Source: Protoeuglena noctilucae
Taxonomy: Eukaryota > Chlorophyta > Pedinophyceae > Marsupiomonadales > Marsupiomonadaceae
Reading direction: 5' to 3'
DNA: 64,000 nucleotides
Assembly: GCA_958009085.1 (NCBI GenBank)
Contig: OY253683.1
Location: 913,004 to 977,003 of the forward strand
Shown here: positions 1 to 64,000 of the stretch, piece by piece
Position numbering within the stretch: the first letter of the stretch is position 1
Layout: each line of letters begins with the position of its first letter
Translations under genes and position numbers: made by a program
The notes under the pieces: model-generated
Database searches by the model: none
Seen by the model: only the letters and a program-made list of their open reading frames with translations
Told to the model about the DNA's origin: nothing

Positions 1-2551
1 GCTCTTGCGATCGTGCTCGCGGGACACCACCCGTCGCTGCGGCTGGTGGGGGTCAGCACGGTGGCGGGGAACCAGACGGTCGAGGTGAGGTGGGGGTGAT
101 GGGGGGAGGGGTAGTGGTATTGGCTAATGAAAGAGATGCCAGAGAGATGCTTGGTGATGTTACCAGACGGTGGAGGCAAGGTGGGGCAGTGCATGCGAGG
201 GGCAGTGCAGACGCGAACAGCGCCACCCATCCATGTCACCTCTCCTATGTCTCCCACATGCAGAAGTGCACGGTTACTGCGCCATCAGCGCCACCCCTTT
301 ATCTCACAACCACATATCACACCTCTCCCATCTCCCCACACCTGCAGAAGTGCACCGCCAACGCGCTCGCCACGCTGCGCGCGTCGGGGCTATCGCATGT
401 CCCCGTGGTGCAGGGGTAGGCGCGGCCGCTGATGCAGGCCGACGCGTTGCTGTGTCCCGAGATCCACGGCAGTTCTGGCTTGGACGGTCCGGACCACAGA
501 CCCGTGTTTGTGCGGCACCCGGGCGACAGGCTGGTCAGGTGGGAGGATGGCGGTAGGAAGGGGGCGGGGAGTGTCACCGTGTTCAGTATCGCCACCCATT
601 TCGTCCAATGCCACCCCCGTCTTATCGGCTGTCACCTTTATCGCATCCACTGTCGCCCCCCACCTCCTCTCATCTCACCCTTATCATCTCACCGTCTCTG
701 CAGCACGAGGGGCGTGCTGGCCATGTTCCACGGCATATCCTGGGCATATCACAAACTCAACAAGGACCGAGCCAGGGTTGCGATGAGTGGCGAGGGCGGG
801 GGGGCGAGTGGTGGGGGTGGTGGGGGTGCGAGTGGGAGTGGGGGTGGGAGTGCGAGTGGTCGGGTTGGGGGTGCGGGTGATAGGGATGCGAGTGGTGCCA
901 GTGGGGGTGCAGCTGCGGGTGCGGGTGGTGCGAGTGCGGGCGATGGGTTAACCAGTGACCGCGCTGGCAGTGTCCCATCCATCCCCGATGCCCCTTGCCG
1001 CGTGGCGCTGGTGGCGACGGGTGCGCTGACGAACGTAGCGGTGCTGCTGATCATGTTCCCGGAGGTGGCGAGCATGGTGGACGTGTATTTCATGGGGGGT
1101 GAGTGGGGTTGGGGTTAGTGAAGTGGATAGGAGGCAGCATTCCACTTAACGAGCCACATCAGCCCCACCCCACGATCACCTCAGCAAGCACCACCGTCGT
1201 TCGCCCGCTCTCCACCCCTCCATCCACTCCCACGCCCCTCTCCCCCACAGCTCCCTTGGCCTTGGCAACAGAGGTCCCCCACCCACTCCCACTCCCACAC
1301 CCCCACTCCCACGCCCCTCTCCCCCACAGTTCTCTTGGCCTTGGCAACACAGCTCCTGTGGCCGAGTTCAACATCCAGAGTGACCCCGAGGCCGCGCGCG
1401 TGGTGATGCACAGCGGCGCGAGGGTGGCGATGGTGCCGCTGGACGTGACACACACCGCACTGGCGACTGACGGTGTACTGGCGAGGCTCACGGGTGCCAG
1501 AGAAGAGGCGAGGGGGGTGGGGGTGGGGGGATGGGGTATGAGATCCGGGATGTGGGATACGGGATGAGAGATGCGGGTAGGCGTTGCTTCCCAGGGCGGT
1601 GCGATAGCGAAAGAAAGGGCTGGAGTGGCGGCTTGCGCTGTTGTCTGCACTTCCACTGCCATGCTCACCCTTTCTGCCACCCCCACTGCCACCCTCACAC
1701 GCACCCCCACTGCCACCCCCCCTGCCACCCCTTCTGCAACCCCCGCTGCCACCCCCCCAGGACACCTCCCCCACCTTCCGCGCCAGCATTCGCTCACTAG
1801 TGACTTTCTTCGCATCTACCTACAAGCGAGTGTTTGGATTCGACCACCCCCCCATCCACGATCCCTGCGCTGTGGCATTGGTGGCAAGACCCTACCTGTT
1901 TACTGGCAGGCGCATGTGGGTGGATGTGGAGGTGGCCTCAACACTGTCCAGGTGAGGGGGTGGGTGTGGGGGGGCGAGGGTGCAGAGCACGTTGTTACCG
2001 TGTGAGGGCAGGAGAGCACGTTGTCATGTGCTAACACCACAATCCATACCGGGCGCCGAGTCTCTATCCATGCCATCACCATCACTTCTCTCAGTCCCCA
2101 GCAACACCGTCCAACACCGTCAACACTCCATATCATCATCACCACTACCCCCTTCTCTCTCCCTGTCAACACCATCGACAATCCATATCACCATCACCAA
2201 CACCCCTCTCTCTCCCTCTCCCATTGCAGGGGCCAGACGGTTTGCGACGCTTTGGGTGTGCTGGGCAGGCCAGGCAACGTGCTGGTGTGCGAGAGAATGG
2301 ACGTGGATGGTTTCTGGCAACAGATGGCGGGGGCGGTGGATAGGGCAGCGGCGGTGGCGGGGGTGGGAGATGGGGCGGTGGCGGGGGTGGGAGATGGGGA
2401 TGGGGAGGTGGGGCCGGGGGTGGTGGCGGGGGCGGGGAAGAGGAAGAGGGAAGTGCGGGTTGAGAGGGTAGGGGATGGGGTGGGGGATGGTAAGGGAAGG
2501 GGGTGGGAGTGGTGTGGGTGGGTGCGGTCGTTGCCAACCGCCTACCGCTGA
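1..2551 (+). CDS. Inosine-uridine type nucleoside hydrolase, 5' partial, possibly a pseudogene
   Basis: Hydrolyses the N-glycosidic bond of ribonucleosides in purine/pyrimidine salvage (family knowledge). The start lies left of the window. Traced exons: 1-84, 348-535, 704-1098, then an exon ending 1507, 1761-1951 and 2230-2551 (stop TGA). Recognisable blocks are [54 protein letters not shown] and HDPCAVALV, in the family order. Two problems exist. An in-frame TAG at 417-419 splits VVQG from [11 protein letters not shown] in exon 2. At the intron after 1098 the family motif sits at a duplicated acceptor: the acceptor at 1329 breaks frame, while those at 1250 or 1352 keep it. Exon 3 also carries a Gly/Ser-rich insertion of about 70 residues (780-960). 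The intron 1508-1760 starts with GC. The family call is firm; whether the gene works is not. Confidence 0.85.
417..419 (+). other. In-frame TAG inside a conserved nucleoside hydrolase exon
   Basis: The reading frame is unambiguous on both sides (VPVVQG, then ARPLMQ). No plausible GT-AG intron removes the stop: a 22-base excision starting at this GT would shift the frame. UAG is an ordinary terminator in this window (ends of OCP3-like, DBR1, RRP45 and NEK10-like), so codon reassignment is not the explanation. Confidence 0.8.
780..960 (+). repeat. GT/G-rich low-complexity insert inside an exon
   Basis: Repeats of the type GTGGGGGTGCGAGTG encode a Gly/Ser/Ala-rich stretch within nucleoside hydrolase exon 3. 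Its composition is the same as that of the 5' halves of nearby introns. It could be exonised intron-like DNA or an unrecognised intron. Confidence 0.6.
1222..1352 (+). repeat. Exon-edge echo at nucleoside hydrolase acceptor (79-bp offset)
   Basis: The block CACGCCCCTCTCCCCCACAG followed by TTGGCCTTGGCAACA occurs twice, with the AG at 1250 and again at 1329. About 50 bases match with few changes. The offset is not a multiple of three, so the two acceptors give different frames. Confidence 0.85.
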
Positions 2552-2885
2552 GGCTGCGAATGTGCTTAGGCTGCTGATGTGCTAAGGATGGTAACGTGCT
2601 GGAGATGTTAACGATCTTGAGCTGCTATGACTTGCTATGCGTGTCACTGTGAGATAAGACGGGAGTGATGACAAAGTCGGCACGGTCGCATTCGCTTCAA
2701 CTCACACGCACGCCCACCCCTTTTGTCAATCGGCCAAGTCGACCCATACACGCAACGAGTCGTAACAAATTGTGTCTTTGACACTCGCCAATACGTGCTT
2801 TGACACCTTTCACACCTAGCTGCCCATGCCAAGCAAACACACGATTGCCACCCGCCCACCCACACTTGCCCCCCTATGCAATTCA
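2552..2885. other. Convergent 3' intergenic spacer
   Basis: This lies between the nucleoside hydrolase stop and the RRP45 stop. It contains two imperfect repeats of GCTGATGTGCTAAGGATG type near 2565-2620. I see no gene or RNA in it. Confidence 0.6.
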
Positions 2886-5422
2886 CTACCCCCGCTTCCC
2901 CCTCCCCCCCCTCTCCCTCCTCCGCTTCCCCTCCTTCACCGCACCCCCCAGCCCACCCACGCTCTCACCCCCCACCACCTTCCCCAACGTCGCACCAAAT
3001 GACTCATTACCATTCCCACTATCTCCATCATCTCTTGCATTCCCACCCCCTGCATTGTCACCCTCCCCCCTCCCTCGCCCCTCCATTGCCACCACTTTTG
3101 CCTTTGCCACCCCCTCACCACCTCCCGTCACACCTCTCCACACCACCGCCCCCTCCTCACCCCCACCACCCTCGCCCCCCATCTCCACATCCCCATCTTC
3201 ACTACCATTTTCTTCCTCACTCATGGCCTCCGATGTAGTGTCACTCGACTCCCCATCCCCCTCCTGAGCATCACCGCCCACCGCCAAACCACCCGCCACC
3301 CTCCCCACCCCGCCCACCACCCCATTTCCCTCCCCCACCCCCTTAGCCGCCATCCCCACCCCATCTAGTTCAGTCTTCCCCACATTGCTACCCCCCACAT
3401 GCCTCCGCACACGCGCTTGCACCCTCGCCACCTTGTGAGCCGCCACTGCCTTGGAAAGCAGACCTGCCATCTCCTCAGCTTTCGTGGATGCGACTCTGCG
3501 GGTGTGGATCATAGGGGGCATATTTGGAGTTGGAGATGGAAGCATAGCAAATTAGATCACATGCATCCATGTCACCTCACCACCGCACTCCGCACTCCAA
3601 CGGACGCACCCCATGCCAGCACATCTAGCCATCTCACCCCAACAGATGTCATTACATCCCACCAATCTCACCTCAAACACCGCATGACCTCCGCCGTGGG
3701 CACCCCCACTGTTCTCACCCCAACAGATTCCACTATAAAGCATGCGATGAGTGCCATCCCATCTACCGCCCGCAATATCTCACCTCAGGCACCGCATGAC
3801 CTCCGCCGTGGGCACCCCGGCCCTCCCCCTCTTGTCCACTGCGCACACCTCCCTCTGCCCATTCACGACGGCTGTGATGTACCCCTCTGCCGCCGCCTCC
3901 TCTGCCAAAGTGGGGTCCACGGCCACGTGACGGCCGCGGTCGAAGAGGGCGACCGTGACGCTGATCTGGGAAGGGAAGGGAGATGGGTTGGTATATATGA
4001 GTGATATGAGTGATACGTATGAGTGGTTTGGACAATGCTGGGGAGAATGGAAGAGGGCGATCGTGACGCTGATGTGGGAAGGGAAGGGAGATGGGTTGGT
4101 ATATATGAGTGATATGAGTGATACGTATGAGTGGTTTGGACAATGCTGGGGAGAATGGAAGAGGGCAATCGTGACGCTGATGTGGGGGGAGAGGGAGAGG
4201 GTTGAGAGAGTGAGGGGAGGTGGGTGTTGGAGTGTCGGATGGTCAGCGACACTGCAACACTGCTTATCACACACTCACTGGCATGTGGTGGATGGTCAGC
4301 GGCACGGGCTCCCTCTCCTTCGGGTCCACCACCCGCACCTCCCTTCCCCCGTCACCCCCCACCTCCACCTCCGGGCGACTGCGGGGGAGAGGGGGCGTGC
4401 ATTAGAGATGATAGCATGTAAGGGGAATGGAATGGGACACAGTCACATGCATGGCAGATGAGCTGAAACAAGACTGTATCCATTGAACATGGAAGCATGC
4501 AATGCCACTCTCACCGGAACGCCAGCAGCCCCGCCAGGCACGACAGCATGCACGCGTCTGCCAGGTTGCCACCATTGTCCAAAGCATGGATGTCGACACG
4601 CAAGGACCACACGCGACGGCCGGCCACCACACTGGGGGAGAGAGGGTGGAGGAGAGGGGGCATGGATGGATCAGCAGCAATGGGGGTGTGACGCTCGTCA
4701 TCCCTCTCCATATGAGGTGATGCCCCTCTCTCTCATCTATGCATTCTGCTTACACGCATCTCATCCCTCTGCATGAGCCGCTGGACCCTCACCACAGCGC
4801 CTCCAGGTCCAGCGCCCGCGACTCCTTGATGCCACGCTCTACCGCACGCGCCACACGCGTCGCTGCCTCCCCGGGGGCACCCGCATCGAACTCGTCCCCG
4901 GCCATGGGCCCAAACTCGACGTTGAACGACACCATCCCCTGCGCGCGGCAGCCGGGGGCGCGTGTTTCGCTCATGCAAATTCACGGGGCTCATGCGCGCT
5001 CCCCGGACACTCAATAGGCCATCAGAAACCTGCGGGAGGATGATATACACTATATGTTCCTGATGACCAGCGCCTTTGCGCCCCTCGTCACCTCGGAGGG
5101 CCGGTCGGAGAAGGGCTGCACGAGCTCCGCCGTGACGACCGTCACCACGCGCGTGGCGCCCAGCGTGACCTCCGCTGCGGTGCGCGGGGGCAACAAACGA
5201 TGTCTGTGACATCACCGGAGAGCCCTAGCGTGGAAGCGCGCCTGCGAAACGCGCGGGAGGGCCGGGAACAATGCGCAGGCGCTCACCCGAGGCATCGTCG
5301 AGGCCCAGGCGGATGTCCAGCGTGCGGAAGTCGAACGGCGACCTCCCGTCTGCCCGGATGCCCTGTCGCAGGGCCTCCACGACGAACTCGCGCTCGTTCG
5401 TGGACACGACCGGGCCGCCCAT
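2886..5422 (-). CDS. RRP45: Exosome complex subunit RRP45 (EXOSC9)
   Basis: A structural RNase PH-like subunit of the nuclear/cytoplasmic RNA exosome core ring (family knowledge). The ATG at 5422 opens MGGPVVSTNEREFVVEALRQ, then GIRADGRSPFDFRTLDIR, the classic RRP45 N-terminus. Further exons give AEVTLGATRVVTVVTAELVQ, PFSDRPSE, GMVSFNVEFGPMAGDEF, CVVAGRRVWSLRVDIHALDN, REPVPLTIHHMP and ISVTVALFDRGRHVAVDPT, ending the RNase PH fold. The last exon (about 3510 to 2886, TAG stop) encodes a helical segment and then an acidic, Ser/Gly-rich tail of about 150 residues. Acidic tails occur in EXOSC9, but this one is long and low in complexity. Several introns contain copies of their neighbouring exon edges (listed separately). 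Head to head with the OCP3-like gene. Confidence 0.92.
3576..3820 (-). repeat. Exon-edge echo at an RRP45 donor (112-bp offset, with a second decayed copy)
   Basis: CGCATGACCTCCGCCGTGGG (exon end EVMRCL plus donor) is at 3793 and again at 3681 inside the intron. A more decayed relative containing CACCTCACCACCGCACTCC is near 3578. Confidence 0.8.
3943..4190 (-). repeat. 108-bp tandem repeat, three copies of an RRP45 exon start plus intron end
   Basis: AAGAGGGCGACCGTGACG begins at 3943 in the true exon. Mutated copies begin at 4051 and 4159, each exactly 108 bases away. The unit holds the first eight codons of the exon (ISVTVALF) and the preceding intron end. The true acceptor reads CCCAG then ATC; the copies read CCCACATCAG, so they lost the AG directly before ATC but gained one three bases later. 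The minus frame stays open through all three copies. Confidence 0.92.
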
Positions 5423-5767
5423 CTCCGCACCCGCAGCAGCCGCGCGACTGGACGGTGCGCCGTCGATCCAGGAGACCTAAACAGACGCGATCTACGCGTG
5501 TGCATGAGCGAAGCAGGGCGAGGCGAACGCGAGAAGGCGGACGGCGACACTGACGCAGGCGACGGCCGTCTGTCGCGTGTCGGGCGGCGCTGACTCGCTT
5601 CCTCAGCGCCAGCCCTTCTCGCCGTTGCGTCATCTCATCACGTGTTTCCCTGCCACGCATCCCCGCCACGTATACCTCGCCGGTAGCGTCTCCCGTCGTC
5701 CCTTTTCTGCTGCTAACCGAAGCGTGCCGCGCCGCGCCACTCCGGCGCTCCCCGGGCGACCGCTGCC
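5423..5767. other. Divergent promoter region, RRP45 / OCP3-like
   Basis: 345 bases between the two start codons. GC-rich, with no obvious TATA element. Any 5' UTRs must share it. Confidence 0.5.
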
Positions 5768-7155
5768 ATGTCGCAGTTTCGTAATTTTGCATACGCGCCT
5801 AGCTGCGCACGCGTCGCACCTCGCCACGCCCCCCGGCCGCTGCATCCCCGCGCGCCCTGCGCCCCTGCCCGTATGCTCGTCGCCGCCCGCGCGGCTGAGG
5901 ACGGCGGCGAGTCGGACTCGCTGTTGGCTTCGCGCATCGCCACGCTCGAGTCCTGGCAGCTCCGGCGCCTCAAGCAGGCCCACTTCCTGGGCAAGCACCA
6001 ACGCTCCATCAAGCAGCTGGCCGGCGACCTCAACATGGACAGGTGTGAGGGTGCAGCGACGAAGGGGAACCCTTCTTGGTACCAATCGGGGTCTTTAAAT
6101 CCCTTGTAGGTTTGATGAACACCCTCTCTGGCCTTTGCAAGCCAAGTACTTTGGCGCCTCACGCAGCCCGCTTCCATGACCGCTGTCGATGCGCGCCCTC
6201 GGCATTGACCCACATTTTGCCATCCACCCATCCACGTGTGACACCGACCGTGTGACTCCCCTCCATCGCGCAGGGAGGACGTGATTGACTTTCTGCGGCA
6301 GTACGCGCGCCTGCCTGCGTCTCAATTGGAGTCTGAGAGAGAGGCTCTGGCGGCGGAGGAGGCGGCAAGGGCTGAGAGGAGGGAGGCGGTGGCCAGGGGG
6401 GCAGAGGGGGCAAGGTGAGTGTAGTGGCATAGGGGGTGAGAGGGGCACAGAGGGGGGCAGGCAAGTGCTGGCATTCGCAAGCCGTGGGGGTGCATGAGAT
6501 TCAGTGTGCGTGTGCACGTGATTGTGAACGCACACTGCTGCTCCACAATCGGTCTCCCACTTCCTATTCCACTTGCTTGCAGGGAGGGCGGCGCAGGTGG
6601 GGGCGGTGCGCCTGCCCGCGCCACGTTTGCAGAGCTGAAGGAGGCGGGGCTGGTGGGGCGGCGACGTGTGACGGGCATGGTGGAACGCACCCTGGAGTCC
6701 GTCTACGAGGTGACAGTCGGATTACTACGGGGGTACTGGTGTCACTCTTGCTTGGTATGCTGTCAGCCCTGTCAGGCGTGTCACTTGGCTGGGGCTTCCT
6801 CGGTGCTTATCCTTCTGTTTTGCACCCTTTGCACCCACCCAGTACATAGCCATCATTCCATGTATACATTTCATCGTCACCCTTACCTCTACAGCACCCT
6901 CACCCCTTTCTTCCCCTTGCATCGCAGAAGACTCCCTGGCCCTCGGATGAGGTGCTGAGCGGCGTGTATGACGTGCACAAGGTCCCCAGGAGGGATTTGA
7001 TCGAGTGGTTCAAAGAGAGGAGGCAGCGGGATGGGGTGCGGGGGGGGAGGGGGGAGGGGCGGCGGTGGGTGGGTGGACGGGGGACGGGGCGGTGGGCGAG
7101 GCCGTGGTGGCAGGGGGGGGATCAGCAGTGCACGTGGCCGCGGGCGGGGCCGTAG
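5768..7155 (+). CDS. OCP3-like homeodomain-type plastid protein
   Basis: Exons 5768-6042, 6274-6414, 6583-6709 and 6928-7155 join to an exact 256-residue frame ending in TAG. Residues 1 to about 40 are Ala/Arg/Pro-rich with no acidic residues, like a chloroplast transit peptide. Residues ~60-100 (QRSIKQLAGDLNMDREDVID) match the conserved GRRK-type helix region of plant OCP3. Residues ~160-205 (ERTLESVYEKTPWPSDEVLS, then KVPRRDLIEWFKERR) match its C-terminal homeobox-like segment. In Arabidopsis OCP3 is a plastid protein that modulates pathogen and drought responses (family knowledge). The algal role is unknown. The last ~45 residues come from G-rich repetitive sequence and may not be conserved. 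Confidence in the family is fair, in function low. Confidence 0.7.
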
Positions 7156-7690
7156 CGGACGCGGGTCGGGCCGGGAGGGGATGGGGAGGCGCGAGGAGGG
7201 CGGGCGGTGGTGGGGGCCTGAGGGGTGGATGGACGACAAGACGTGGCTCGAGGGGCGGGGCTGACGGGGCTGACAGCAGGGCGCCAGTCCCTGGAGCGGA
7301 CCGCAAACATGATGGAGGGCTTGAGTGTCTTTTGCGATAGCAGTTGCAGAGTGTGAACGCGGAGTTCGCACTGCCCGCCCCTGCTGTGCTAACGGGCTTG
7401 CCACGATGGCGCGGTGGGTGCAGACGAGCGTGGCGGAGAAGGTGTGACTGACCGTGAAGGCATCGGAAGCATGTTGTTCAAGCAAAGCGATGCAGGCTGA
7501 AAGCGGGCTTTCGATGAGGCACAAGGCACCTAACAAACACAAACTGATTTCGACTTTTCGGTCCCGTGCCGAGCCTGGGGCGCCCGAGGGCAAACGCTCA
7601 ACGCATTTCTGCACAACTAAACTAAATTACTGCCACGCATTGCAGCGTTGTACGTGATCATGCCGCGAGTGCCCCAAAATCACCATTGGC
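7156..7690. other. Intergenic spacer, OCP3-like to MddA-like
   Basis: 535 bases. The first part continues the G-rich repeats of the preceding gene. From about 7370 the composition is more balanced. I see no coding or RNA gene; it probably holds the 3' end of one gene and the promoter of the next. Confidence 0.5.
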
Positions 7691-8867
7691 ATGTTCAGTC
7701 ATGAAACTTGGTCGCAGGCCGTCGGCCTTCTCGCCTACGCGTACTTCCAGTATGCGTTCGGAGCCCTCATCATGTTCGTCGGCAGCCTGACGTGCCGCTT
7801 CCCCTCACTCGCGGCGCGTCTGCCGTCGTTCATGACGCTGCACCGCGCCTGCGCGGACCCCGTGCTTGGCGGGAAGGGTTTCTCGTTCGAGGACGCGCTG
7901 ATTAACATCGGCTTGTTCGCAGTCTTCGCGATCCAGGCGAGGGCTGCGGGTGCGGGTGCGGCTGCGGGTGCAGCTCGTTGTTGCTGCAGGGAAACATCTT
8001 TTCCCGCGGAATCCGCAGCTGCCTGCACCGCTGCGACGCGTCAGAACGATACTGTCTCCTGTACCGCGTCCGCAGCACAACGTGATGGCGCGCGAGAGCT
8101 TCAAGCGGTCCCTCAAGTCGGTGCTCCCCGCCAGCGTCGAGCGCTCGCTCTTCATCATCCTGGCTTGCATCACCATCCACGCCCTCCTGCACTTCTGGCG
8201 GCCCATGACCGGGATCGTCTGGGCCCTCCCCGCCGCGCTGCACGGCCCCGTGTGGGCCTTGCACGCCGTCGGCTGGGCCATCGGCCTCATCAGCACGTTC
8301 GCCATCGACCACTGGGAGCTCGCGGGCCTGTCCACCGCTTTCGGCAAGCGGCCCGAGTCCAAGCTCGTCGTCCGGGGCTTCTACGCCGTGGTGAGCGCTC
8401 GCTGTGGCCGTCAGAGACAGCCAAGCTTCTTACTTGCACGCGACAGTGGTTGCGCCATCTTGGCAACATACGGTGCGACCATGCGCAGTCACAGTTACCC
8501 CAACCACACCAGTAGCACCTCTCTTGTCTTATTCTCGTCCCAGGTGCGCCACCCCCTGCACCTGGGCAACCTCGTTGCCTTCTGGGCGGCCCCCGTCATG
8601 ACCCACGGCCGGCTGCTCCTCAGCGCCATCGCCACCGCCTGGGTCGTCTACACCGTCTACCAGCTCGAGGAGCCGGAGCTCGTCGACTCTTTGGGGAACG
8701 AGTACCGCAAGTACCAGCAGGCGAGTTGCTGAGGAAAGCAGTGCAATCGCTACGATCGAAGAGGTGGCTGCCAAGGTAGTGGACCTTTCCATTCTCTGCA
8801 GGAGGTCCCCGCGCTCTGCCCCTTCTGGCCCATGTCGGGCGCCAAGTCCGCCAAGAAGAGGTACTAA
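7691..8867 (+). CDS. NnrU/MddA-family membrane methyltransferase (methanethiol S-methyltransferase-like)
   Basis: Exons 7691-7936, 8076-8390, 8544-8720 and 8802-8867 join to an exact 267-residue frame (TAA). It is a multi-pass membrane protein of the isoprenylcysteine-methyltransferase-like superfamily. QHNVMARESFKR, ERSLFIIL, STFAIDHWELAGL, VRHPLHLGNLVAFWAAPVMT and LEEPELVDSLGNEYRKY match the order of bacterial MddA, which makes dimethyl sulfide from methanethiol using SAM (family knowledge). NnrU itself is linked to nitrite reduction, so substrate is uncertain. Its C-terminus, KSAKKRY, fits a KKXX signal for retrieval to the ER. Two of its three introns, 7937-8075 and 8721-8801, start with GC. 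The small last exon supplies the dilysine end. Confidence 0.8.
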
Positions 8868-9269
8868 ACAGGGATCGACCACGTCAGACCGCCTCAGTCA
8901 GCCGAGTCTGTCTTGGTATCCAAAGCCTTTTTTGAACCAGACACCTGCAATACTTGCTTTACGGTCCAATAACGCGCCCTGACGCTACGCTGTGCACTAA
9001 GCCGCGCCCCGTGAGGACTACGGCAATGGGATAACCTGCACCGGCCCTCGTTCACCGCAAAGCAGTCGCGATTCCGTTCCGTTTTGTGTTCGCGTACAAA
9101 TAGACCGTTTTTGCAAGCAATCGGCCCCGGGACGTGCCGCGGACCCCCGCCGGGGCCGGTATGGGCCTCCGTGTGGGCCCAGCCTACGTGCCTCCCTGCG
9201 CGCCGTCCTGTTGCCATGCCGGGGCGCGCGCTCCGACGGGGCGTGACTTCTCTCGAACACGAAGACGCG
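8868..9269. other. Intergenic spacer before the mTERF gene
   Basis: About 400 GC-rich bases with no recognisable gene. The unresolved mTERF 5' exon or promoter probably lies in its right part. Confidence 0.45.
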
Positions 9270-12200
9270 ATGGGGCATGGGAGGCTGCCGAATGGACGCG
9301 CGGCGCGGGCCAGCGCCCTCGCTGGGTTGCGCGCGTGGCCAAGCCCGCCGGGCGCGCGGCAGCGACCGCGCCGGAGGACGCCGCGCCGCGTAGAGCTGCA
9401 ATTAGTCCGTCCGCGGTGAAGAGCATCGACGACAGCAGCGACGGACGCAAGGACGCGGGGCGCTCGCGGAGCCGGATGCCGTGGTGCGTGGCTCGTGCGC
9501 CGCGCGCAGCGAACCGCGGCTGCCTCGCCGCGCCGCGCTGCCCGTCGTCGCCTTGTATCCATCTCGAGCGACGCTTCGCGAGCCCGTTTCCGAGATGCAC
9601 GCCCCCGACGCCCCCGCAGGCGCTCCACAAGCAACCAGGGCCCCGCGCGCGCGGGCACCGGTCCCCGCACGCCCCGCCCGCCGTCTCGCGACGAATCTTT
9701 GACATCGTCCGCGTCGCCTCCGCCCGACCCGCCGCCCTTCCGGGCCCCGCGCCGCGAGCTGTCGGAGGACGCAGCGGCCGCGGCGCAAATGCTCGTGGAT
9801 GTGCTGGGGATGTCCAAGACCGAAGCCGAGGCAAGTTGCTTACATGCGTTATCTATATTGCCAGTCACATAGTTCACTTCGTCGGTCCGAGTCGACCCTT
9901 TCCGCACCGCCATTGGTCCCAGGACGTGCTGCAGCGTTCGGACGACAACGTGCTGAGCCACGGTTGGGTGTATAACTCCGAGGAGGTGCTGGGTCCTTTG
10001 TTGCGGACCCTTTTCGACCTCGGACTGACGCCCGACGAGGTCCGCCGGATGATCCTGGCCCAGCCCACATTGATACGGTGAGTGAGGGATGAGACGCGCA
10101 TGCATGTGGGTCAGTGGGTGGGTGGGTGTTAGGTGGGTAAGTGAGTGCGATGAGTGAGTTGTCATGGCGTCGACTGGTGAGCAATTGTGGGGCTGGCGTC
10201 GCATGTGCTGTAATGGTCACCCCCTCATCAACTCACCCCCACCCCCACCCCCACTACCACCACCCACACCGCCACCTCACTCACCCTCACCCTCACCCCT
10301 CACACCACCCTCACCCCCACCCCCACTCCCACCCCCATCCACCCCTCACCCTCACCCCCCCACCCCACCCCCCCAGCCGCAAGCCCGACCTTGTGCCCTC
10401 CAAGGTGGCGGTCCTTTCATCCCTGGGCGTCCCCTCGTCCCGCATGGGACGCGTATTGGTCAAATGCCCCCAGCTTTTGAATCTCTCCACCGACACCGTC
10501 ACACAGGCGGCCGAGTGGATGCGGGTGCAGGCGGGCATGACCCCCTCGCAGGTGCAGCGGGTGGTGACGGCCATGCCACGCGCGCTCACCTACTCCATCC
10601 CCGATAACCTCGAGGCCAAGAGGATGCTGCTCACGCAACTGGGTGAGGGAGATGGGTGGTTATATGGCTGTTTGGGGTTCTTTTTGTTGTTGGAATGGTT
10701 TGGTTGTGGTTGTCTGAGGCAGGGTTGCGTTGAGGGATGGCTGGTGGCGAATGGCAGCTGGGTGATGGGCACAGCTGCACCTACCCTTGCAGCCGTACCC
10801 ACACCCACACTCATCCCTCTCCCTCCCTTCCCCCCCAGGCTGGTCCAAAGACGACGTGACCCGCACCCTCGCCCGCTTCCCCCAAATCATGGGGCTGTCT
10901 CCATTGAACATCGTGGGGCAAGTGCTGCACCTGCAGCGATGGGGGCTGAGGCCAGACGAGGCTGCCACCATGCTTAAGGAGTACCCATGCCTGTTCGGGT
11001 ACCGGTGAGGGCGGGGCGGATGTAATGGGGTTTACTGATAGTGCTATCTATCAAGGTTACTGATAGTGCTATCTATCAATACCCGTGCCTGTTTGGACGA
11101 CAAGGCTGTGGTAATGCGATCCATACACAGTCACGCAACATGCCAGTATTGCATACAATAATAATACAATAACTCTATAATACTTACTTCTCTCTCCCCC
11201 CACTCCCAGCCGCTGCGTGCTGGACGTGAAAGCGGTGGTGCTCCGCTCCATGCTGGGACTCCCCTTCACCTCCGCCCTCCGCTTCCCCACCTACTTCGGA
11301 TACGCCACCGACAAGCGCGTGCTGCCGCGAGTCGCCTTTTCAAATCACATCGTGGGGAAGGGGCCGATTGACGTGGACCCTGCGTGGGAGGCGCTGGCGT
11401 GGCCGCCCCCGGCCACCGACGCTGCCGTTGCCAGGCTCACAGGTGAGAGGAAAGGGGGGCATGTAGATATAGAGGCTGCAATTGGTTTGGTTGTTCAGTC
11501 GTCAATTACGGCTGGTTTGTTGTTACTTGGATCTGCCGCCCCCGGCCACCGACGCTGCTGTGGCCAGGCTCACAGGCGAGGAGGGGAGGTGGATGGGGTT
11601 TGGTGAAGTATGTAGATGTAGATGTAGATGAAGAGGTTGCAATTGACTGTTCAGCTGTTGGGATTGGTTGTTCAGTCGTTTACAAGGGGTTGTTGTTACT
11701 TGGTTTAGATTAAAAATGTGACCTGGCATTCCAAACACCCCCACATTGCACCCTTTTCACCCACACCCCCACCACTACCTCCGCAGACATGCCCACCCGC
11801 ACCGCACACACACACACACACACACACCACCCCACACCTCTCACCCACCCCCAACCCACCCCCTCCCCGCAGACATGCTCACCCGCGCCACCACCGCCCC
11901 CGGCGCCTACCTCCCCACCCTCGCCCCATCCACGCCCCTCCGCCCCATCGCAAATGACGAGGATGATGATGACGATAACGACGATGCGTGGTCGTGTTTG
12001 CTAGACCCCTACCATCTCAGCCCCAGCCCCAGCCCCAGCCCCAGCCCCAGCCACGCCCGCCCGCCCTCCCCGCAACCGCAAACGATGCCGACACAGCTGC
12101 CACTGCCACTGCCACCCCACGCATTCACCCATAATCCATCACGCCCCCCGCCCCTATCCACCCCGCACACCCGCTCGCGCACCCCCACTTCCCGCGTTGT

Positions 12201-12791
12201 GATGGATGCGCCTATGGGGCGAGGGTGGGCGGCGCAGGGTGGATTGCAAAGCCGCGGGAGGGGTGCGGAGGGGGCGGGGGAGGGGTTGGGCGCGTACGCG
12301 GGGTTGCCGGATGCATTGGTTGTGAGGGCGCAGGGGGTGCGGCGGCCGGGGGGGGTGGAGGAGGTGCCGTTTGGGGAGGTGAGGGGGTTGGGGAGGGGGG
12401 AAATGTGGGATAAGTGAAGATGTGTGCATTGGGGAAGTGGGTGTGTCACTCTCACCCTGCCGCTTACCAGCTCTGCCACCCACACCTGTTCCCCCTCTCA
12501 CCCGGTCATCCACCCCCATCTCACCCTCTTCCCACTCACCTCCTCTCTCACCACCCCACTCACCCCCCCCCCCCCCTCACCCACCTCCCCCAGACCGGCC
12601 TCGACTTCGGATCTTTCGGCACATGGCTCACCCCCCCCGACGATGTCTTCCTGGAGAGACTTTCGAAAACGACCGTGCAGCCCGTGTCTCGGCAGGCATT
12701 CTGGCAGTTTCGCGAGGCGTGGGTGGCGCGCAATGGGCCGGTGCTGCGGTGGTGGCAGAGGGAGTGGGACAGGGCGGACGCGGGGGAATGA
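9270..12791 (+). CDS. mTERF-domain organellar protein with long C-terminal extension
   Basis: mTERF proteins bind organellar nucleic acids through helical repeats and control transcription or splicing (family knowledge). Secure exons: one ending 9830 (ELSEDAAAAAQMLVDVLGMS), then 9923-10077, 10377-10642, 10839-11004, 11210-11442, 11873-12378 and 12594-12791, all phase-consistent. Repeats of the form LTPDEVRRMILAQPTLIRRK, GVPSSRMGRVLVKCPQLLNL and LRPDEAATMLKEYPCLFGYR are typical. After the helical domain come an acidic run (EDDDDDNDD at ~11960), SPSPSPSP, a proline-rich linker and a final ~65 residues that I do not recognise (LDFGSFGTWLTPPDDVFLER). The start is unsettled: no ATG lies in frame in the first exon before 9789. 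An ATG at 9270 with a small intron ending near 9509 would give an Arg/Ala-rich transit peptide. The intron 9831-9922 starts with GC. Confidence 0.85.
10982..11105 (+). repeat. Exon-edge echo after mTERF exon 4 (98-bp offset)
   Basis: TACCCATGCCTGTTCGGG ends the exon at 10982. TACCCGTGCCTGTTTGGA recurs at 11080 within the intron. Between them a direct repeat, ACTGATAGTGCTATCTATCA, occurs twice in a row (~11034 and ~11060). Confidence 0.8.
11403..11705 (+). repeat. 134-bp tandem duplication across an mTERF donor site
   Basis: CCGCCCCCGGCCACCGACGC starts at 11403 in exon 5 and again at 11537 in the following intron. The duplicated unit continues past the splice site: a GTTGTTCAGTCGT...TGTTGTTACTTGG segment also occurs twice. 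In the true copy the donor is CACAG|GTGAG; in the echo it is CACAGGCGAG, a GC-type donor. Confidence 0.9.
12018..12052 (+). repeat. (AGCCCC)n hexanucleotide repeat
   Basis: About five and a half units encode the SPSPSPSP stretch of the mTERF extension. Confidence 0.9.
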
Positions 12792-13003
12792 GTATATTGG
12801 GAGTGGAGTTACTTAGGGGGAGTGTTCGGGTGTTTGGATGGGGGGGTTGTTGGTGGGGGATGAGGGAGTGGGACAGGGCGGACGCGGGGGAGTGAGTGCT
12901 GAGGGGGAGTGGAGGTTCATTTGAAAAGGGGGTGTTGAGTGAGGGGAGAGTGAGGGGGGGGTTGTTTGTGAGGGGGTGGGATGAAGCGGATGTGGGGGAG
13001 TGA
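12762..13003 (+). repeat. Three copies of the mTERF stop-codon region
   Basis: GTGGGACAGGGCGGACGCGG followed by GGGA and a TGA occurs at ~12764 (true gene end), ~12868 and, decayed, ~12976. The spacings are about 104 and 108. Each copy ends in a TGA in the same register (WDRADAGE or WDEADVGE). Confidence 0.85.
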
Positions 13004-13228
13004 GGGCATGCTTGTTGCTCTTTGTTTGAAATTCGAGACACGTGCTCCGATACGTTTGAAATGCTGCAAAAGAGGCGTTGCCTTGGATCTTTGCATCGCA
13101 CAGCCTGGGGAATCACCCACGCATCACGGTTGAGCGATGCGCCCATCGCCGCGCTCCCAACCACGTCCCCCGCATTCAATCACTCCCTCCCCAACTAATC
13201 ATAACTCTCTCTCTTCTCTTCATTCTCA

Positions 13229-16200
13229 TCACCCATTCCCCGCACCCGACCCCTCCTCCTGGATGGCTGGCAGGTCGGGGGGCTGACGCGAGGCGCGGAG
13301 ACTGGCGGACGTCTCGAGCGTGGCTGCGAGGAGAGGGGGGAGAGAGAGACGAGTGGTGATAAGAGTAATGGAAATGAGGGTGATTGGGTGGCATGACAGC
13401 ACCATTACCCATGCCCCATGCTCACCCTCCAAAGCCCCCCTGCTGCTCAAGTCCACGCATGCATGCCCCAACAGTACATCGACACGTCATCATTGCCCAC
13501 TATCAATATCAACATACCACTCACCCTCCGACTCTCCCCCGCTGCTGAGTTCCGAGTCCGCTGCCGAGGGACGCGTCTCCAGGAAGCTGGGCACGTGGCT
13601 GGGATAAGACGCGCCGGGGGACTGGGGGGGAGGATGGGACAGGGAAAGAGATGTTTAATATCAACCATACTGATGTTATTAATGTGATGCTGTATCACTG
13701 TGTGACGGACTATGCACCCTCTCCCCCCCCCCCCAAGCCATGCGTCTCCTCACAGCCACTGTTTGTCACCCCCACTCTCACAACCTTCCCCGTGTCAATC
13801 CCCACCGCCAGCTCCTCACCTTTTCACTCTCCGACTCCCCCCCACCCTCCGACACCCCCCTCCCCCGCCCGCTCCCGCGCTTCCCACCCCGCCCCTCCCC
13901 CTCGCCCCCGGACCCCCCATCCCCCCTTGCAGCGGCCTCCAATGCCCTCTCCGCCTTTTCCAATTCGCTATCCTCCGTACCAGCCCACGAGGTTTCAGTA
14001 ACTAAACCCCTCGCACCGCCCCCGCGCCCCCCTTCGCCCCCCCGCCACCGCCCCTCGCTGTTGACTCCGTTGTTGTCCTTTGCGCCGTTGCCGGGGCGGT
14101 GCCTGGCGTTGAGGCCCAAAGAGTGGGGGCGCTGGAAGGCCTCGGGCGGCACTTGGCCCTTTAACTGGGGCGGGAGTAAGGGAGGTGGGTAGATTAGAAT
14201 TAGTTAGTACTACTAGTTAGTGCTGTTGATGGAAGCTGTCTCAATGGAGAGGCACTGGCGGTGTTTACAATATCAATACAGTCAATCATGTCTCAGATGC
14301 AAGGGCAGTCACCCATTTCACTCCCTCACTCATCCAACACACACCCCCATGAACCACTCTCACCTGCGCCATGACCCCCAGGTCCCCCATGCGCACGGCG
14401 ATGTACTTGAGCATCTCCCAGATGTCCTCGTCTTTATTCCCCCAGTCGAGCACCTGCCCCCGCATCTTAGGCAGGCGCTGGAAGAGGTGCGTGATTGCAT
14501 TACGCGCCTCGGCCAACACCTCACGACGGTCCTTGGTGGCCTGGGGGGGGGGGGGTGTGGATGGGTGGTGATGTTTGATAACGATGATACTTGATGGTGA
14601 GGGGTTAAATGGATGGTGATGTTAGTTTGATAACGATGATACTTGATGATGTAGGGATGGGGGAGGGAGAGCATGGGGTTGGTGGGTGTGGAAGAGTGGG
14701 ATGGGCCGGTGGTTGCGGTGATGGGTGCAGTACCCAACTCACTCCCTCTCATTCCTTTACACCTCCCCGCGCATCCATTCATATCTCTGCTCCTCCGCAC
14801 ACACTCCCCCTAAACCACCCTTGCCTGTATGCGCGCCTCGACCGCCTGCGTGAGCGCCCCCTCCCTCCCCTCCAAGTCACTCTGCGTCTTCTGCCTCTCC
14901 CCCAACAGTTGCGTCTGCGTGACCAGTCTAGTCGTCGCTCTCTCCCCCTCGTCCTGGATGCTCCTACGCATCTGCTCCAGCCGGGCCATCGCGCGGTCCA
15001 GGCGGCGCTTCAGCTGTGAACGCGTGTCGACCAATGTCTGTGGGTGGCGAGAGGGGTGGTGGTGGTGGTGGGTGGGAGCGGGTGGCTGAGCTAACTGCGC
15101 GTGTCGACCAATGTCTGTGGATGGGGGGTAAGAGAGGGAGGGGTGGTGGTTGTGGTTGAGAGTGGCAGTGGGCTGCACTGATGCTGGGATCGCAACGCCG
15201 CTGGTCACCCATCGCCAGTCGCCAGTCACCACCCGTCGCATGGCAGCAGCGTCACAGTTGCACCCTCATGCTGGCGTGGCCACTCCCTCTTCGTCAAACG
15301 CCGCTGTTCACCTCTAAGTCATACCACACTATCTTCACTCATCAAGTCACCTGGAACCTGCGTATCATATCCGTGGGGTCCTCGAATTCCGAGTACTTGG
15401 TCAGGCACGTGTCGACGAAGGACGAGTAGCCCTCGTGCTTGCGGATCTCCACCAGGAAACCCGCGCGGCGACGCATCAACATCTGCAGTTAATGTAACGA
15501 ATGCGAGAACGGGGTCAGAGCTGGGAAGCGATGACTAACGGTTGATGTGCATGTGTTGAGGTCTTGACTCATATAAACTACTCATATCATCAAATCAGTC
15601 ATTGCTTATCATATCCATCATATTCACCCCGTTCCACTCGCCTCCAGCTCGTCGTGCAGCCCGCTGATCTGGTCGTCCAGCGCCACGTTCTCGGCCGCCA
15701 GCTCGGAGGCGCGCTTGAGCATCCCGGCGCGCTTGCTGTCGTTGTCGCGCACGAACTGCTCGAACTGCTGCATCAAGTTCTGAAGACGCTCCTCCTTCTC
15801 CTTCTGCGGACGGGGCCGGCGCAGCGAAGCGAATGAGCGCGAATAAATGAGCGATAGCCTCGACACTGTGTGCCCGCTCGAGCGCGCTCCCGCGGGACCG
15901 AGAGCGCTCGCTGCTTGACCCTGTGTCTTTATATTGCTATGCTGTGCATCTACGACCCGCAACTCGCCTGCAATCGCTCCAGGCGCTCGCATTTGCGCAT
16001 CCGCTTGACGAACTCCTTCCGCTTGTCGTCCAGCAAGCGCTCCAGATGCTCCAACTGCCGCTGCTTCTGCATCAACACCGTCGTCTGGCTGCTGAAGCCG
16101 CCCGCTGCGGGAGAGGGGACGGGGGGCGCTGGTGCGGCGCCGCATGTGGGGCAGGGAGGGACCGCCACGCGCGCCGCGCGCTGGGCCAGCCCATGCGTGC

Positions 16201-16578
16201 ATCTGCACGATTTGTTGATAACAAATGACACCTTCCAACCAAACCCAAAGGTCACAGGTCCTTTGTGTGATGCGCACGCAAGCGCATACTCCCGTTGCAT
16301 CCGCCGGGCCCCCGCCACACATCCCCTCGCTCACCGTACAAGTCGAACTCGTCCAGGAACTCGCGCCCGAAGTCCGTCAAGAAGATGCGGTCGGCCAGCG
16401 CGGCGAGGTTGATCTCGATCGGCTCGTTCGGGTCGTCCTGCAGCGCCTCCCCGAGGTCGCCCTTCCCCACCAGCGCCTCCTTGGGCGCGACGGGGGATCC
16501 CTTTCCCTTCATCTCTGTCGCACAAACGCAGGCAAGCGCGGCGCGCCTCGTCGGACCTGCGGGGCCCAACGTCGACAT
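13229..16578 (-). CDS. CFAP73 / CCDC42-family ciliary coiled-coil protein
   Basis: Members help build the modifier-of-inner-arms complex or centriole/sperm structures in motile cilia (family knowledge). The ATG at 16578 (or the in-frame one at 16512) leads to EPIEINLAALADRIFLTDF, then coiled-coil exons: LMQKQRQLEHLERLLDDKRK, RLQNLMQQFEQFVRDNDSKR, LMRRRAGFLVEIRKHEGYSS, SQLKRRLDRAMARLEQMRRS and EARNAITHLFQRLPKMRGQV. The FxxFVRDNDxKR block is diagnostic of this family. Introns at 14541-14824, 15483-15641 and 15804-15967 all have GC donors on the minus strand. The C-terminal part is weaker: an exon near 14164 (LKGQVPPEAFQRPHSLGLNA), then probable short exons near 13535-13605 and 13322-13229 ending in TGA. 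One junction there did not resolve in phase. CFAP73 versus CCDC42 cannot be separated by eye. Confidence 0.78.
14555..14660. repeat. Direct repeat within a CFAP73-like intron
   Basis: GATAACGATGATACTTGATG occurs twice about 56 bases apart, each preceded by GGATGGTGATGTT-like sequence. Confidence 0.85.
15021..15125 (-). repeat. Exon-edge echo at a CFAP73-like acceptor (77-bp offset)
   Basis: CGCGTGTCGACCAATGTCTG (exon start TLVDTR on the minus strand, with the acceptor CCACAG beside it) is at 15021 and again at 15098. In the echo the frame soon meets a stop. Confidence 0.88.
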
Positions 16579-17263
16579 TCACAACGGTTAGCAGCCGGGG
16601 TCGCGGCCGCCGAAATGCCAGCGACCGGACGCGCGTAGACATGCATGTGTGTGTAGCGACCGCGACCGTGCATGCGGCGGCGAGCGGCGGCTGACGAGCG
16701 CGGCTCCAGCACGGGCGCGGCATGTGCGCACCCGTGCAGCGCCGGGTCGGGCACGGCAGGCAGTGAAGTGCCCTCGGAGACCCAGTCACAGCAATAACGA
16801 GCGACAGGGGCGAGCGTCAGGAGCCAAGAGGGGCAGCGAAGGCCACCGCGGGCCCCGAACGGTACACGGAACACAAAACCGGGCGTGTCCCGTTGCTTCG
16901 GTCATGCACGCAGGCCTCGCGCGCAGTCTCCACGAGGTGTAGCTTTCTGCTGACCGTGGCGCTGCAACTGCAGCTGCGGTGCTAGAACACCCTGAGAACC
17001 CTACCCGCCAAAAGAGAAGCTTTGTTGGAAATGAAGGGATACGCGTGCTGTGTATCACTGACACATGGCTGCGGTAGCTAGGGCGGAGGTTGTCACTCGC
17101 GAGAAACGGCGTACATTGGCAACGTGGCGCACACAGGTTTAGCATCCAGCGCTAGCGGGCAGGCATAAAATCTTTCCCGTTGCTGAACAGTGCGTAAGAG
17201 TTCCATCGACGCCTTGTTTGGGCGGCCCAGGGTGGCCCCCGGCCTGGGCAGCTCGCCGCAGCG
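16579..17263. other. Divergent promoter region, CFAP73-like / DBR1
   Basis: 685 bases between start codons. The left half is very GC-rich; the right half (~16930-17200) is more balanced. I find no confident TATA box or RNA gene. Confidence 0.5.
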
Positions 17264-20012
17264 ATGGAAGGCCCGGCGGGCGGCTCCCCCGAGGGGCTGA
17301 CGGTGGCGGTGGAGGGCTGCGGACACGGGGACCTTGATAACATCTATGCGACGATCAAGGACATCGAGGTGACCCTGCACGGCGCCGGGAGGACCGTGTG
17401 AAGAGGCACGGGTTCTGCGAGGCCGCTTCGAGCCGCACAGCCCTCTGATGTGCCTGCCGCTGCAGTCTGCGAGTTCTATTATGCCACCAGAATGCATCGG
17501 GATGGTATTGCTGCCCTGAACCGCGCGCGAGGCCGAATACACTCTTCCACGCCTCGCTGCCCCTCTGCACTCGATCCCCGCCGCGTCTCCTGGCTCCGCA
17601 GTCCCGTCAGCGCATCAAGGTCGATCTTCTGATCATCTGCGGGGACTTTGAGGCGGTGCGCAACGAGCAGGACCTCGAAACCATGGCCGTTCCTCCCAAG
17701 TACCGCCACATGGGGGATTTCCCGAAGTACTACGCCGGGGAAGCGCAGGCGCCGGTACCCACGCTGTTCATCGGAGGGAATCACGAGGCCTCGGCGCATC
17801 TCTGGTGAGCAAGCCCTCGCCGGCGCGCAGGACCACGCGCGTTTCACACGAACAAAGTGTTGTTGATTTGCATATCAACAAGCTGTTGATATGCAAACTG
17901 TACATTATAACGTATCGCGCATGCTTCACATCGTGCGAGTCGATTATCGCTTGCAGGGAGCTCTACTACGGTGGCTTCGCTGCACCGGGGATGTATTACC
18001 TGGGTCACGCAGGGGTGGTGCGCTTCGGGGGACTTCGCATCGCGGGGCTGAGCGGGATATTCAAATCCCACGACTATCGGAAGGGCCACTTTGAGAGGCC
18101 ACCCTACACGGCGTCCACCATGCGCAGGCGAGGGAGGGAGGGTGGCAGTGGGGGTACGGGGGTATGGCGGAGAGAGGGGGGCGATTAATTGGTTGTGTGC
18201 ACTATGCGCGCTGCAGTTATGCATATATATCGTGCTGTGTCTCTCCCGCAGTGCGTATCACGTCCGTGAGCTGGAGGTGTACCGGTTGATGCAGCTGAGG
18301 GAGCCCGTGGACGTGGGGCTGTCCCACGACTGGTGAGCGCGTCTTGTTAGTGTGTATGTGGTATATGCTAACATGTGTGCTAGCATGTATGCTAACTGAT
18401 GGTGGTTTTGATGATCTGACCGGGTACCATTGGATGCACGAGATGACATAGCATACCCCACTGATACATTTGAACCGTTGCATACCCCGTCCCCCCATCA
18501 CCACCCATGCACTCAGGCCGTCGGGCATTGTTGAGTACGGCGACAAGCACGCGCTGCTGAGGGCCAAGCCGTACTTCCGGGACGAGGTGGAGGCGAGTGA
18601 CGGGGGGTGAAATAGGATGGGAATGAGCAGGCGACATCACTCACTTCCACACTCAGTCCCTCCCTTACTCACTCGCATTCATTCCCACTCAACCCCACCC
18701 CCCGCAGCGCAACGAATTGGGCAGCCCCCCCGCCATGTCCCTCCTCCGCGCCCTCCGCCCCCGCTTCTGGTTCAGCGCCCACATGCACTGCAAGTTCCCA
18801 GCAGTCGTGCACCACGATGACAGTCACAGTCACGATGTGGGCGCTAACAACCACGGCGACAATACCGATATCGACATCAACAATGACCATCCGCACTCGA
18901 CGCGCTTCCTGTCTCTGGACAAGTGCCTGCCCAAGCGACACTTCCTGCAAGTGAGAGTGAATTGCTGGGTGTGGGTGTGCAGCCTATTGCACATGAGATG
19001 GGTGTTGCTTAAGCGACACTTCCTGCAAGTGAGAGATGTCGATGTGTGGATGTGTGGGTGGGGGTGCGGGTGTGGGTGTGCTTCAGCACCCCTCACTTGA
19101 CCGCCTCTCACCCTATCAACTCCTTCCCCCAGCCTCTCAGATCGTCCACTTCCCCGACGCTGGTAATCTTATTTATCAAACCAACCGCACCTAGTTATCC
19201 TATAAGTAACATTTGTAACCTTTACCCCCTCAACGTCTACCCTTTCAGATCGTACACTTCCCCGAGGCCCGCGGCCCCCGTGAGTTCCGATACGACGCCG
19301 AGTGGCTGGCGGTGCTGAGGGGGACGCACCACTTGATGTCGACACGCATGCACGCGCCGCCCATGCCCACCAACGCCGACGGAACGCTCGCCAGGTGAGA
19401 GGGCGGATGCGGATGACGCTTTGCTTAGTGTGGATGCGAGGTGAGAGCGGATGCGGGTCACGCTTTGCTCACTAGCTTGGATGCGAGGTGAGGGCAGCTC
19501 ACCACTGCAGCTCACCTGCTTCATCTCTCACCACCACCTCCCCTCTCACCACCCCCTTCCCCCTCCACCCACTCCTCACCTCCCCTCCCTCACCACAAAC
19601 CCGCTCCCCCCTCCCCTCCCCTTCCAGACCCGGTGCATCTCCCGAGGATAGAGCCTACGTGGATGCGGCACTGGAAAGGGAAGGGCCGGGAGTGGCACCC
19701 TTCACACCCACCGTCCCACCCCACCGATCGGGGCAGATGGGCAGTCGCCCACGGCAACCTGAATCAGTCCCGGTCAATCCCCAGGCGGTGCATCTGATGT
19801 CGCTGATCGGGAGGGACTACAACCTCAGCTCTGGGGGGGGTGGGGGGGCCGATGGGGCAGCGGGGGTGGGGGCGGTGGGGGCGGGGATGGTGAGTGAAAA
19901 TCCAGAAGAGATCGATCTGGGCGATGACGTTATTGACGGAGATGATTGTTTGAAAGTCACGGAGGACGTCGTGGGGAATGAGGAGGAGATTGCCATCGAC
20001 GAGGAGGGGTAG
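17264..20012 (+). CDS. DBR1: RNA lariat debranching enzyme
   Basis: Hydrolyses the 2'-5' bond of excised intron lariats in the nucleus (family knowledge). Exons 17264-17368, 17602-17804, 17957-18127, 18252-18332, 18517-18592, 18708-18950, 19249-19394 and 19628-20012 join to an exact 469-residue frame ending in TAG. All metallophosphoesterase motifs are visible: [18 protein letters not shown] near residues 13-30, [58 protein letters not shown] and [12 protein letters not shown] His/Asp-rich insert ([17 protein letters not shown]) follows the last motif. The C-terminal ~130 residues are a Gly-rich then acidic tail. Introns 18128-18251 and 18593-18707 start with GC. An enzyme that recycles intron lariats fits an intron-dense genome. 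Confidence 0.95.
18933..19280 (+). repeat. Double exon-edge echo in one DBR1 intron
   Basis: The intron 18951-19248 holds a donor-side copy and an acceptor-side copy. AAGCGACACTTCCTGCAAGT (donor side) is at 18933 and 19011, 78 bases apart. The acceptor-side block TCAGATCGTCCACTTCCCCG near 19137 copies TCAGATCGTACACTTCCCCG at ~19245, 108 bases later. Confidence 0.9.
19395..19500 (+). repeat. Short tandem repeats at the start of a DBR1 intron
   Basis: GGATGCGAGGTGAGAG and CGCTTTGCT motifs recur about every 60 bases. The donor-like AGGTGAG occurs three times. Confidence 0.75.
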
Positions 20013-20351
20013 GGGATCGGTGGGGGTGGGGAAGATGTGAGCGGGTCGCGTGCATGCGTGCAGCGAGGGAGCTCAGCGAGGGATTGGAGATCGTTTCGAC
20101 GCAAGCGCCGTGGCCCTTTGGGTGTTTGAAAACTATCGGTGCGAGTTGGATCTGCTTTCTGGCTCTGTAATGCCAAGGAGATTCTGTGACAGACAGCGGG
20201 ACCAGGGTTTGCACCTTGTGAGCCTGAGTCGGGCGAAGATGATGGCTAATGAGTCACGACGAGTGTCTGTTGCAAAACTTACAGCGTGCGGAAGTCATCT
20301 TCGTTCGCATCGTCAAAGCGCTGGGCCACCGCGGGATCCGTTGCAGCGACC
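20013..20351. other. Spacer between DBR1 and RRP9
   Basis: 339 bases between tandem genes. No coding or RNA features recognised; presumably the DBR1 3' end and the RRP9 promoter. Confidence 0.5.
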
Positions 20352-23300
20352 ATGCCCGCGCGGGCCTCGCGCAAGGGCCCCAAGTGAGATACCGGAAATG
20401 CTAGCGCAGTTACAATGTCCTTATTATAGATTCGACTCATACAAGCCCGCGCCGCCCTCCTCGTCAGCTCCCGGGCGCGCGCGGGACGACGAAAGCGGGC
20501 GTGGCAGCCGCCAGGGGGGCGCGACCCGCGAGCGCGTCATTGCCTCTCGCGCCGCAGGAAGGGAGCCGATGGGAAGAAGAGGAAGCGCGAGAGGGAACTG
20601 GAGGACGCGGCGGTGCCGGACGAGGAGGCGGGGGGGCTGTTTTTCCAAGACAGCGACGACGAGGTGCGCGGCGGCCTGCAGTTGCCATATACGCGCGCCT
20701 CGACGTACCCGGCACATATCTGATAGTAACCTCTACTCGTCACGGCGTGCGCGCGTGCGGATATCCCCGCCCCGCGCGCAGCTGCACATGGCAGGGCGCC
20801 GCGGCGAGGGTTGCCCGAGAATGGCGCCGTAAAACGCATCGCGACCGCATTATTCGCGCGCAGGGTGGCGCTCGCGATGATATAGATGCCGTGGACGGCG
20901 CCGGCGCCCGCGACGAGGAGACGGCGGAGCAGAAGCGGCTCCGATTGGCGAAAGCGTTTTTGGACAGATTGCAGCGGGAGCGCGCGCTGGATGACGAGGG
21001 GAGGGAGGGCCACGAGGATGCACTGGGAGACAGGCGAGGATAAGGGATGAGATTCTTTGGGTTGTTATGTGTACATATCGGAACAAACCTCGTGAAGTGC
21101 GAGCGAGCCCGTGTTTGCTGTAATACTAGCCTAGTACTACCTATACAGATGACGAGACAGATAATAGCAATTACTAGCAATTCATTATTTCCGCAGACTC
21201 CGTCGCGCTGCTGACCTGGAGAGCGGTGCGGTGTTTCGTCGGGTGGCGGATGGGGCGGGGCGGTGGCTGGGGGGGCCAGGCGTGTGCTGCACAGCGGGTG
21301 GGAGGATGCTGAGGGGACACCGGTGAGAATCGAAGACGAGACCTATGGTGTATGCGGGGATGGTGTCATATCACTGCACTCGCTTCGCACCGCAAACAAC
21401 ACGCCACCGCCCCACCATCCCCACCACCCAGTCACCTCTTGCCGCAACCCCGCTCACCATCTACACCATCTCTCAACACCTGCACCACCCCACCACCCTC
21501 AACACCCGCCCACCACCTCAACCACCCCCGCTCACCTCATCACCCACTCACCCCCCCCCCACCCCTCTCCCCCCAGTCTCTCCGTCACCGCCGTGTGTCT
21601 GACAGACGACGATTCCACGGCCTATTCCGTCTCCAAAGACGGCTCTATATTCCAATGGGACATCCAAACGCTCACGCGCACCCGGCTAGACAAGCACAGG
21701 CGGGGGGGAGCTCAAATTCAAAATTCAAAAGGAGATATGGATGGGGTGGGAGCAGTTGGGTCCGCGCCGTGGGTGGCTGCGCCTGCGAGGAGGGCCGGGC
21801 CGAGGGGTGGGCTGCTTGCGTGTGCGGTGTCGAGCGACAGGCGGTACTTGGCGGTGGGGGGGGGGAGCCATGAGGTGATGGATGGGGGGAGAAATGGGGT
21901 TGTATTCGGGTTGTGGCGAGGTTTGGAGTGGTGCATGGATGTTGAGGGGGGTGATGGCGGTGTGTTTGCATGGTGCGATGGGGGGATTGGCGAAGGTCAG
22001 GTGCTGTCATCTGTGGTAGCCACACTCTTCCCATCCCTCTCTCTGCACACCACTCACCACCCCTCTCTCTTTTCTCACCATATTCCACCCCCCACTCCCC
22101 CACAGATCACCATCTACGACGTCCGCACCCACTCCCCCGCCGGCACATTGCGCGGCCACAAGGACGCAATCTCCGGCCTCGCCTTCAAACACAACACCCA
22201 CGACCTCTACTCCACCTCCCTCGATCGCTCCGTGCGCATCTGGAGCGTGGGCGCGATGGCCTATGCGGACAGTCTGTTCGGGCATCAACAGGAAGCGCTT
22301 TGTGTGGATGTGGCGCCTGGGGGGGCGGAGAGGGCGTTGACGGGGGGGATGGACAGGACGGTCAGGCTGTTTAAGATTCCGGAAGAAAGTCATCTGGTGT
22401 TCCGGTGAGCATTTGGGATATGGGTGATGATGTGGTTGAGATAAGGGAGGGATGCTTGAGATGGGAGGCGTTGATTTGGTGGAGAGATGGAGTTCAAAAA
22501 AAAATGAGGGAGATGGTGATATGCTTGGCATTCATTACTTACTCACCTTCTATTTCTCTCTCTCTCCCTCACCCCCAGTGCCCCCAGCTTAGTGACTGAG
22601 AGCGTGGCATTCATTACCGGCAGCCAGTGGGTGGCGGGGGATGACGACGGATGCGTGTGTGTCTACAGCAACACCAAGAAAAAGGCCATTCAGACTGTCA
22701 GAAACGCGCACCCAGTTGACGCAACGGAGGGCGCGGGGGGGGTGCAGCAGCCGTGCGCGGGGTGGGTGACGGCGGTGGGGGTGGCGAGGTGAGGGGTGGG
22801 GGTGCGAGTGGGGTGGGGGTGCGTGTGTGGTTTGCGGCAGTTGCTTGTCCTGTTTGTTCTTGTTTGCATCGATGGAGTGGTGAGGTGTGAGGGGCAAGAG
22901 AGCGGGTGGTGACGGCAGTAGTGTGTGTGCGATTGTCCCTGGTTTGGCGTGGTTGTGACCATGCAACCACTCGCATCGATTAATTATCCATATGAACATT
23001 AATATATAAACATCTTTATTGTGTCTGTCTTGTCCCCAGGGGCACGGACCTGGTGGCTACGGGCGCGGGCAATGGGGTCGTGCGGGTGTGGAGGGCGGAG
23101 GGGGAGCCTGCCAAGGGGGGGGTGACGGGCATTGCACGTGAGTGGCGATGGGGGAGGGGGAGGATGGGGGATGGATGGGGGGAGAGAGAGAGATGCATGA
23201 TGTATGGTTGTGTGCGACGATGGGTGATGGTATCTGTAAGCGTGTATGTCCAGCAATCAGGCAGCCCCCCACCCACCCCATGCACACGCCTTCTCACCAC

Positions 23301-23595
23301 CCACCCCACTACTCATACCCCCCTCACCCCCACTCACCCCACCCCCACTACACACCCTCACTCACCCACCCCCCCCACAGCCGTGGGATCCTTCGCCCTC
23401 CGTGGCTTCTGCAACGGCCTGGCTCTGGCATCTTCTGGCAGATTCCTTCTGGCAGCGACGGGGCAGGAGCCGCGCATGGGGAGGTGGGCCAGGGACCGGG
23501 ACGCCAGAAACGGGGTGTGGGTGCAGGAATTGGGGGAGGGGGCGGGGGTGGGGGCGGGGGGTGGGGTTGAAGAGGGGGACTCGGGGAGTGAGTGA
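20352..23595 (+). CDS. RRP9: U3 snoRNP WD-repeat protein RRP9 (U3-55K)
   Basis: Component of the U3 snoRNP needed for 18S rRNA processing in the nucleolus (family knowledge). Ten exons (20352-20383, 20558-20663, 20864-21033, 21197-21322, 21577-21874, 22106-22404, 22579-22788, 23040-23137, 23381-23595, with all nine junctions in phase) give an exact 517-residue frame. The N-terminus has a basic nuclear signal (GKKRKRERE). Then come AEQKRLRLAKAFLDRLQRER, MLRGHRLSVTAVCLTDDD, and WD repeats including GTLRGHKDAISGLAFKHNTH and DLYSTSLDRSVRIWSVG. LFGHQQEAL and RLFKIPEESHLVFR follow, then the family end FALRGFCNGLALASSGRFLL. The count above lists nine exons. The Gly-rich C-terminal tail is low complexity. 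The intron 21034-21196 starts with GC. Confidence 0.94.
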
Positions 23596-23838
23596 TTGGG
23601 GGGTATGGGGTGGATGGGTTTGCTTTGCATGGTGTGATATATGGGGCGCGTGTGTTGCTTGTTGGCTATGACGGTGGGTGCCGAGGCTGGTTGGTGTCTG
23701 GCCATCTAAGGGCGATGTCCTGGTCTTTGAAACCATGAAACGGGTCAGCGCTATTACAATTTGCGATACATGAACACGGGCATTGACGGATGGGTGACGA
23801 CCCCACTCGCGTCATCCCCGCCACCGCCGCTCCCGTCG

Positions 23839-26800
23839 TCATCCACCATCACTTCTTCCACACCCTTCCATTCCCGTCTCTTTCAAACCGTACATCCCTC
23901 CACCATCACACATTTCAAATCTCAACCCCCCCCCTCTCCACCCCCACGACCGTCGCGAACTCCCCCGGTGTCGCCTCCGCCCCCGCCACGTCAGAGGGGT
24001 CATACCCGCACCCGGTGTCAGACAGGCAGTGCCAGACGTAGGCATACGAGTCGACGAGGCGGGACAGGGCGCGGCGGGAGAGGTGGGAACTGGGGGGGGG
24101 GGAGGGGTGTGGGGTGAGTGGGGGGGCGGCTGATGGGTAGGTAGAGCATGGGGTGTGTGGGTGTATAGATGCGCATGCTTGGGTGTGGTGGTTAGTTAAG
24201 TACAGTTGAGTAAGTTACTCGCATTACCCCACCCATCACATTCACCCACTCACCGCATTACTGCATCTGTCACCCTCTCCATCTCCGGCAGTGCGCCCGG
24301 CATGGCGGCCCTCTGGAACAGCGCCCGCAGGCACCCCGCCACCCTCGCCCCGCGCAATGCGGGGTCGGATGCCATCGCCGCTCTCTGCCCCTCGGATTCA
24401 AACGCCCGCATGCGCCCCTCCACGTCCGCCACACCGCAGCTGCCCAGCAACACGCCCACCTGGGAGAGAGGGGAGTGGGGGAGTGGGGGAGTGGCGTGAG
24501 TGGTGTGAGTGGTAACACAGTGGTGCCACAGTGCAGCTGCCCAGCAACACGCACATTTGGAGAGGGGGAGGGGGGAGGGGAGTGGGGGACTAGAGGAGGG
24601 GAGTTGGTGGATAGAATGAAGGAGTGGATGAAGTGGAAGTAATATTACTGTTGGGTCGACCAGTGCACCTCCTTCTACACCACACACCACAACATCCCCC
24701 CCGATCCCCCAACCCACCTCACCACCACCACCACTCCCCACTCCCCACCCCACGACCCACAACAACACACAACACACATACCCCCACCTAACCTTCCCCC
24801 CCCACCCCCCTCACCTCCCCCTCCACCGCCTCTACAACACACCCCTCACCCCTCAACCAACCCCACACAACACCCCAACACCCCCCATCCCCATCACCTC
24901 CCCCTCCACCGCCTCCGCCCCGCCCCTCTCCTCCATCGCCGCCACCTCCCCCTCCCACCGTTTCAAACACCCGGCCTGACGCAGGGCTTGGCGAAGCGGA
25001 ACAGCACAATTCACCAGCAACGCCCCTCTAGCAGACAGCGCCTGCCCCTCTGCCACAGCTTGCGCGGCTGGGGGGGCGTTTTCTGGCACAGAGGTCGGTG
25101 CCAGAGTGGGTGTGTTAGGGGTGTTGGGGAGTGGGGGTGGCGGTCGGGATGTGGGGTGGGGGTGGCTGCCCTGTGTCACCCTCGCTGCCAAGGCGTCACC
25201 CAAAGTGGCACTGCGATGGGGGAGGGGGCGGGGGGGGGGTTATGTAAGTTAGTGATGAATGGGTGACATGGATGCAGAGAGAGGGGCGATGGTGAAAGGC
25301 GAACGTCAGTGCAGCCACGTCATGCACACATGCGCACTCATGCACACCCCACCCCCGCATCAGTGGCTGCAGGTGTGATATACTGACACACATACACACA
25401 CAGAGAGAGAGAGAGAGACTCGACAATCACTCACCACACGCGCATGAGTGGCTGCAGGTACCCCCCCAGTGCGTCGCTCATCGCCTCCCCCACCCACGCG
25501 TCGCCCTCCCCCACGCTGCCCCGCCACTCCCGGCACATCTGAAAACGAGCGGGTGCGAGCTTGTTACAGATAATAGATCACAGTTTCGAAAACAGGTAGC
25601 GATGATTTAGTCACTATGTGTGCTTACATGAATCGCAACGACCAGCGATGCAATCTACCCCACACCCCATCCCACCCACCCAGTCACCCCCTCCACCATT
25701 GCAGTCAAACAGCAACAAACCATGCATCAACTAAACAAACAACGCACCCACCCACCCCACCCACACCCACTCACCGCCTCCACCACCCCCGCCGCCTCCA
25801 CCACCGCCGTCGGTGCAGCCGGGGCAGCGATGGGCGGCAGCGGCGGCGGCCGCTCCTCCACCCCCCTCCCTTCCCTCGCCAACCCCTCCACCAGCCGAGC
25901 GCGCGCCCTGTCGCGACACCCGCGCACAGCGTCCGCCAGCCGCAGCGATGGCGAGAGGACGCCACTTGCCCGACCTGCCCCATCACCACGTTCGCCCCCA
26001 CCCTCCCCCTCGCCACCGCTATCGTCACTCCCACTCCCACTCTCAGCACCCACTTCCTTGCTCCTCTCTTCTGTTGTATTCACCCCCGTCACGGCTGCCA
26101 GCGTCTGACAGTAAAACGCCAGCACTTGCATCAGTCGCAGCGTCAGAATGGGCGATGCGTCGGGGGATGCCAACACGCGGCGGATGCGGGCGCTGGGGGA
26201 GGGGGAAGAGGGGGAGTGTCGGAGAGTGGATGGATGATGAAGGGGTGGTGCGGGGGTGGGGCCAAGGCGGGTGTTGTGAGAGAGATGGGGTGGCTATCTC
26301 ATCTCATCCCATCACATCTCATCTCTCATCTCTAATATCATCCCAACTCTCGCCTCCCATCTCACCTGAGTGGCTCGCTCAGCGCCTCCATCACCGCATT
26401 CAAAGCCTCCGTTGGTGACGGAGACAGGGACACCGACGATGATGCCCTCACTGCACCATTCGTGCCATTGCCACCCACAGCGCCCTTCACAGCACCACCC
26501 CCCTCGTTGCTCCCCTGACCATCGCCCTCCCCCGTCTCTGCTCCCTCATTTGGGTATAGGCACTCCAGGAGCTCCTTCTCCTGCAAAGTTCTCAAATATC
26601 ACTACTATTCATGAATTCTGTACTAGTATTGGATACGCAGAGATGTGGTCGTGATACTTAGCAATGGCTGCGGGGTGTGCCGTGTTTGCATGAACCGCAT
26701 GGCTCACCTGCGCGGTCGCCTGGTGCACCCACGCCAGCATGTCCGACACGTAACTGCGACGAAGCAGAGGGAAGGAGAGTGCGACAAACTGAAAGAGAGC

Positions 26801-28526
26801 CACCACCCGCACCATCCCAGTCACCCCCGCCACATCGCCAAGCGTCAACGCAACTCCCCTCCCCAATACCCATCCCCTGCCACACACACACATCCACCCA
26901 ACATCCCCACCCTCATCACCCCCATCGCCACCCTCACCGCACGGGGTCGCCCGCCCTCATCTCCAGCGCCCGTGGCCCCTCCGTCAGTGCTCTGGCAAAT
27001 GCACGGAACATTGCCCTCCCCCTCTGCGCGCACCCCGCGTGCATGGCGTGGCGGAAGAGGGGGGGGCGGGCGTGGAGGGTGGCGGACGCGCGGCGGAGGA
27101 GGGTCGGGTCGGGGTCGGGGGGGGTGGTCTGCGGATGGGGGAGGGGGGGGGTGAGGGAGTGAGTGAGAGTGAGTGGGTGAGGTCGGGGTCAGGGGTGGTC
27201 TGGGAGTTGAGGGGGGGGGGGGGGGGAATGGGGTGTGACGAGGAGAGTGAGTGAGTGAGTGAGTGAGTGAGTGAGTGAGTGAGTGAGTGAGGAGTGAGTG
27301 AGGGAGAGCAGACGTGGGGGTGACGCAAATGATGCTGATGTGCCGGCAGTCTGCTGTCCCCTCACACACCTCCCCACACCCTCCCCACCAGCCATTCCCC
27401 TCATTTACTCAAACCCCCACCCACGCAACCCCCACCTGCTCGCCCGTCCCCCCCCAGGCGTCCACCACCCACGTGCACAGCCGCTCGAGCGCCACCTCGT
27501 GATGAGACGCCACCGCCTCCACCAACTCCAATCCCGCACCCTCCCCGCGCTCCGCCACCAACGCCCTGGGAGGGACAGATGGGAGGGGGTGCGTAGTACT
27601 AACATGTTGTTGGTACTAACATGCATGAAAGCATGTTACCACCCTGTTACGACTTCCACATGGTTCCCATGCACATCGTCGCCTGCATTACATTACTGAA
27701 CCTGCACCCCGTCTCACAACTCATGCCCTCTCCCACTCGCCTGCACTTGGCCTGTGCTCTGTCCACGGCCTCCAATGCTGCAAAGAAGGCATCGCCAATC
27801 GGACCCTCCCGCACCGCAGCCACCTGCTCGTCTCGCAGCTGGTAGTGGGCGAGGAAATCACGCACGCGAGCCTCGCTGTGGGGAGCGGAAGGGCCGGGGC
27901 GGTCGCTGCGGCTTAGGGCGCGCGGGAAACAACACAATGTGCACTTCCCAAGCCTTCCGGGGCCTCACCGGGCCTCTGCGCGCTGCGCCTGCGCTCGCAG
28001 CCGCGACGTCTCCATAAGAAGATCCTGCGTCGACGCGCGGCTCGCCTCCAGCGACGCCCGCACCGTCGCGCACGACCCCGCCAGCGCGTCCGCGTCTTCC
28101 GCCACCGCCTCGACCGCGGACGCCACGCGGCCCACCTCCGACAGCAGGCGCTGGTACTGCGCGAGACGCGCCTGCAGAACCTCGGAGCGCAGGTCCCGGC
28201 GCCCGGCGGGGTCGCTGCGGGGCGGGACGGACTGGAGCTCTCAATTCCCGCCTAAAGCATCTCCCCGGGCGACCGAGAAGGCAATCCGGACAACTCAGTC
28301 GCTAGATATGTTGACAAAGGCAGCGAAGAGGTAGCGCGATCCTGCATCGCGGTTCGAGGCGCGGGGAGCTGGCCAAGTTTTCGTTGCGCTGCGATGCGTC
28401 CCACCTGGCGAGGGAGACGTCCCCGAACACGCGCAGCGCCTCGACCCGTTCCCCCGTTTCCTTGATCTCAAGGACACGGCGGACCTTGCGGACAAGCGCG
28501 GGCGGGGCCGCGGCAGGGTCAGCCAT
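23839..28526 (-). CDS. COG6: Conserved oligomeric Golgi complex subunit 6
   Basis: COG tethers retrograde intra-Golgi vesicles; COG6 is a lobe B subunit (family knowledge). The ATG at 28526 opens MADPAAAPPALVRKVRRVLE. The coiled-coil exon LRSEVLQARLAQYQRLLSEV and TRASTQDLLMETSRLRAQAQ-like sequence follow. Next come VRDFLAHYQLRDEQVAAVRE and GPIGDAFFAALEAVDRAQAK, then YVSDMLAWVHQATAQ, EKELLECLYPNE, SPTEALNAVMEALSEPLR and LTLRLMQVLAFYCQTLAAVT. The C-terminal exons read VGVLLGSCGVADVEGR and ALSRLVDSYAYVW-like sequence, then an exon ending in TGA at 23839. The overall order matches COG6 well. Middle exons (about 24800-27600) are Ala/Gly-rich and separated by low-complexity introns, so exact borders there are uncertain. 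Head to head with the carrier gene. Confidence 0.85.
24437..24565 (-). repeat. Exon-edge echo at a COG6 acceptor (97-bp offset)
   Basis: CAGCTGCCCAGCAACACGCC (exon start VGVLLGSC on the minus strand) is at 24437. CAGCTGCCCAGCAACACGCA recurs at 24534 within the intron, where the acceptor AG has been lost. Confidence 0.9.
25385..25420. repeat. CA/GA microsatellite in a COG6 intron
   Basis: Alternating ACACACAC followed by (GA)n. Confidence 0.85.
27245..27300. repeat. (GAGT)n tetranucleotide microsatellite
   Basis: About twelve uninterrupted GAGT units in a COG6 intron. On the minus (sense) strand it reads (ACTC)n. Confidence 0.95.
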
Positions 28527-28803
28527 GCTGGCCCCGCTACCAGCGCCTCGCTCGCCGGGTGTCCCGATGCCCTGTTGAACGAGTCGCGATGCAGGACGTT
28601 GGCCACGGACGGACAGCTCCGCGCGCTGCCCGGGAGCGCTCATGGAACTACATCCCGCACCGACACGCCAGTGGCCATGCAGCGCTGGAGGGTCGTCTGA
28701 TGGAGCTTTGGACAAGGACGTATAAACATGTCGAGAAGCAGCATCCGATAAAAGCATACGCTCTTCTATCGTTGCGTGTCAACGCCGGACCGCGAGCTCC
28801 AGC
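28527..28803. other. Divergent promoter region, COG6 / carrier
   Basis: 277 bases between the two start codons. I see no strong core-promoter element. Confidence 0.45.
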
Positions 28804-30549
28804 ATGGCTGACAAGGTCGGGGACGCAGCGCGCGAGAGACGATACGACGCGCTCCATCAGCCTGCTAGTGAGGGAGAATATTATATATTTAACACAGCGA
28901 TGCCACTGGCGCCGCGCGGCGTGTCCGCAGGGCTCGGAGGGGGAGCGGCGTTCGGGGCCGGACGCTGCAGCTGGCCCCTCGCGGCCGGGGCCCCTGGGAC
29001 GACTCGCCACGGACCATCAACTGCGGAATGCCATCGCCGGGGCCGTGGCAGGTGCGAGATGCGGTGTCTAGTCGGTCGACGATCGCCCGTTGCATCCGCG
29101 TCAATACTCGCGTGCTCCCACCTGTTTACGCTTCACCATCGTCCCCCCAGGCGCCGCGACCGCTGCGCTGGTCTGTCCCCTGGACGTTCTGAAGACTCGC
29201 GCGCAGGTGATGGGCCGCGGCGAGCGTGGTATCGCGGGGTCTCTGGCGGACCTTTGGCGCAGAGAGGGGCGAAGTGGGTTGTTCCGGGGCCTTTCCCCGA
29301 CGATACTTGCATTGCTTCCCAAGTGGGCCGTCTATTTCACGACCTACGATCGCATAAGGCGCGCGGCGGGGCCGTGGGCGGCGAGGGGCGGTGCGCGGAG
29401 GGAGAGGGTGGCGGACGTGGCGGCAGCGGGGGGCGCGGGTGCTGCGACGCTCGTGGCGACAAATCCCCTGTGGGTGGCCAAGACAAGACTGCAGACGCAG
29501 AGGTGGGATGGTAGCACTGCGCTGTCGAGGATGCTGGTCGTGTAACTCAAATGCTGCCCTGCCACTACCTGAACACCCACTTACTCATGCCACTACCTGC
29601 TCACTTGCACCACTGCCTGCACGCTTGCTCACTCATGCCACTACATGCACGCCCACTGCCACTCCCCGCACACTTCCTCATTCATGCCACTACCCATGCA
29701 CACCACACTTGCTCACGCATGCCGTTACCCATGCACATCACTCTTGTTCACGCATGCCACTCCCACCACCCCCCCAGCGTGACGGATGGCAAGTGGTCTC
29801 ACATGGCGGGCGGCGCATACCGCTCCCCCACCAGTGCCCTGGTCCGCATTGCCCGTGAAGAGGGCTTGCGTGGGCTGTACAGTGGCTTGGGGCCATCCCT
29901 GGTGGGAGTGACGCATGCGGCCATTCAGTTTCCGTTGTATGAAGAGACCAAGCGCAGGGTGGGGAGGGCCATTGGCACGCATCCGGACGCACTGCCGGTG
30001 AGGGGAAGGGGTGGGGTGGGAGAGGGGTGGTGTTGAGAAGGGGGAGTGGTGACGAGAGCTGCTGTATGAGAGGGATGGTGTTATTTAAAAGCAGTGGTAA
30101 TCATGGGCAATGGTGACGAGGGGCAGTGACGATGTGACTGTGGCCAGCACACTCCCATAGCCCACCTCCACTCTCACTCTCACCCTCACCCACACTCACC
30201 CGCCCTTCACGTTCACACTCACCCCCCTCCTCACCCCCAGCTCCCCTGGATTGCCGTAGCCAGTGCTGTTTCCAAGGCAGTGGCATCCGCAGCCACGCAC
30301 CCCCATGAAGTCATACGCTCACGCATGCACGTGGCGGGGTCAGGACCCTTCCGGGGGATGAAGCGAATCGTCACGCAGGTGTATCGCAATGGTGGAATAG
30401 GCGCTTTCTACGCCGGGTGCTTGACCAATCTGGCCAGGACGGTGCCCGCGGCGGTGCTGACCGTCACGACGTACGAGGCGGTGGCGAGGGGGCTGGCGGC
30501 GCTGGGGGAGGGGGGGGGTGGGGGGGCGCAGGGGGGTGGGCGTGGATGA
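28804..30549 (+). CDS. Mitochondrial carrier family (SLC25), NAD/folate/pyrimidine-carrier-like
   Basis: A six-helix solute carrier of mitochondrial or plastid inner membranes. A 12-base first exon (28804-28815, MADK) joins 28931-29051, 29151-29502, 29778-29997 and 30241-30549 to an exact 337-residue frame. The three carrier repeats have the signature: [26 protein letters not shown], and a third, [61 protein letters not shown] and [13 protein letters not shown] are closest in memory to plant and fungal NAD+ carriers and to SLC25A32 (folate/FAD), so the substrate is not fixed. The last ~15 residues are Gly-rich, from G-rich DNA. Confidence 0.88.
29560..29770 (+). repeat. Degenerate minisatellite in a carrier intron
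   Basis: Units of the form CTTGCTCACTCATGCCACTAC recur about six times with drift. They fill most of the intron 29503-29777. Confidence 0.85.
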
Positions 30550-30820
30550 CATGAGAGGGTGAGGGTGAGGGGAGTGTTGATTGGGGGTAGGGCGTAGACG
30601 GTGCAAGACTGATGTGGGCGCCGCTTGGTATTCTAACGCGCACTCCAGAGCGCCATTGCCCCTCATTTGCGAGTCGTGCCGCATCGTCCCATCGCTGCGC
30701 TGCGCGTGTGTGTTTTCAAAAATGCACTTGCGCATCCACGTCACGCCCCCTCGCTAACAACAACGTTCGTTTACTGCCCGGGCATCTCCCATACGGCAAC
30801 CTTCACGTGCGTCATATGCG

Positions 30821-33800
30821 TCACGCCCTCTCCCTCGCCACGAGCGTCGCCTCCCTCTCCCCCGCCTGCTCCCCCCTCTCACGCATCGTGAGCGTCACCG
30901 CCCCATCCGCCCCCAGAGCGTACTCCCACACCCACGAGGGCTCGTCCCCCGCCAGCCGCTCCACTTGCACTTTGAAACCCTCGGGACTGGCAGCGTCTGG
31001 CAGTACCGTCATTCTGGCACCGTCTGGCACCACGAAGGTGTGAGACCCGGTAAAGGTCACGTCTCTGGCGTCGAACTCGGAGCGGCCCTCTAAAAGCACC
31101 AGCATGCCCTCCTTGCGGGAGACACTGCGGAAGGGGGGAGAGGAGAAGGGGAGTGGGTGAGATGACATCACGGTGGCAGTGGCATGGTGAATCGATGCCA
31201 ACCCACCCACGGTTGCGTACTAGCTCAGACCGCACCGTTGCTTCCAGTGCACATGAACAGCGCAATCCAGTCCTCTCCCACACCACCACCCCACACTCAC
31301 CGCAGCTTCCAGTGCACATGAGCTGTGCAATACAACACTCATCTTCCCCACTACCCACTCACCGCTGCTTCCAGTACACGTTGGCGGGTCGTCCCTGTCA
31401 CCCCCGCGTTGACCACGCGACACCCCACCATGCGACAACGCGCGCCGCGGTCCGAGAACACCAGGCGACGCTCGTCGGAGTTAGCAGAGTCATTGGCATT
31501 GGCATTGTTATTGTCATCGTTTGCATTAACAGCCTCGGTGTGGCCCAGGGGACAGGATGCCTCGACGCGCAGAGAGCCGTCCAGGTCCNNNNNNNNNNNN
31601 NNNNNNNNNNNNNNNNNNNNNNNNNNNNNNNNNNNNNNNNNNNNNNNNNNNNNNNNNNNNNNNNNNNNNNNNNNNNNNNNNNNNNNNNNNNNNNNNNNNN
31701 NNNNNNNNNNNNNNNNNNNNNNNNNNNNNNNNNNNNNNNNNNNNNNNNNNNNNNNNNNNNNNNNNNNNNNNNNNNNNNNNNNNNNNNNCCCACCTCCCTC
31801 ACCTCCACCAGCACGTTGATGCCCTCGGATGCCCCGTACGCCCTCCCGCACGACGCGAACCCGAACGCCTTGTTGCCCAGGCACCCGGCACCCGCCAGCG
31901 CAAGCAGGTTGGCGTCCGTGCCCGCCATGGGGTTGGAGATCTGCCGAACGATGGCGGCGGTGCGGCCGCGGGACGCCAGCCACGCAAACGCGCCTGCGCG
32001 CGAGAGGGGTGGCGAGGCCGTCACACGTGATAGCTCCCTGTTACACGAGACTGACACACACGCAGCGGATGGCTCGCAGTGCGCAGGGCGCAACCGGCAC
32101 TGTGCAGTGTGTTATGCACAGCCGGCCCTGTGCCGGCGCACAGTGTGTGACCCACTGCCACCCGGCGCCCATCCCTCGCCCTCCCTTCCCACTCGCCTTC
32201 GTCCTCCATGAGCTTCCACAGGGCCCCGTGCCCCCCCGGCTTGAGCATGGGAGACAGCGCCCCCTCCAGCAGCCACGCCCCGTCCTCCGCCGACACCACG
32301 GGCACCATCGGCTGCTCTACCAAATAGAAGGACTCACGGCCACGGCCCATCCACCCACTGCGGACAGGCCATGGGTGGAGTGAGAGGTAATTCGGGTTAT
32401 GAGCGAAGTGAGATGTGCAATGGCATAGTGGGAGCCTCCGGCAGCGAAGTGAGACCGCAGCTGCCCACTGTGTGGTAGAGCGAGGTCCCACAACCCTCGC
32501 GTCCCGCACCACCACCCCCGCACCCCTCCCTTGTACCCCTCACCACTCCTCAAGCAGCCCCACGATCCGCGCGTGGTTCCCCTTGGCCTGGCTCGTCATC
32601 ATCACCACGGGCGTCGTGTGCTGCTCCCCCGTCACGCGCCAGTGAAGGTACTCCCGCGCCTCCAAGTCACGCACCAGCCCTTCCAGCAGTGACCGCCCCG
32701 CATAGGGCAGCACCGCCGTCGGCAGCGCCTCCCCCGTCGCCTCGTCCACCAGGCCCAGGCGGTCACCCGCGCCGCCCACGGGATAGATCTCCGCCAGGCG
32801 GGGCAGCACGCGGAGGCCCTCCCCCGCCCACCGCCGACGGCGCTCTGGGTGTATATTATGGGGGGGTGGGTGTGGGGTTACGGTATGGTGGACGCGCTTT
32901 CGGATGCTGTTGGCGGCCTCGCTGCGTGCAGGGCGACGTCGTTGCGTGCCCACGACACCCAGCGCTACCCACCTGGCCCCTCGGCGCACGCGTCGCTGAT
33001 GTCCGGCCCCGTGGGGGTGTGGAAGGCCACGCGCGTGACCCCCGCCCCCGCCCCCGCCTCCTCGCGGCCCTCGATCAGCTGCAGCGCCTTAATCTGGTAG
33101 CCCACCAGGCCGCCGATCGAGTCGTAGAAGCGCTCGGCACGCGACAGCGTGCGCACCAGACCCGCCAGGGCCATTCCCAGGGGGTCCCCACCCGACGCGA
33201 CCCCTGCGAGCGACAACCCCGATTGCGTAGCGATAGCAGCGCGTGCGTCACGCGGCAGGTGTTGTTGTTCATTCACCATCACTACTGTCGCCCTCACCGT
33301 CGCCCCAGTCCACGCTGTAGGTGCTGTCCGCGGCAGAGGCAGACGGCGAAGGGGCCGGGTGGTCCGTCTCCGCAGTCGGCAACACCGACAGGACGTGCCC
33401 CTGGCCCATGGCCGGCAACAGCAGCAGCACCGCCAGCCCGTCCGCGTCGAGGGCGCCCTCCGCAGCAGCCAGGATGGCGCGGCCAGCGGGCGTCGCGGCC
33501 CAGGAAGACACGAGAGGGTCGCGGCGCAGCATCGACAGCCTCGCGAGGGGGTCGGATGCCGACTCTGCGGGGGGCGAGGGAGGGGCGCGTTCGATTCTGC
33601 GGTGCAGGGCCGGGAAGACGCTTCACGCGTCGCCGGCGACGCGCAACCCACCGAGCCTCTTGCGGAGGTCTTGCAGCTGAGATATCTGCGCAGCGATGGA
33701 CCGCCCCGCCTGCACGCTCGCCTCCGCGACCGCTTGAGTGCGCCGTGACATCGGCCTGCAGGGAAGGCGTGCGGGGGCGCGGTACGCGGGGCTGGCGGGC

Positions 33801-33973
33801 GTGCGGGTGCCTGCGTCTGACCCACTGTGAACTGAGGGAGTCCGACGAGGCCGGCGCGGCTGGCGACGCGGATGCTGGGGCACCCTCTGTGGCAGCGTGC
33901 CGGCATGTTGTGCCCCGCGGCCGATGTCAGCGATTAGCGCGGCGCGCCCGGGCGCGCATGGTCTGTCCGCCAT
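30821..33973 (-). CDS. UGP3-like plastid UDP-glucose pyrophosphorylase, interrupted by an assembly gap
   Basis: In plants UGP3 makes UDP-glucose in the plastid for sulfolipid synthesis (family knowledge). The ATG at 33973 is the likely start, with an Arg/Pro-rich leader. Family blocks in order: SIAAQISQLQDLRKRLGGL, LLLLPAMGQGHVL, RFYDSIGGLVGYQIKALQLI, IYPVGGAGDRLGLVDEATGE, VLPYAGRSLLEGLVRDLEAR, TTPVVMMTSQAKGNHARI, FYLVEQPMVPVVSAEDGAWL and LKPGGHGALWKLMEDEG. AAIVRQISNPMAGTDANLLA, FGFASCGRAYGASEGINVLV and VTFTGSHTFVVPDGARMTV follow. The last exon ends in TGA at 30821. The 200-N gap (31589-31788) falls inside the segment after NVLVEVREV, so at least one exon is missing. Convergent with the carrier gene. 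Confidence 0.88.
31240..31385 (-). repeat. Triple exon-edge echo at a UGP3-like donor
   Basis: GCTTCCAGTACACGTT (exon end NVYWKQ on the minus strand, with its donor GTGAGTG) is at 31367. Copies reading GCTTCCAGTGCACATGA are at 31305 and 31240, 62 and 65 bases further into the intron. The 31305 copy keeps a GTGAGTG donor. Confidence 0.9.
31589..31788. other. Assembly gap of 200 Ns
   Basis: Exactly 200 N characters, the usual placeholder for a gap of unknown size. It sits inside the UGP3-like gene. Confidence 1.
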
Positions 33974-34571
33974 TTCCTTGCCAGATAGTTGCGTCGGATC
34001 CTCTGCGGCCCGGCACGGTGACCCGGCGCGGCGTGTCACCTGGGCTGCGGCCCGGGGAAGGCATCCTGGCCGTCCCGCACCGCGCGCGCGAGGACGTCCC
34101 GCGGGCGACATACTTGTCGGTCGCATCTGCCGCTCTCGTCCTTCCGCAGCCAGATTCGCCGCGAGGCCACGCGGGTGGGGGGACGGAAGGACCCACTACA
34201 CGATAGAGGCGGATGCGTCGCCATGGCCGCGCCATGGGGCAGGTGCTGACACAACGACATCTCGTGTTACGCAAGGTACAATCCCAGCATGCATCGATAG
34301 GCATCCGCGCGCAGCGGCGAGTCGAGTGTGACGGCCCCAGCGGACGAGCAGGGGCAGGCAAACAAGGGATGAAAAAAGCAATGGTTCAACGCGACTGCGC
34401 TCCGGGGGCATCGCGGATCCCCATCGCCCGGACACGCGATTCTCTGGATTACCCCAGGGGGCAAACCCTGGGCGAGGTGCTACAACGGGTTATGGGCTCT
34501 ATCGACCCCGTCAGCCCCCGACCCGTGTCATACGAGCCCCGGGGCACGCGCTGAGCAGATGGGAGTCCATG
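33974..34571. other. Spacer between M32 peptidase and UGP3-like genes
   Basis: About 600 bases between tandem minus-strand genes: M32 3' end to the left of the UGP3 promoter in the sense direction. No feature recognised beyond GC-rich sequence. Confidence 0.5.
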
Positions 34572-37185
34572 TCACAGCTGGTACAGGGCGGCGTACTTGG
34601 TCTTGAGGTGGCGCAGGAAGACGGACGGGTCCAGGGGCGCCCCCGTCACGGCGCGCATGAGGTCGTCGCCCGACGGGTGCAGAGACCCGACCGAGTGCAC
34701 CTTCTCCCTCAGCCACTCGCGGAGGCCCTGGAATTGCCCCGCAGCGATGTCCTCGTCCAGGGTTGGCAGGGCAGCACGTGCGGCCTCGAAGATCTGGCAG
34801 GCGGCGATGGCCCCGATGAGGTAGGTGGGGAAGTACCCTGGGCTCAGAGGCAGACAGGAGCGCATAAGATGTGCTTCTTTGGAGGCAGCGCCACGCTCGT
34901 GTTGCGACCCAACATGCCGGCCTCTGTGAGGTGTGCACGCGTGGCCGCCTGTGTCGTGCGGCTCACCAAAGACGCCCGCGGACCAGTGGACGTCCTGCAG
35001 CGCCCCCTGCGCGTCGCTGCCCGGCCTGCACCCCAGCAGCTCCTCCATGCGGCGATTCCACAGGGCGGGCACGTCCGCCACCCTCACCGACCCGTCCAGG
35101 AGACCCTTCTCGATCTCGTACCTGCGGGGGAGCAGAACAGACCCAAGTAAACCCGATCGTTCGCATATTCAGGTGGTTCCTGTGACATCCTCTGTCATCT
35201 GACACCTTCCACCATCTCTGACATCTCCTTATCATCTGTGATACCACCCAGCATCTGCAACACCTCTCTGTCGTCTGCTTACCTGAGCACAATGTGCAGA
35301 GGGTACTGCACCTCGTCCGATTCCACGCGGATGAGGGGCGGGTCCGTGAGCTGGTTCATGGCGTGGTAGAGGGCATCGGGGGAGGCACTGGCCAGGGAGG
35401 GGAACACCGACGCGGCCTTGCCTGCCAGGTACCTGCGAGGGCGAGAAGAGAGATGGGTGGAGGGATGCGACACGGCCCATGTCGAGGGACAGTGAGAGAC
35501 CGACTTCGCCTGTCATGAGCAACAACAGCTGCGCCCTGCTTTTTCCTGCTGTCGTGAGCAGGGTAGAGCCAAGGTGGTGGTCTGTCGCTCTGTCGCTCAA
35601 CGCTCCTTACTCCCATCCCTCACCGGCTGAAGGGCAGGGACAGCCCGACCATGCGCTCCCAGAGGAGGCTCTGCGACTCGTGGATGCCCATGCTCAGGGC
35701 CTCGTTGACGGGGAGGCCGTCGTAGGACAGGTTGCGGCCCTGCTCGTACAGGGCGTGGCCCGTCTCGTGGATTGTGCCTGCGTGCGTGGAAGTGCGCGTG
35801 CCTTTGTTACGATGGTGCCCAGCACGCATGCCGCCCATGAAACGCGTCCTTTACGTCTCTGCATCAACACTCTTGCCCAGTCTTGCCCAGCACGCACGCC
35901 GCCCATGCAGTAGGTCCTTCACATCTCTGCATCACACACCGCTCCCTCGCCTGTCAGCCCTTCCGTGAAGTCCGTCTCCTTGTACCGCGTCGTCATGCGC
36001 ACGTCCGTCGGGTGTGCGCCGCCCGTGAAGGGGTGCACTGACACATCCAGGCGGCCTGCGATGGCAAGGGGCGCGTCACGCTCACTCGCAAACTATCACA
36101 TCCCACCCCTGCATGCAGTACCTCAGCAGCGCGGCCCCTCGCCCTTCTGCAGGTCGAATCCGATGTCGAGCGCCACCTGCCGGCACAGCGCCGCCTGCTT
36201 GTCGACGTCGAAGGTCCCCGCCAGCACCGACGCGTCCGGCTTGACCCCACGCTCACGCAGCTCCTTGAGGAATGGCACCAGTTCCTTCTGAACCTGCTGG
36301 AACACCTCATCCAGTCGGGCTGAGGTCATACTCCGCTCAAATTCGTCCAGGCAGACGTCGTAGGCGGGGCGGGACGGGTCGATGCGCTGGGTCTTGTCGA
36401 GGGTCACGTCCACCCACTGCTGGAGGAAGGGGGCGAACGCGGCCCAGTCGGACGCCTTGCGTGCGCCCACCCACGCCTCAAACGCCTCGGACTCCAAACT
36501 GCAAGGGTTCGAGTGGCGACACGGTGAGGGCAAAAGGGGTGACACGGTGAGGAGCGGCCATGGTGCGGTATGCATGCGCACAGCACGCGGTGCGCAGTGG
36601 GACCAGTCACAGCAGGGAGCGTGAATGCAACGGCCTCGCCACGCACCGCGCGATGCGCTGGGCCAGGTCCTTGGGGATGGCCGTCTTGCGCTTGTAGCGG
36701 ATGGCCACGTCGCGCACCACCGCCTGCTCCCACTGGTCCAGATGGGTCGCGCCCTGCTGCAGCCGCTCGAGCAACTTGCCCAGCTCGGGGTTGGTGGCTT
36801 TCTCATGGATCACGCCGGCCAGCGCGGCCTTCTGCGCGCCCCGAGAGGCGCTCGCTTGCGCGGGCATCATCACTTGCTCATCCCAGCCGAGCAGCCCCGA
36901 AATGCCCTCCAACGACGCCGTCTCCTTGACGAGATCGCAGAGTTTGGCGTAGTCATCCTTGACCGATGCCATGGCTGCGAGGATCGGGGCGGCATCGGTG
37001 CTTTCGCCGGAGGCATTGCGATCGACCTCCACAGACGGATCTCGCGGTCCGGAAAGTCTCGCAGGTAGCGTACTACCTGCAGTCGTCATTTTTCGGCGGT
37101 ATGCGACTTGAGACCGCGACGAGCCGGGAAGCTGGCGGAGTCGGAGGAGTCCACGCAGGGCACCACGAGCGGCCAGGACAGACAT
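34572..37185 (-). CDS. M32 family metallocarboxypeptidase (carboxypeptidase Taq type)
   Basis: Zinc-dependent removal of C-terminal residues from peptides (family knowledge). All M32 signatures are present in order: [39 protein letters not shown], the zinc motif [41 protein letters not shown] and the [17 protein letters not shown] block. The frame ends [10 protein letters not shown] and TGA at 34572. The ATG at 37185 gives a leader rich in Arg, Leu and Ser ([16 protein letters not shown]) that looks mitochondrial or plastid. An in-frame ATG at 37371 would lengthen it by 62 residues. The intron 35778-35950 has a GC donor, and it splits the codon just before the HETGH exon. Head to head with the PUB gene. 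Confidence 0.93.
35805..35940. repeat. Internal duplication in an M32 intron
   Basis: CCCAGCACGCATGCCGCCCATG near 35818 recurs as CCCAGCACGCACGCCGCCC near 35886. Both are followed by a TCCTT...CTCTGCATCA segment. Confidence 0.85.
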
Positions 37186-37460
37186 GGGAGGAGAGAGGCA
37201 CGCCGTCGGCAAGCGAGAGAGGAATTGCAGGGATTTTTGCAAAGCTCGGGGTGGGACAGGGCCTGCATCTCTGCTCTGGCTTGTCCCACTGGCGTGTCCT
37301 GGCGTGGCGATGACGCAGTCGAGGGCGCGCTTTCCGAGCAGTCCGCGGCTCGCCCTCACTGAGTTCGGCATTGCGGTTATTGGTTCTCGGAGAAAGACTG
37401 CACCTGGCCCGCGGCGTGTGTACGTGCCATTCTGGTCGACGGTCCTTCGTGGGACAAAGG
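37186..37460. other. Divergent promoter region, M32 / PUB protein
   Basis: 275 bases between the two preferred start codons. No clear core element seen. Confidence 0.4.
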
Positions 37461-38211
37461 ATGGGGTACGCAGGGTACGTCCCGGCCAAGCTTCCCCCGG
37501 CTAAGCTCACGGGCGTGCAGGCGCTGCTGAAGCAGGTGCGGCTTGCGGTGCCTGCAGAGGGCGCCACAGCTCTCAAACGTTGTCTCCGCGCCACGAATAG
37601 CCAGGCGCGCGCACGCGGACAACGAGCAGCGCTGCAAGAGCGTTACTGCTCGCAAAGAGCAACAACGCGCTTCCATTTTCGCCATGCGCCTGCGCGAATT
37701 CGCTCGCATACGTCGTCTTGTCCGATGTCGGTGCGAAGCGGTCGAGCAGTTCCCCCGGGCGCGCAGATAAGCAGTCCCGAGGCTCTGGAGGTGCTCTACA
37801 AGCTCATTTACAACGTGGTCGTGTCGCCCGCCGAGGAGAAGTTTCGGCGCGTGCGTCTCAGTAACCCACGGATTAACGCCGCGGTGCTGGGCACGGAGGG
37901 GTCGCTCGACGCGCTGCGGGTGACGAGGCTATGCGTAAGGAGCTGATTTACATGCTTGCGGGGCCAGGCGGGCGAAACTCGCATCGCATCTGCTCGCTGC
38001 GCAGGAGCTAGGGTGGGAGCGTGTGGAGGAGGGGGGCGAGGACTGGCTGGTGTTCCCGGCTGGCCGCACGCTGTCGATGCGGGAGGCGCGGTGGGTGCAG
38101 GAGCGGCAGGAGCAGGTGGCCAAGGATGCGCGGGAGGAGGCGCGGTTCGGGAAGGGGCGGTCAGCTTCCAGTTCCACCATTTCCAGCATGGCAGCCACCG
38201 AGGCAGGGTGA
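37461..38211 (+). CDS. Small PUB-domain protein
   Basis: Exons 37461-37535, 37767-37919 and 38005-38211 join to an exact 144-residue frame (TGA). The middle and last exons form a whole PUB domain: EALEVLYKLIYNVVVSPAEE, KFRRVRLSNPRINAAVLGT, ELGWERVEEGGEDWLVFP. PUB domains bind the tail of the p97/VCP (CDC48) ATPase in protein quality control (family knowledge). In PNGase, UBXN6 or RNF31 the domain is attached to other modules. Here it is nearly alone, with 25 residues ahead and a basic, charged helix plus Ser-rich end behind (VQERQEQVAKDAREEARF). Only 88 bases separate its stop from the convergent PsbP gene's stop. Confidence 0.82.
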
Positions 38212-38299
38212 CGGGGCGCGAGCATAGCGTAACAACGTGCGATTTCAATTGGCAGAGTCACGGCGGAGCAGGCCGACGATTGAATTGAGGAGCCGCTCA

Positions 38300-39906
38300 T
38301 TACAGGGCTGTGGGGAAGGCAGCGCCCGAGGTGCCGGGGAGGAGGCGGAAGGAGAGGGCGCATTGCCGCAGGAGGTCGCCGTCGCGGGGCCAGTCGGCCT
38401 CCGCACACTGCAGAGCGCACGGCAATGCAGGGGAATGAGAAACAATAGTTGGTAGCCAGAACCTTACATCCTCAGCCACGACACGCCGTGCGCCACGTCA
38501 GCTTGCCTGGCCGTTTGCTTCACCCTAACCCATGCAGGTCACCCTGCTCAATACTAGTATTAGGCAAGCACGTGTCTGTCATGTCACCTGGGCGTTCATG
38601 GTGGACAGGATTCCGTCCCTGGCAGCCACGACCGACACGTTGTGCCTCTGCCATTTGTCCGTCAACACCACGTACTCGAGCCACACGTAATCGTCAGGGA
38701 GATCGCCCCCACCCAGCCGCCCCGCTGCGCGCAATTCAGCGCGCTTGCCCGACCCCTCGGGGGCAACGAACGCCCCCAGGATGCGCCCTGCCGCCTCTTC
38801 TGCATTGGCCATAGTGATGAGGCATGGTATGTACTAGCACTGGTCATAGAGCTCAGACAGTGACTGTCTGACTGCGGCAGAGTGACGGTCAAGAACGACT
38901 GGCGAGGAGGCACCTCTCCCCGCCATTGCATGCGCGACGCGAGGCCTGCCCTGCTGCCGGCCGCGCATACCTGGCTCCCCCAGCGACCGTATGCTGAAGC
39001 CGGGCATGATGGGTGCCACCACTACCGACACGTTCTCCTCCCCCGTCCCGCCCATCGGGCCAAACGCCGCCGTGGGCTGCGGGTCAAGCAGCTCATGTCA
39101 GGACATCTCGTTGCCTGTCACCCCCCCCCCATTCACTCCCATAGCCCAGCTAGCATCTCACGCAACCAACCACGCCATCCCCTCACCTCGGTATACGTCC
39201 TTCGCCGCCGCCGCGCATCGCGAAGGGACGGGGGGTCCAGGGCCTGCTCCATGCGCTGCAGGGTGGAACACGGGGCAGGCGTGACATTGGTACACAGACA
39301 GGGTGAGGCCACAGCACGGTGACTGCATGCCCTGGGGTCCAAACGTGGCAATCTAAAAAAGACAGGGTATGGCCACAGCACGGTGACTGTATGGCACCTT
39401 CAGTGTGGCTGTGCTTTGCGCCCCACCTCGGCGTTGCGGCGGGCGATGGTCTGGTCCGCCAGCCACCGCGCGGGGTACAGGAACTCGAACCCATTCCCCG
39501 TGTCCCTGCACCGCTTGAACCCCTTCACCGGCACCACCATGTCCAGCCCCGTGGCTGCCGCCACGCGACCGCCGTCCAAGGAGAGCAGTGCGCTCGTCAC
39601 GCCCCCGAGGTTGCCACCCAGGGCCACGAACGAAGCCAGGCTCAGCCCGATGATGAGGCGGCGACGGGACGGCAGGCGCCCGCCCCACGCCACGGCTCCC
39701 ACGGGGTCCGAGGGCGGCCTAGTGCTTGCGCCACTGCTGGTCGCGGACGTGGACGGGCCATCGTCGCCGGCGGCACAGACGGGGCGGGGCAGGCGTCGCG
39801 CCGTGCTTGTCAGGACCATGCATCCGCAGATGGGCCTGCGCGCGCGGGACCGGAGGCGTCGCGGGCGAGCAGTGGATTGGACGAGCTTGTGGTGTCGTGG
39901 ATTCAT
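38300..39906 (-). CDS. PsbP-domain thylakoid lumen protein
   Basis: A relative of the photosystem II oxygen-evolving subunit PsbP; many PsbP-domain proteins are assembly or stability factors in the lumen (family knowledge). The ATG at 39906 starts a basic leader, then GGRLPSRRRLIIGLSLASFV, a twin-arginine signal ahead of a hydrophobic stretch that fits Tat import. The mature domain reads GFKRCRDTGNGFEFLYPARW, LADQTIARRNAE, GPMGGTGEENVSVVVAPIMP, GFSIRSLGEP and EYVVLTDKWQRHNVSVVAAR, DGILSTMNAQ. A last 36-codon exon (38407-38300) supplies CAEADWPRDGDLLRQCALSF and a TAA stop. It restores the expected end; reading through the donor would stop after two codons. Which PPD or PsbP-like subclass it is cannot be told by eye. 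Confidence 0.85.
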
Positions 39907-40402
39907 GCCCACCTCGCGTCGATGGTCATCTTGCGCTGCTTGATCGCAAGAGCATGTACGTTCGTAGCCATCGCGGCCATCGAGGCGTGGAGAGACGGTG
40001 AGTGAGGCCGGGGAAAGCTTGGTCCCTGCGTGGCCACCCTGTTGCGAGCGGTCGGGGCGGAGGGACAACTCAGGAATGCGAGTGCAGGTCACAACCAGCT
40101 ATCAGTGACGACTGAAGCTGCGCGGGAGGTTCCCCAGACGCAATTTACGGACGCCCAGCAGCATTCTGACTGGCACTGGCCGTGCTCGAGCCCGTGCATG
40201 AGATTGGATGAAGATATGTCCACAGCCGAACGATGTCGGCGTCAATCATTGCGTCTGGAAGCGCAGCACAGTCCCCAGAGTTCCCCTCGCATCACTGCTG
40301 GCTGGCCATCGCACAACGCACATCTGTTCCCCGCCGACGAGCCTTTTTTGTGGGATTCGCGAGATTCACAGAAGCGCTGAACCATCAAACGTTGCATGAG
40401 CG
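39907..40402. other. Divergent promoter region, PsbP-domain / RAD1
   Basis: 496 bases between start codons. Less GC-rich than the genes. No specific element identified. Confidence 0.45.
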
Positions 40403-42652
40403 ATGGGAGACGCGGAGGGGATCCAGGCGTGCCACATATGCCTGCCCAGCGCGCGGCAGCTGCTGAGCCTGCTCGACGCGCGCAGGGCCACCGACAGCAA
40501 GAAAGCCAAGCATTTACCATGCATTGTGAGACTCTGCGCTGCAATAGCGATGCATGGACCGGCTTGCCGCTATGCGCTGCGCCGCGCAATGCCACGCGCT
40601 CGGCACGCTCACACGCTGCGCGCGTCCCCGGCCTGCACAGATGACCATCGGGCCCGCCGGCCTGGCGGTGCAGTGGATGGACGCCTCGCGCACGCTCCAG
40701 TGCTCCGCATCGCTCAAGCCGGAGCACTTCACGAGGTGCGCACGGCGTTGTGCACGTGGGCGCATCGTGCACCCGTCCCCTCTGCGCCCTGCACCGCCCC
40801 GCGCCCCTGCGTCCCTCCCCGCAGCTTTTCCAACCCCGGTTACTCGACGCGCAAGTTTTCTGTGGGTCTGTACGCATTGATGGGTGCCCTGGCGGTGCTG
40901 GAGGCCCACCGTGCGCCGTTGCAGCTGAGGCATCCGGGGCCAGACGGGTGAGGGTGGGTAGGGTAGGGGTAGAATTGCAAATGGAGAGTGGCCACACATG
41001 AGAGAGGTGAGCAGGGATGGGGAGGGCTGTGGCGCACCGCACCGCGTGACTTGACACAGAATGAACATCATTCTGGATGTTCAACATGCACTTGCGATGT
41101 TTGAAATCAACCATATCTACCCTCAGATGCCTGGTTCTGGAAGTGGAGGAGCTCCTGGGGGACCGTGGGGGCGAGGGTGCGGCTGCGGGTCACGATGACG
41201 CTGACCCTTCCATCTGCACCTACGCCCACGTGGCGGTGCTCGACGAGGAACTGACGGGGGACTTGAGGTGAGAGCGTGGCTCAGGGCGATGGATGGGACT
41301 GGTGGTGGTGTGATGGGTGTGGTGGCTGAGCTGGTCGCAGTGGTGATGAGCGGGTGTCATGGCTTGGTTAATGGCGTGATGCTTCCGCTTATTGCATGGA
41401 CTGGCCTTGGCTAAAACTGCGCATTCTGCATCCCCTTCGTCCCCCTCCCCAGCCTCTTCTGGCAGGCGCCAGAGACCAGTTTCGTGCTGCGCGGCCCCAT
41501 CCTCCGCGACGCCGTGGACTCTCTGCGCTGGGCATCCCACGACGTGCGGCTGACTGCGGACGGAGCCACCGTGACCCTCGCGTCGGGGGCCGTGGGGGCC
41601 AACGCACTCACCGTGCGCATACCTGAGGTAAGTAACCCTAAGGTTACTTCCTAAGTAACCTTAGGGGGGTGCCGCGTGTCGGTGGATGCAATGTGCGATG
41701 ATGTTGTGTCTGTGGTGACTTACGCGGGATAAGGGCTGCTGTTGCATCTAGGCGTATGGATGGCTGATGATGTGCCAATAAGCTACACGACAGCGCTGGG
41801 AGTGTCGGCAGCGGTGTACCATCGCTTGCTGCATCGCCGATCAGTATTAACGACAGTTCTTCCATCTCCGCAGTCTCTGGTTGAGTCCCCCAGCTGCCCC
41901 CAGGGCGTCGTCTCGTGGACATACAGGCAAGGCAATGCAATCGAAGGGACACAACATGCGAGATGCACGAAGGCCCTGTAGTCTCGAGCAAATTCGCATT
42001 TCACTTCCACTCTCTCTCTCTTATCCCTGTTATTATGTTTATTACATTTACCAATGCTGCCATGTGTGTCTCGTGACACAGGTGGAGTCATCTGGAGGCG
42101 GCGGCGGGTGTGGTGTCTGCGCCTGCGCATGGGGAGCGAGACACAGAGGGGGAGGGGGAGAGGGGTGGCGCGGGGGCGGGGGCGGGTGCGGTGCTGAGCA
42201 AGGTGTCGATGGACAGGCACGGGCTGCTGAAAGGTGAGGGGAGCGGGGTGGAAGTGGGAGGGTGGGAGAGGGAGGGGCGCCCTGCTTGGTTACCAACTGA
42301 TGTTTCAACAATCCCAAGCGTTGATGCACATATCCAAACACTTCATTCTTCCCATACTCCCTCGCAGTCATGCACATGGTGCTTATATCTGCCATCAACA
42401 CACCTCTCCCCATCTCCGCACTCCCTCGCAGTGATGCACATGGTGCCGATGCCGGGCGCGGCAGGCGCGTCTCCCCCCACCCCCGCCGTGGTGCATTTCG
42501 TGGCCACGCCCGTCGAGGGTGCGGCGGTGGATGCGGCGCCGGGGACGCCGGGCAGCGCGGGGACGCCGGGCAGCGCGGGGGCGGAGGTGGAGGGCACGGG
42601 GGAGGGGTATGGAATGGGGCCGTCTCTGATGGAGACGGACGAATCCGATTGA
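40403..42652 (+). CDS. RAD1: DNA-damage checkpoint clamp subunit RAD1 (9-1-1 complex)
   Basis: A PCNA-like ring subunit loaded at damaged DNA to activate the checkpoint kinase ATR (family knowledge). Exons 40403-40525, 40641-40735, 40825-40947, 41127-41267, 41453-41627, 41874-41926, 42082-42233 and 42432-42652 join to an exact 360-residue frame. Family blocks: LPSARQLLSLLDA, MTIGPAGLAVQWMDASRTLQ, SLKPEHFTSFS, FSVGLYALMGALAVLE, LFWQAPETSFVLRG, VSWTYRWSHLEAA and VSMDRHGLLKVMHMVPMPG. The segment ERDTEGEGERGGAGAGAG is a low-complexity insert, and the C-terminal 50 residues are Gly/Ala-rich and acidic. Intron 41927-42081 starts with GC. The intron after 41627 begins with a strong hairpin (separate entry). 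Confidence 0.92.
41637..41665 (+). other. Perfect inverted repeat just inside a RAD1 intron donor
   Basis: CCTAAGGTTACTT at 41637-41649 pairs perfectly with AAGTAACCTTAGG at 41653-41665, with a 3-base loop. C41636-G41666 extends the stem to 14 pairs. The donor GTAAGT starts at 41628, nine bases upstream. Confidence 0.95.
42357..42450 (+). repeat. Exon-edge echo at a RAD1 acceptor (64-bp offset)
   Basis: CTCCCTCGCAGTGATGCACA at the true acceptor (AG at 42431) is preceded by CTCCCTCGCAGTCATGCACA with AG at 42367. Both continue TGGTGC. Use of the upstream AG would add 64 bases and shift the frame. Confidence 0.92.
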
Positions 42653-42844
42653 GCCATGGTCACACCATGGGTGTGGATAGACATGCAGATATCCTCTTGT
42701 TATGACACCAACAGATAGCGTAGCATAACCGCTCTTTCAAACCAGTAGCGGACTCGTCAATAGCAATGTCCAACCCCACTCTTTTAGCAGAAAATGTGGT
42801 GCCTCATCGCCATCCCACCCACCCCCCCCTTCCATCCCATCCCA

Positions 42845-45800
42845 TCACAGCGGCAGCGCCCCCAGCCTCGCCACCAGCCCCTCCGCCCCCCTCACCCCCC
42901 CCAGTGACCCCCGCAGCCCCGCCGCCACCTCCCTCACCCCCGCAAGCGCGACCCGGAACGACCCATCCGCCCCCAGCTCCCCCGGCACTGCACCGGCCAC
43001 GTCCTCCAGCGCAGCCACGCAAGCGCCGGCTATCACCGGGTCCCCCGCCGCTGCCGGCCCCCCCGCGAGCGCCCGCAGTGCCGGCACCACGCACCGATCC
43101 AGCAAGTGGCTGGCGATGAGGGGCGCAAGGGACGCGGGCCTGAGCACCTCGTGCCACCGGCACGCGCACGCCAGGGCGATGACGGCGCGTGCGAAGAGGG
43201 TGGAGGCGAGGTGGAGGAGGTGGGGGCTGGCGTGGAGGGCCGCGGCGGGCCAGGGCATCAGCCGCACCGACTCCAGGCGCTCTCTGTGGGTGGGGAGTGG
43301 ATGAGAGTGGATGGGGTGAGTGGACGAGAGTGGATGTGAGAGTGGGTGGTGAGCGAGTGTGGTAATTGTGAGTAACAGTGAAGCAGTGGGGAGTGCATGG
43401 CATCGATCACACCGACTCCACCCCCCACGACCCTTCCCTCCCCATCTCTCTCTTTCGTCACCTGAGCCTCCCCTGCACGGTGTCCAGCAGCCCCGCCAGC
43501 CCCGGTGCCTCTGCCGGGAGATACACGAGCAGATCCGACACCGCACCCACCATCTGCGACGCGACACGCAAGGGGGGGTGATGAGCGACGAAAGCATTTG
43601 CACACACATGTTGAAGGACATGCACTGACACAGACACATTCGGGGCAGGCCACCTGTGCCGTCAACGCACATCTCTTGCTGCCCCTCATGTCACATGCAG
43701 ACTCGCCCCACCCCTCTCACATCCTGTCTCACTATATGACCCCCATGCATACAGTCTCCCTCACAAATACACACCCCATTTCGCCCCAAATCTCACTCTC
43801 CGCATGCAGTCTTACTCCAAACCCCCCATGCATACAGTCTCATCACATCACATCTCACCTGGTTCGTCTGCGCGGGGTCGATGGGGTCCCATGCTGTCTT
43901 GAGCATCTCCCCCACATACGGCAACACCAGCTGCTCCACCAGGCGAGGCATCAAGTCCGCATCCGGGTCACCCTGAGATTGTGAGCAGGAATTGTGAGTA
44001 GGAAAAGGTGCATGGGTTGATGGATGCAGGGACAGGTGAGGATCGACAAAGACGGATTGGCACAGTAAGCACTGACCCCCCCCCCCCCCCCCCCCCATCC
44101 CCCTTTCCGATTGTCTCCTCGCCTGCTCCCCGTCGGCCCCGAAGTCGAACAGCTCCTTGTACCACCCCTGGGATTCAAACCCGCCACCCCCCGACGCGCC
44201 GTACAGGGGGCCCCACTGCAGCAGCTCCGATCGCACGAAGGGGGCCAGGAGCACCGCGGCTGCGTCGGAGGCATACGCGTCTCTGTAGGTGGAGGGGAAG
44301 CGGCGCTTCCACTCCTCCAGGAGAGATCGCACGGCCTGGGGGGGAGGGGCGGGGGTGGGTGGGAGGCGATGAGAGGTGTGCTTGTGGCTGGCAGGGCAAG
44401 GGTGGTTTGCGAGGTGTGCCTATGGTGCTAATGCAGGCGTGACATGAGAGGTGTTAGTAGTGACGTGGCAGAGGCAAGCAAGGTATGCTCGTGGTGGCAG
44501 GGCATGGGAGGCATGATGGGAGGCAACTGCTGTGGCACGACCAAGAGGTATTGTGATAATGGTGGCAGGGATGAAGAGGCAATGAGAGGTGTAATGGCAG
44601 TGGCAGGGCAGGCGAGGCGGCAATTGCGGACACACCAAAGACGACAGCACGGCTGCTGTCACAACCGGTGGCACCCCCCCACCCATCGTCTCCCCCTCAC
44701 CTTGAGCGATGCGTATTTGTCCGCCACGTCCGCAAACACCGCCGGCACCGTGCGCACGATCTCCTCCCTCCGGCGATGGAAGGCCGACATGTGAGACGCA
44801 CGCACACTGCCACCCCCCTCCGCGCCCTCCCCCAACGCCCCGTGTCTCATCTGCGCCCTCTGCCACCCGCTCCCATTCCACCTCCCCTGCGCCTGCTTGG
44901 CCATCTCCTGCGCCTGCCTCCTCCTCACGGCGTTCATGTCACGCCCAGTCTCATCCACATCGGCCGGCACAGAGGCACCCGACAGCGCCTCCCCCACCGC
45001 GCGCTCCCACTCCGCCGACGCAGCGTGGGACGCAGAGGTGGATACTGACACAGAGTTGCCCACTCCAGCTGCGATGGCACCCAGCGCGGCCCTGACCACC
45101 CGCTGCCCCAGTGCAATGTCCATGTCCACCTCCTCCTCCCAGGCCCTCCCCAGGTCCTCCGCACACTCCGCCACCACCCGCATCACGTGCAGCTCCATCT
45201 CCTCCACCACCGGCGCCTTGCTGCCCAGGCAGTCGCACAGCGCGTCGATGTCCGATCGCAGACCCTGCAGATACTCGTACCGCTCGCCCACGCGGGAGAG
45301 GGAGGCCTCGAGAGACTCCACCTCGTCCACTGCATAAGGGGAGATGGGAGAGGATGGTATGAGTGCATGATGTAGAACATTTGGGACGGGCAATGACAAT
45401 GCACGTAAGGGACGAGGCAACGACTGTTGCAAAGCGTTTCCCACTCTTCCCACTCTCCATCCCTCCCTTTCCACCCCCCTCCCCATTCATAACCACCCTC
45501 TATCCCTCCCCATTCCCATCCCCATCACCCCCCTCCCCTCACCCATGGCAGCCAGTTGCTCCCCCGCCCTCTTCCATCCCCATTCACATCCCCATCCATA
45601 GCTGCTCTCTATCCAATTCCCTCTCCATCTCTACCCCCACCATCTCACCCGTGGCAGCCAGTTGCTCCCCCGCCCTCTCCCTCCTCCTCTGCACCTCCTC
45701 CCCCTGCACCCGCAGCCGGCGCACCCCGTCCTCCAACGCAGCCAGCACCTCCAATGGGGACAGCTCCACGCGGGGAGGGGGGTGGGCGGAAGAGGGGTGC

Positions 45801-47442
45801 GCGTGGGAAGACGCCTGGGGGGAAGAGGGGAGATGAGATGACTATAACGGGATGAGACATGCTGCGGAGTAGTACTAGCACTCGCGAGCAACGACAGACC
45901 ATGCATTCAAGTCACAGACCAGGTGCGCAACTCACACTCGCCAACAGCCACCACTACCCCACCCCCACCCACTCATCCCGCCTCACCTTGCGCCTCGCTT
46001 GCACGTCCTCCAGCTCCCTCCCCCTCAGCGCCCGCCGCATCTGCCTCTCATCGAATGCCCCGTCCCCATCCTCATCGTCAACACCCTCATCCATCGCATA
46101 CACACCGCTGCGGGGACCCACGGGAGCGTCTGACCGCAGACCCAGCCCAAACGCCGTGCGAGGGCCCTCCTCCCCACTCCCACTCCCGGACTCATCCTCG
46201 CCGTTCCCCTCTCCCTCCCCCTCGCCCTCTCCCTTTCCACTTGCAGCGTCCCTCCCCCACTCGCGCTCCCCGCGCCCCCCATCCGCCGGCAATCGCACGT
46301 AATCTCCTGCCAGCCCCGCCCGCCGCATCCGCTCCCGCCGCGCACGCGCCGCGCGCACCAGCGCCTCTCCCGGGAACGCAGCCGCGCCATCTTTACCCTC
46401 CCCACCCCCGTCATCATCCTCATCATCATCAAATCCCTCCACCACCACCTCCCGGCCCTCCCGCACCGCAGATAGGTCTACTGACTCTGGCAGGCGCGTC
46501 AGGTCAATGTCCCCGGCAGGGCGCGGCGCCGACCCCAGCCCGCGGAACCCACGGCCGGCCGATGCGGGCGCGGGTGCGGGTGCGGGTGTGGATGTGGATG
46601 CGGTGGCTTGGGAGGGAGCGGCGGTGCCGTTCGCGACGTTGAGGCCGCGGAAAGACCCCGCGAGTCGGAAGGCCGGCTCCTCCTTTCCGCTCGTCGCTGC
46701 CACGGCATGGTCGGGGTCGTTGGGGGGTGGGGCGCCGTGTGCAAACGTGGCCTCCTTCAGTTTCGCCAGGTCCGCTGCGGAGTAGGCGCCCCCTCGGCGG
46801 ACCCCGGGGCCTTCGCTGGGATCGCCGGACGCAGCGGCGACGGCGGCGGCGGAGTCGGGCGCTGCGGAGACCCAGGAAGGGGCTACGATTGAATGGCGAA
46901 GCACACACAACACGCCGATTGTATGCAATGCAATCCCAGGATGCAGCCACGTGTCACCTGCGCGGCGCCCCTGTCGTTCCTTCTTTCGTTTCTCCTTCCC
47001 CGATGCCTTCTTCTGGGGAAAGAGACTCCCCTCCTCCTCCTCGTCGCCCCCAAAGCTGAGCAGCGTGGACGGCGCCTGCGAGGGGGATTGTAGGGGCATG
47101 GGAAGGATGCAGCGCGAATATCAGACCGATGAATTGCGCCAAGAGCGTTCCGGCCACTCGCGCGGTGGCGCCGGTCGCGCGTGGGAGCTCTCGCAACGTG
47201 CGCGGCCTCCTGTCGCGCGAGACACGCGTGCGATGGAGCGCACTCTCTGTCCACGGCCTCCAGAAATACATGAACATGCTGGGGCCAGGATGCCAGGGCG
47301 CCGCGCTCGCCTTCGGGGCCAGCCCAGCGAGCCGAGCGCCGAGCGTGCCCGCGCCCCCAGCCGGCGCCGCTACGCCTGCGTCGTCCTCCTCGGCGTCCCC
47401 ATCGTCTTTCTTGCGTAAGTTGCGCTTACGGAACGTGCTCAT
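42845..47442 (-). CDS. PAXBP1 / GC-rich sequence DNA-binding factor-like (GCFC) protein
   Basis: Members (human PAXBP1 and GCFC2, plant ILP1) act in transcription and spliceosome assembly or disassembly (family knowledge). The ATG at 47442 starts MSTFRKRNLRKKDDGDAEED. APSTLLSFGGDEEEE follows, then DIDLTRLPESVDLSAV and the acidic segment VVVEGFDDDEDDD. Coiled-coil exons follow (ELSPLEVLAALEDGVRRLRV; EVESLEASLSRVGERYEYLQ; LRSDIDALCDCLGSKAPVVE). The GCFC domain carries FADVADKYASLK, AVRSLLEEWKRRFPSTYRDA and APFVRSELLQWGPLY. It continues with ELFDFGADGEQ, LVEQLVLPYVGEMLKTAWDP and ESVRLMPWPAAALHASPH. The frame ends VARLGALPL and TGA at 42845. The SLFPQKKASGKEKRKKER basic run is a nuclear signal candidate. 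A splicing-linked factor near DBR1 is probably chance. Confidence 0.87.
44076..44096. repeat. Run of 21 C residues
   Basis: Uninterrupted C run in a PAXBP1-like intron. On the gene's sense strand it is a G run and could form a G-quadruplex. Length is likely to vary between reads. Confidence 0.95.
45546..45685 (-). repeat. Exon-edge echo at a PAXBP1-like donor (106-bp offset)
   Basis: TGGCAGCCAGTTGCTCCCCC followed by GCCCTCT is at 45652 (true exon end EQLAAT on the minus strand, donor GGTGAG) and again at 45546. The echo also keeps a GGTGAG. Confidence 0.92.
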
Positions 47443-48096
47443 CTCGACCCCAGACCCCGTCCTCGATGCATGAAAGTCGTCCGCAGCAGAGGCTAAGAGA
47501 AAGCGATGCGATCCCCGCAGAACTTGCGCCACTCACGTCACCATCCCATCCCGTGCACGATGAACTACCCGCAGCATCTAGCCCGGAAGGGGCTCGAAAG
47601 CCAGCGGCGCGGATCTCTGGCGCGGTCTGGCACACCGGGCTTGCCCTCTGCGATGAGCCTGAGGTCCCCTCGATCCCGCGCATCCTTACCGCTGCATATA
47701 GGTTGCAACTACCTGCATGCGCGAGGATATCCATAGAATTTGAGGGATTTGACAGGAACGAGTCAGCGTGGCGCTCCGTTAGCCATTTTCAACCGCTTTC
47801 GCGCGCAACTGGAGTGAAAACGACCGCGCTGAATCCTTTAGGATTGTCAAAGTCCTCGTGGCGTTCGTTCTTCGCATAGAATCGCGTTCAGGCACGTGCA
47901 GGCTGGGAAAGGTGCGTTGCGTGCGCTGCATGGGGCACGGCTGCCCCCCGCCTCCTCGCAAAATGATCTCCCATGGTTTCATTCACAAGAACAAGTCGCG
48001 CGGTAGCTAGATAGCCGCCCTTGCGATCCACAGCGAGAGAGCTGAGCCCCTCGCAGGTCGTCTGCGTGCGCCCCTCCCGGGGATGGCCGCTCCCCG
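47443..48096. other. Divergent promoter region, PAXBP1-like / NEK10-like
   Basis: 654 bases between start codons. An open frame at 47466-47879 on the plus strand has no recognisable domain and sits where both promoters should be. I do not call it a gene. Confidence 0.45.
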
Positions 48097-51000
48097 ATGT
48101 CTTCCCTGGCGGAGCGGGTGCAGCGGGTGGCGGTGAAGGAGGTGCCCGGGACGCGGGAGCAGGCCGAGGAGGAGCAGGCGGTGCTGGAGGACTTCGCTGT
48201 GCAGCATGGCAGCACGTACGACTTCCGCGGAGAGGTGGGGCCCGCGAGCTGCGAACTGCGAGTGGAGATGCGAATGTGAACGTATTTATTGTGATATGTT
48301 CTCTCTGTCCATGTCGCAGGGCGAGCATTACACGGCGCAGGCGCTGCTGGGCTGCCTGGTGCGTCACCGGCTGACGAGCGAGGCGTGGCAGCGCACCTGC
48401 TCTGGTCCGCACCTGCTCTCAGCCCTGCAGTGCGTGCGGGTGCTGTCGCGGGATGCAAACCTGCACGGCGCTTTTGATGACGACCGATGGCACGGCGCGC
48501 TGGCGGGGATGCTCGCACGTTTGGGGGCACTGCACCTGGGTCACCCGGTGGGAGCAGTGGGTGCGCGGCCGGGGTCGGAGAACGGCGACGATGGCGACGA
48601 GGGATCAGTTCAGGAGGACGGCGTCGATGACCAGGCATTGGACGCCTATGCCGCGGACCTTCTGGTGGAGGCCGTCAGCATCGTGCGCCATTTGTCATCC
48701 AGCCGCCCCCTGCTGTCCCGCATGCTGTCGGCCGGCGTGCCCCACCGCGTGTCGGTGCTGTTGAGCAGCAGGGACCCCGCCTTGGTCCCCGTGGCGCTGC
48801 TGTCCTTGGCGGCCATGGCGCGCGACAGTGAGGGACACGAGGCGGTGGTCACGCAGGCGAGGGGGGGGTGTGATGGAAGGGGTGTGAGTGGTAACAGGTC
48901 GCTCGTGCGGGGCTGCTTTTGCGGCGCTGTGTGCGTGGCTGTCTTGGATGACACACGTCATGGGTCTGTCCCAAGCCACGCATGCGTCTGCTCTGCCACA
49001 TCCATGCTTGCCAGATAATACACACAGTATACACAATCTCTGCTCTCCTACCCACTCCCCCCAGGGCACCGTGGAGTCGCTCCTCCGCATCGTCCGCGAC
49101 TACCGCCCCGAGCTGCAGAAGCTCAGCGCGTCGCTGCTGCTGGGCGTGTGCAAGTCCCGGCGGGGCCGCGCCCTGGTCATGGATGCCTTGGGGGCAGGCG
49201 CCCTCCTCAGCGCGCTCCCCGGTGCCGATGCCGAGCTGGGCCACCTGGCCCTCCGCGCCCTGCATGCACTCGCGCAGGACCGCGCCGGCGCGCAGGAGCT
49301 GCGGCAGACGGGCGCCGTGCCCGTGCTGCTGCAGCATTTGGCCGATGCCCGTCGCCCCCCCGGTGCATCCCTCGAGCACCTGGCCATGGAGGCGTGCTCT
49401 GCATGCTCGGTGCTGGCACGCATGGCGGAGGACCTCGAGTGCGCCTACCACATCCGCGCATGCAACGGCGTCTACGTCCTCGGCAGGCGGCTGCTGCACC
49501 CCGTGCCAGGCGCACCCACGGGACCGCAGGGCGAATGCAAGTGGGAGCACAGAGTTGTGCTGCACGCCCTACGCGCACTGCGCGCCGTCTTCAGCATGGA
49601 GCGCAACCGGGGGGTGTTTAAAGCCCTGTTCCCGCCTGATGTCTTCGGCCCCTTCATTGACGTCGGTCATTTCCAGACGGACCTCGATCGATACAAGCCC
49701 GTGGCGGAGAGGGTGGCGGCGATGGGGGACGCGGCGCGGCAGAGGGTCGAGGCGGCGCTGGAGGAGATCAACCTCGCCAGGGACGGGCCCTCCCGGTTCG
49801 TCAAGGCGAGTGGGGGGGTGGGGTTGGAGATGCGGGTTGAGATGGGGGGGGGGGGGGGTGGAGATGCGAGCAGTGTTGGGGGCGGCGGATATGGCAGTGA
49901 TGTGGCAGTGCTGGAGTCACTGGATCGATGATGTGTGACAAATTAATGCTATGCTATTTAACTCATGTCGTGTTTCCCTGCACCAGGGTTACGAGATTCT
50001 GGAGTTGCTGGGGCGCGGCGGGTACGGTGCGGTGTTCAAGGCGCGGCGTGGGAAGGAGGGGCCGCTGGTGGCGCTGAAGGAGATGCCGATCGCAGATAAC
50101 GGCGCACTGGTGAGTTGGTGGTGAAGAGTGGAGTGGAGAGGGGCAGAGGTGCGTTCAAGCACAAACGCCACTCATGATCCATCTCCGCTCCCTTGCTTGC
50201 TCATGCACCTCCACCCACTCCCTCGCCCATGCACCTCCACTCTCACTCCCTCGCCCATGCACCTCCAATCTCACTTCCTCGCCCATGCACCTCCACACAT
50301 TCACTCCCTCGCCCGCCTCCTCAGTTCGGGATGGGCAACCTGACCATGGAGCAGAAGGCCGCGGAGGCGGGCCATATGTGCCGCGAGGTGGAGATCCTGT
50401 CCAAACTCGACCACCCCCACATCGGTGAGGGCCGTTGCTTGGCTGTGGGTGTCACTGCTACCGCCGCTGCACTGCTTGTAGGCGATCTCATGACCAGTGG
50501 GTGTGTTCCGATCAACACCCGGCAGCCGTGGGGTATCTATCTCACACATGTGATTACACATGTAACTCCATCTCCCCTTCTCTCCCCTCACCAGTCAAGT
50601 ACCACGAGAGTTTCGTGGAGTCCGACCACCTGTACATCGTGATGGAGCTGGCCGAGGGCGTGTCCCTGCAGGACTACATGACGGCGATGAGGGAGAGCAA
50701 CCGGGTCATGTCGGAGGACGACGTGTGGCAGATCCTGTCCGCGGTCATGCTCGCACTCGACTACATCCACAACACCCACAAAATCATACACCGGTGGGTG
50801 ACAGGGGGTGGCGGGGTGGCATGGGTGGCATGGGTGGCGAGAACTGTGATTTGGCTGGTAGTATATTCTATACAGTTGCATATCCACCCACCCATTCCCG
50901 CCACTCCCTCAGGGACCTTACCCCCGCGAACATCGTGCTGGGCAGCGGCGCCGACATGCTGGGCCGCGCCAAGGTGACGGACTTCGGCCTGGCGCGGGAG

Positions 51001-51978
51001 TTGACCAACACGGTGTCCGTGGCGGCCAGCATGGTGGGGACGGTGCCGTACATGTGCCCGGAGATCATCGAGAACCAGGCGTACAGCGGCAAGGCGGACG
51101 TGTGGTCGCTGGGATGTATACTCTATCACATGATGGCGGGGGTGCCGCCGTTCCAGGGGTCCAACCCCCTCGCGCTCGCCTCCCGCATCGTCGAGGGAGA
51201 CTACGTGCCGCTGGACAGGCTGCCGCGGTGCGCGGCGTACTCGGCCGATCTGAGGGAGCTGTGCGCGCGCATGATGTGCCCGGAGCAGGGGAGGCGCCCG
51301 GGGGTGCGGGAGGTGGCGGCGCTGGCGAGCGCACGGATGCTGCAGGCGCTGCACGCGGCGCGGCGGAGGGAGCTGGATCTGGAGGGCGTGCTGGAGCACG
51401 AGCGGCAGCAGCGGAGGCAGACACAGGTCATCGTGTCGCGCAAGAGGGACGAGTACCAGCGCGTGGCCAGGGACGCGTCGCCGGACACGGCAGCGGGTGC
51501 AAACGCGGGCGCGGATGCCGGGGCTGCCACCGTCGCAGACCCGGGCGGCCGCGTGCGCATCGCCGGTCGCACCGTGGCCATCGCCAGCCACCGCCTGCGC
51601 CCCATCCACGACCCCATCGCCCAAGCATTGGGCGCCCTTCACAAGCTCGAGTTCGTCACGCACCTGCCCCCCGGTCCCTCCCGCGACTGGCGCCGCGCTT
51701 GCCTGGAGCGTCTCCGCCGCCACCTCTTCTCCCTGCGCCAGCACGGGGGCTCCATCAAGGCGCACCTGGTGAAGCTGTCCGAGGGATCGCAGGAGCTACT
51801 TGACCTGCCTTTCGTGGCTGACGCACGCAGCGGGGCGCGGCCCCCCGGCAACGTGTCCCTCTCCTACGACGGACTCCTGGCCATCCTCGAGGAGGTGGCG
51901 GCCGAGTCGGGGTTCCAGCAGCGCACGCTCACCGCGGCGAGGGCGTCGAGCGGGTTCGGGGGGAAGGGGGACGGGTAG
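48097..51978 (+). CDS. NEK10-like armadillo-repeat protein kinase
   Basis: Exons 48097-48234, 48320-48856, 49065-49805, 49987-50109, 50325-50424, 50595-50793 and 50913-51978 join to an exact 967-residue frame (TAG). Residues 1 to ~470 are armadillo-like helices (LSASLLLGVCKSRRGRALVM; LALRALHALAQDRAGAQELR). The kinase domain starts at ~473: GYEILELLGRGGYGAVFKAR, VALKEM, HIVKYHESFVESDHLYIVME, IHRDLTPANIVLG, KVTDFGLARE, GTVPYMCPEII and KADVWSLGCILYHM. HRDLTP instead of HRDLKP is the NEK10 hallmark. A coiled coil (RRRELDLEGVLEHERQQRRQ) and the C-terminal blocks DPIAQALGALHKLEFVTHLP and SIKAHLVKLSEGSQELLDLP also match NEK10. In animals NEK10 acts in motile cilia and the DNA-damage response (family knowledge). 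Introns 48857-49064 and 49806-49986 start with GC. Confidence 0.9.
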
Positions 51979-52680
51979 CTGCGACCAGCGGGTGCAGGGC
52001 TGCTTTGGGATCCGGAGGGGGAGCAATCCGCCGCTCGTGGCGGTTGATGGTTGCTAGCAGGCCTTAGATGATAGCCGTGAATATGTGGTGGCGAGTCAGT
52101 CGGCGGGGAATGCCGCTTTTTGGGCCCGCGGCGAACAATTCTGGCGCCAACTGGCACCTCGCTAGTCGCGTCCGTTGCGAATCATGCCCCGATGCGGTGT
52201 GCGGCGGTGAAATTTGGTTACATTGGGTGCATCGGGCGACGGGGAGCGGCTTGAGGCCGGTCAGTAGACCTGACAAGGCCGCGCTCCCGCGCCCGCGCAA
52301 TACGCAGCGGGAATTGAGGCATCCGTCCCCGCCTGTGACGTAGGGTTGCGATAGGAAGGCGCTTGTTAGGTGGGTGAGGTCTCCTTCCCTCGCGTTCGCC
52401 CAGAGAGCACAACACATCTCGCTTTGAGTGCAAAAGCTCGCTGCTGCTTGGGAGATCGGCGAGCGGGGCGGGTGGTCCTCGCCCTAGTGATGCCTCTCCA
52501 CTCCGCTGCAGGGTCTGCCCGCGTCGCGGCCCCGAGCAGTCCGCGCTGCGAAATTTGACGTCGTGCTTCTGCAGGTGTCAGCCCGCGCTTGATGGCGGGG
52601 CTGGAATAGGGCAGCGTCGCGTGCCGCGAGGTGCAGGAAGACCGTCACCATGACGTGGAAGTTTAGTCTCCGGAAAGGGA
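51979..52680. other. Spacer between NEK10-like and P4-ATPase genes
   Basis: 702 bases between tandem plus-strand genes. Base composition is closer to balanced from 52060 to 52440. I find no RNA gene or coding region. Confidence 0.5.
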
Positions 52681-55600
52681 ATGAGGGGCAGGCCCAGGAA
52701 GCCCGGTGCGCGCGCTCTGCCCTGCCTGCGCCGCTCCCGGCGTCCCCTGCGCCCGCCAGCGCGCCTGCGCTGCGGTGGATCACACTCAAAGCCATCCACG
52801 ACTCGCAGGCGCGTCGATGTCGCGCCCCCGCGTCCCCCACCCGGGTCCCCCGAGGCGCAGGAGATGATGCGCCACCGTCGCCACCTCTTCCTCAACAACT
52901 CGATCCGCACCACCAAGTACAACGCCTTCAACTACTTCCCCAAGGTCAGGGTGTGCTTGGCGCGCGGGCTGGCGGCATATGGGCACTGTTGCGTAGCCCT
53001 GCAGTTGTGCGTACCTGCCAGCGCTCCGCAGTGCCGGCGCCCACCATGCCCCTCGCCCCTGCGCCCCGCAGTGTCTGTACGAGCAGTTCCGCCGCCTTGC
53101 CAACCAGTACTTCCTCCTCGTGGCCATCATCTCCCTCACTCCCGTGTCCCCCGTGACGCCCTTCACCAACGTCATGCCCCTGGTGTTCGTGCTGGGCGTG
53201 TCGCTGATCAAGGAGTACTTCGAGGACCGCAAGCGGCGCAAGAAGGACAGGGAGATCAACGGGCACCTCGTGCAAGTGCTGGGGAGGGACGGGTGGCAGC
53301 CCACGCCCTGGCGCGACGTCATGGTCGGAGACATCGGTGCGGCATGCGGGGGGCTGTGGGAGTTGAGCTGTTGGGGTTGAGACGGACCCCGCGCATGTCT
53401 GACTAAACAAAACCTCTACACCTTCTGTCGTCTCGTGTCCATGTCTAACGAAGCCAATTTCTTACCTCCTTCATCTCTGCATGCTTGCTTACGCCAATCT
53501 CTCATCTACCTCCACATCTCGTGTCCCGCAGTGTGCGTGAGGAACAACGAGCAGTTCCCTGCAGATTTGGTGCTCCTGTCAACGGGGGTGCCCGAGGGGG
53601 CGGCCTACGTGGAGACGTCCAACCTCGACAGGGAGACGAACCTGAAACTGGTCAAGGCGCAGGGTGAGAGAGAGAGGGGCGATGGGATAGGGGGAGGACG
53701 CTGTGTGCTCAATGCGCTCTGCTTGATGCTGTCGGTTCTGTGCTCTCTCTGGGCTCCGCTCACTGCTCACTCACCATCTCTCTGCTCCCTGCTCTCTGCT
53801 CACCGCCCACCGCCCATCTCTCTCTGTTCATTGCCCCCGCTCCCTCACCCTCACACCATACCCTCACCCCCCCCTCCCCCCTTATGATGTAGACGACACG
53901 TGGGCGTACGACTCTCCCGAGAAGCTCAGCGCCCTCGAGGGCTCCTACGTCGAGTGCGACCCCCCCAACAACTCCCTCTACACCTTCACCGGCAACCTGG
54001 TGCTCAAGCGCGAGGCGGGGCAGCACACGGTCCCTTTGGGCCCCGCCAATGTCGTCTTGCGCGGGTGCATGCTGCGAAACACCCCCCACATCCACGGCCT
54101 GGTCATCTACACGGGCCACGAGTCCAAGATCATGCTCAACTCCTCCGCCCCCCCCTCCAAGCGCTCGCACCTGGAGCGCAACCTGGACAAGCTGGTGGCG
54201 GTCATGTTCAGCATCCTCTTCTCGATGTGCTTTATCGGCGCGGTGGTGCTGGGGGTGTGGATGCAGCAGCACGGCAAGCAGCACTGGTACTTGGAGTTCA
54301 ACAGCCCCTACGACGACCCCACGACGGCCAAGGTGTGGAACGTCGACAAGCCGGTCACGGTGGCGCTGCTCAACTTCCTCACGCTCATCACGCTGTACTC
54401 GACGCTCATCCCCATCTCCCTCTACGTCTCCATCGAGATCATCAAGTTCACCCAGGCCACCTTCCTCATCAGCATGGACCCCCACATGTTCCACAAAGAG
54501 TCGGGCACGCCTGCCCTGGCGCGCACCTCGAATCTGAACGAGGAGCTGGGGCAGGTGGAGTACGTCTTCTCGGACAAGACGGGCACGCTCACCCAGGTGA
54601 GGGTGGGCGCGGCTGCGGGTGCGATGCAGGAGTGCGATCGACCATCCGCAGCGACTGACTGGTTGGCATGGATGCTCGGATGCAGAGTTGCCGTATCGAC
54701 CATTGGCAGTGACTGGTTGCTGCCGTGGATGCCGGGTGCTAACACTGAGCAACTCTGACCTCGCTCACTGCTTGCCCTTCTACCCCAGAACCTGATGGAG
54801 TTCTTCAAGTGCTCCATCGCGGGGGTCAAGTACGGCGCGGGGATGACGGAGGTGCAGAGGGCCATGACGGCGCGCAAGAGCGGGCGCACCCTCGCGGACG
54901 TCATGTCCTCGGAGCCACCTCGCCGCCCACCCCGCGAGCGGGGCATGAACTTCGAGGACGCGCGCGTCATGGATGGGGGGTGGCGCCGGCAGCCGTCCGC
55001 GGGGGTCATCGAGGAGTTCTTCCGGGCCCTGGCGCTGTGCCACACGGTGGTGCCCGAGGGGGGCCAGGAGTTCTCGAACATCAAGTACCAGGCGGCGTCC
55101 CCCGACGACGTTGCCCTGTGTTTGGCCGCCAAGCACGCCGGGTGGTTCTTCCAGCGCCGCACCACCGCCAGCCTCACGCTGCAGGTGGCCGCGAGCGTGA
55201 TGAGCGCCGGGGGGGGGCGCGGGGAGGAGACCTACCAGCTGCTGGCCACGCTGGAGTTCAACTCGACGCGCAAGCGCATGAGCGTGATCGTGCGGGAGCC
55301 GTGGAGCGGCAACATCAAGCTCTACTGCAAGGGCGCGGACAACGTCATCCTGCAGCGGCTGGGCAAGAACGCGAGAGCCACGGCGAGGGGCGCAGAGATG
55401 ATGTGGCGTAGTGATTACGAATAGATTGGCGCAGACATGCACAGCTGCATGCGACGCGCCCGTCACACAGCGTCGCTCGTCCCCAGCCATGCCCGTCTAT
55501 GGTTCCCTGATCTCCCTTCTCTTTGCTTCTCTCCCGCAGCAGTACAAGGGTCAGACGGTGGAGCACCTGGAGGAGTTCGCGCACGAGGGCCTGCGGACGC

Positions 55601-58167
55601 TGTGCATCGGCGTGCGCTCCCTCAGCGAGTCGGAGTTCCAGTCGTGGTTCGCACGGTTCACGCAGGTGAGGCGGTGGGTGGTGGGATGACTGGTAAATGC
55701 TGTATGTGGTCACATATGGTTGACAGCATAAGGAGAGGATGCTATGATCTGGGTTTGGATGCTGTGTCATGGGCGGAGAGCACGTGATGGGTCTGAATGC
55801 GATGTGGTGGGTGGATGCCATGGGAAGAATCACGGTCGCTATGCCGAGAGACGGGGCCGCATGCGGAGACTCGGAGTGTCACATCCTCGTTGCTGGCCCC
55901 CTCTCTGCCATTGCAGGCCAAGCAGAGTCTGACGGAGCGTGAGGCGAAGATCGAGGCAGTGGCGGAGGAGATCGAGCACTCCCTGGAGCTACTGGGGGCC
56001 ACGGCCATCGAGGACAAGCTGCAGGCGAGAGAGAGATGGGTGATGACAGGGGATGGCTGTGGAGGTGGAGGGGTTGTTAGTGCTGAGAACACGGCTGCAA
56101 GTGAGTGGGGTTTGGTGCTGCTGCGAAAAGAGCTGCGGTTGAGAAGGGGTGTTACCATTGAGATCAAGTCGCGTCATGCTACTCGCTCCCCCCCTTGGTG
56201 TCCCAGGTGGGCGTCCCCGCGTGCATCGAGCGCCTGATGCGCGCCAACCTCAAGATTTGGGTGCTGACGGGCGACAAGATCGAGACGGCCATCAACATCG
56301 CCTTCGCATGCTCGTTGCTGACGGACGACCAGGAGCAGCACATCGTGCAGAGCACCACGGCGCTGGTCAAGGCGGCGGAGAAGGAGGCCGCGGAGATGGC
56401 GGAGAAGGAGGCGAGGAATGGAGAGGGGAATGGGACGGGACGCATGTGACATGGACTCGCGCATTGTGGGCGATGCGCGCGTGTGCCATGTGGGCATGGA
56501 CCTGTGCATTGTGGGCATGGCCTCGTGATGCGCGTGTGTGCTGCAGCTCACCAACACCCTCCCTGTAGCCCCTCCCCGCCCCAGGGCCGCGCGCATGTGT
56601 CCGCGATCCGCGCCGCCGAGGTGGCCCGGCAGCTGCGCGAGATCCAGGAGTCGATGCGCGCGTCCCCCAAGCAGCCGTTCGCGCTGGTCATCGACGGGGC
56701 GGCCCTGGAGAGCGCCCTGGGGGACGATCTGAAGCTGACGCTGCTGGACGTGGGCCAGCGGTGCCGCGCGGTGGTGTGCTGCCGCGTGAGTCCCCTTCAG
56801 AAGGCGCTGGTGACGCGGCTGGTGCGCGACAACGCCGGCAAGGTCACGCTGTCGATCGGGGACGGTGCCAACGATGTGTCGATGATCCAGGCGGCGCACA
56901 TCGGCGTGGGCATCTCCGGGAACGAGGGCATGCAGGCTGTGATGGCCAGCGACTTCGCCATCGCCCAGTTCCGCTTCCTGACCGACCTGCTGCTCGTGCA
57001 CGGCAGCCAGATGTACCACCGGGTGTCGCGCGTGGTGGGCTACTTCTTCTACAAGAACTTCGCATTCACCATCACGCAGTTCATCTACGGGGCGTACCAG
57101 GGTGAGAATGAGAGAAGAGGAGGGCTGCGACAGCCATGTGCTGTGACAGCCATGCGCTTGCCGTGGGCGTGCCGCCACGCAGTGACACCGCTCTCTGTTA
57201 CCGTCGCAGTGTACTCTGGTCAGACCATCTACGACGACTGGTTCACCACCACTTTCAACCTCTTCTTCACCAGCGTCCCCGTCCTGGTCGTGGGCGTGTT
57301 CGACCAGGAGGTCCTCAAGCACACGGCGCGCACCGTGCCGCAGCTCTACGCATTCTCGCAGAAAAACGCCAACTTCGACCTCGTCACCCTCGGGGGGTGG
57401 CTGGCCAACGGTGCGTGTGTTTGTCTGTGTGTGGGGGGGGGGGTTGGCGTGATGCGTGGGCGCTCGGCAGTGTTGTGGCGCTTGCAGTAGCGACACAACA
57501 GCGGGCCACCCATCCACCCCCCACCTCCCACGCCGTCTGCCCTCACCATCACTCTCTCAGGTCTCCTCCACGGCGTGCTGTGCTTCTTCCTGCCCTTCTA
57601 CTCCCTCTCCGAGAGCACGACCGCCGTCGACCGCCATGGCCGGCAGCTGGACATGTACGCGACGGGCATCATGTGCTACACCATCATCATCACCACCGTC
57701 AACCTCCGACTGCTCATCCAGACCACCCACCAGACGCTCTGGCACCAGGTCGCCATCTACGGCTCCATCGCCATATGGGTCGCCTTCATCCTGGCCTACT
57801 CCGCCTTCACCCCCAACTTCCTCTCCAAGTTCAACTCCTCCCACGCCACCGTATACCTCGTCTTCTACCAGCTCCTCGTCACGCCGCGCTTCTGGTGAGG
57901 CCGGGGCAGGGTGTGCGGCACAGAGACGGCAGCAGTGCGCGCTGCGCTCTCTCCGCCCACCTCGCCCCCGCTCACCCCCCCCCCAGGCTCGGCACGGCGG
58001 CCTGCACGGTCATGTGCCTGCTGGTGGACTTCCTGTTCCTGCTCCTGCGGCGCACGCTGCGCCCCTGGGACTGGCAGGTGGTGCAGGAGTACCAGACGCG
58101 GCACAAGACGCTGTGGGTGCCGAGGTGGGCCGTGTACGGGGGGCCCAAGAACGAAGACACGGTCTGA
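52681..58167 (+). CDS. P4-ATPase phospholipid flippase (ALA/DRS2 family)
   Basis: Flips aminophospholipids to the cytosolic leaflet of secretory or plasma membranes (family knowledge). Landmarks in order: [109 protein letters not shown], the phosphorylation site [100 protein letters not shown] and [20 protein letters not shown]. All catalytic motifs are intact. The last helices end with [14 protein letters not shown]. The start is uncertain: the ATG at 52681 is in frame with the first conserved exon; 52650 is not. Introns 55371-55539 and 56025-56206 start with GC. The linker near 56400 ([13 protein letters not shown]) is charged. Confidence 0.95.
54625..54745 (+). repeat. Internal duplication in a P4-ATPase intron
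   Basis: The block ATCGACCATCCGCAG, then GACTGGTTGG and TGGATGC, recurs about 60 bases later as ATCGACCATTGGCAGTGACTGG and TGGATGC. Confidence 0.8.
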
Positions 58168-58400
58168 GGGAGGCACGCATTAGATGCCACGCGTTGCATG
58201 CCATGCGCTTGGTGCTTGGTGGTAAGAGTGGGGCCGGGGTCCGTGACGCGCGTTTCAAACGAGCCTAGGCACGGGCACTCGAGCCGACGCGCGGCCACCC
58301 CGCCCCGGCAAGACAGCTGGGGCGCGGGGACACCCAGGCTGCGCAGAAGAGAAGCCACCACGCCCGCCACCCACGCGCCACCCCGGCCGACCGTGCATGC

Positions 58401-59052
58401 TTAGAGGGCGTTCTCACGCACGATGTCGTAGGGCACCGCCGTCACCGTCGTCATCTTCTCCAGCACGCTCGTCATCGTGAAGCCGTCGCGGGGGCTCTGA
58501 GAGCAAGCAAGGCACAACCGTCACGCAGCCTCCCACCCGGCCGATGGTCAGCCAGCAGCAGCCGCACCCTGCCCCTGGCCAGCAGCAGGCCCACGTCACC
58601 ACCCGACAGCAAGCAGTCAACCATCGTCGCCCCCGCTCGCGCACCTGGGGCAGGCGCTTCACGTCCTTGGTGGAGAAGGTCTTGCCGGCCTTCTTGGCGG
58701 CGATGCGGGCCTTGTCGTTCTCCTCGCGGCGCTTGAGGAAGTCCTCCCGGCACCTCGACGGGCGCACGTGCTCGACGCGCACGTGGATGCGCTTGCGGAT
58801 GATGCGGTTGCCGACCTGCTTGTTCACCTCGACGCCCAGCGCCCGCTTGGTGATGTTCCAGATTCTCCCCGTCCGCCCGTGGTAGAACTTGTGCGGCATG
58901 CCCGCCTGCACCGCCGGGTTGACCTTGATGTCCACATAGTCCCCGAGCTTGTACTGCCGCAGGTACGTCGTGAGGTTGATGTACCCATGCTCCCTGTAGC
59001 CCCGCTGGAAGAGGTCGCGGGTGTTACTCCGCAGACCCCCCGACCGCACCAT
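58401..59052 (-). CDS. RPL21: 60S ribosomal protein eL21
   Basis: Structural protein of the large ribosomal subunit. Two exons, 59052-58645 and 58496-58401, join to an exact 167-residue frame. [20 protein letters not shown] opens it. Next come [80 protein letters not shown] and [20 protein letters not shown]. The short last exon adds [20 protein letters not shown] and [11 protein letters not shown] before TAA at 58401-58403. Length and motifs match eL21. The first residues (MVRSGG) differ from the usual MPxGYG. Convergent with the flippase gene, with 233 bases between stops. Confidence 0.96.
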
Positions 59053-60010
59053 GTCTGCCTGCGAGCCAGGGGGCGGGGGGGCGGCGAGGTCGGCCGGGGC
59101 GGCCGGCCCAGGCCCGGGGACCCGCACCCGAGCCGCGCGGGGGGCAAAGTGTCGCTTGCTGGGCAAGTTCCAACAGGTAATGGCCCCGACGGGGCTCCTG
59201 AGGAAGATGGAATCAGCGTTCGGCCCAGCTGGGAAACCCCGAGGGGTCTCGACCAGGGGGACTCGCTGTGCGGCGCCGGTGCTGGGATATGGGCCATGCG
59301 GACGGCGCCGGTTCACACGGCCTCCGAAGAGACTGCGGTACCGACGCCAGTGGCACCCCGGAAGCACCTAAGAAGCGGAACGCCGGGGAAAGCAAATGGC
59401 AGAGGTGGGGCGCACGGGAGGGACGCGCGCCCCCCCGATGAGCCAGAGATCGGTGGCAGAGAGGCCGTGGTGCGGTCCCGCCACGCCCGCGAGGTCCCCC
59501 GCGGGGACCCGGCGCTCGGGCAGGCGGCACTCACCCCCCCTCTCTCGAAGCTGCCGCGAGGGGCTACGACGAAAGGACTGGTCGAAGAAAGGACCGACCG
59601 GGGGCCGGCGCGGTGGCCCATCGCGGGGGGCCAGGTTTCCGTGCAAGAAACACGCAGCAGCGTGGGTCTGACTCGCTCCTGAGGGGACCCGGGCTCCTGC
59701 AGCCGTTTCGGATGCACTCTGACGCTCGAAGGACTCGGCCGGCCGACTCTCGGGGCTTCTCACGCGCCCGTCGCTCTCCACGGGACAGCCGCCCAGGGTT
59801 CGTGGCTCGCCGCGCCGGCTGAGCGCGCCAGTCCTCGCGCGCGGATTTATACAGGCACATCGCTGTCACGTACGTGTGAAGGAGTGTGAGGCGGCGGGTG
59901 AGGGTGCGGGAGGAGTGCGCTTTGGTGCTGTGCGCATTGCGAGCAGTCTCCACGGCCTCGGGACGCGAGACTTACCGTCAGGGGGACTCCCTCGTCGACC
60001 AAATTGGCGA
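59053..60010. other. Divergent promoter region, RPL21 / RH47-like
   Basis: 958 very GC-rich bases between start codons. Open frames on both strands here have no recognisable domains and overlap heavily. A GGATTTATACAGG (TATA-like) stretch lies near 59842, about 170 bases before the helicase ATG. It is a weak promoter candidate. Confidence 0.45.
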
Positions 60011-62683
60011 ATGAATGCGTTCGCGAAGGCCGCCGAGCTCCGCTGCGCCGCAGGGCCGCGGAGGTCTGCAGGGCGTCCGATGTCCCTCCCGTGTGCGTGC
60101 CTCCGGCACGCGGCCGTGCGGGCGCTGCGGCCCCTGACCGTGGCCGTCCCCGCGCGTCGCGGCGCAGCGAGTGTGACCGCGTGCTCCCCGCGCCGGCGCC
60201 CCACTGGCAGCCCCGTGCCCTGCCGTGCCGTGGCTGCCCCCGGGGAGGGCGTGGAGGGGAGCGTCACGCGCGAGGGATGGGCCGAGGAGGGCGATGGGGT
60301 GGCTAGGGAGCAGGCGGACGCCGCGCAGGGGTCGACCGGCAGCGCGGAGGCGCCCGGCAGCACTGCAGCGCCCTCGCCGCCCCGCAGCTTTGCGAGCCTG
60401 GGGCTGCTGCCGGCGCTGGTGTCGCGGTTGGCGGCGCAGGGCATCCGCGAGCCCACGGACATCCAGATGGCCGCCGCGCCCGTGCTGCTGCAAGGCCGCG
60501 ACGCGGGCCTCCGTGCCCACACGGGGAGCGGCAAGACGCTGGCGTACCTGCTTCCCCTTTTGACCGGGGTGCTGTCGGGGGCGCGGCTGGACAAGCCGCG
60601 GAGGGGCCGCGGGGAGGGGACCGCGGACGACAACGACGTGCGTGTGGTGGTGGTGGCGCCCTCGCAGGAACTGGCCATGCAGATCGGTGAGCAGGGGACG
60701 GGGGGGCAGGGCAGGCCCAATGCCAAGCCCGAGGCGTTGACAAGGCGCAGTTGCTGCTCTGCTTTTCTTCACTCGCTCCCCACCCCCTCTCTCTCCGCAG
60801 TGCGCGTGGCCCAGGGCCTGCTCCCGGACGACTGGTCCCGTGCCGTGCAGCAGCTGATCGGTGGTGCCAACATCGCCCGGCAGGTCGAGGCCCTCCGCAT
60901 GCACCGCCCCCTTGTCGTCGTTGGCACCCCCGGCAGACTGGCCGAGCTAGACCGCCTGGGTCGCCTGGGGCTGCACCGCGTGCGTGCGGTGGTGCTGGAC
61001 GAGGCGGACCAGCTGCTGGCGGACCACTTCCGGCGGGACATGGAGAGGATCATGGAGCACGCGGGGAGGAAGGCGACGGTGAGGGGCTAGGGGAGCGTGA
61101 CACATGAGGCGCATGCGCATGCGTGTGTGGGCCACAGCGATGCCATACATCCCCCCTTCGTCCACCCCCAGGGCGGCCGTCAGACGGTGATGGTGTCTGC
61201 CACGCTGTCCCCCGCGTCCATGCGCCGTCTGTCCCGCTGGGCATCACCTGGCCGCGAGGAGGCGCAGCTGGTGGCGGCATCCACCGCGCCCCTGCGCCCC
61301 TCCCCTGCCGTGGCGGCCGGCGCCCCCCGCCGCGCGCCCGGCACCCCCTCCTGGGGCTGGGAGCAGGCAGAGGAGGGCTGGAACCGCGACATGGGGGTCT
61401 TCACCGAGGCGTCCGCGGGGGGGCGCTTCTCGGACGACGTCGTGGGGGAGATGCCGCCCAACGTCGGTGAGTGCGAGATGCCATGCGACGTGGGTGAGAG
61501 GCAGTGATGTGGCTGCTCGCATGCAGCTCACATCCCCATGCGTTCGTGCGCTTGCAGAGCACCGCTTCGTGGTGGCCCCTGCCGCCCGCAAGGTGGACGC
61601 GCTGCGGCGCGCCATCCACGCCCTGGACGCACGCAAGGCTTTGGTTTTTATGAACTTCGGGCGCCGCCTCCAGGACACGCAGTTTAAGCTCGAGGCGCGG
61701 GGGATGCGGTGAGGGGCGGGGTGCCATGGCATGGGCGTGGGCAAGGGCCTGCCGCTGCCTCGAGTTCGCCTGCCCAACCTTGCATGCGCTCGCGTCCCTT
61801 CTCCCCAGCGTGGCATGCCTGCACGGGGAGATGCGCAAGGAGCAGCGCAAAGCGGTGCTGGACGGCTTCCGCGATGGGGACACGCGCGTGCTGGTGGTGT
61901 CGGACGTGGCGGCACGCGGACTCGACCTGCCAGGTGATGCTGGCTGGGGATGCTGGGGCTGATGAGTTGCGGGGGGGTGCGTGTGTGTCAGCTGTCGCCA
62001 CTGCCTGCCCCTTGCGTCGCTGCCGAAGAGAGTGCCACACGCCGTCACCCACCCTGTCTCCCCCCGCAGCGGTTGATGCCGTTTTCAACCTCGAGCTCCC
62101 CAGCAATGCACCCCACTTCGTCCACCGGGCGGGGCGCACGGGCCGCGCTGGCCGCCCCGGCGTGGTGGTGTCGGTGGTGGAGCCGAGGGAGCGGTTCGTG
62201 GTGGGGAAGCTGGCGAAGGGGCTGCAGTGCGAGATGGTGGAGGCGGTCGTGGAGGGGGGGGAGCTGCGGGAGGGGAGGGAAGGGCCGAGGGGGGAGGGGA
62301 GTGAGGGGCGGGGGGGATCGCCCGTGTCGCGGAGAGGGAGGGGGCGCGATGAGGATGAGGGGAGTGATGGGGATGAGGGAAGCTTAGATCGTGAGGGGCG
62401 TGAGGGACGTGAGGGACGTGGGCGGGGACCATCGCCGGTGTCGGGGAGGGGGGCCGGGGAGCGGGCGGGGGGAGGCCGGTACGGGGCAGGGGCGGCAGGG
62501 CGGGGGCGGGGAGGGCGGGGCTCTGCGGAGCGGGGCTCCCCGAAGTGGGTCGCTGGAGAGCGGGTCATGGTGGAGCGGGGGTCTGCAGAGCGGCTCTCGG
62601 TGGAGCGGAGGTCTGGGGAGCGGGGCAGGGGTGCGGGGCATGGCAAGGCGCCCGGTAGGCCGCAGCGCAGCCGCGGGGAGTGA
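60011..62683 (+). CDS. RH47-like organellar DEAD-box RNA helicase
   Basis: ATP-dependent RNA remodelling, probably in plastid or mitochondrion. Exons 60011-60686, 60801-61078, 61172-61466, 61558-61708, 61809-61933 and 62070-62683 join to an exact 712-residue frame. The first ~70 residues are Ala/Arg-rich without acidic residues, like a transit peptide. The Q-motif region (GIREPTDIQMAAAPVLLQGR), motif I AHTGSGKT, Ia PSQELAMQI, GTPGRL, II VLDEADQLL, III SATL, IV ALVFMNFGRRLQDTQ, V DVAARGLDLP and VI HRAGRTGRAG are all intact. The linker GWEQAEEGWNRDMG and overall layout recall plant RH47, needed for chloroplast development. The last ~150 residues are an Arg/Gly/Ser/Glu-rich tail with short repeats (SAERGSPKW, SAERLSVER). 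It is the last gene, about 1 kb from the telomere. Confidence 0.9.
62390..62660 (+). repeat. Short imperfect coding repeats in the helicase tail
   Basis: GAGCGGG and TGGAGCGGGGGTCTGC-type units recur every 15-30 bases from ~62530 to 62630, and GAGGGGCGTGAGGGACGTG units near 62390. They encode Arg/Glu/Gly repeats. Confidence 0.75.
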
Positions 62684-62886
62684 CGTGCTGCGCCGAGATT
62701 GAAGGCGCGTGGTTAGGTTGTTGGTGTCTCTCGCCCATGCTTGGCAGGTACAGCTGTTGGCACGCGCATGCAGGGCCAGGGGGCGCCGGCCTGGCTGCAG
62801 CTGCGCTGGGCCCCGGTCCGGGTACGGCCTGGTGGCGCTGGGGCTGATGGGGGCGGCCGCGGCGAGCGGCCAGTCGCAGGTGCCCC

Positions 62887-63400
62887 TGACTGACTTTCCT
62901 TCAACAAGGCTCACAGCTAAGGTCGCTGACCTATCTCTTGCCACTCTTGCCCGGGGCCCTCGAGCAGTGGCTTCAGCTGCTTTGGCAGCGCCAGGGCCAG
63001 CAGCTACCAACACCAGGGAAGGTCGCATCAACGGTGTAGCATACATCACCACCGCCTAGCCAAAAACAGGGCGAGGCCCTGGACCCGGCGAGCCGGTCAA
63101 GGGAGGGGTCTCTTGGGAAGTTACTGAGCAGGGCGAGGGGCCCTGGAGAGGAAAAGCCCCCTGAGGGACTGACTGACTGACTGACTCGCTTCAAAGGGCA
63201 CACAGCTTAGGCCTCGGGCCTATTGCTCGCCAGTTCTAGCCTATGACTAGGGGTCCGGTCCCTGGACCTGGCTTAAGCCGCTTTGGCAGCACAAGGGCCT
63301 ATGCTACCAACACCCAAGAAGTTCGCATCGGCTGTGTAGTGTACATCGGCACAGCCTAGCTTAGAGGTGGAACCCGAGGGAAAAGCCACCCGAGGGCAAG
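62887..63400 (+). repeat. Two diverged subtelomeric repeat units, ~300-bp spacing
   Basis: Unit 1 (~62887-63060) and unit 2 (~63180-63360) share TCACAGCT.AGG, GCTTTGGCAG, GCTACCAACACC, TTCGCATC/GGTCGCATC, GTGTAG, TACATC and GCCTAGC in the same order. The closing GCCTAGC ends at 63060 and 63360, exactly 300 apart. A further segment, GAAAAGCC.CC.GAGGG, repeats at ~63153 and ~63380. Confidence 0.85.
63165..63186. repeat. (CTGA)n microsatellite
   Basis: Five GACT/CTGA units at the start of the second subtelomeric repeat. A shorter CTGACTGACT is at the matching place in the first unit. Confidence 0.9.
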
Positions 63401-63732
63401 GAGGGCAAGCCCCCCTGTGCCGGGGAAGGCACATGCAAGAAGCAAGCGCAAGACCCCCAGATACGAGGGCGGGTGCCCGCTAGGCGGGCTCAAAGGGCTG
63501 CAGCAAGGCAGCGGGGGCAGCTGCAAGACGGCGGGTAGGCGGCGCGGCGGCTGCCACTCCCCCCGACTCGCAGGGCCGGGCTGGGGTGGCGGGCTCAGTG
63601 GCTCACCGCTTGAGAGCCCTGGTGCATGGGGAGGTGCCCCTGGGGCGCCGCCCTCTGCACCCTGGGCCCGGCCGCCCCATCATGGCGGCGCTCGGGCACG
63701 AACGCCGATGGGGAAGGGGAGTGGGTGAGGGT

Positions 63733-63803
63733 TAGGGTGGTTAGGTAGGGTTAGGGTTAGGTTAGTTTTTTTGGTCAGTTTTTTAGGGTAGTTTTTTGGG
63801 TTA
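63733..63803 (+). repeat. Degenerate inner telomere
   Basis: Mixed TTAGGG, TTAGG, GGTTAGGTAGGG and T-rich variants (TTTTTTTGGTCAG, TTTTTTAGGG, TTTTTTGGG). Confidence 0.9.
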
Positions 63804-64000
63804 GGGTTAGGGTTAGGGTTAGGGTTAGGGTAGGGTTAGGGTTAGGGTTAGGGTTAGGGTTAGGGTTAGGGTTAGGGTTAGGGTTAGGGTTAGGGTTAGG
63901 GTTAGGGTTAGGGTTAGGGTTAGGGTTAGGGTTAGGGTTAGGGTTAGGGTTAGGGTTAGGGTTAGGGTTAGGGTTAGGGTAGGGTTAGGGTTAGGGTTAG
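63804..64000 (+). repeat. Telomere, (TTAGGG)n
   Basis: About 33 near-perfect TTAGGG units run to the end of the window, with rare TAGGG units. The G-rich strand is 5'->3' toward the right, as expected for a right-hand chromosome end. Confidence 0.99.

Follow-up and report, generated by a model that had tools for sequence, protein, structure and literature searches.

The window, by which we mean the whole 64-kb stretch of DNA analyzed here, is the terminal 64 kb of its contig (913004-977003 of 977003) in an assembly of 26.3 Mb and 26 contigs, and has a GC content of about 64%. Using self-trained models we predicted 20 genes and 143 introns in it, with a median intron length of 174 bp and a splice consensus of AG|GTGAG at the donor and CAG at the acceptor; these models were trained on the DNA sequence alone, and all junctions discussed below are predicted ones. 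One of the 143 introns was excluded from the intron tests on account of N, leaving 142. Two other routes to gene models were rejected: codon-usage self-training on the longest open reading frames converged to wrong frames, and a model with a weak intron penalty fragmented into 647 introns, most of them tiny. GC-AG introns account for 31 of the 143 predicted introns (22%; e.g. 18128-18251, 55383-55539 and 56025-56206), display a strong AG|GCGAG donor and are spread over many genes, including those for the flippase and DBR1; elsewhere their share is usually about 1%. The contig terminates in a telomere-like (GGGTTA)n array at 63798-64000, and the wider region 63757-64000 includes a variant TTAGGTTAGTTTT unit just before it.

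Among the encoded proteins, mTERF, a kinase, an M32 peptidase, a UGP3-like protein and a flippase were recognized by Pfam in single reading frames of the window, and DBR1 and RRP45/EXOSC9 via the sequences of solved structures. The closest matches of DBR1 come from green algae, with the top match in Elliptochloris at 51% identity. Other names used below, such as COG6, RAD1 and PAXBP1, are those that we take the predicted proteins to deserve; a search of the PDB found no relative of the RAD1-like protein. The UGP3-like gene contains a run of 200 N at 31589-31788, which makes its gene model uncertain.

The introns of these genes repeatedly contain copies of the edge of their own flanking exon, which we term echoes. 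The initial annotation of this DNA had listed such copies in at least 13 places, and all 13 pairs were recovered close to where it had placed them, with 15-134 matching bases, 84-100% identity and offsets of 53-133 bp (108 and 216 in the array at 3942); each has a predicted splice junction inside one of the two copies or no more than about 12 bp from it. The DBR1 gene (plus strand) has an intron, 18951-19248, that holds copies of both its own edges: a donor-edge echo at 18933..19035 (offset 78, 25/25 bases, echo donor intact) and an acceptor-edge echo at 19133..19268 (offset 108, 25/28, echo acceptor intact), such that the order is donor, donor copy, acceptor copy, acceptor. The DBR1 junction FLQ|IVHF is consistent with seven homologues. 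That an intron with both edges copied sits in the gene for the lariat-debranching enzyme is, as far as can be told, a coincidence. In the RRP45/EXOSC9 gene (minus strand) a donor-edge echo at 3665..3818 (offset 112, 40/42) retains an intact echo donor, GAG|GTGAGAT, and part of the intronic portion of its unit is duplicated too, while an acceptor-edge tandem array at 3942..4204 comprises 2.5 copies of a 108-bp unit, the first two sharing 98% identity, with CAC in place of CAG at both echo acceptors. These two echo-bearing RRP45 junctions fall within an unbroken alignment to the human protein.

Further donor-side copies were found on both strands. On the plus strand, the mTERF-like gene carries an exon copy at 10982..11096 (offset 98, 15/17, weak when taken alone) that ends before the splice site, and a donor-edge duplication at 11402..11703 (offset 133, edge copy 43/46) has the echo donor GCGAG and decayed intronic sister pieces at 11622-11703. 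On the minus strand lie a short exon copy at 4237..4305 (offset 53, 15/16), which again ends before the splice site; an exon copy at 25349..25459, absent from the initial annotation, with an offset of 85 and 26 bp at 88% identity, which stops at the splice site and excludes it; a donor-edge tandem of three copies in the UGP3-like gene at 31233..31379 (offsets 65 and 62, echo donors GTGAGTG and GTGCGG); and a donor-edge echo in the PAXBP1-like gene at 45527..45681 (offset 106, 43/49) with an intact echo donor and a detectable intronic sister. For the copies at 31233, 31298 and 31360 the gene model yields a 2-bp exon, and by our reading the donor at 31362 was taken instead.

Acceptor-edge echoes were likewise found at 1224..1356 on the plus strand (1224-1277/1303-1356, offset 79, 50/54 identical, echo acceptor intact), at 11781..11886 on the plus strand (11781/11867, offset 86, 19/20; a further case not noted previously), at 24428..24555 in the COG6-like gene on the minus strand (offset 97, 28/31), where the echo acceptor has been lost by a change of CAG to CAA, and at 42356..42446 in the RAD1-like gene on the plus strand (offset 64, 26/27, echo acceptor intact). 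For the first of these the gene model placed the acceptor at 1352 and the initial annotation at 1329; we prefer 1329 because it restores a frame that presumably encodes a nucleoside hydrolase. Junctions were thus misplaced by the model at two of the noted sites, 1224 and 31233. The characterization of the noted pairs as exon-edge copies holds for 12 of the 13. The remaining one, 15021/15098 (15021..15175, minus strand, offset 77, 26/27), is an intron-only duplication 8 bp from the acceptor, lying 8-34 bp inside the intron, in which the spacer is duplicated too and no exon is copied. Of the 12, the copies at 4237 and 10982 contain exon sequence only and end short of the splice site.

To put the association on a quantitative footing, each of the 142 introns was compared, under score thresholds, with the 40 bases nearest to it in each of its own flanking exons. 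The own exon edge was found in ten introns at a score of at least 12 and in seven at a score of at least 14. At the former threshold, shuffled versions of the same introns gave 0, 0, 0, 0 and 1 hits, introns of another gene 0, 1, 0, 0 and 1, the reverse complement of the own intron 0/142, and the intron two away in the same gene 0/139. The comparison of exon edges with their own introns against shuffled introns, which had been proposed genome-wide with the initial annotation as its own check, comes out in its favor within the window, at 10/142 against 0 or 1 per control. Likewise, 12 of 284 edge segments matched, as against 1 of 154 exon segments taken 60-100 bp from the edge. At a looser score of 10 the excess is smaller (17 introns versus 1 to 7 in the controls). 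Seven of the ten positive introns contain noted sites, and the others are 22405-22578, 25211-25434 and 45815-45986, the last being of low complexity. The pair 10982/11080 (15/17 bases) lies under the threshold used and 4237/4290 (15/16) is short.

We then searched for local copies of any kind, using a relaxed complexity filter as a strict one lost real pairs. This recovered 37 direct pairs in the window after thinning at offsets of 13-300 bp, most densely at 50-125 bp; beyond this there were two at 300-500 bp, none at 500-1000 bp, and none in 623 sampled offsets at 2-40 kb. Under the identical filter only two inverted pairs were obtained, none with a score of 16 or more. The matched parts mostly span 14-58 bp and usually have a spacer between them, an arrangement that at first sight does not resemble a tandem duplication. 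Thus, the copies are direct and close together rather than dispersed, in the manner of short tandem or paired local duplications, and the earlier proposal that they arose by local duplication is supported; their divergence is varied (84-100% identity). Near the telomere a 58-bp copy (63003-63060/63303-63360) lies 300 bp from its partner at 79% identity.

Echoes occur outside the window too. Of seven other loci examined, five carry by our reading an exon-edge copy (L008 8706-8799, L011 7433-7584, L020 ~7364-7470, L026 3490-3573 and L030 7366-7525), these being drawn from 290 kb, and two, L007 and L013, could not be assigned. The copy in L011, on another contig, is a clean donor-edge tandem of four copies spaced 36, 36 and 40 bp. 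The window is nevertheless denser in repeats: at equal settings its first 63.7 kb yielded 34 repeat families and 29 other 10-kb stretches together 34, both counts including simple and coding repeats. By the rate of edge echoes a hot spot is not established, as 1 of 54 introns at three other loci was positive versus 10 of 142 in the window (Fisher p = 0.30), and at those three loci 1 of 162 control comparisons also passed. A simple telomere effect is not supported within the window, whose pieces contain 8, 11 and 7 families at first and 3, 3, 1 and 1 toward the end. Predicted introns have a median length of 174 bp in the window against a shorter 122 bp (54 introns) in L022, L024 and L030.

To understand why so many copies fall at exon edges, we distributed units with the sizes of 22 observed offsets (25 to 133 bp) randomly over the gene models. 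In this exercise 32% of the units fell within exons only, 25% within introns only and 32% across one junction. Among duplications that would be tolerated, the expected junction-spanning share is 0.559, and the observed share is 14/24 (58%; 14 junction and 10 intron-only events) or, when 1224, 4237 and 10982, which come only from the initial annotation, are omitted, 11/21 (52%). Events were merged by hand for these counts (11461 and 11517 into 11402, 19431 into 19399, three pairs into 29559, two into 31233 and one into 3942); from the 37 pairs we dropped the intergenic ones at 71, 255 and 2547, the offset-300 pair at 63003 and three low-complexity pairs, 11923 (exon to intron), 25477 (exon to edge) and 62306 (exon to exon). 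Exon-only duplications were expected at 0.55 per tolerated event, that is 12 to 13, and none was kept, 62306 having been dropped as low-complexity. Within the limits of small numbers and hand-merged events, placement behaves as if gene features mattered through selection only. As random placement already predicts that 56% of the tolerated events span a junction, no tie to splicing is required to account for the concentration at exon edges: duplications need not be drawn to splice sites, and splicing can shield them from selection. In the mTERF-like gene the 3' end with its stop codon was copied in a similar manner: 12748..13005 (plus strand) contains three copies of its last codons and stop at spacings of 104 and 108, the later ones matching the first at 91% and 70% identity, and a stray predicted gene, g4, repeats the final residues of this gene.

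These observations lead us to favor, with a probability of about 0.72, an origin of the echoes as tandem micro-duplications that are placed at random and filtered by selection, whereby introns already present become longer and acquire surplus splice sites. The segment involved, between some tens of bases and about 133 bp in size, would be copied beside itself at an arbitrary location, probably by slippage or end-joining. Within an exon this would damage the protein and the change would be lost; in an intron or across a junction the outermost donor or acceptor would still be usable, the mRNA would stay the same and the change could survive. With introns of only about 170 bp, more than half of the duplications that survive would straddle a junction and leave an echo of the exon edge, in many cases together with its splice site. 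In the subsequent decay the repetitive intronic half would probably become unrecognizable first, through insertions and deletions, and the exon-derived half would stay legible longest. The net result would be longer existing introns with spare splice sites.

If the echoes are what is left of tandem units, the spacer between the copies should have a sister on the intronic side, and this would distinguish tandem duplication from a repair-mediated insertion, in which an intron break is mended with a short copy of nearby DNA or filler is placed between duplicated staggered ends. A sister copy of the spacer was detected in the intronic flank of 6 of 13 tested junction events (p <= 0.01, 200 shuffles), most plainly at 11402/11535 (z 13.9), and in the exon flank of 0 of 13, one reaching p 0.03; in the fourteenth junction event, at 3942-4204, the 108-bp units form an open array. 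A sister confined to the intronic side is as decayed tandem units require. In the seven other tested junction pairs (1224, 4237, 10982, 11781, 19133, 25349 and 42356) no spacer sister was found, so that a templated insertion is possible for them, and some of these match over 27 or 28 bases at 89-96%, so that decay of the remainder is a strained account of them. Capture of nearby DNA, splice sites included, has moreover been described in vertebrates (PMC2671141). However, copying in either orientation, an expectation that we drew from a single example in that study, is at odds with the 37 direct versus two inverted pairs, and besides the intronic-side sisters there are clear tandem arrays at 3942-4204 and in L011. 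In whole-genome searches for a source of the filler, which skipped simple repeats, the intron 18951-19248 had no match beyond itself and the edge of its own exon, and the intron 11443-11872 matched itself, its exon edge and contigs C23 and C2 at 81 and 74%, the latter matches falling in its last third, outside the spacer. Insertion during repair is accordingly the alternative that fares best, and we regard it as possible for the echoes at large while rather unlikely.

The initial annotation had suggested that the copies would be a live record of intron birth or growth, birth being by tandem duplication of an exon segment with a splice-site-like AG|G. Local duplications are indeed frequent here and include splice-like sites, and the route is documented elsewhere (PMC3443670 and PMC2891723). 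But when an intron is born in this way, from a segment with AG|GT, it is the duplicated unit itself, and its donor junction should resemble its acceptor junction. At every threshold applied, none of the 142 introns had this geometry (permutation means 0.0 to 1.5). Furthermore, the echoes sit inside introns longer than their offset, and therefore lengthen introns that already existed. Births as recent as the observed echoes should be visible in this test, whereas very old, fully decayed ones may escape it. Echo-bearing introns of the window have a median length of 293 bp versus 170.5 bp for the others (p = 0.0015), a difference that lends weak support to growth because longer introns offer more room for matches and the duplication itself adds length. 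What the data support in the window is thus growth and not birth, which we consider very improbable as the source of the echoes.

A third possibility is that echoes persist because they function as alternative splice sites or as decoys. Comparison of 16 copies in 14 events showed that the site is intact in ten, was never included in three, and has been lost in three (two at 3942, one at 24428); 7 of the 10 intact copied sites differ from the true one by about 1 log unit or less. The suggestion that duplication may create alternative sites holds to the extent that, where a site was included, it has mostly been kept (10 intact versus 3 lost), and such sites could serve. The three losses and the three copies that never had a site speak against retention for such a role, as does the fact that use of the echo would bring in a stop in 8 of 15 evaluated insertions (for two of them, 31233 and 31298, the exon is doubtful). 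The DBR1 donor echo alone is intact, in frame and free of stops; its use would add 78 bp, or 26 residues. Intron-only duplications are nearly as frequent (10 versus 11 or 14), and we deem retention for function very improbable as well. Finally, introner-like mobile elements with target duplications, though known in other eukaryotes (PMC9860276), can practically be dismissed, as an all-against-all BLAST of the 142 window introns gave one weak match between different introns, no sequence being related across many of them, and at least nine introns with direct self-duplications among the matches listed, two of these also having inverted self-matches.

Random micro-duplication filtered by selection thus offers a simple and testable account of intron lengthening in a compact genome, wherein changes survive where splicing hides them; it tells intron growth, which is visible here, apart from intron birth, which is not, and it supplies pairs of real and copied splice sites in which site choice and decay can be studied. 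As a more speculative extension, to which we attach only a modest chance, there may be regions of this genome where edge-spanning micro-duplication is the main intron-lengthening force, steadily supplying near-perfect second sites, with introns of the DBR1 type as live intermediates toward alternative or nested splicing.

Short local duplications are already known, and the echoes add a new and rich instance of them. Among the open-licence papers listed in our searches, no title or abstract opening reported exon-edge copies as a gauge of intron growth in algae. Repair-mediated capture of proximal DNA (PMC2671141) resembles the present case in that copying is local and may include splice sites; that study excluded cases within 50 bp in order to remove tandem duplications and illustrates an opposite-orientation example, whereas nearly all copies here are direct. 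Intron gain by tandem genomic duplication, as outlined in PMC3443670, PMC2891723 and also PMC4974935, shares the tandem copy of a segment with a splice site, but there the intron is the duplicated unit and here an existing intron is lengthened. Direct repeats of 4-30 bp (mean 11.4) at intron borders are described in PMC11782384 and are alike in lying at intron/exon borders, though they relate the 5' border to the 3' border, whereas the echoes repeat a single border within the intron. The nearest relatives, as cited in PMC2671141, are the short paired duplications termed doublets (Thomas et al. 2004) and the tandem duplications reported to predominate among recent short insertions in human (Messer and Arndt 2007), which are likewise short local copies lying close together; what differs is that in this compact alga-like genome with its short introns many of the copies include an exon edge and its splice site.
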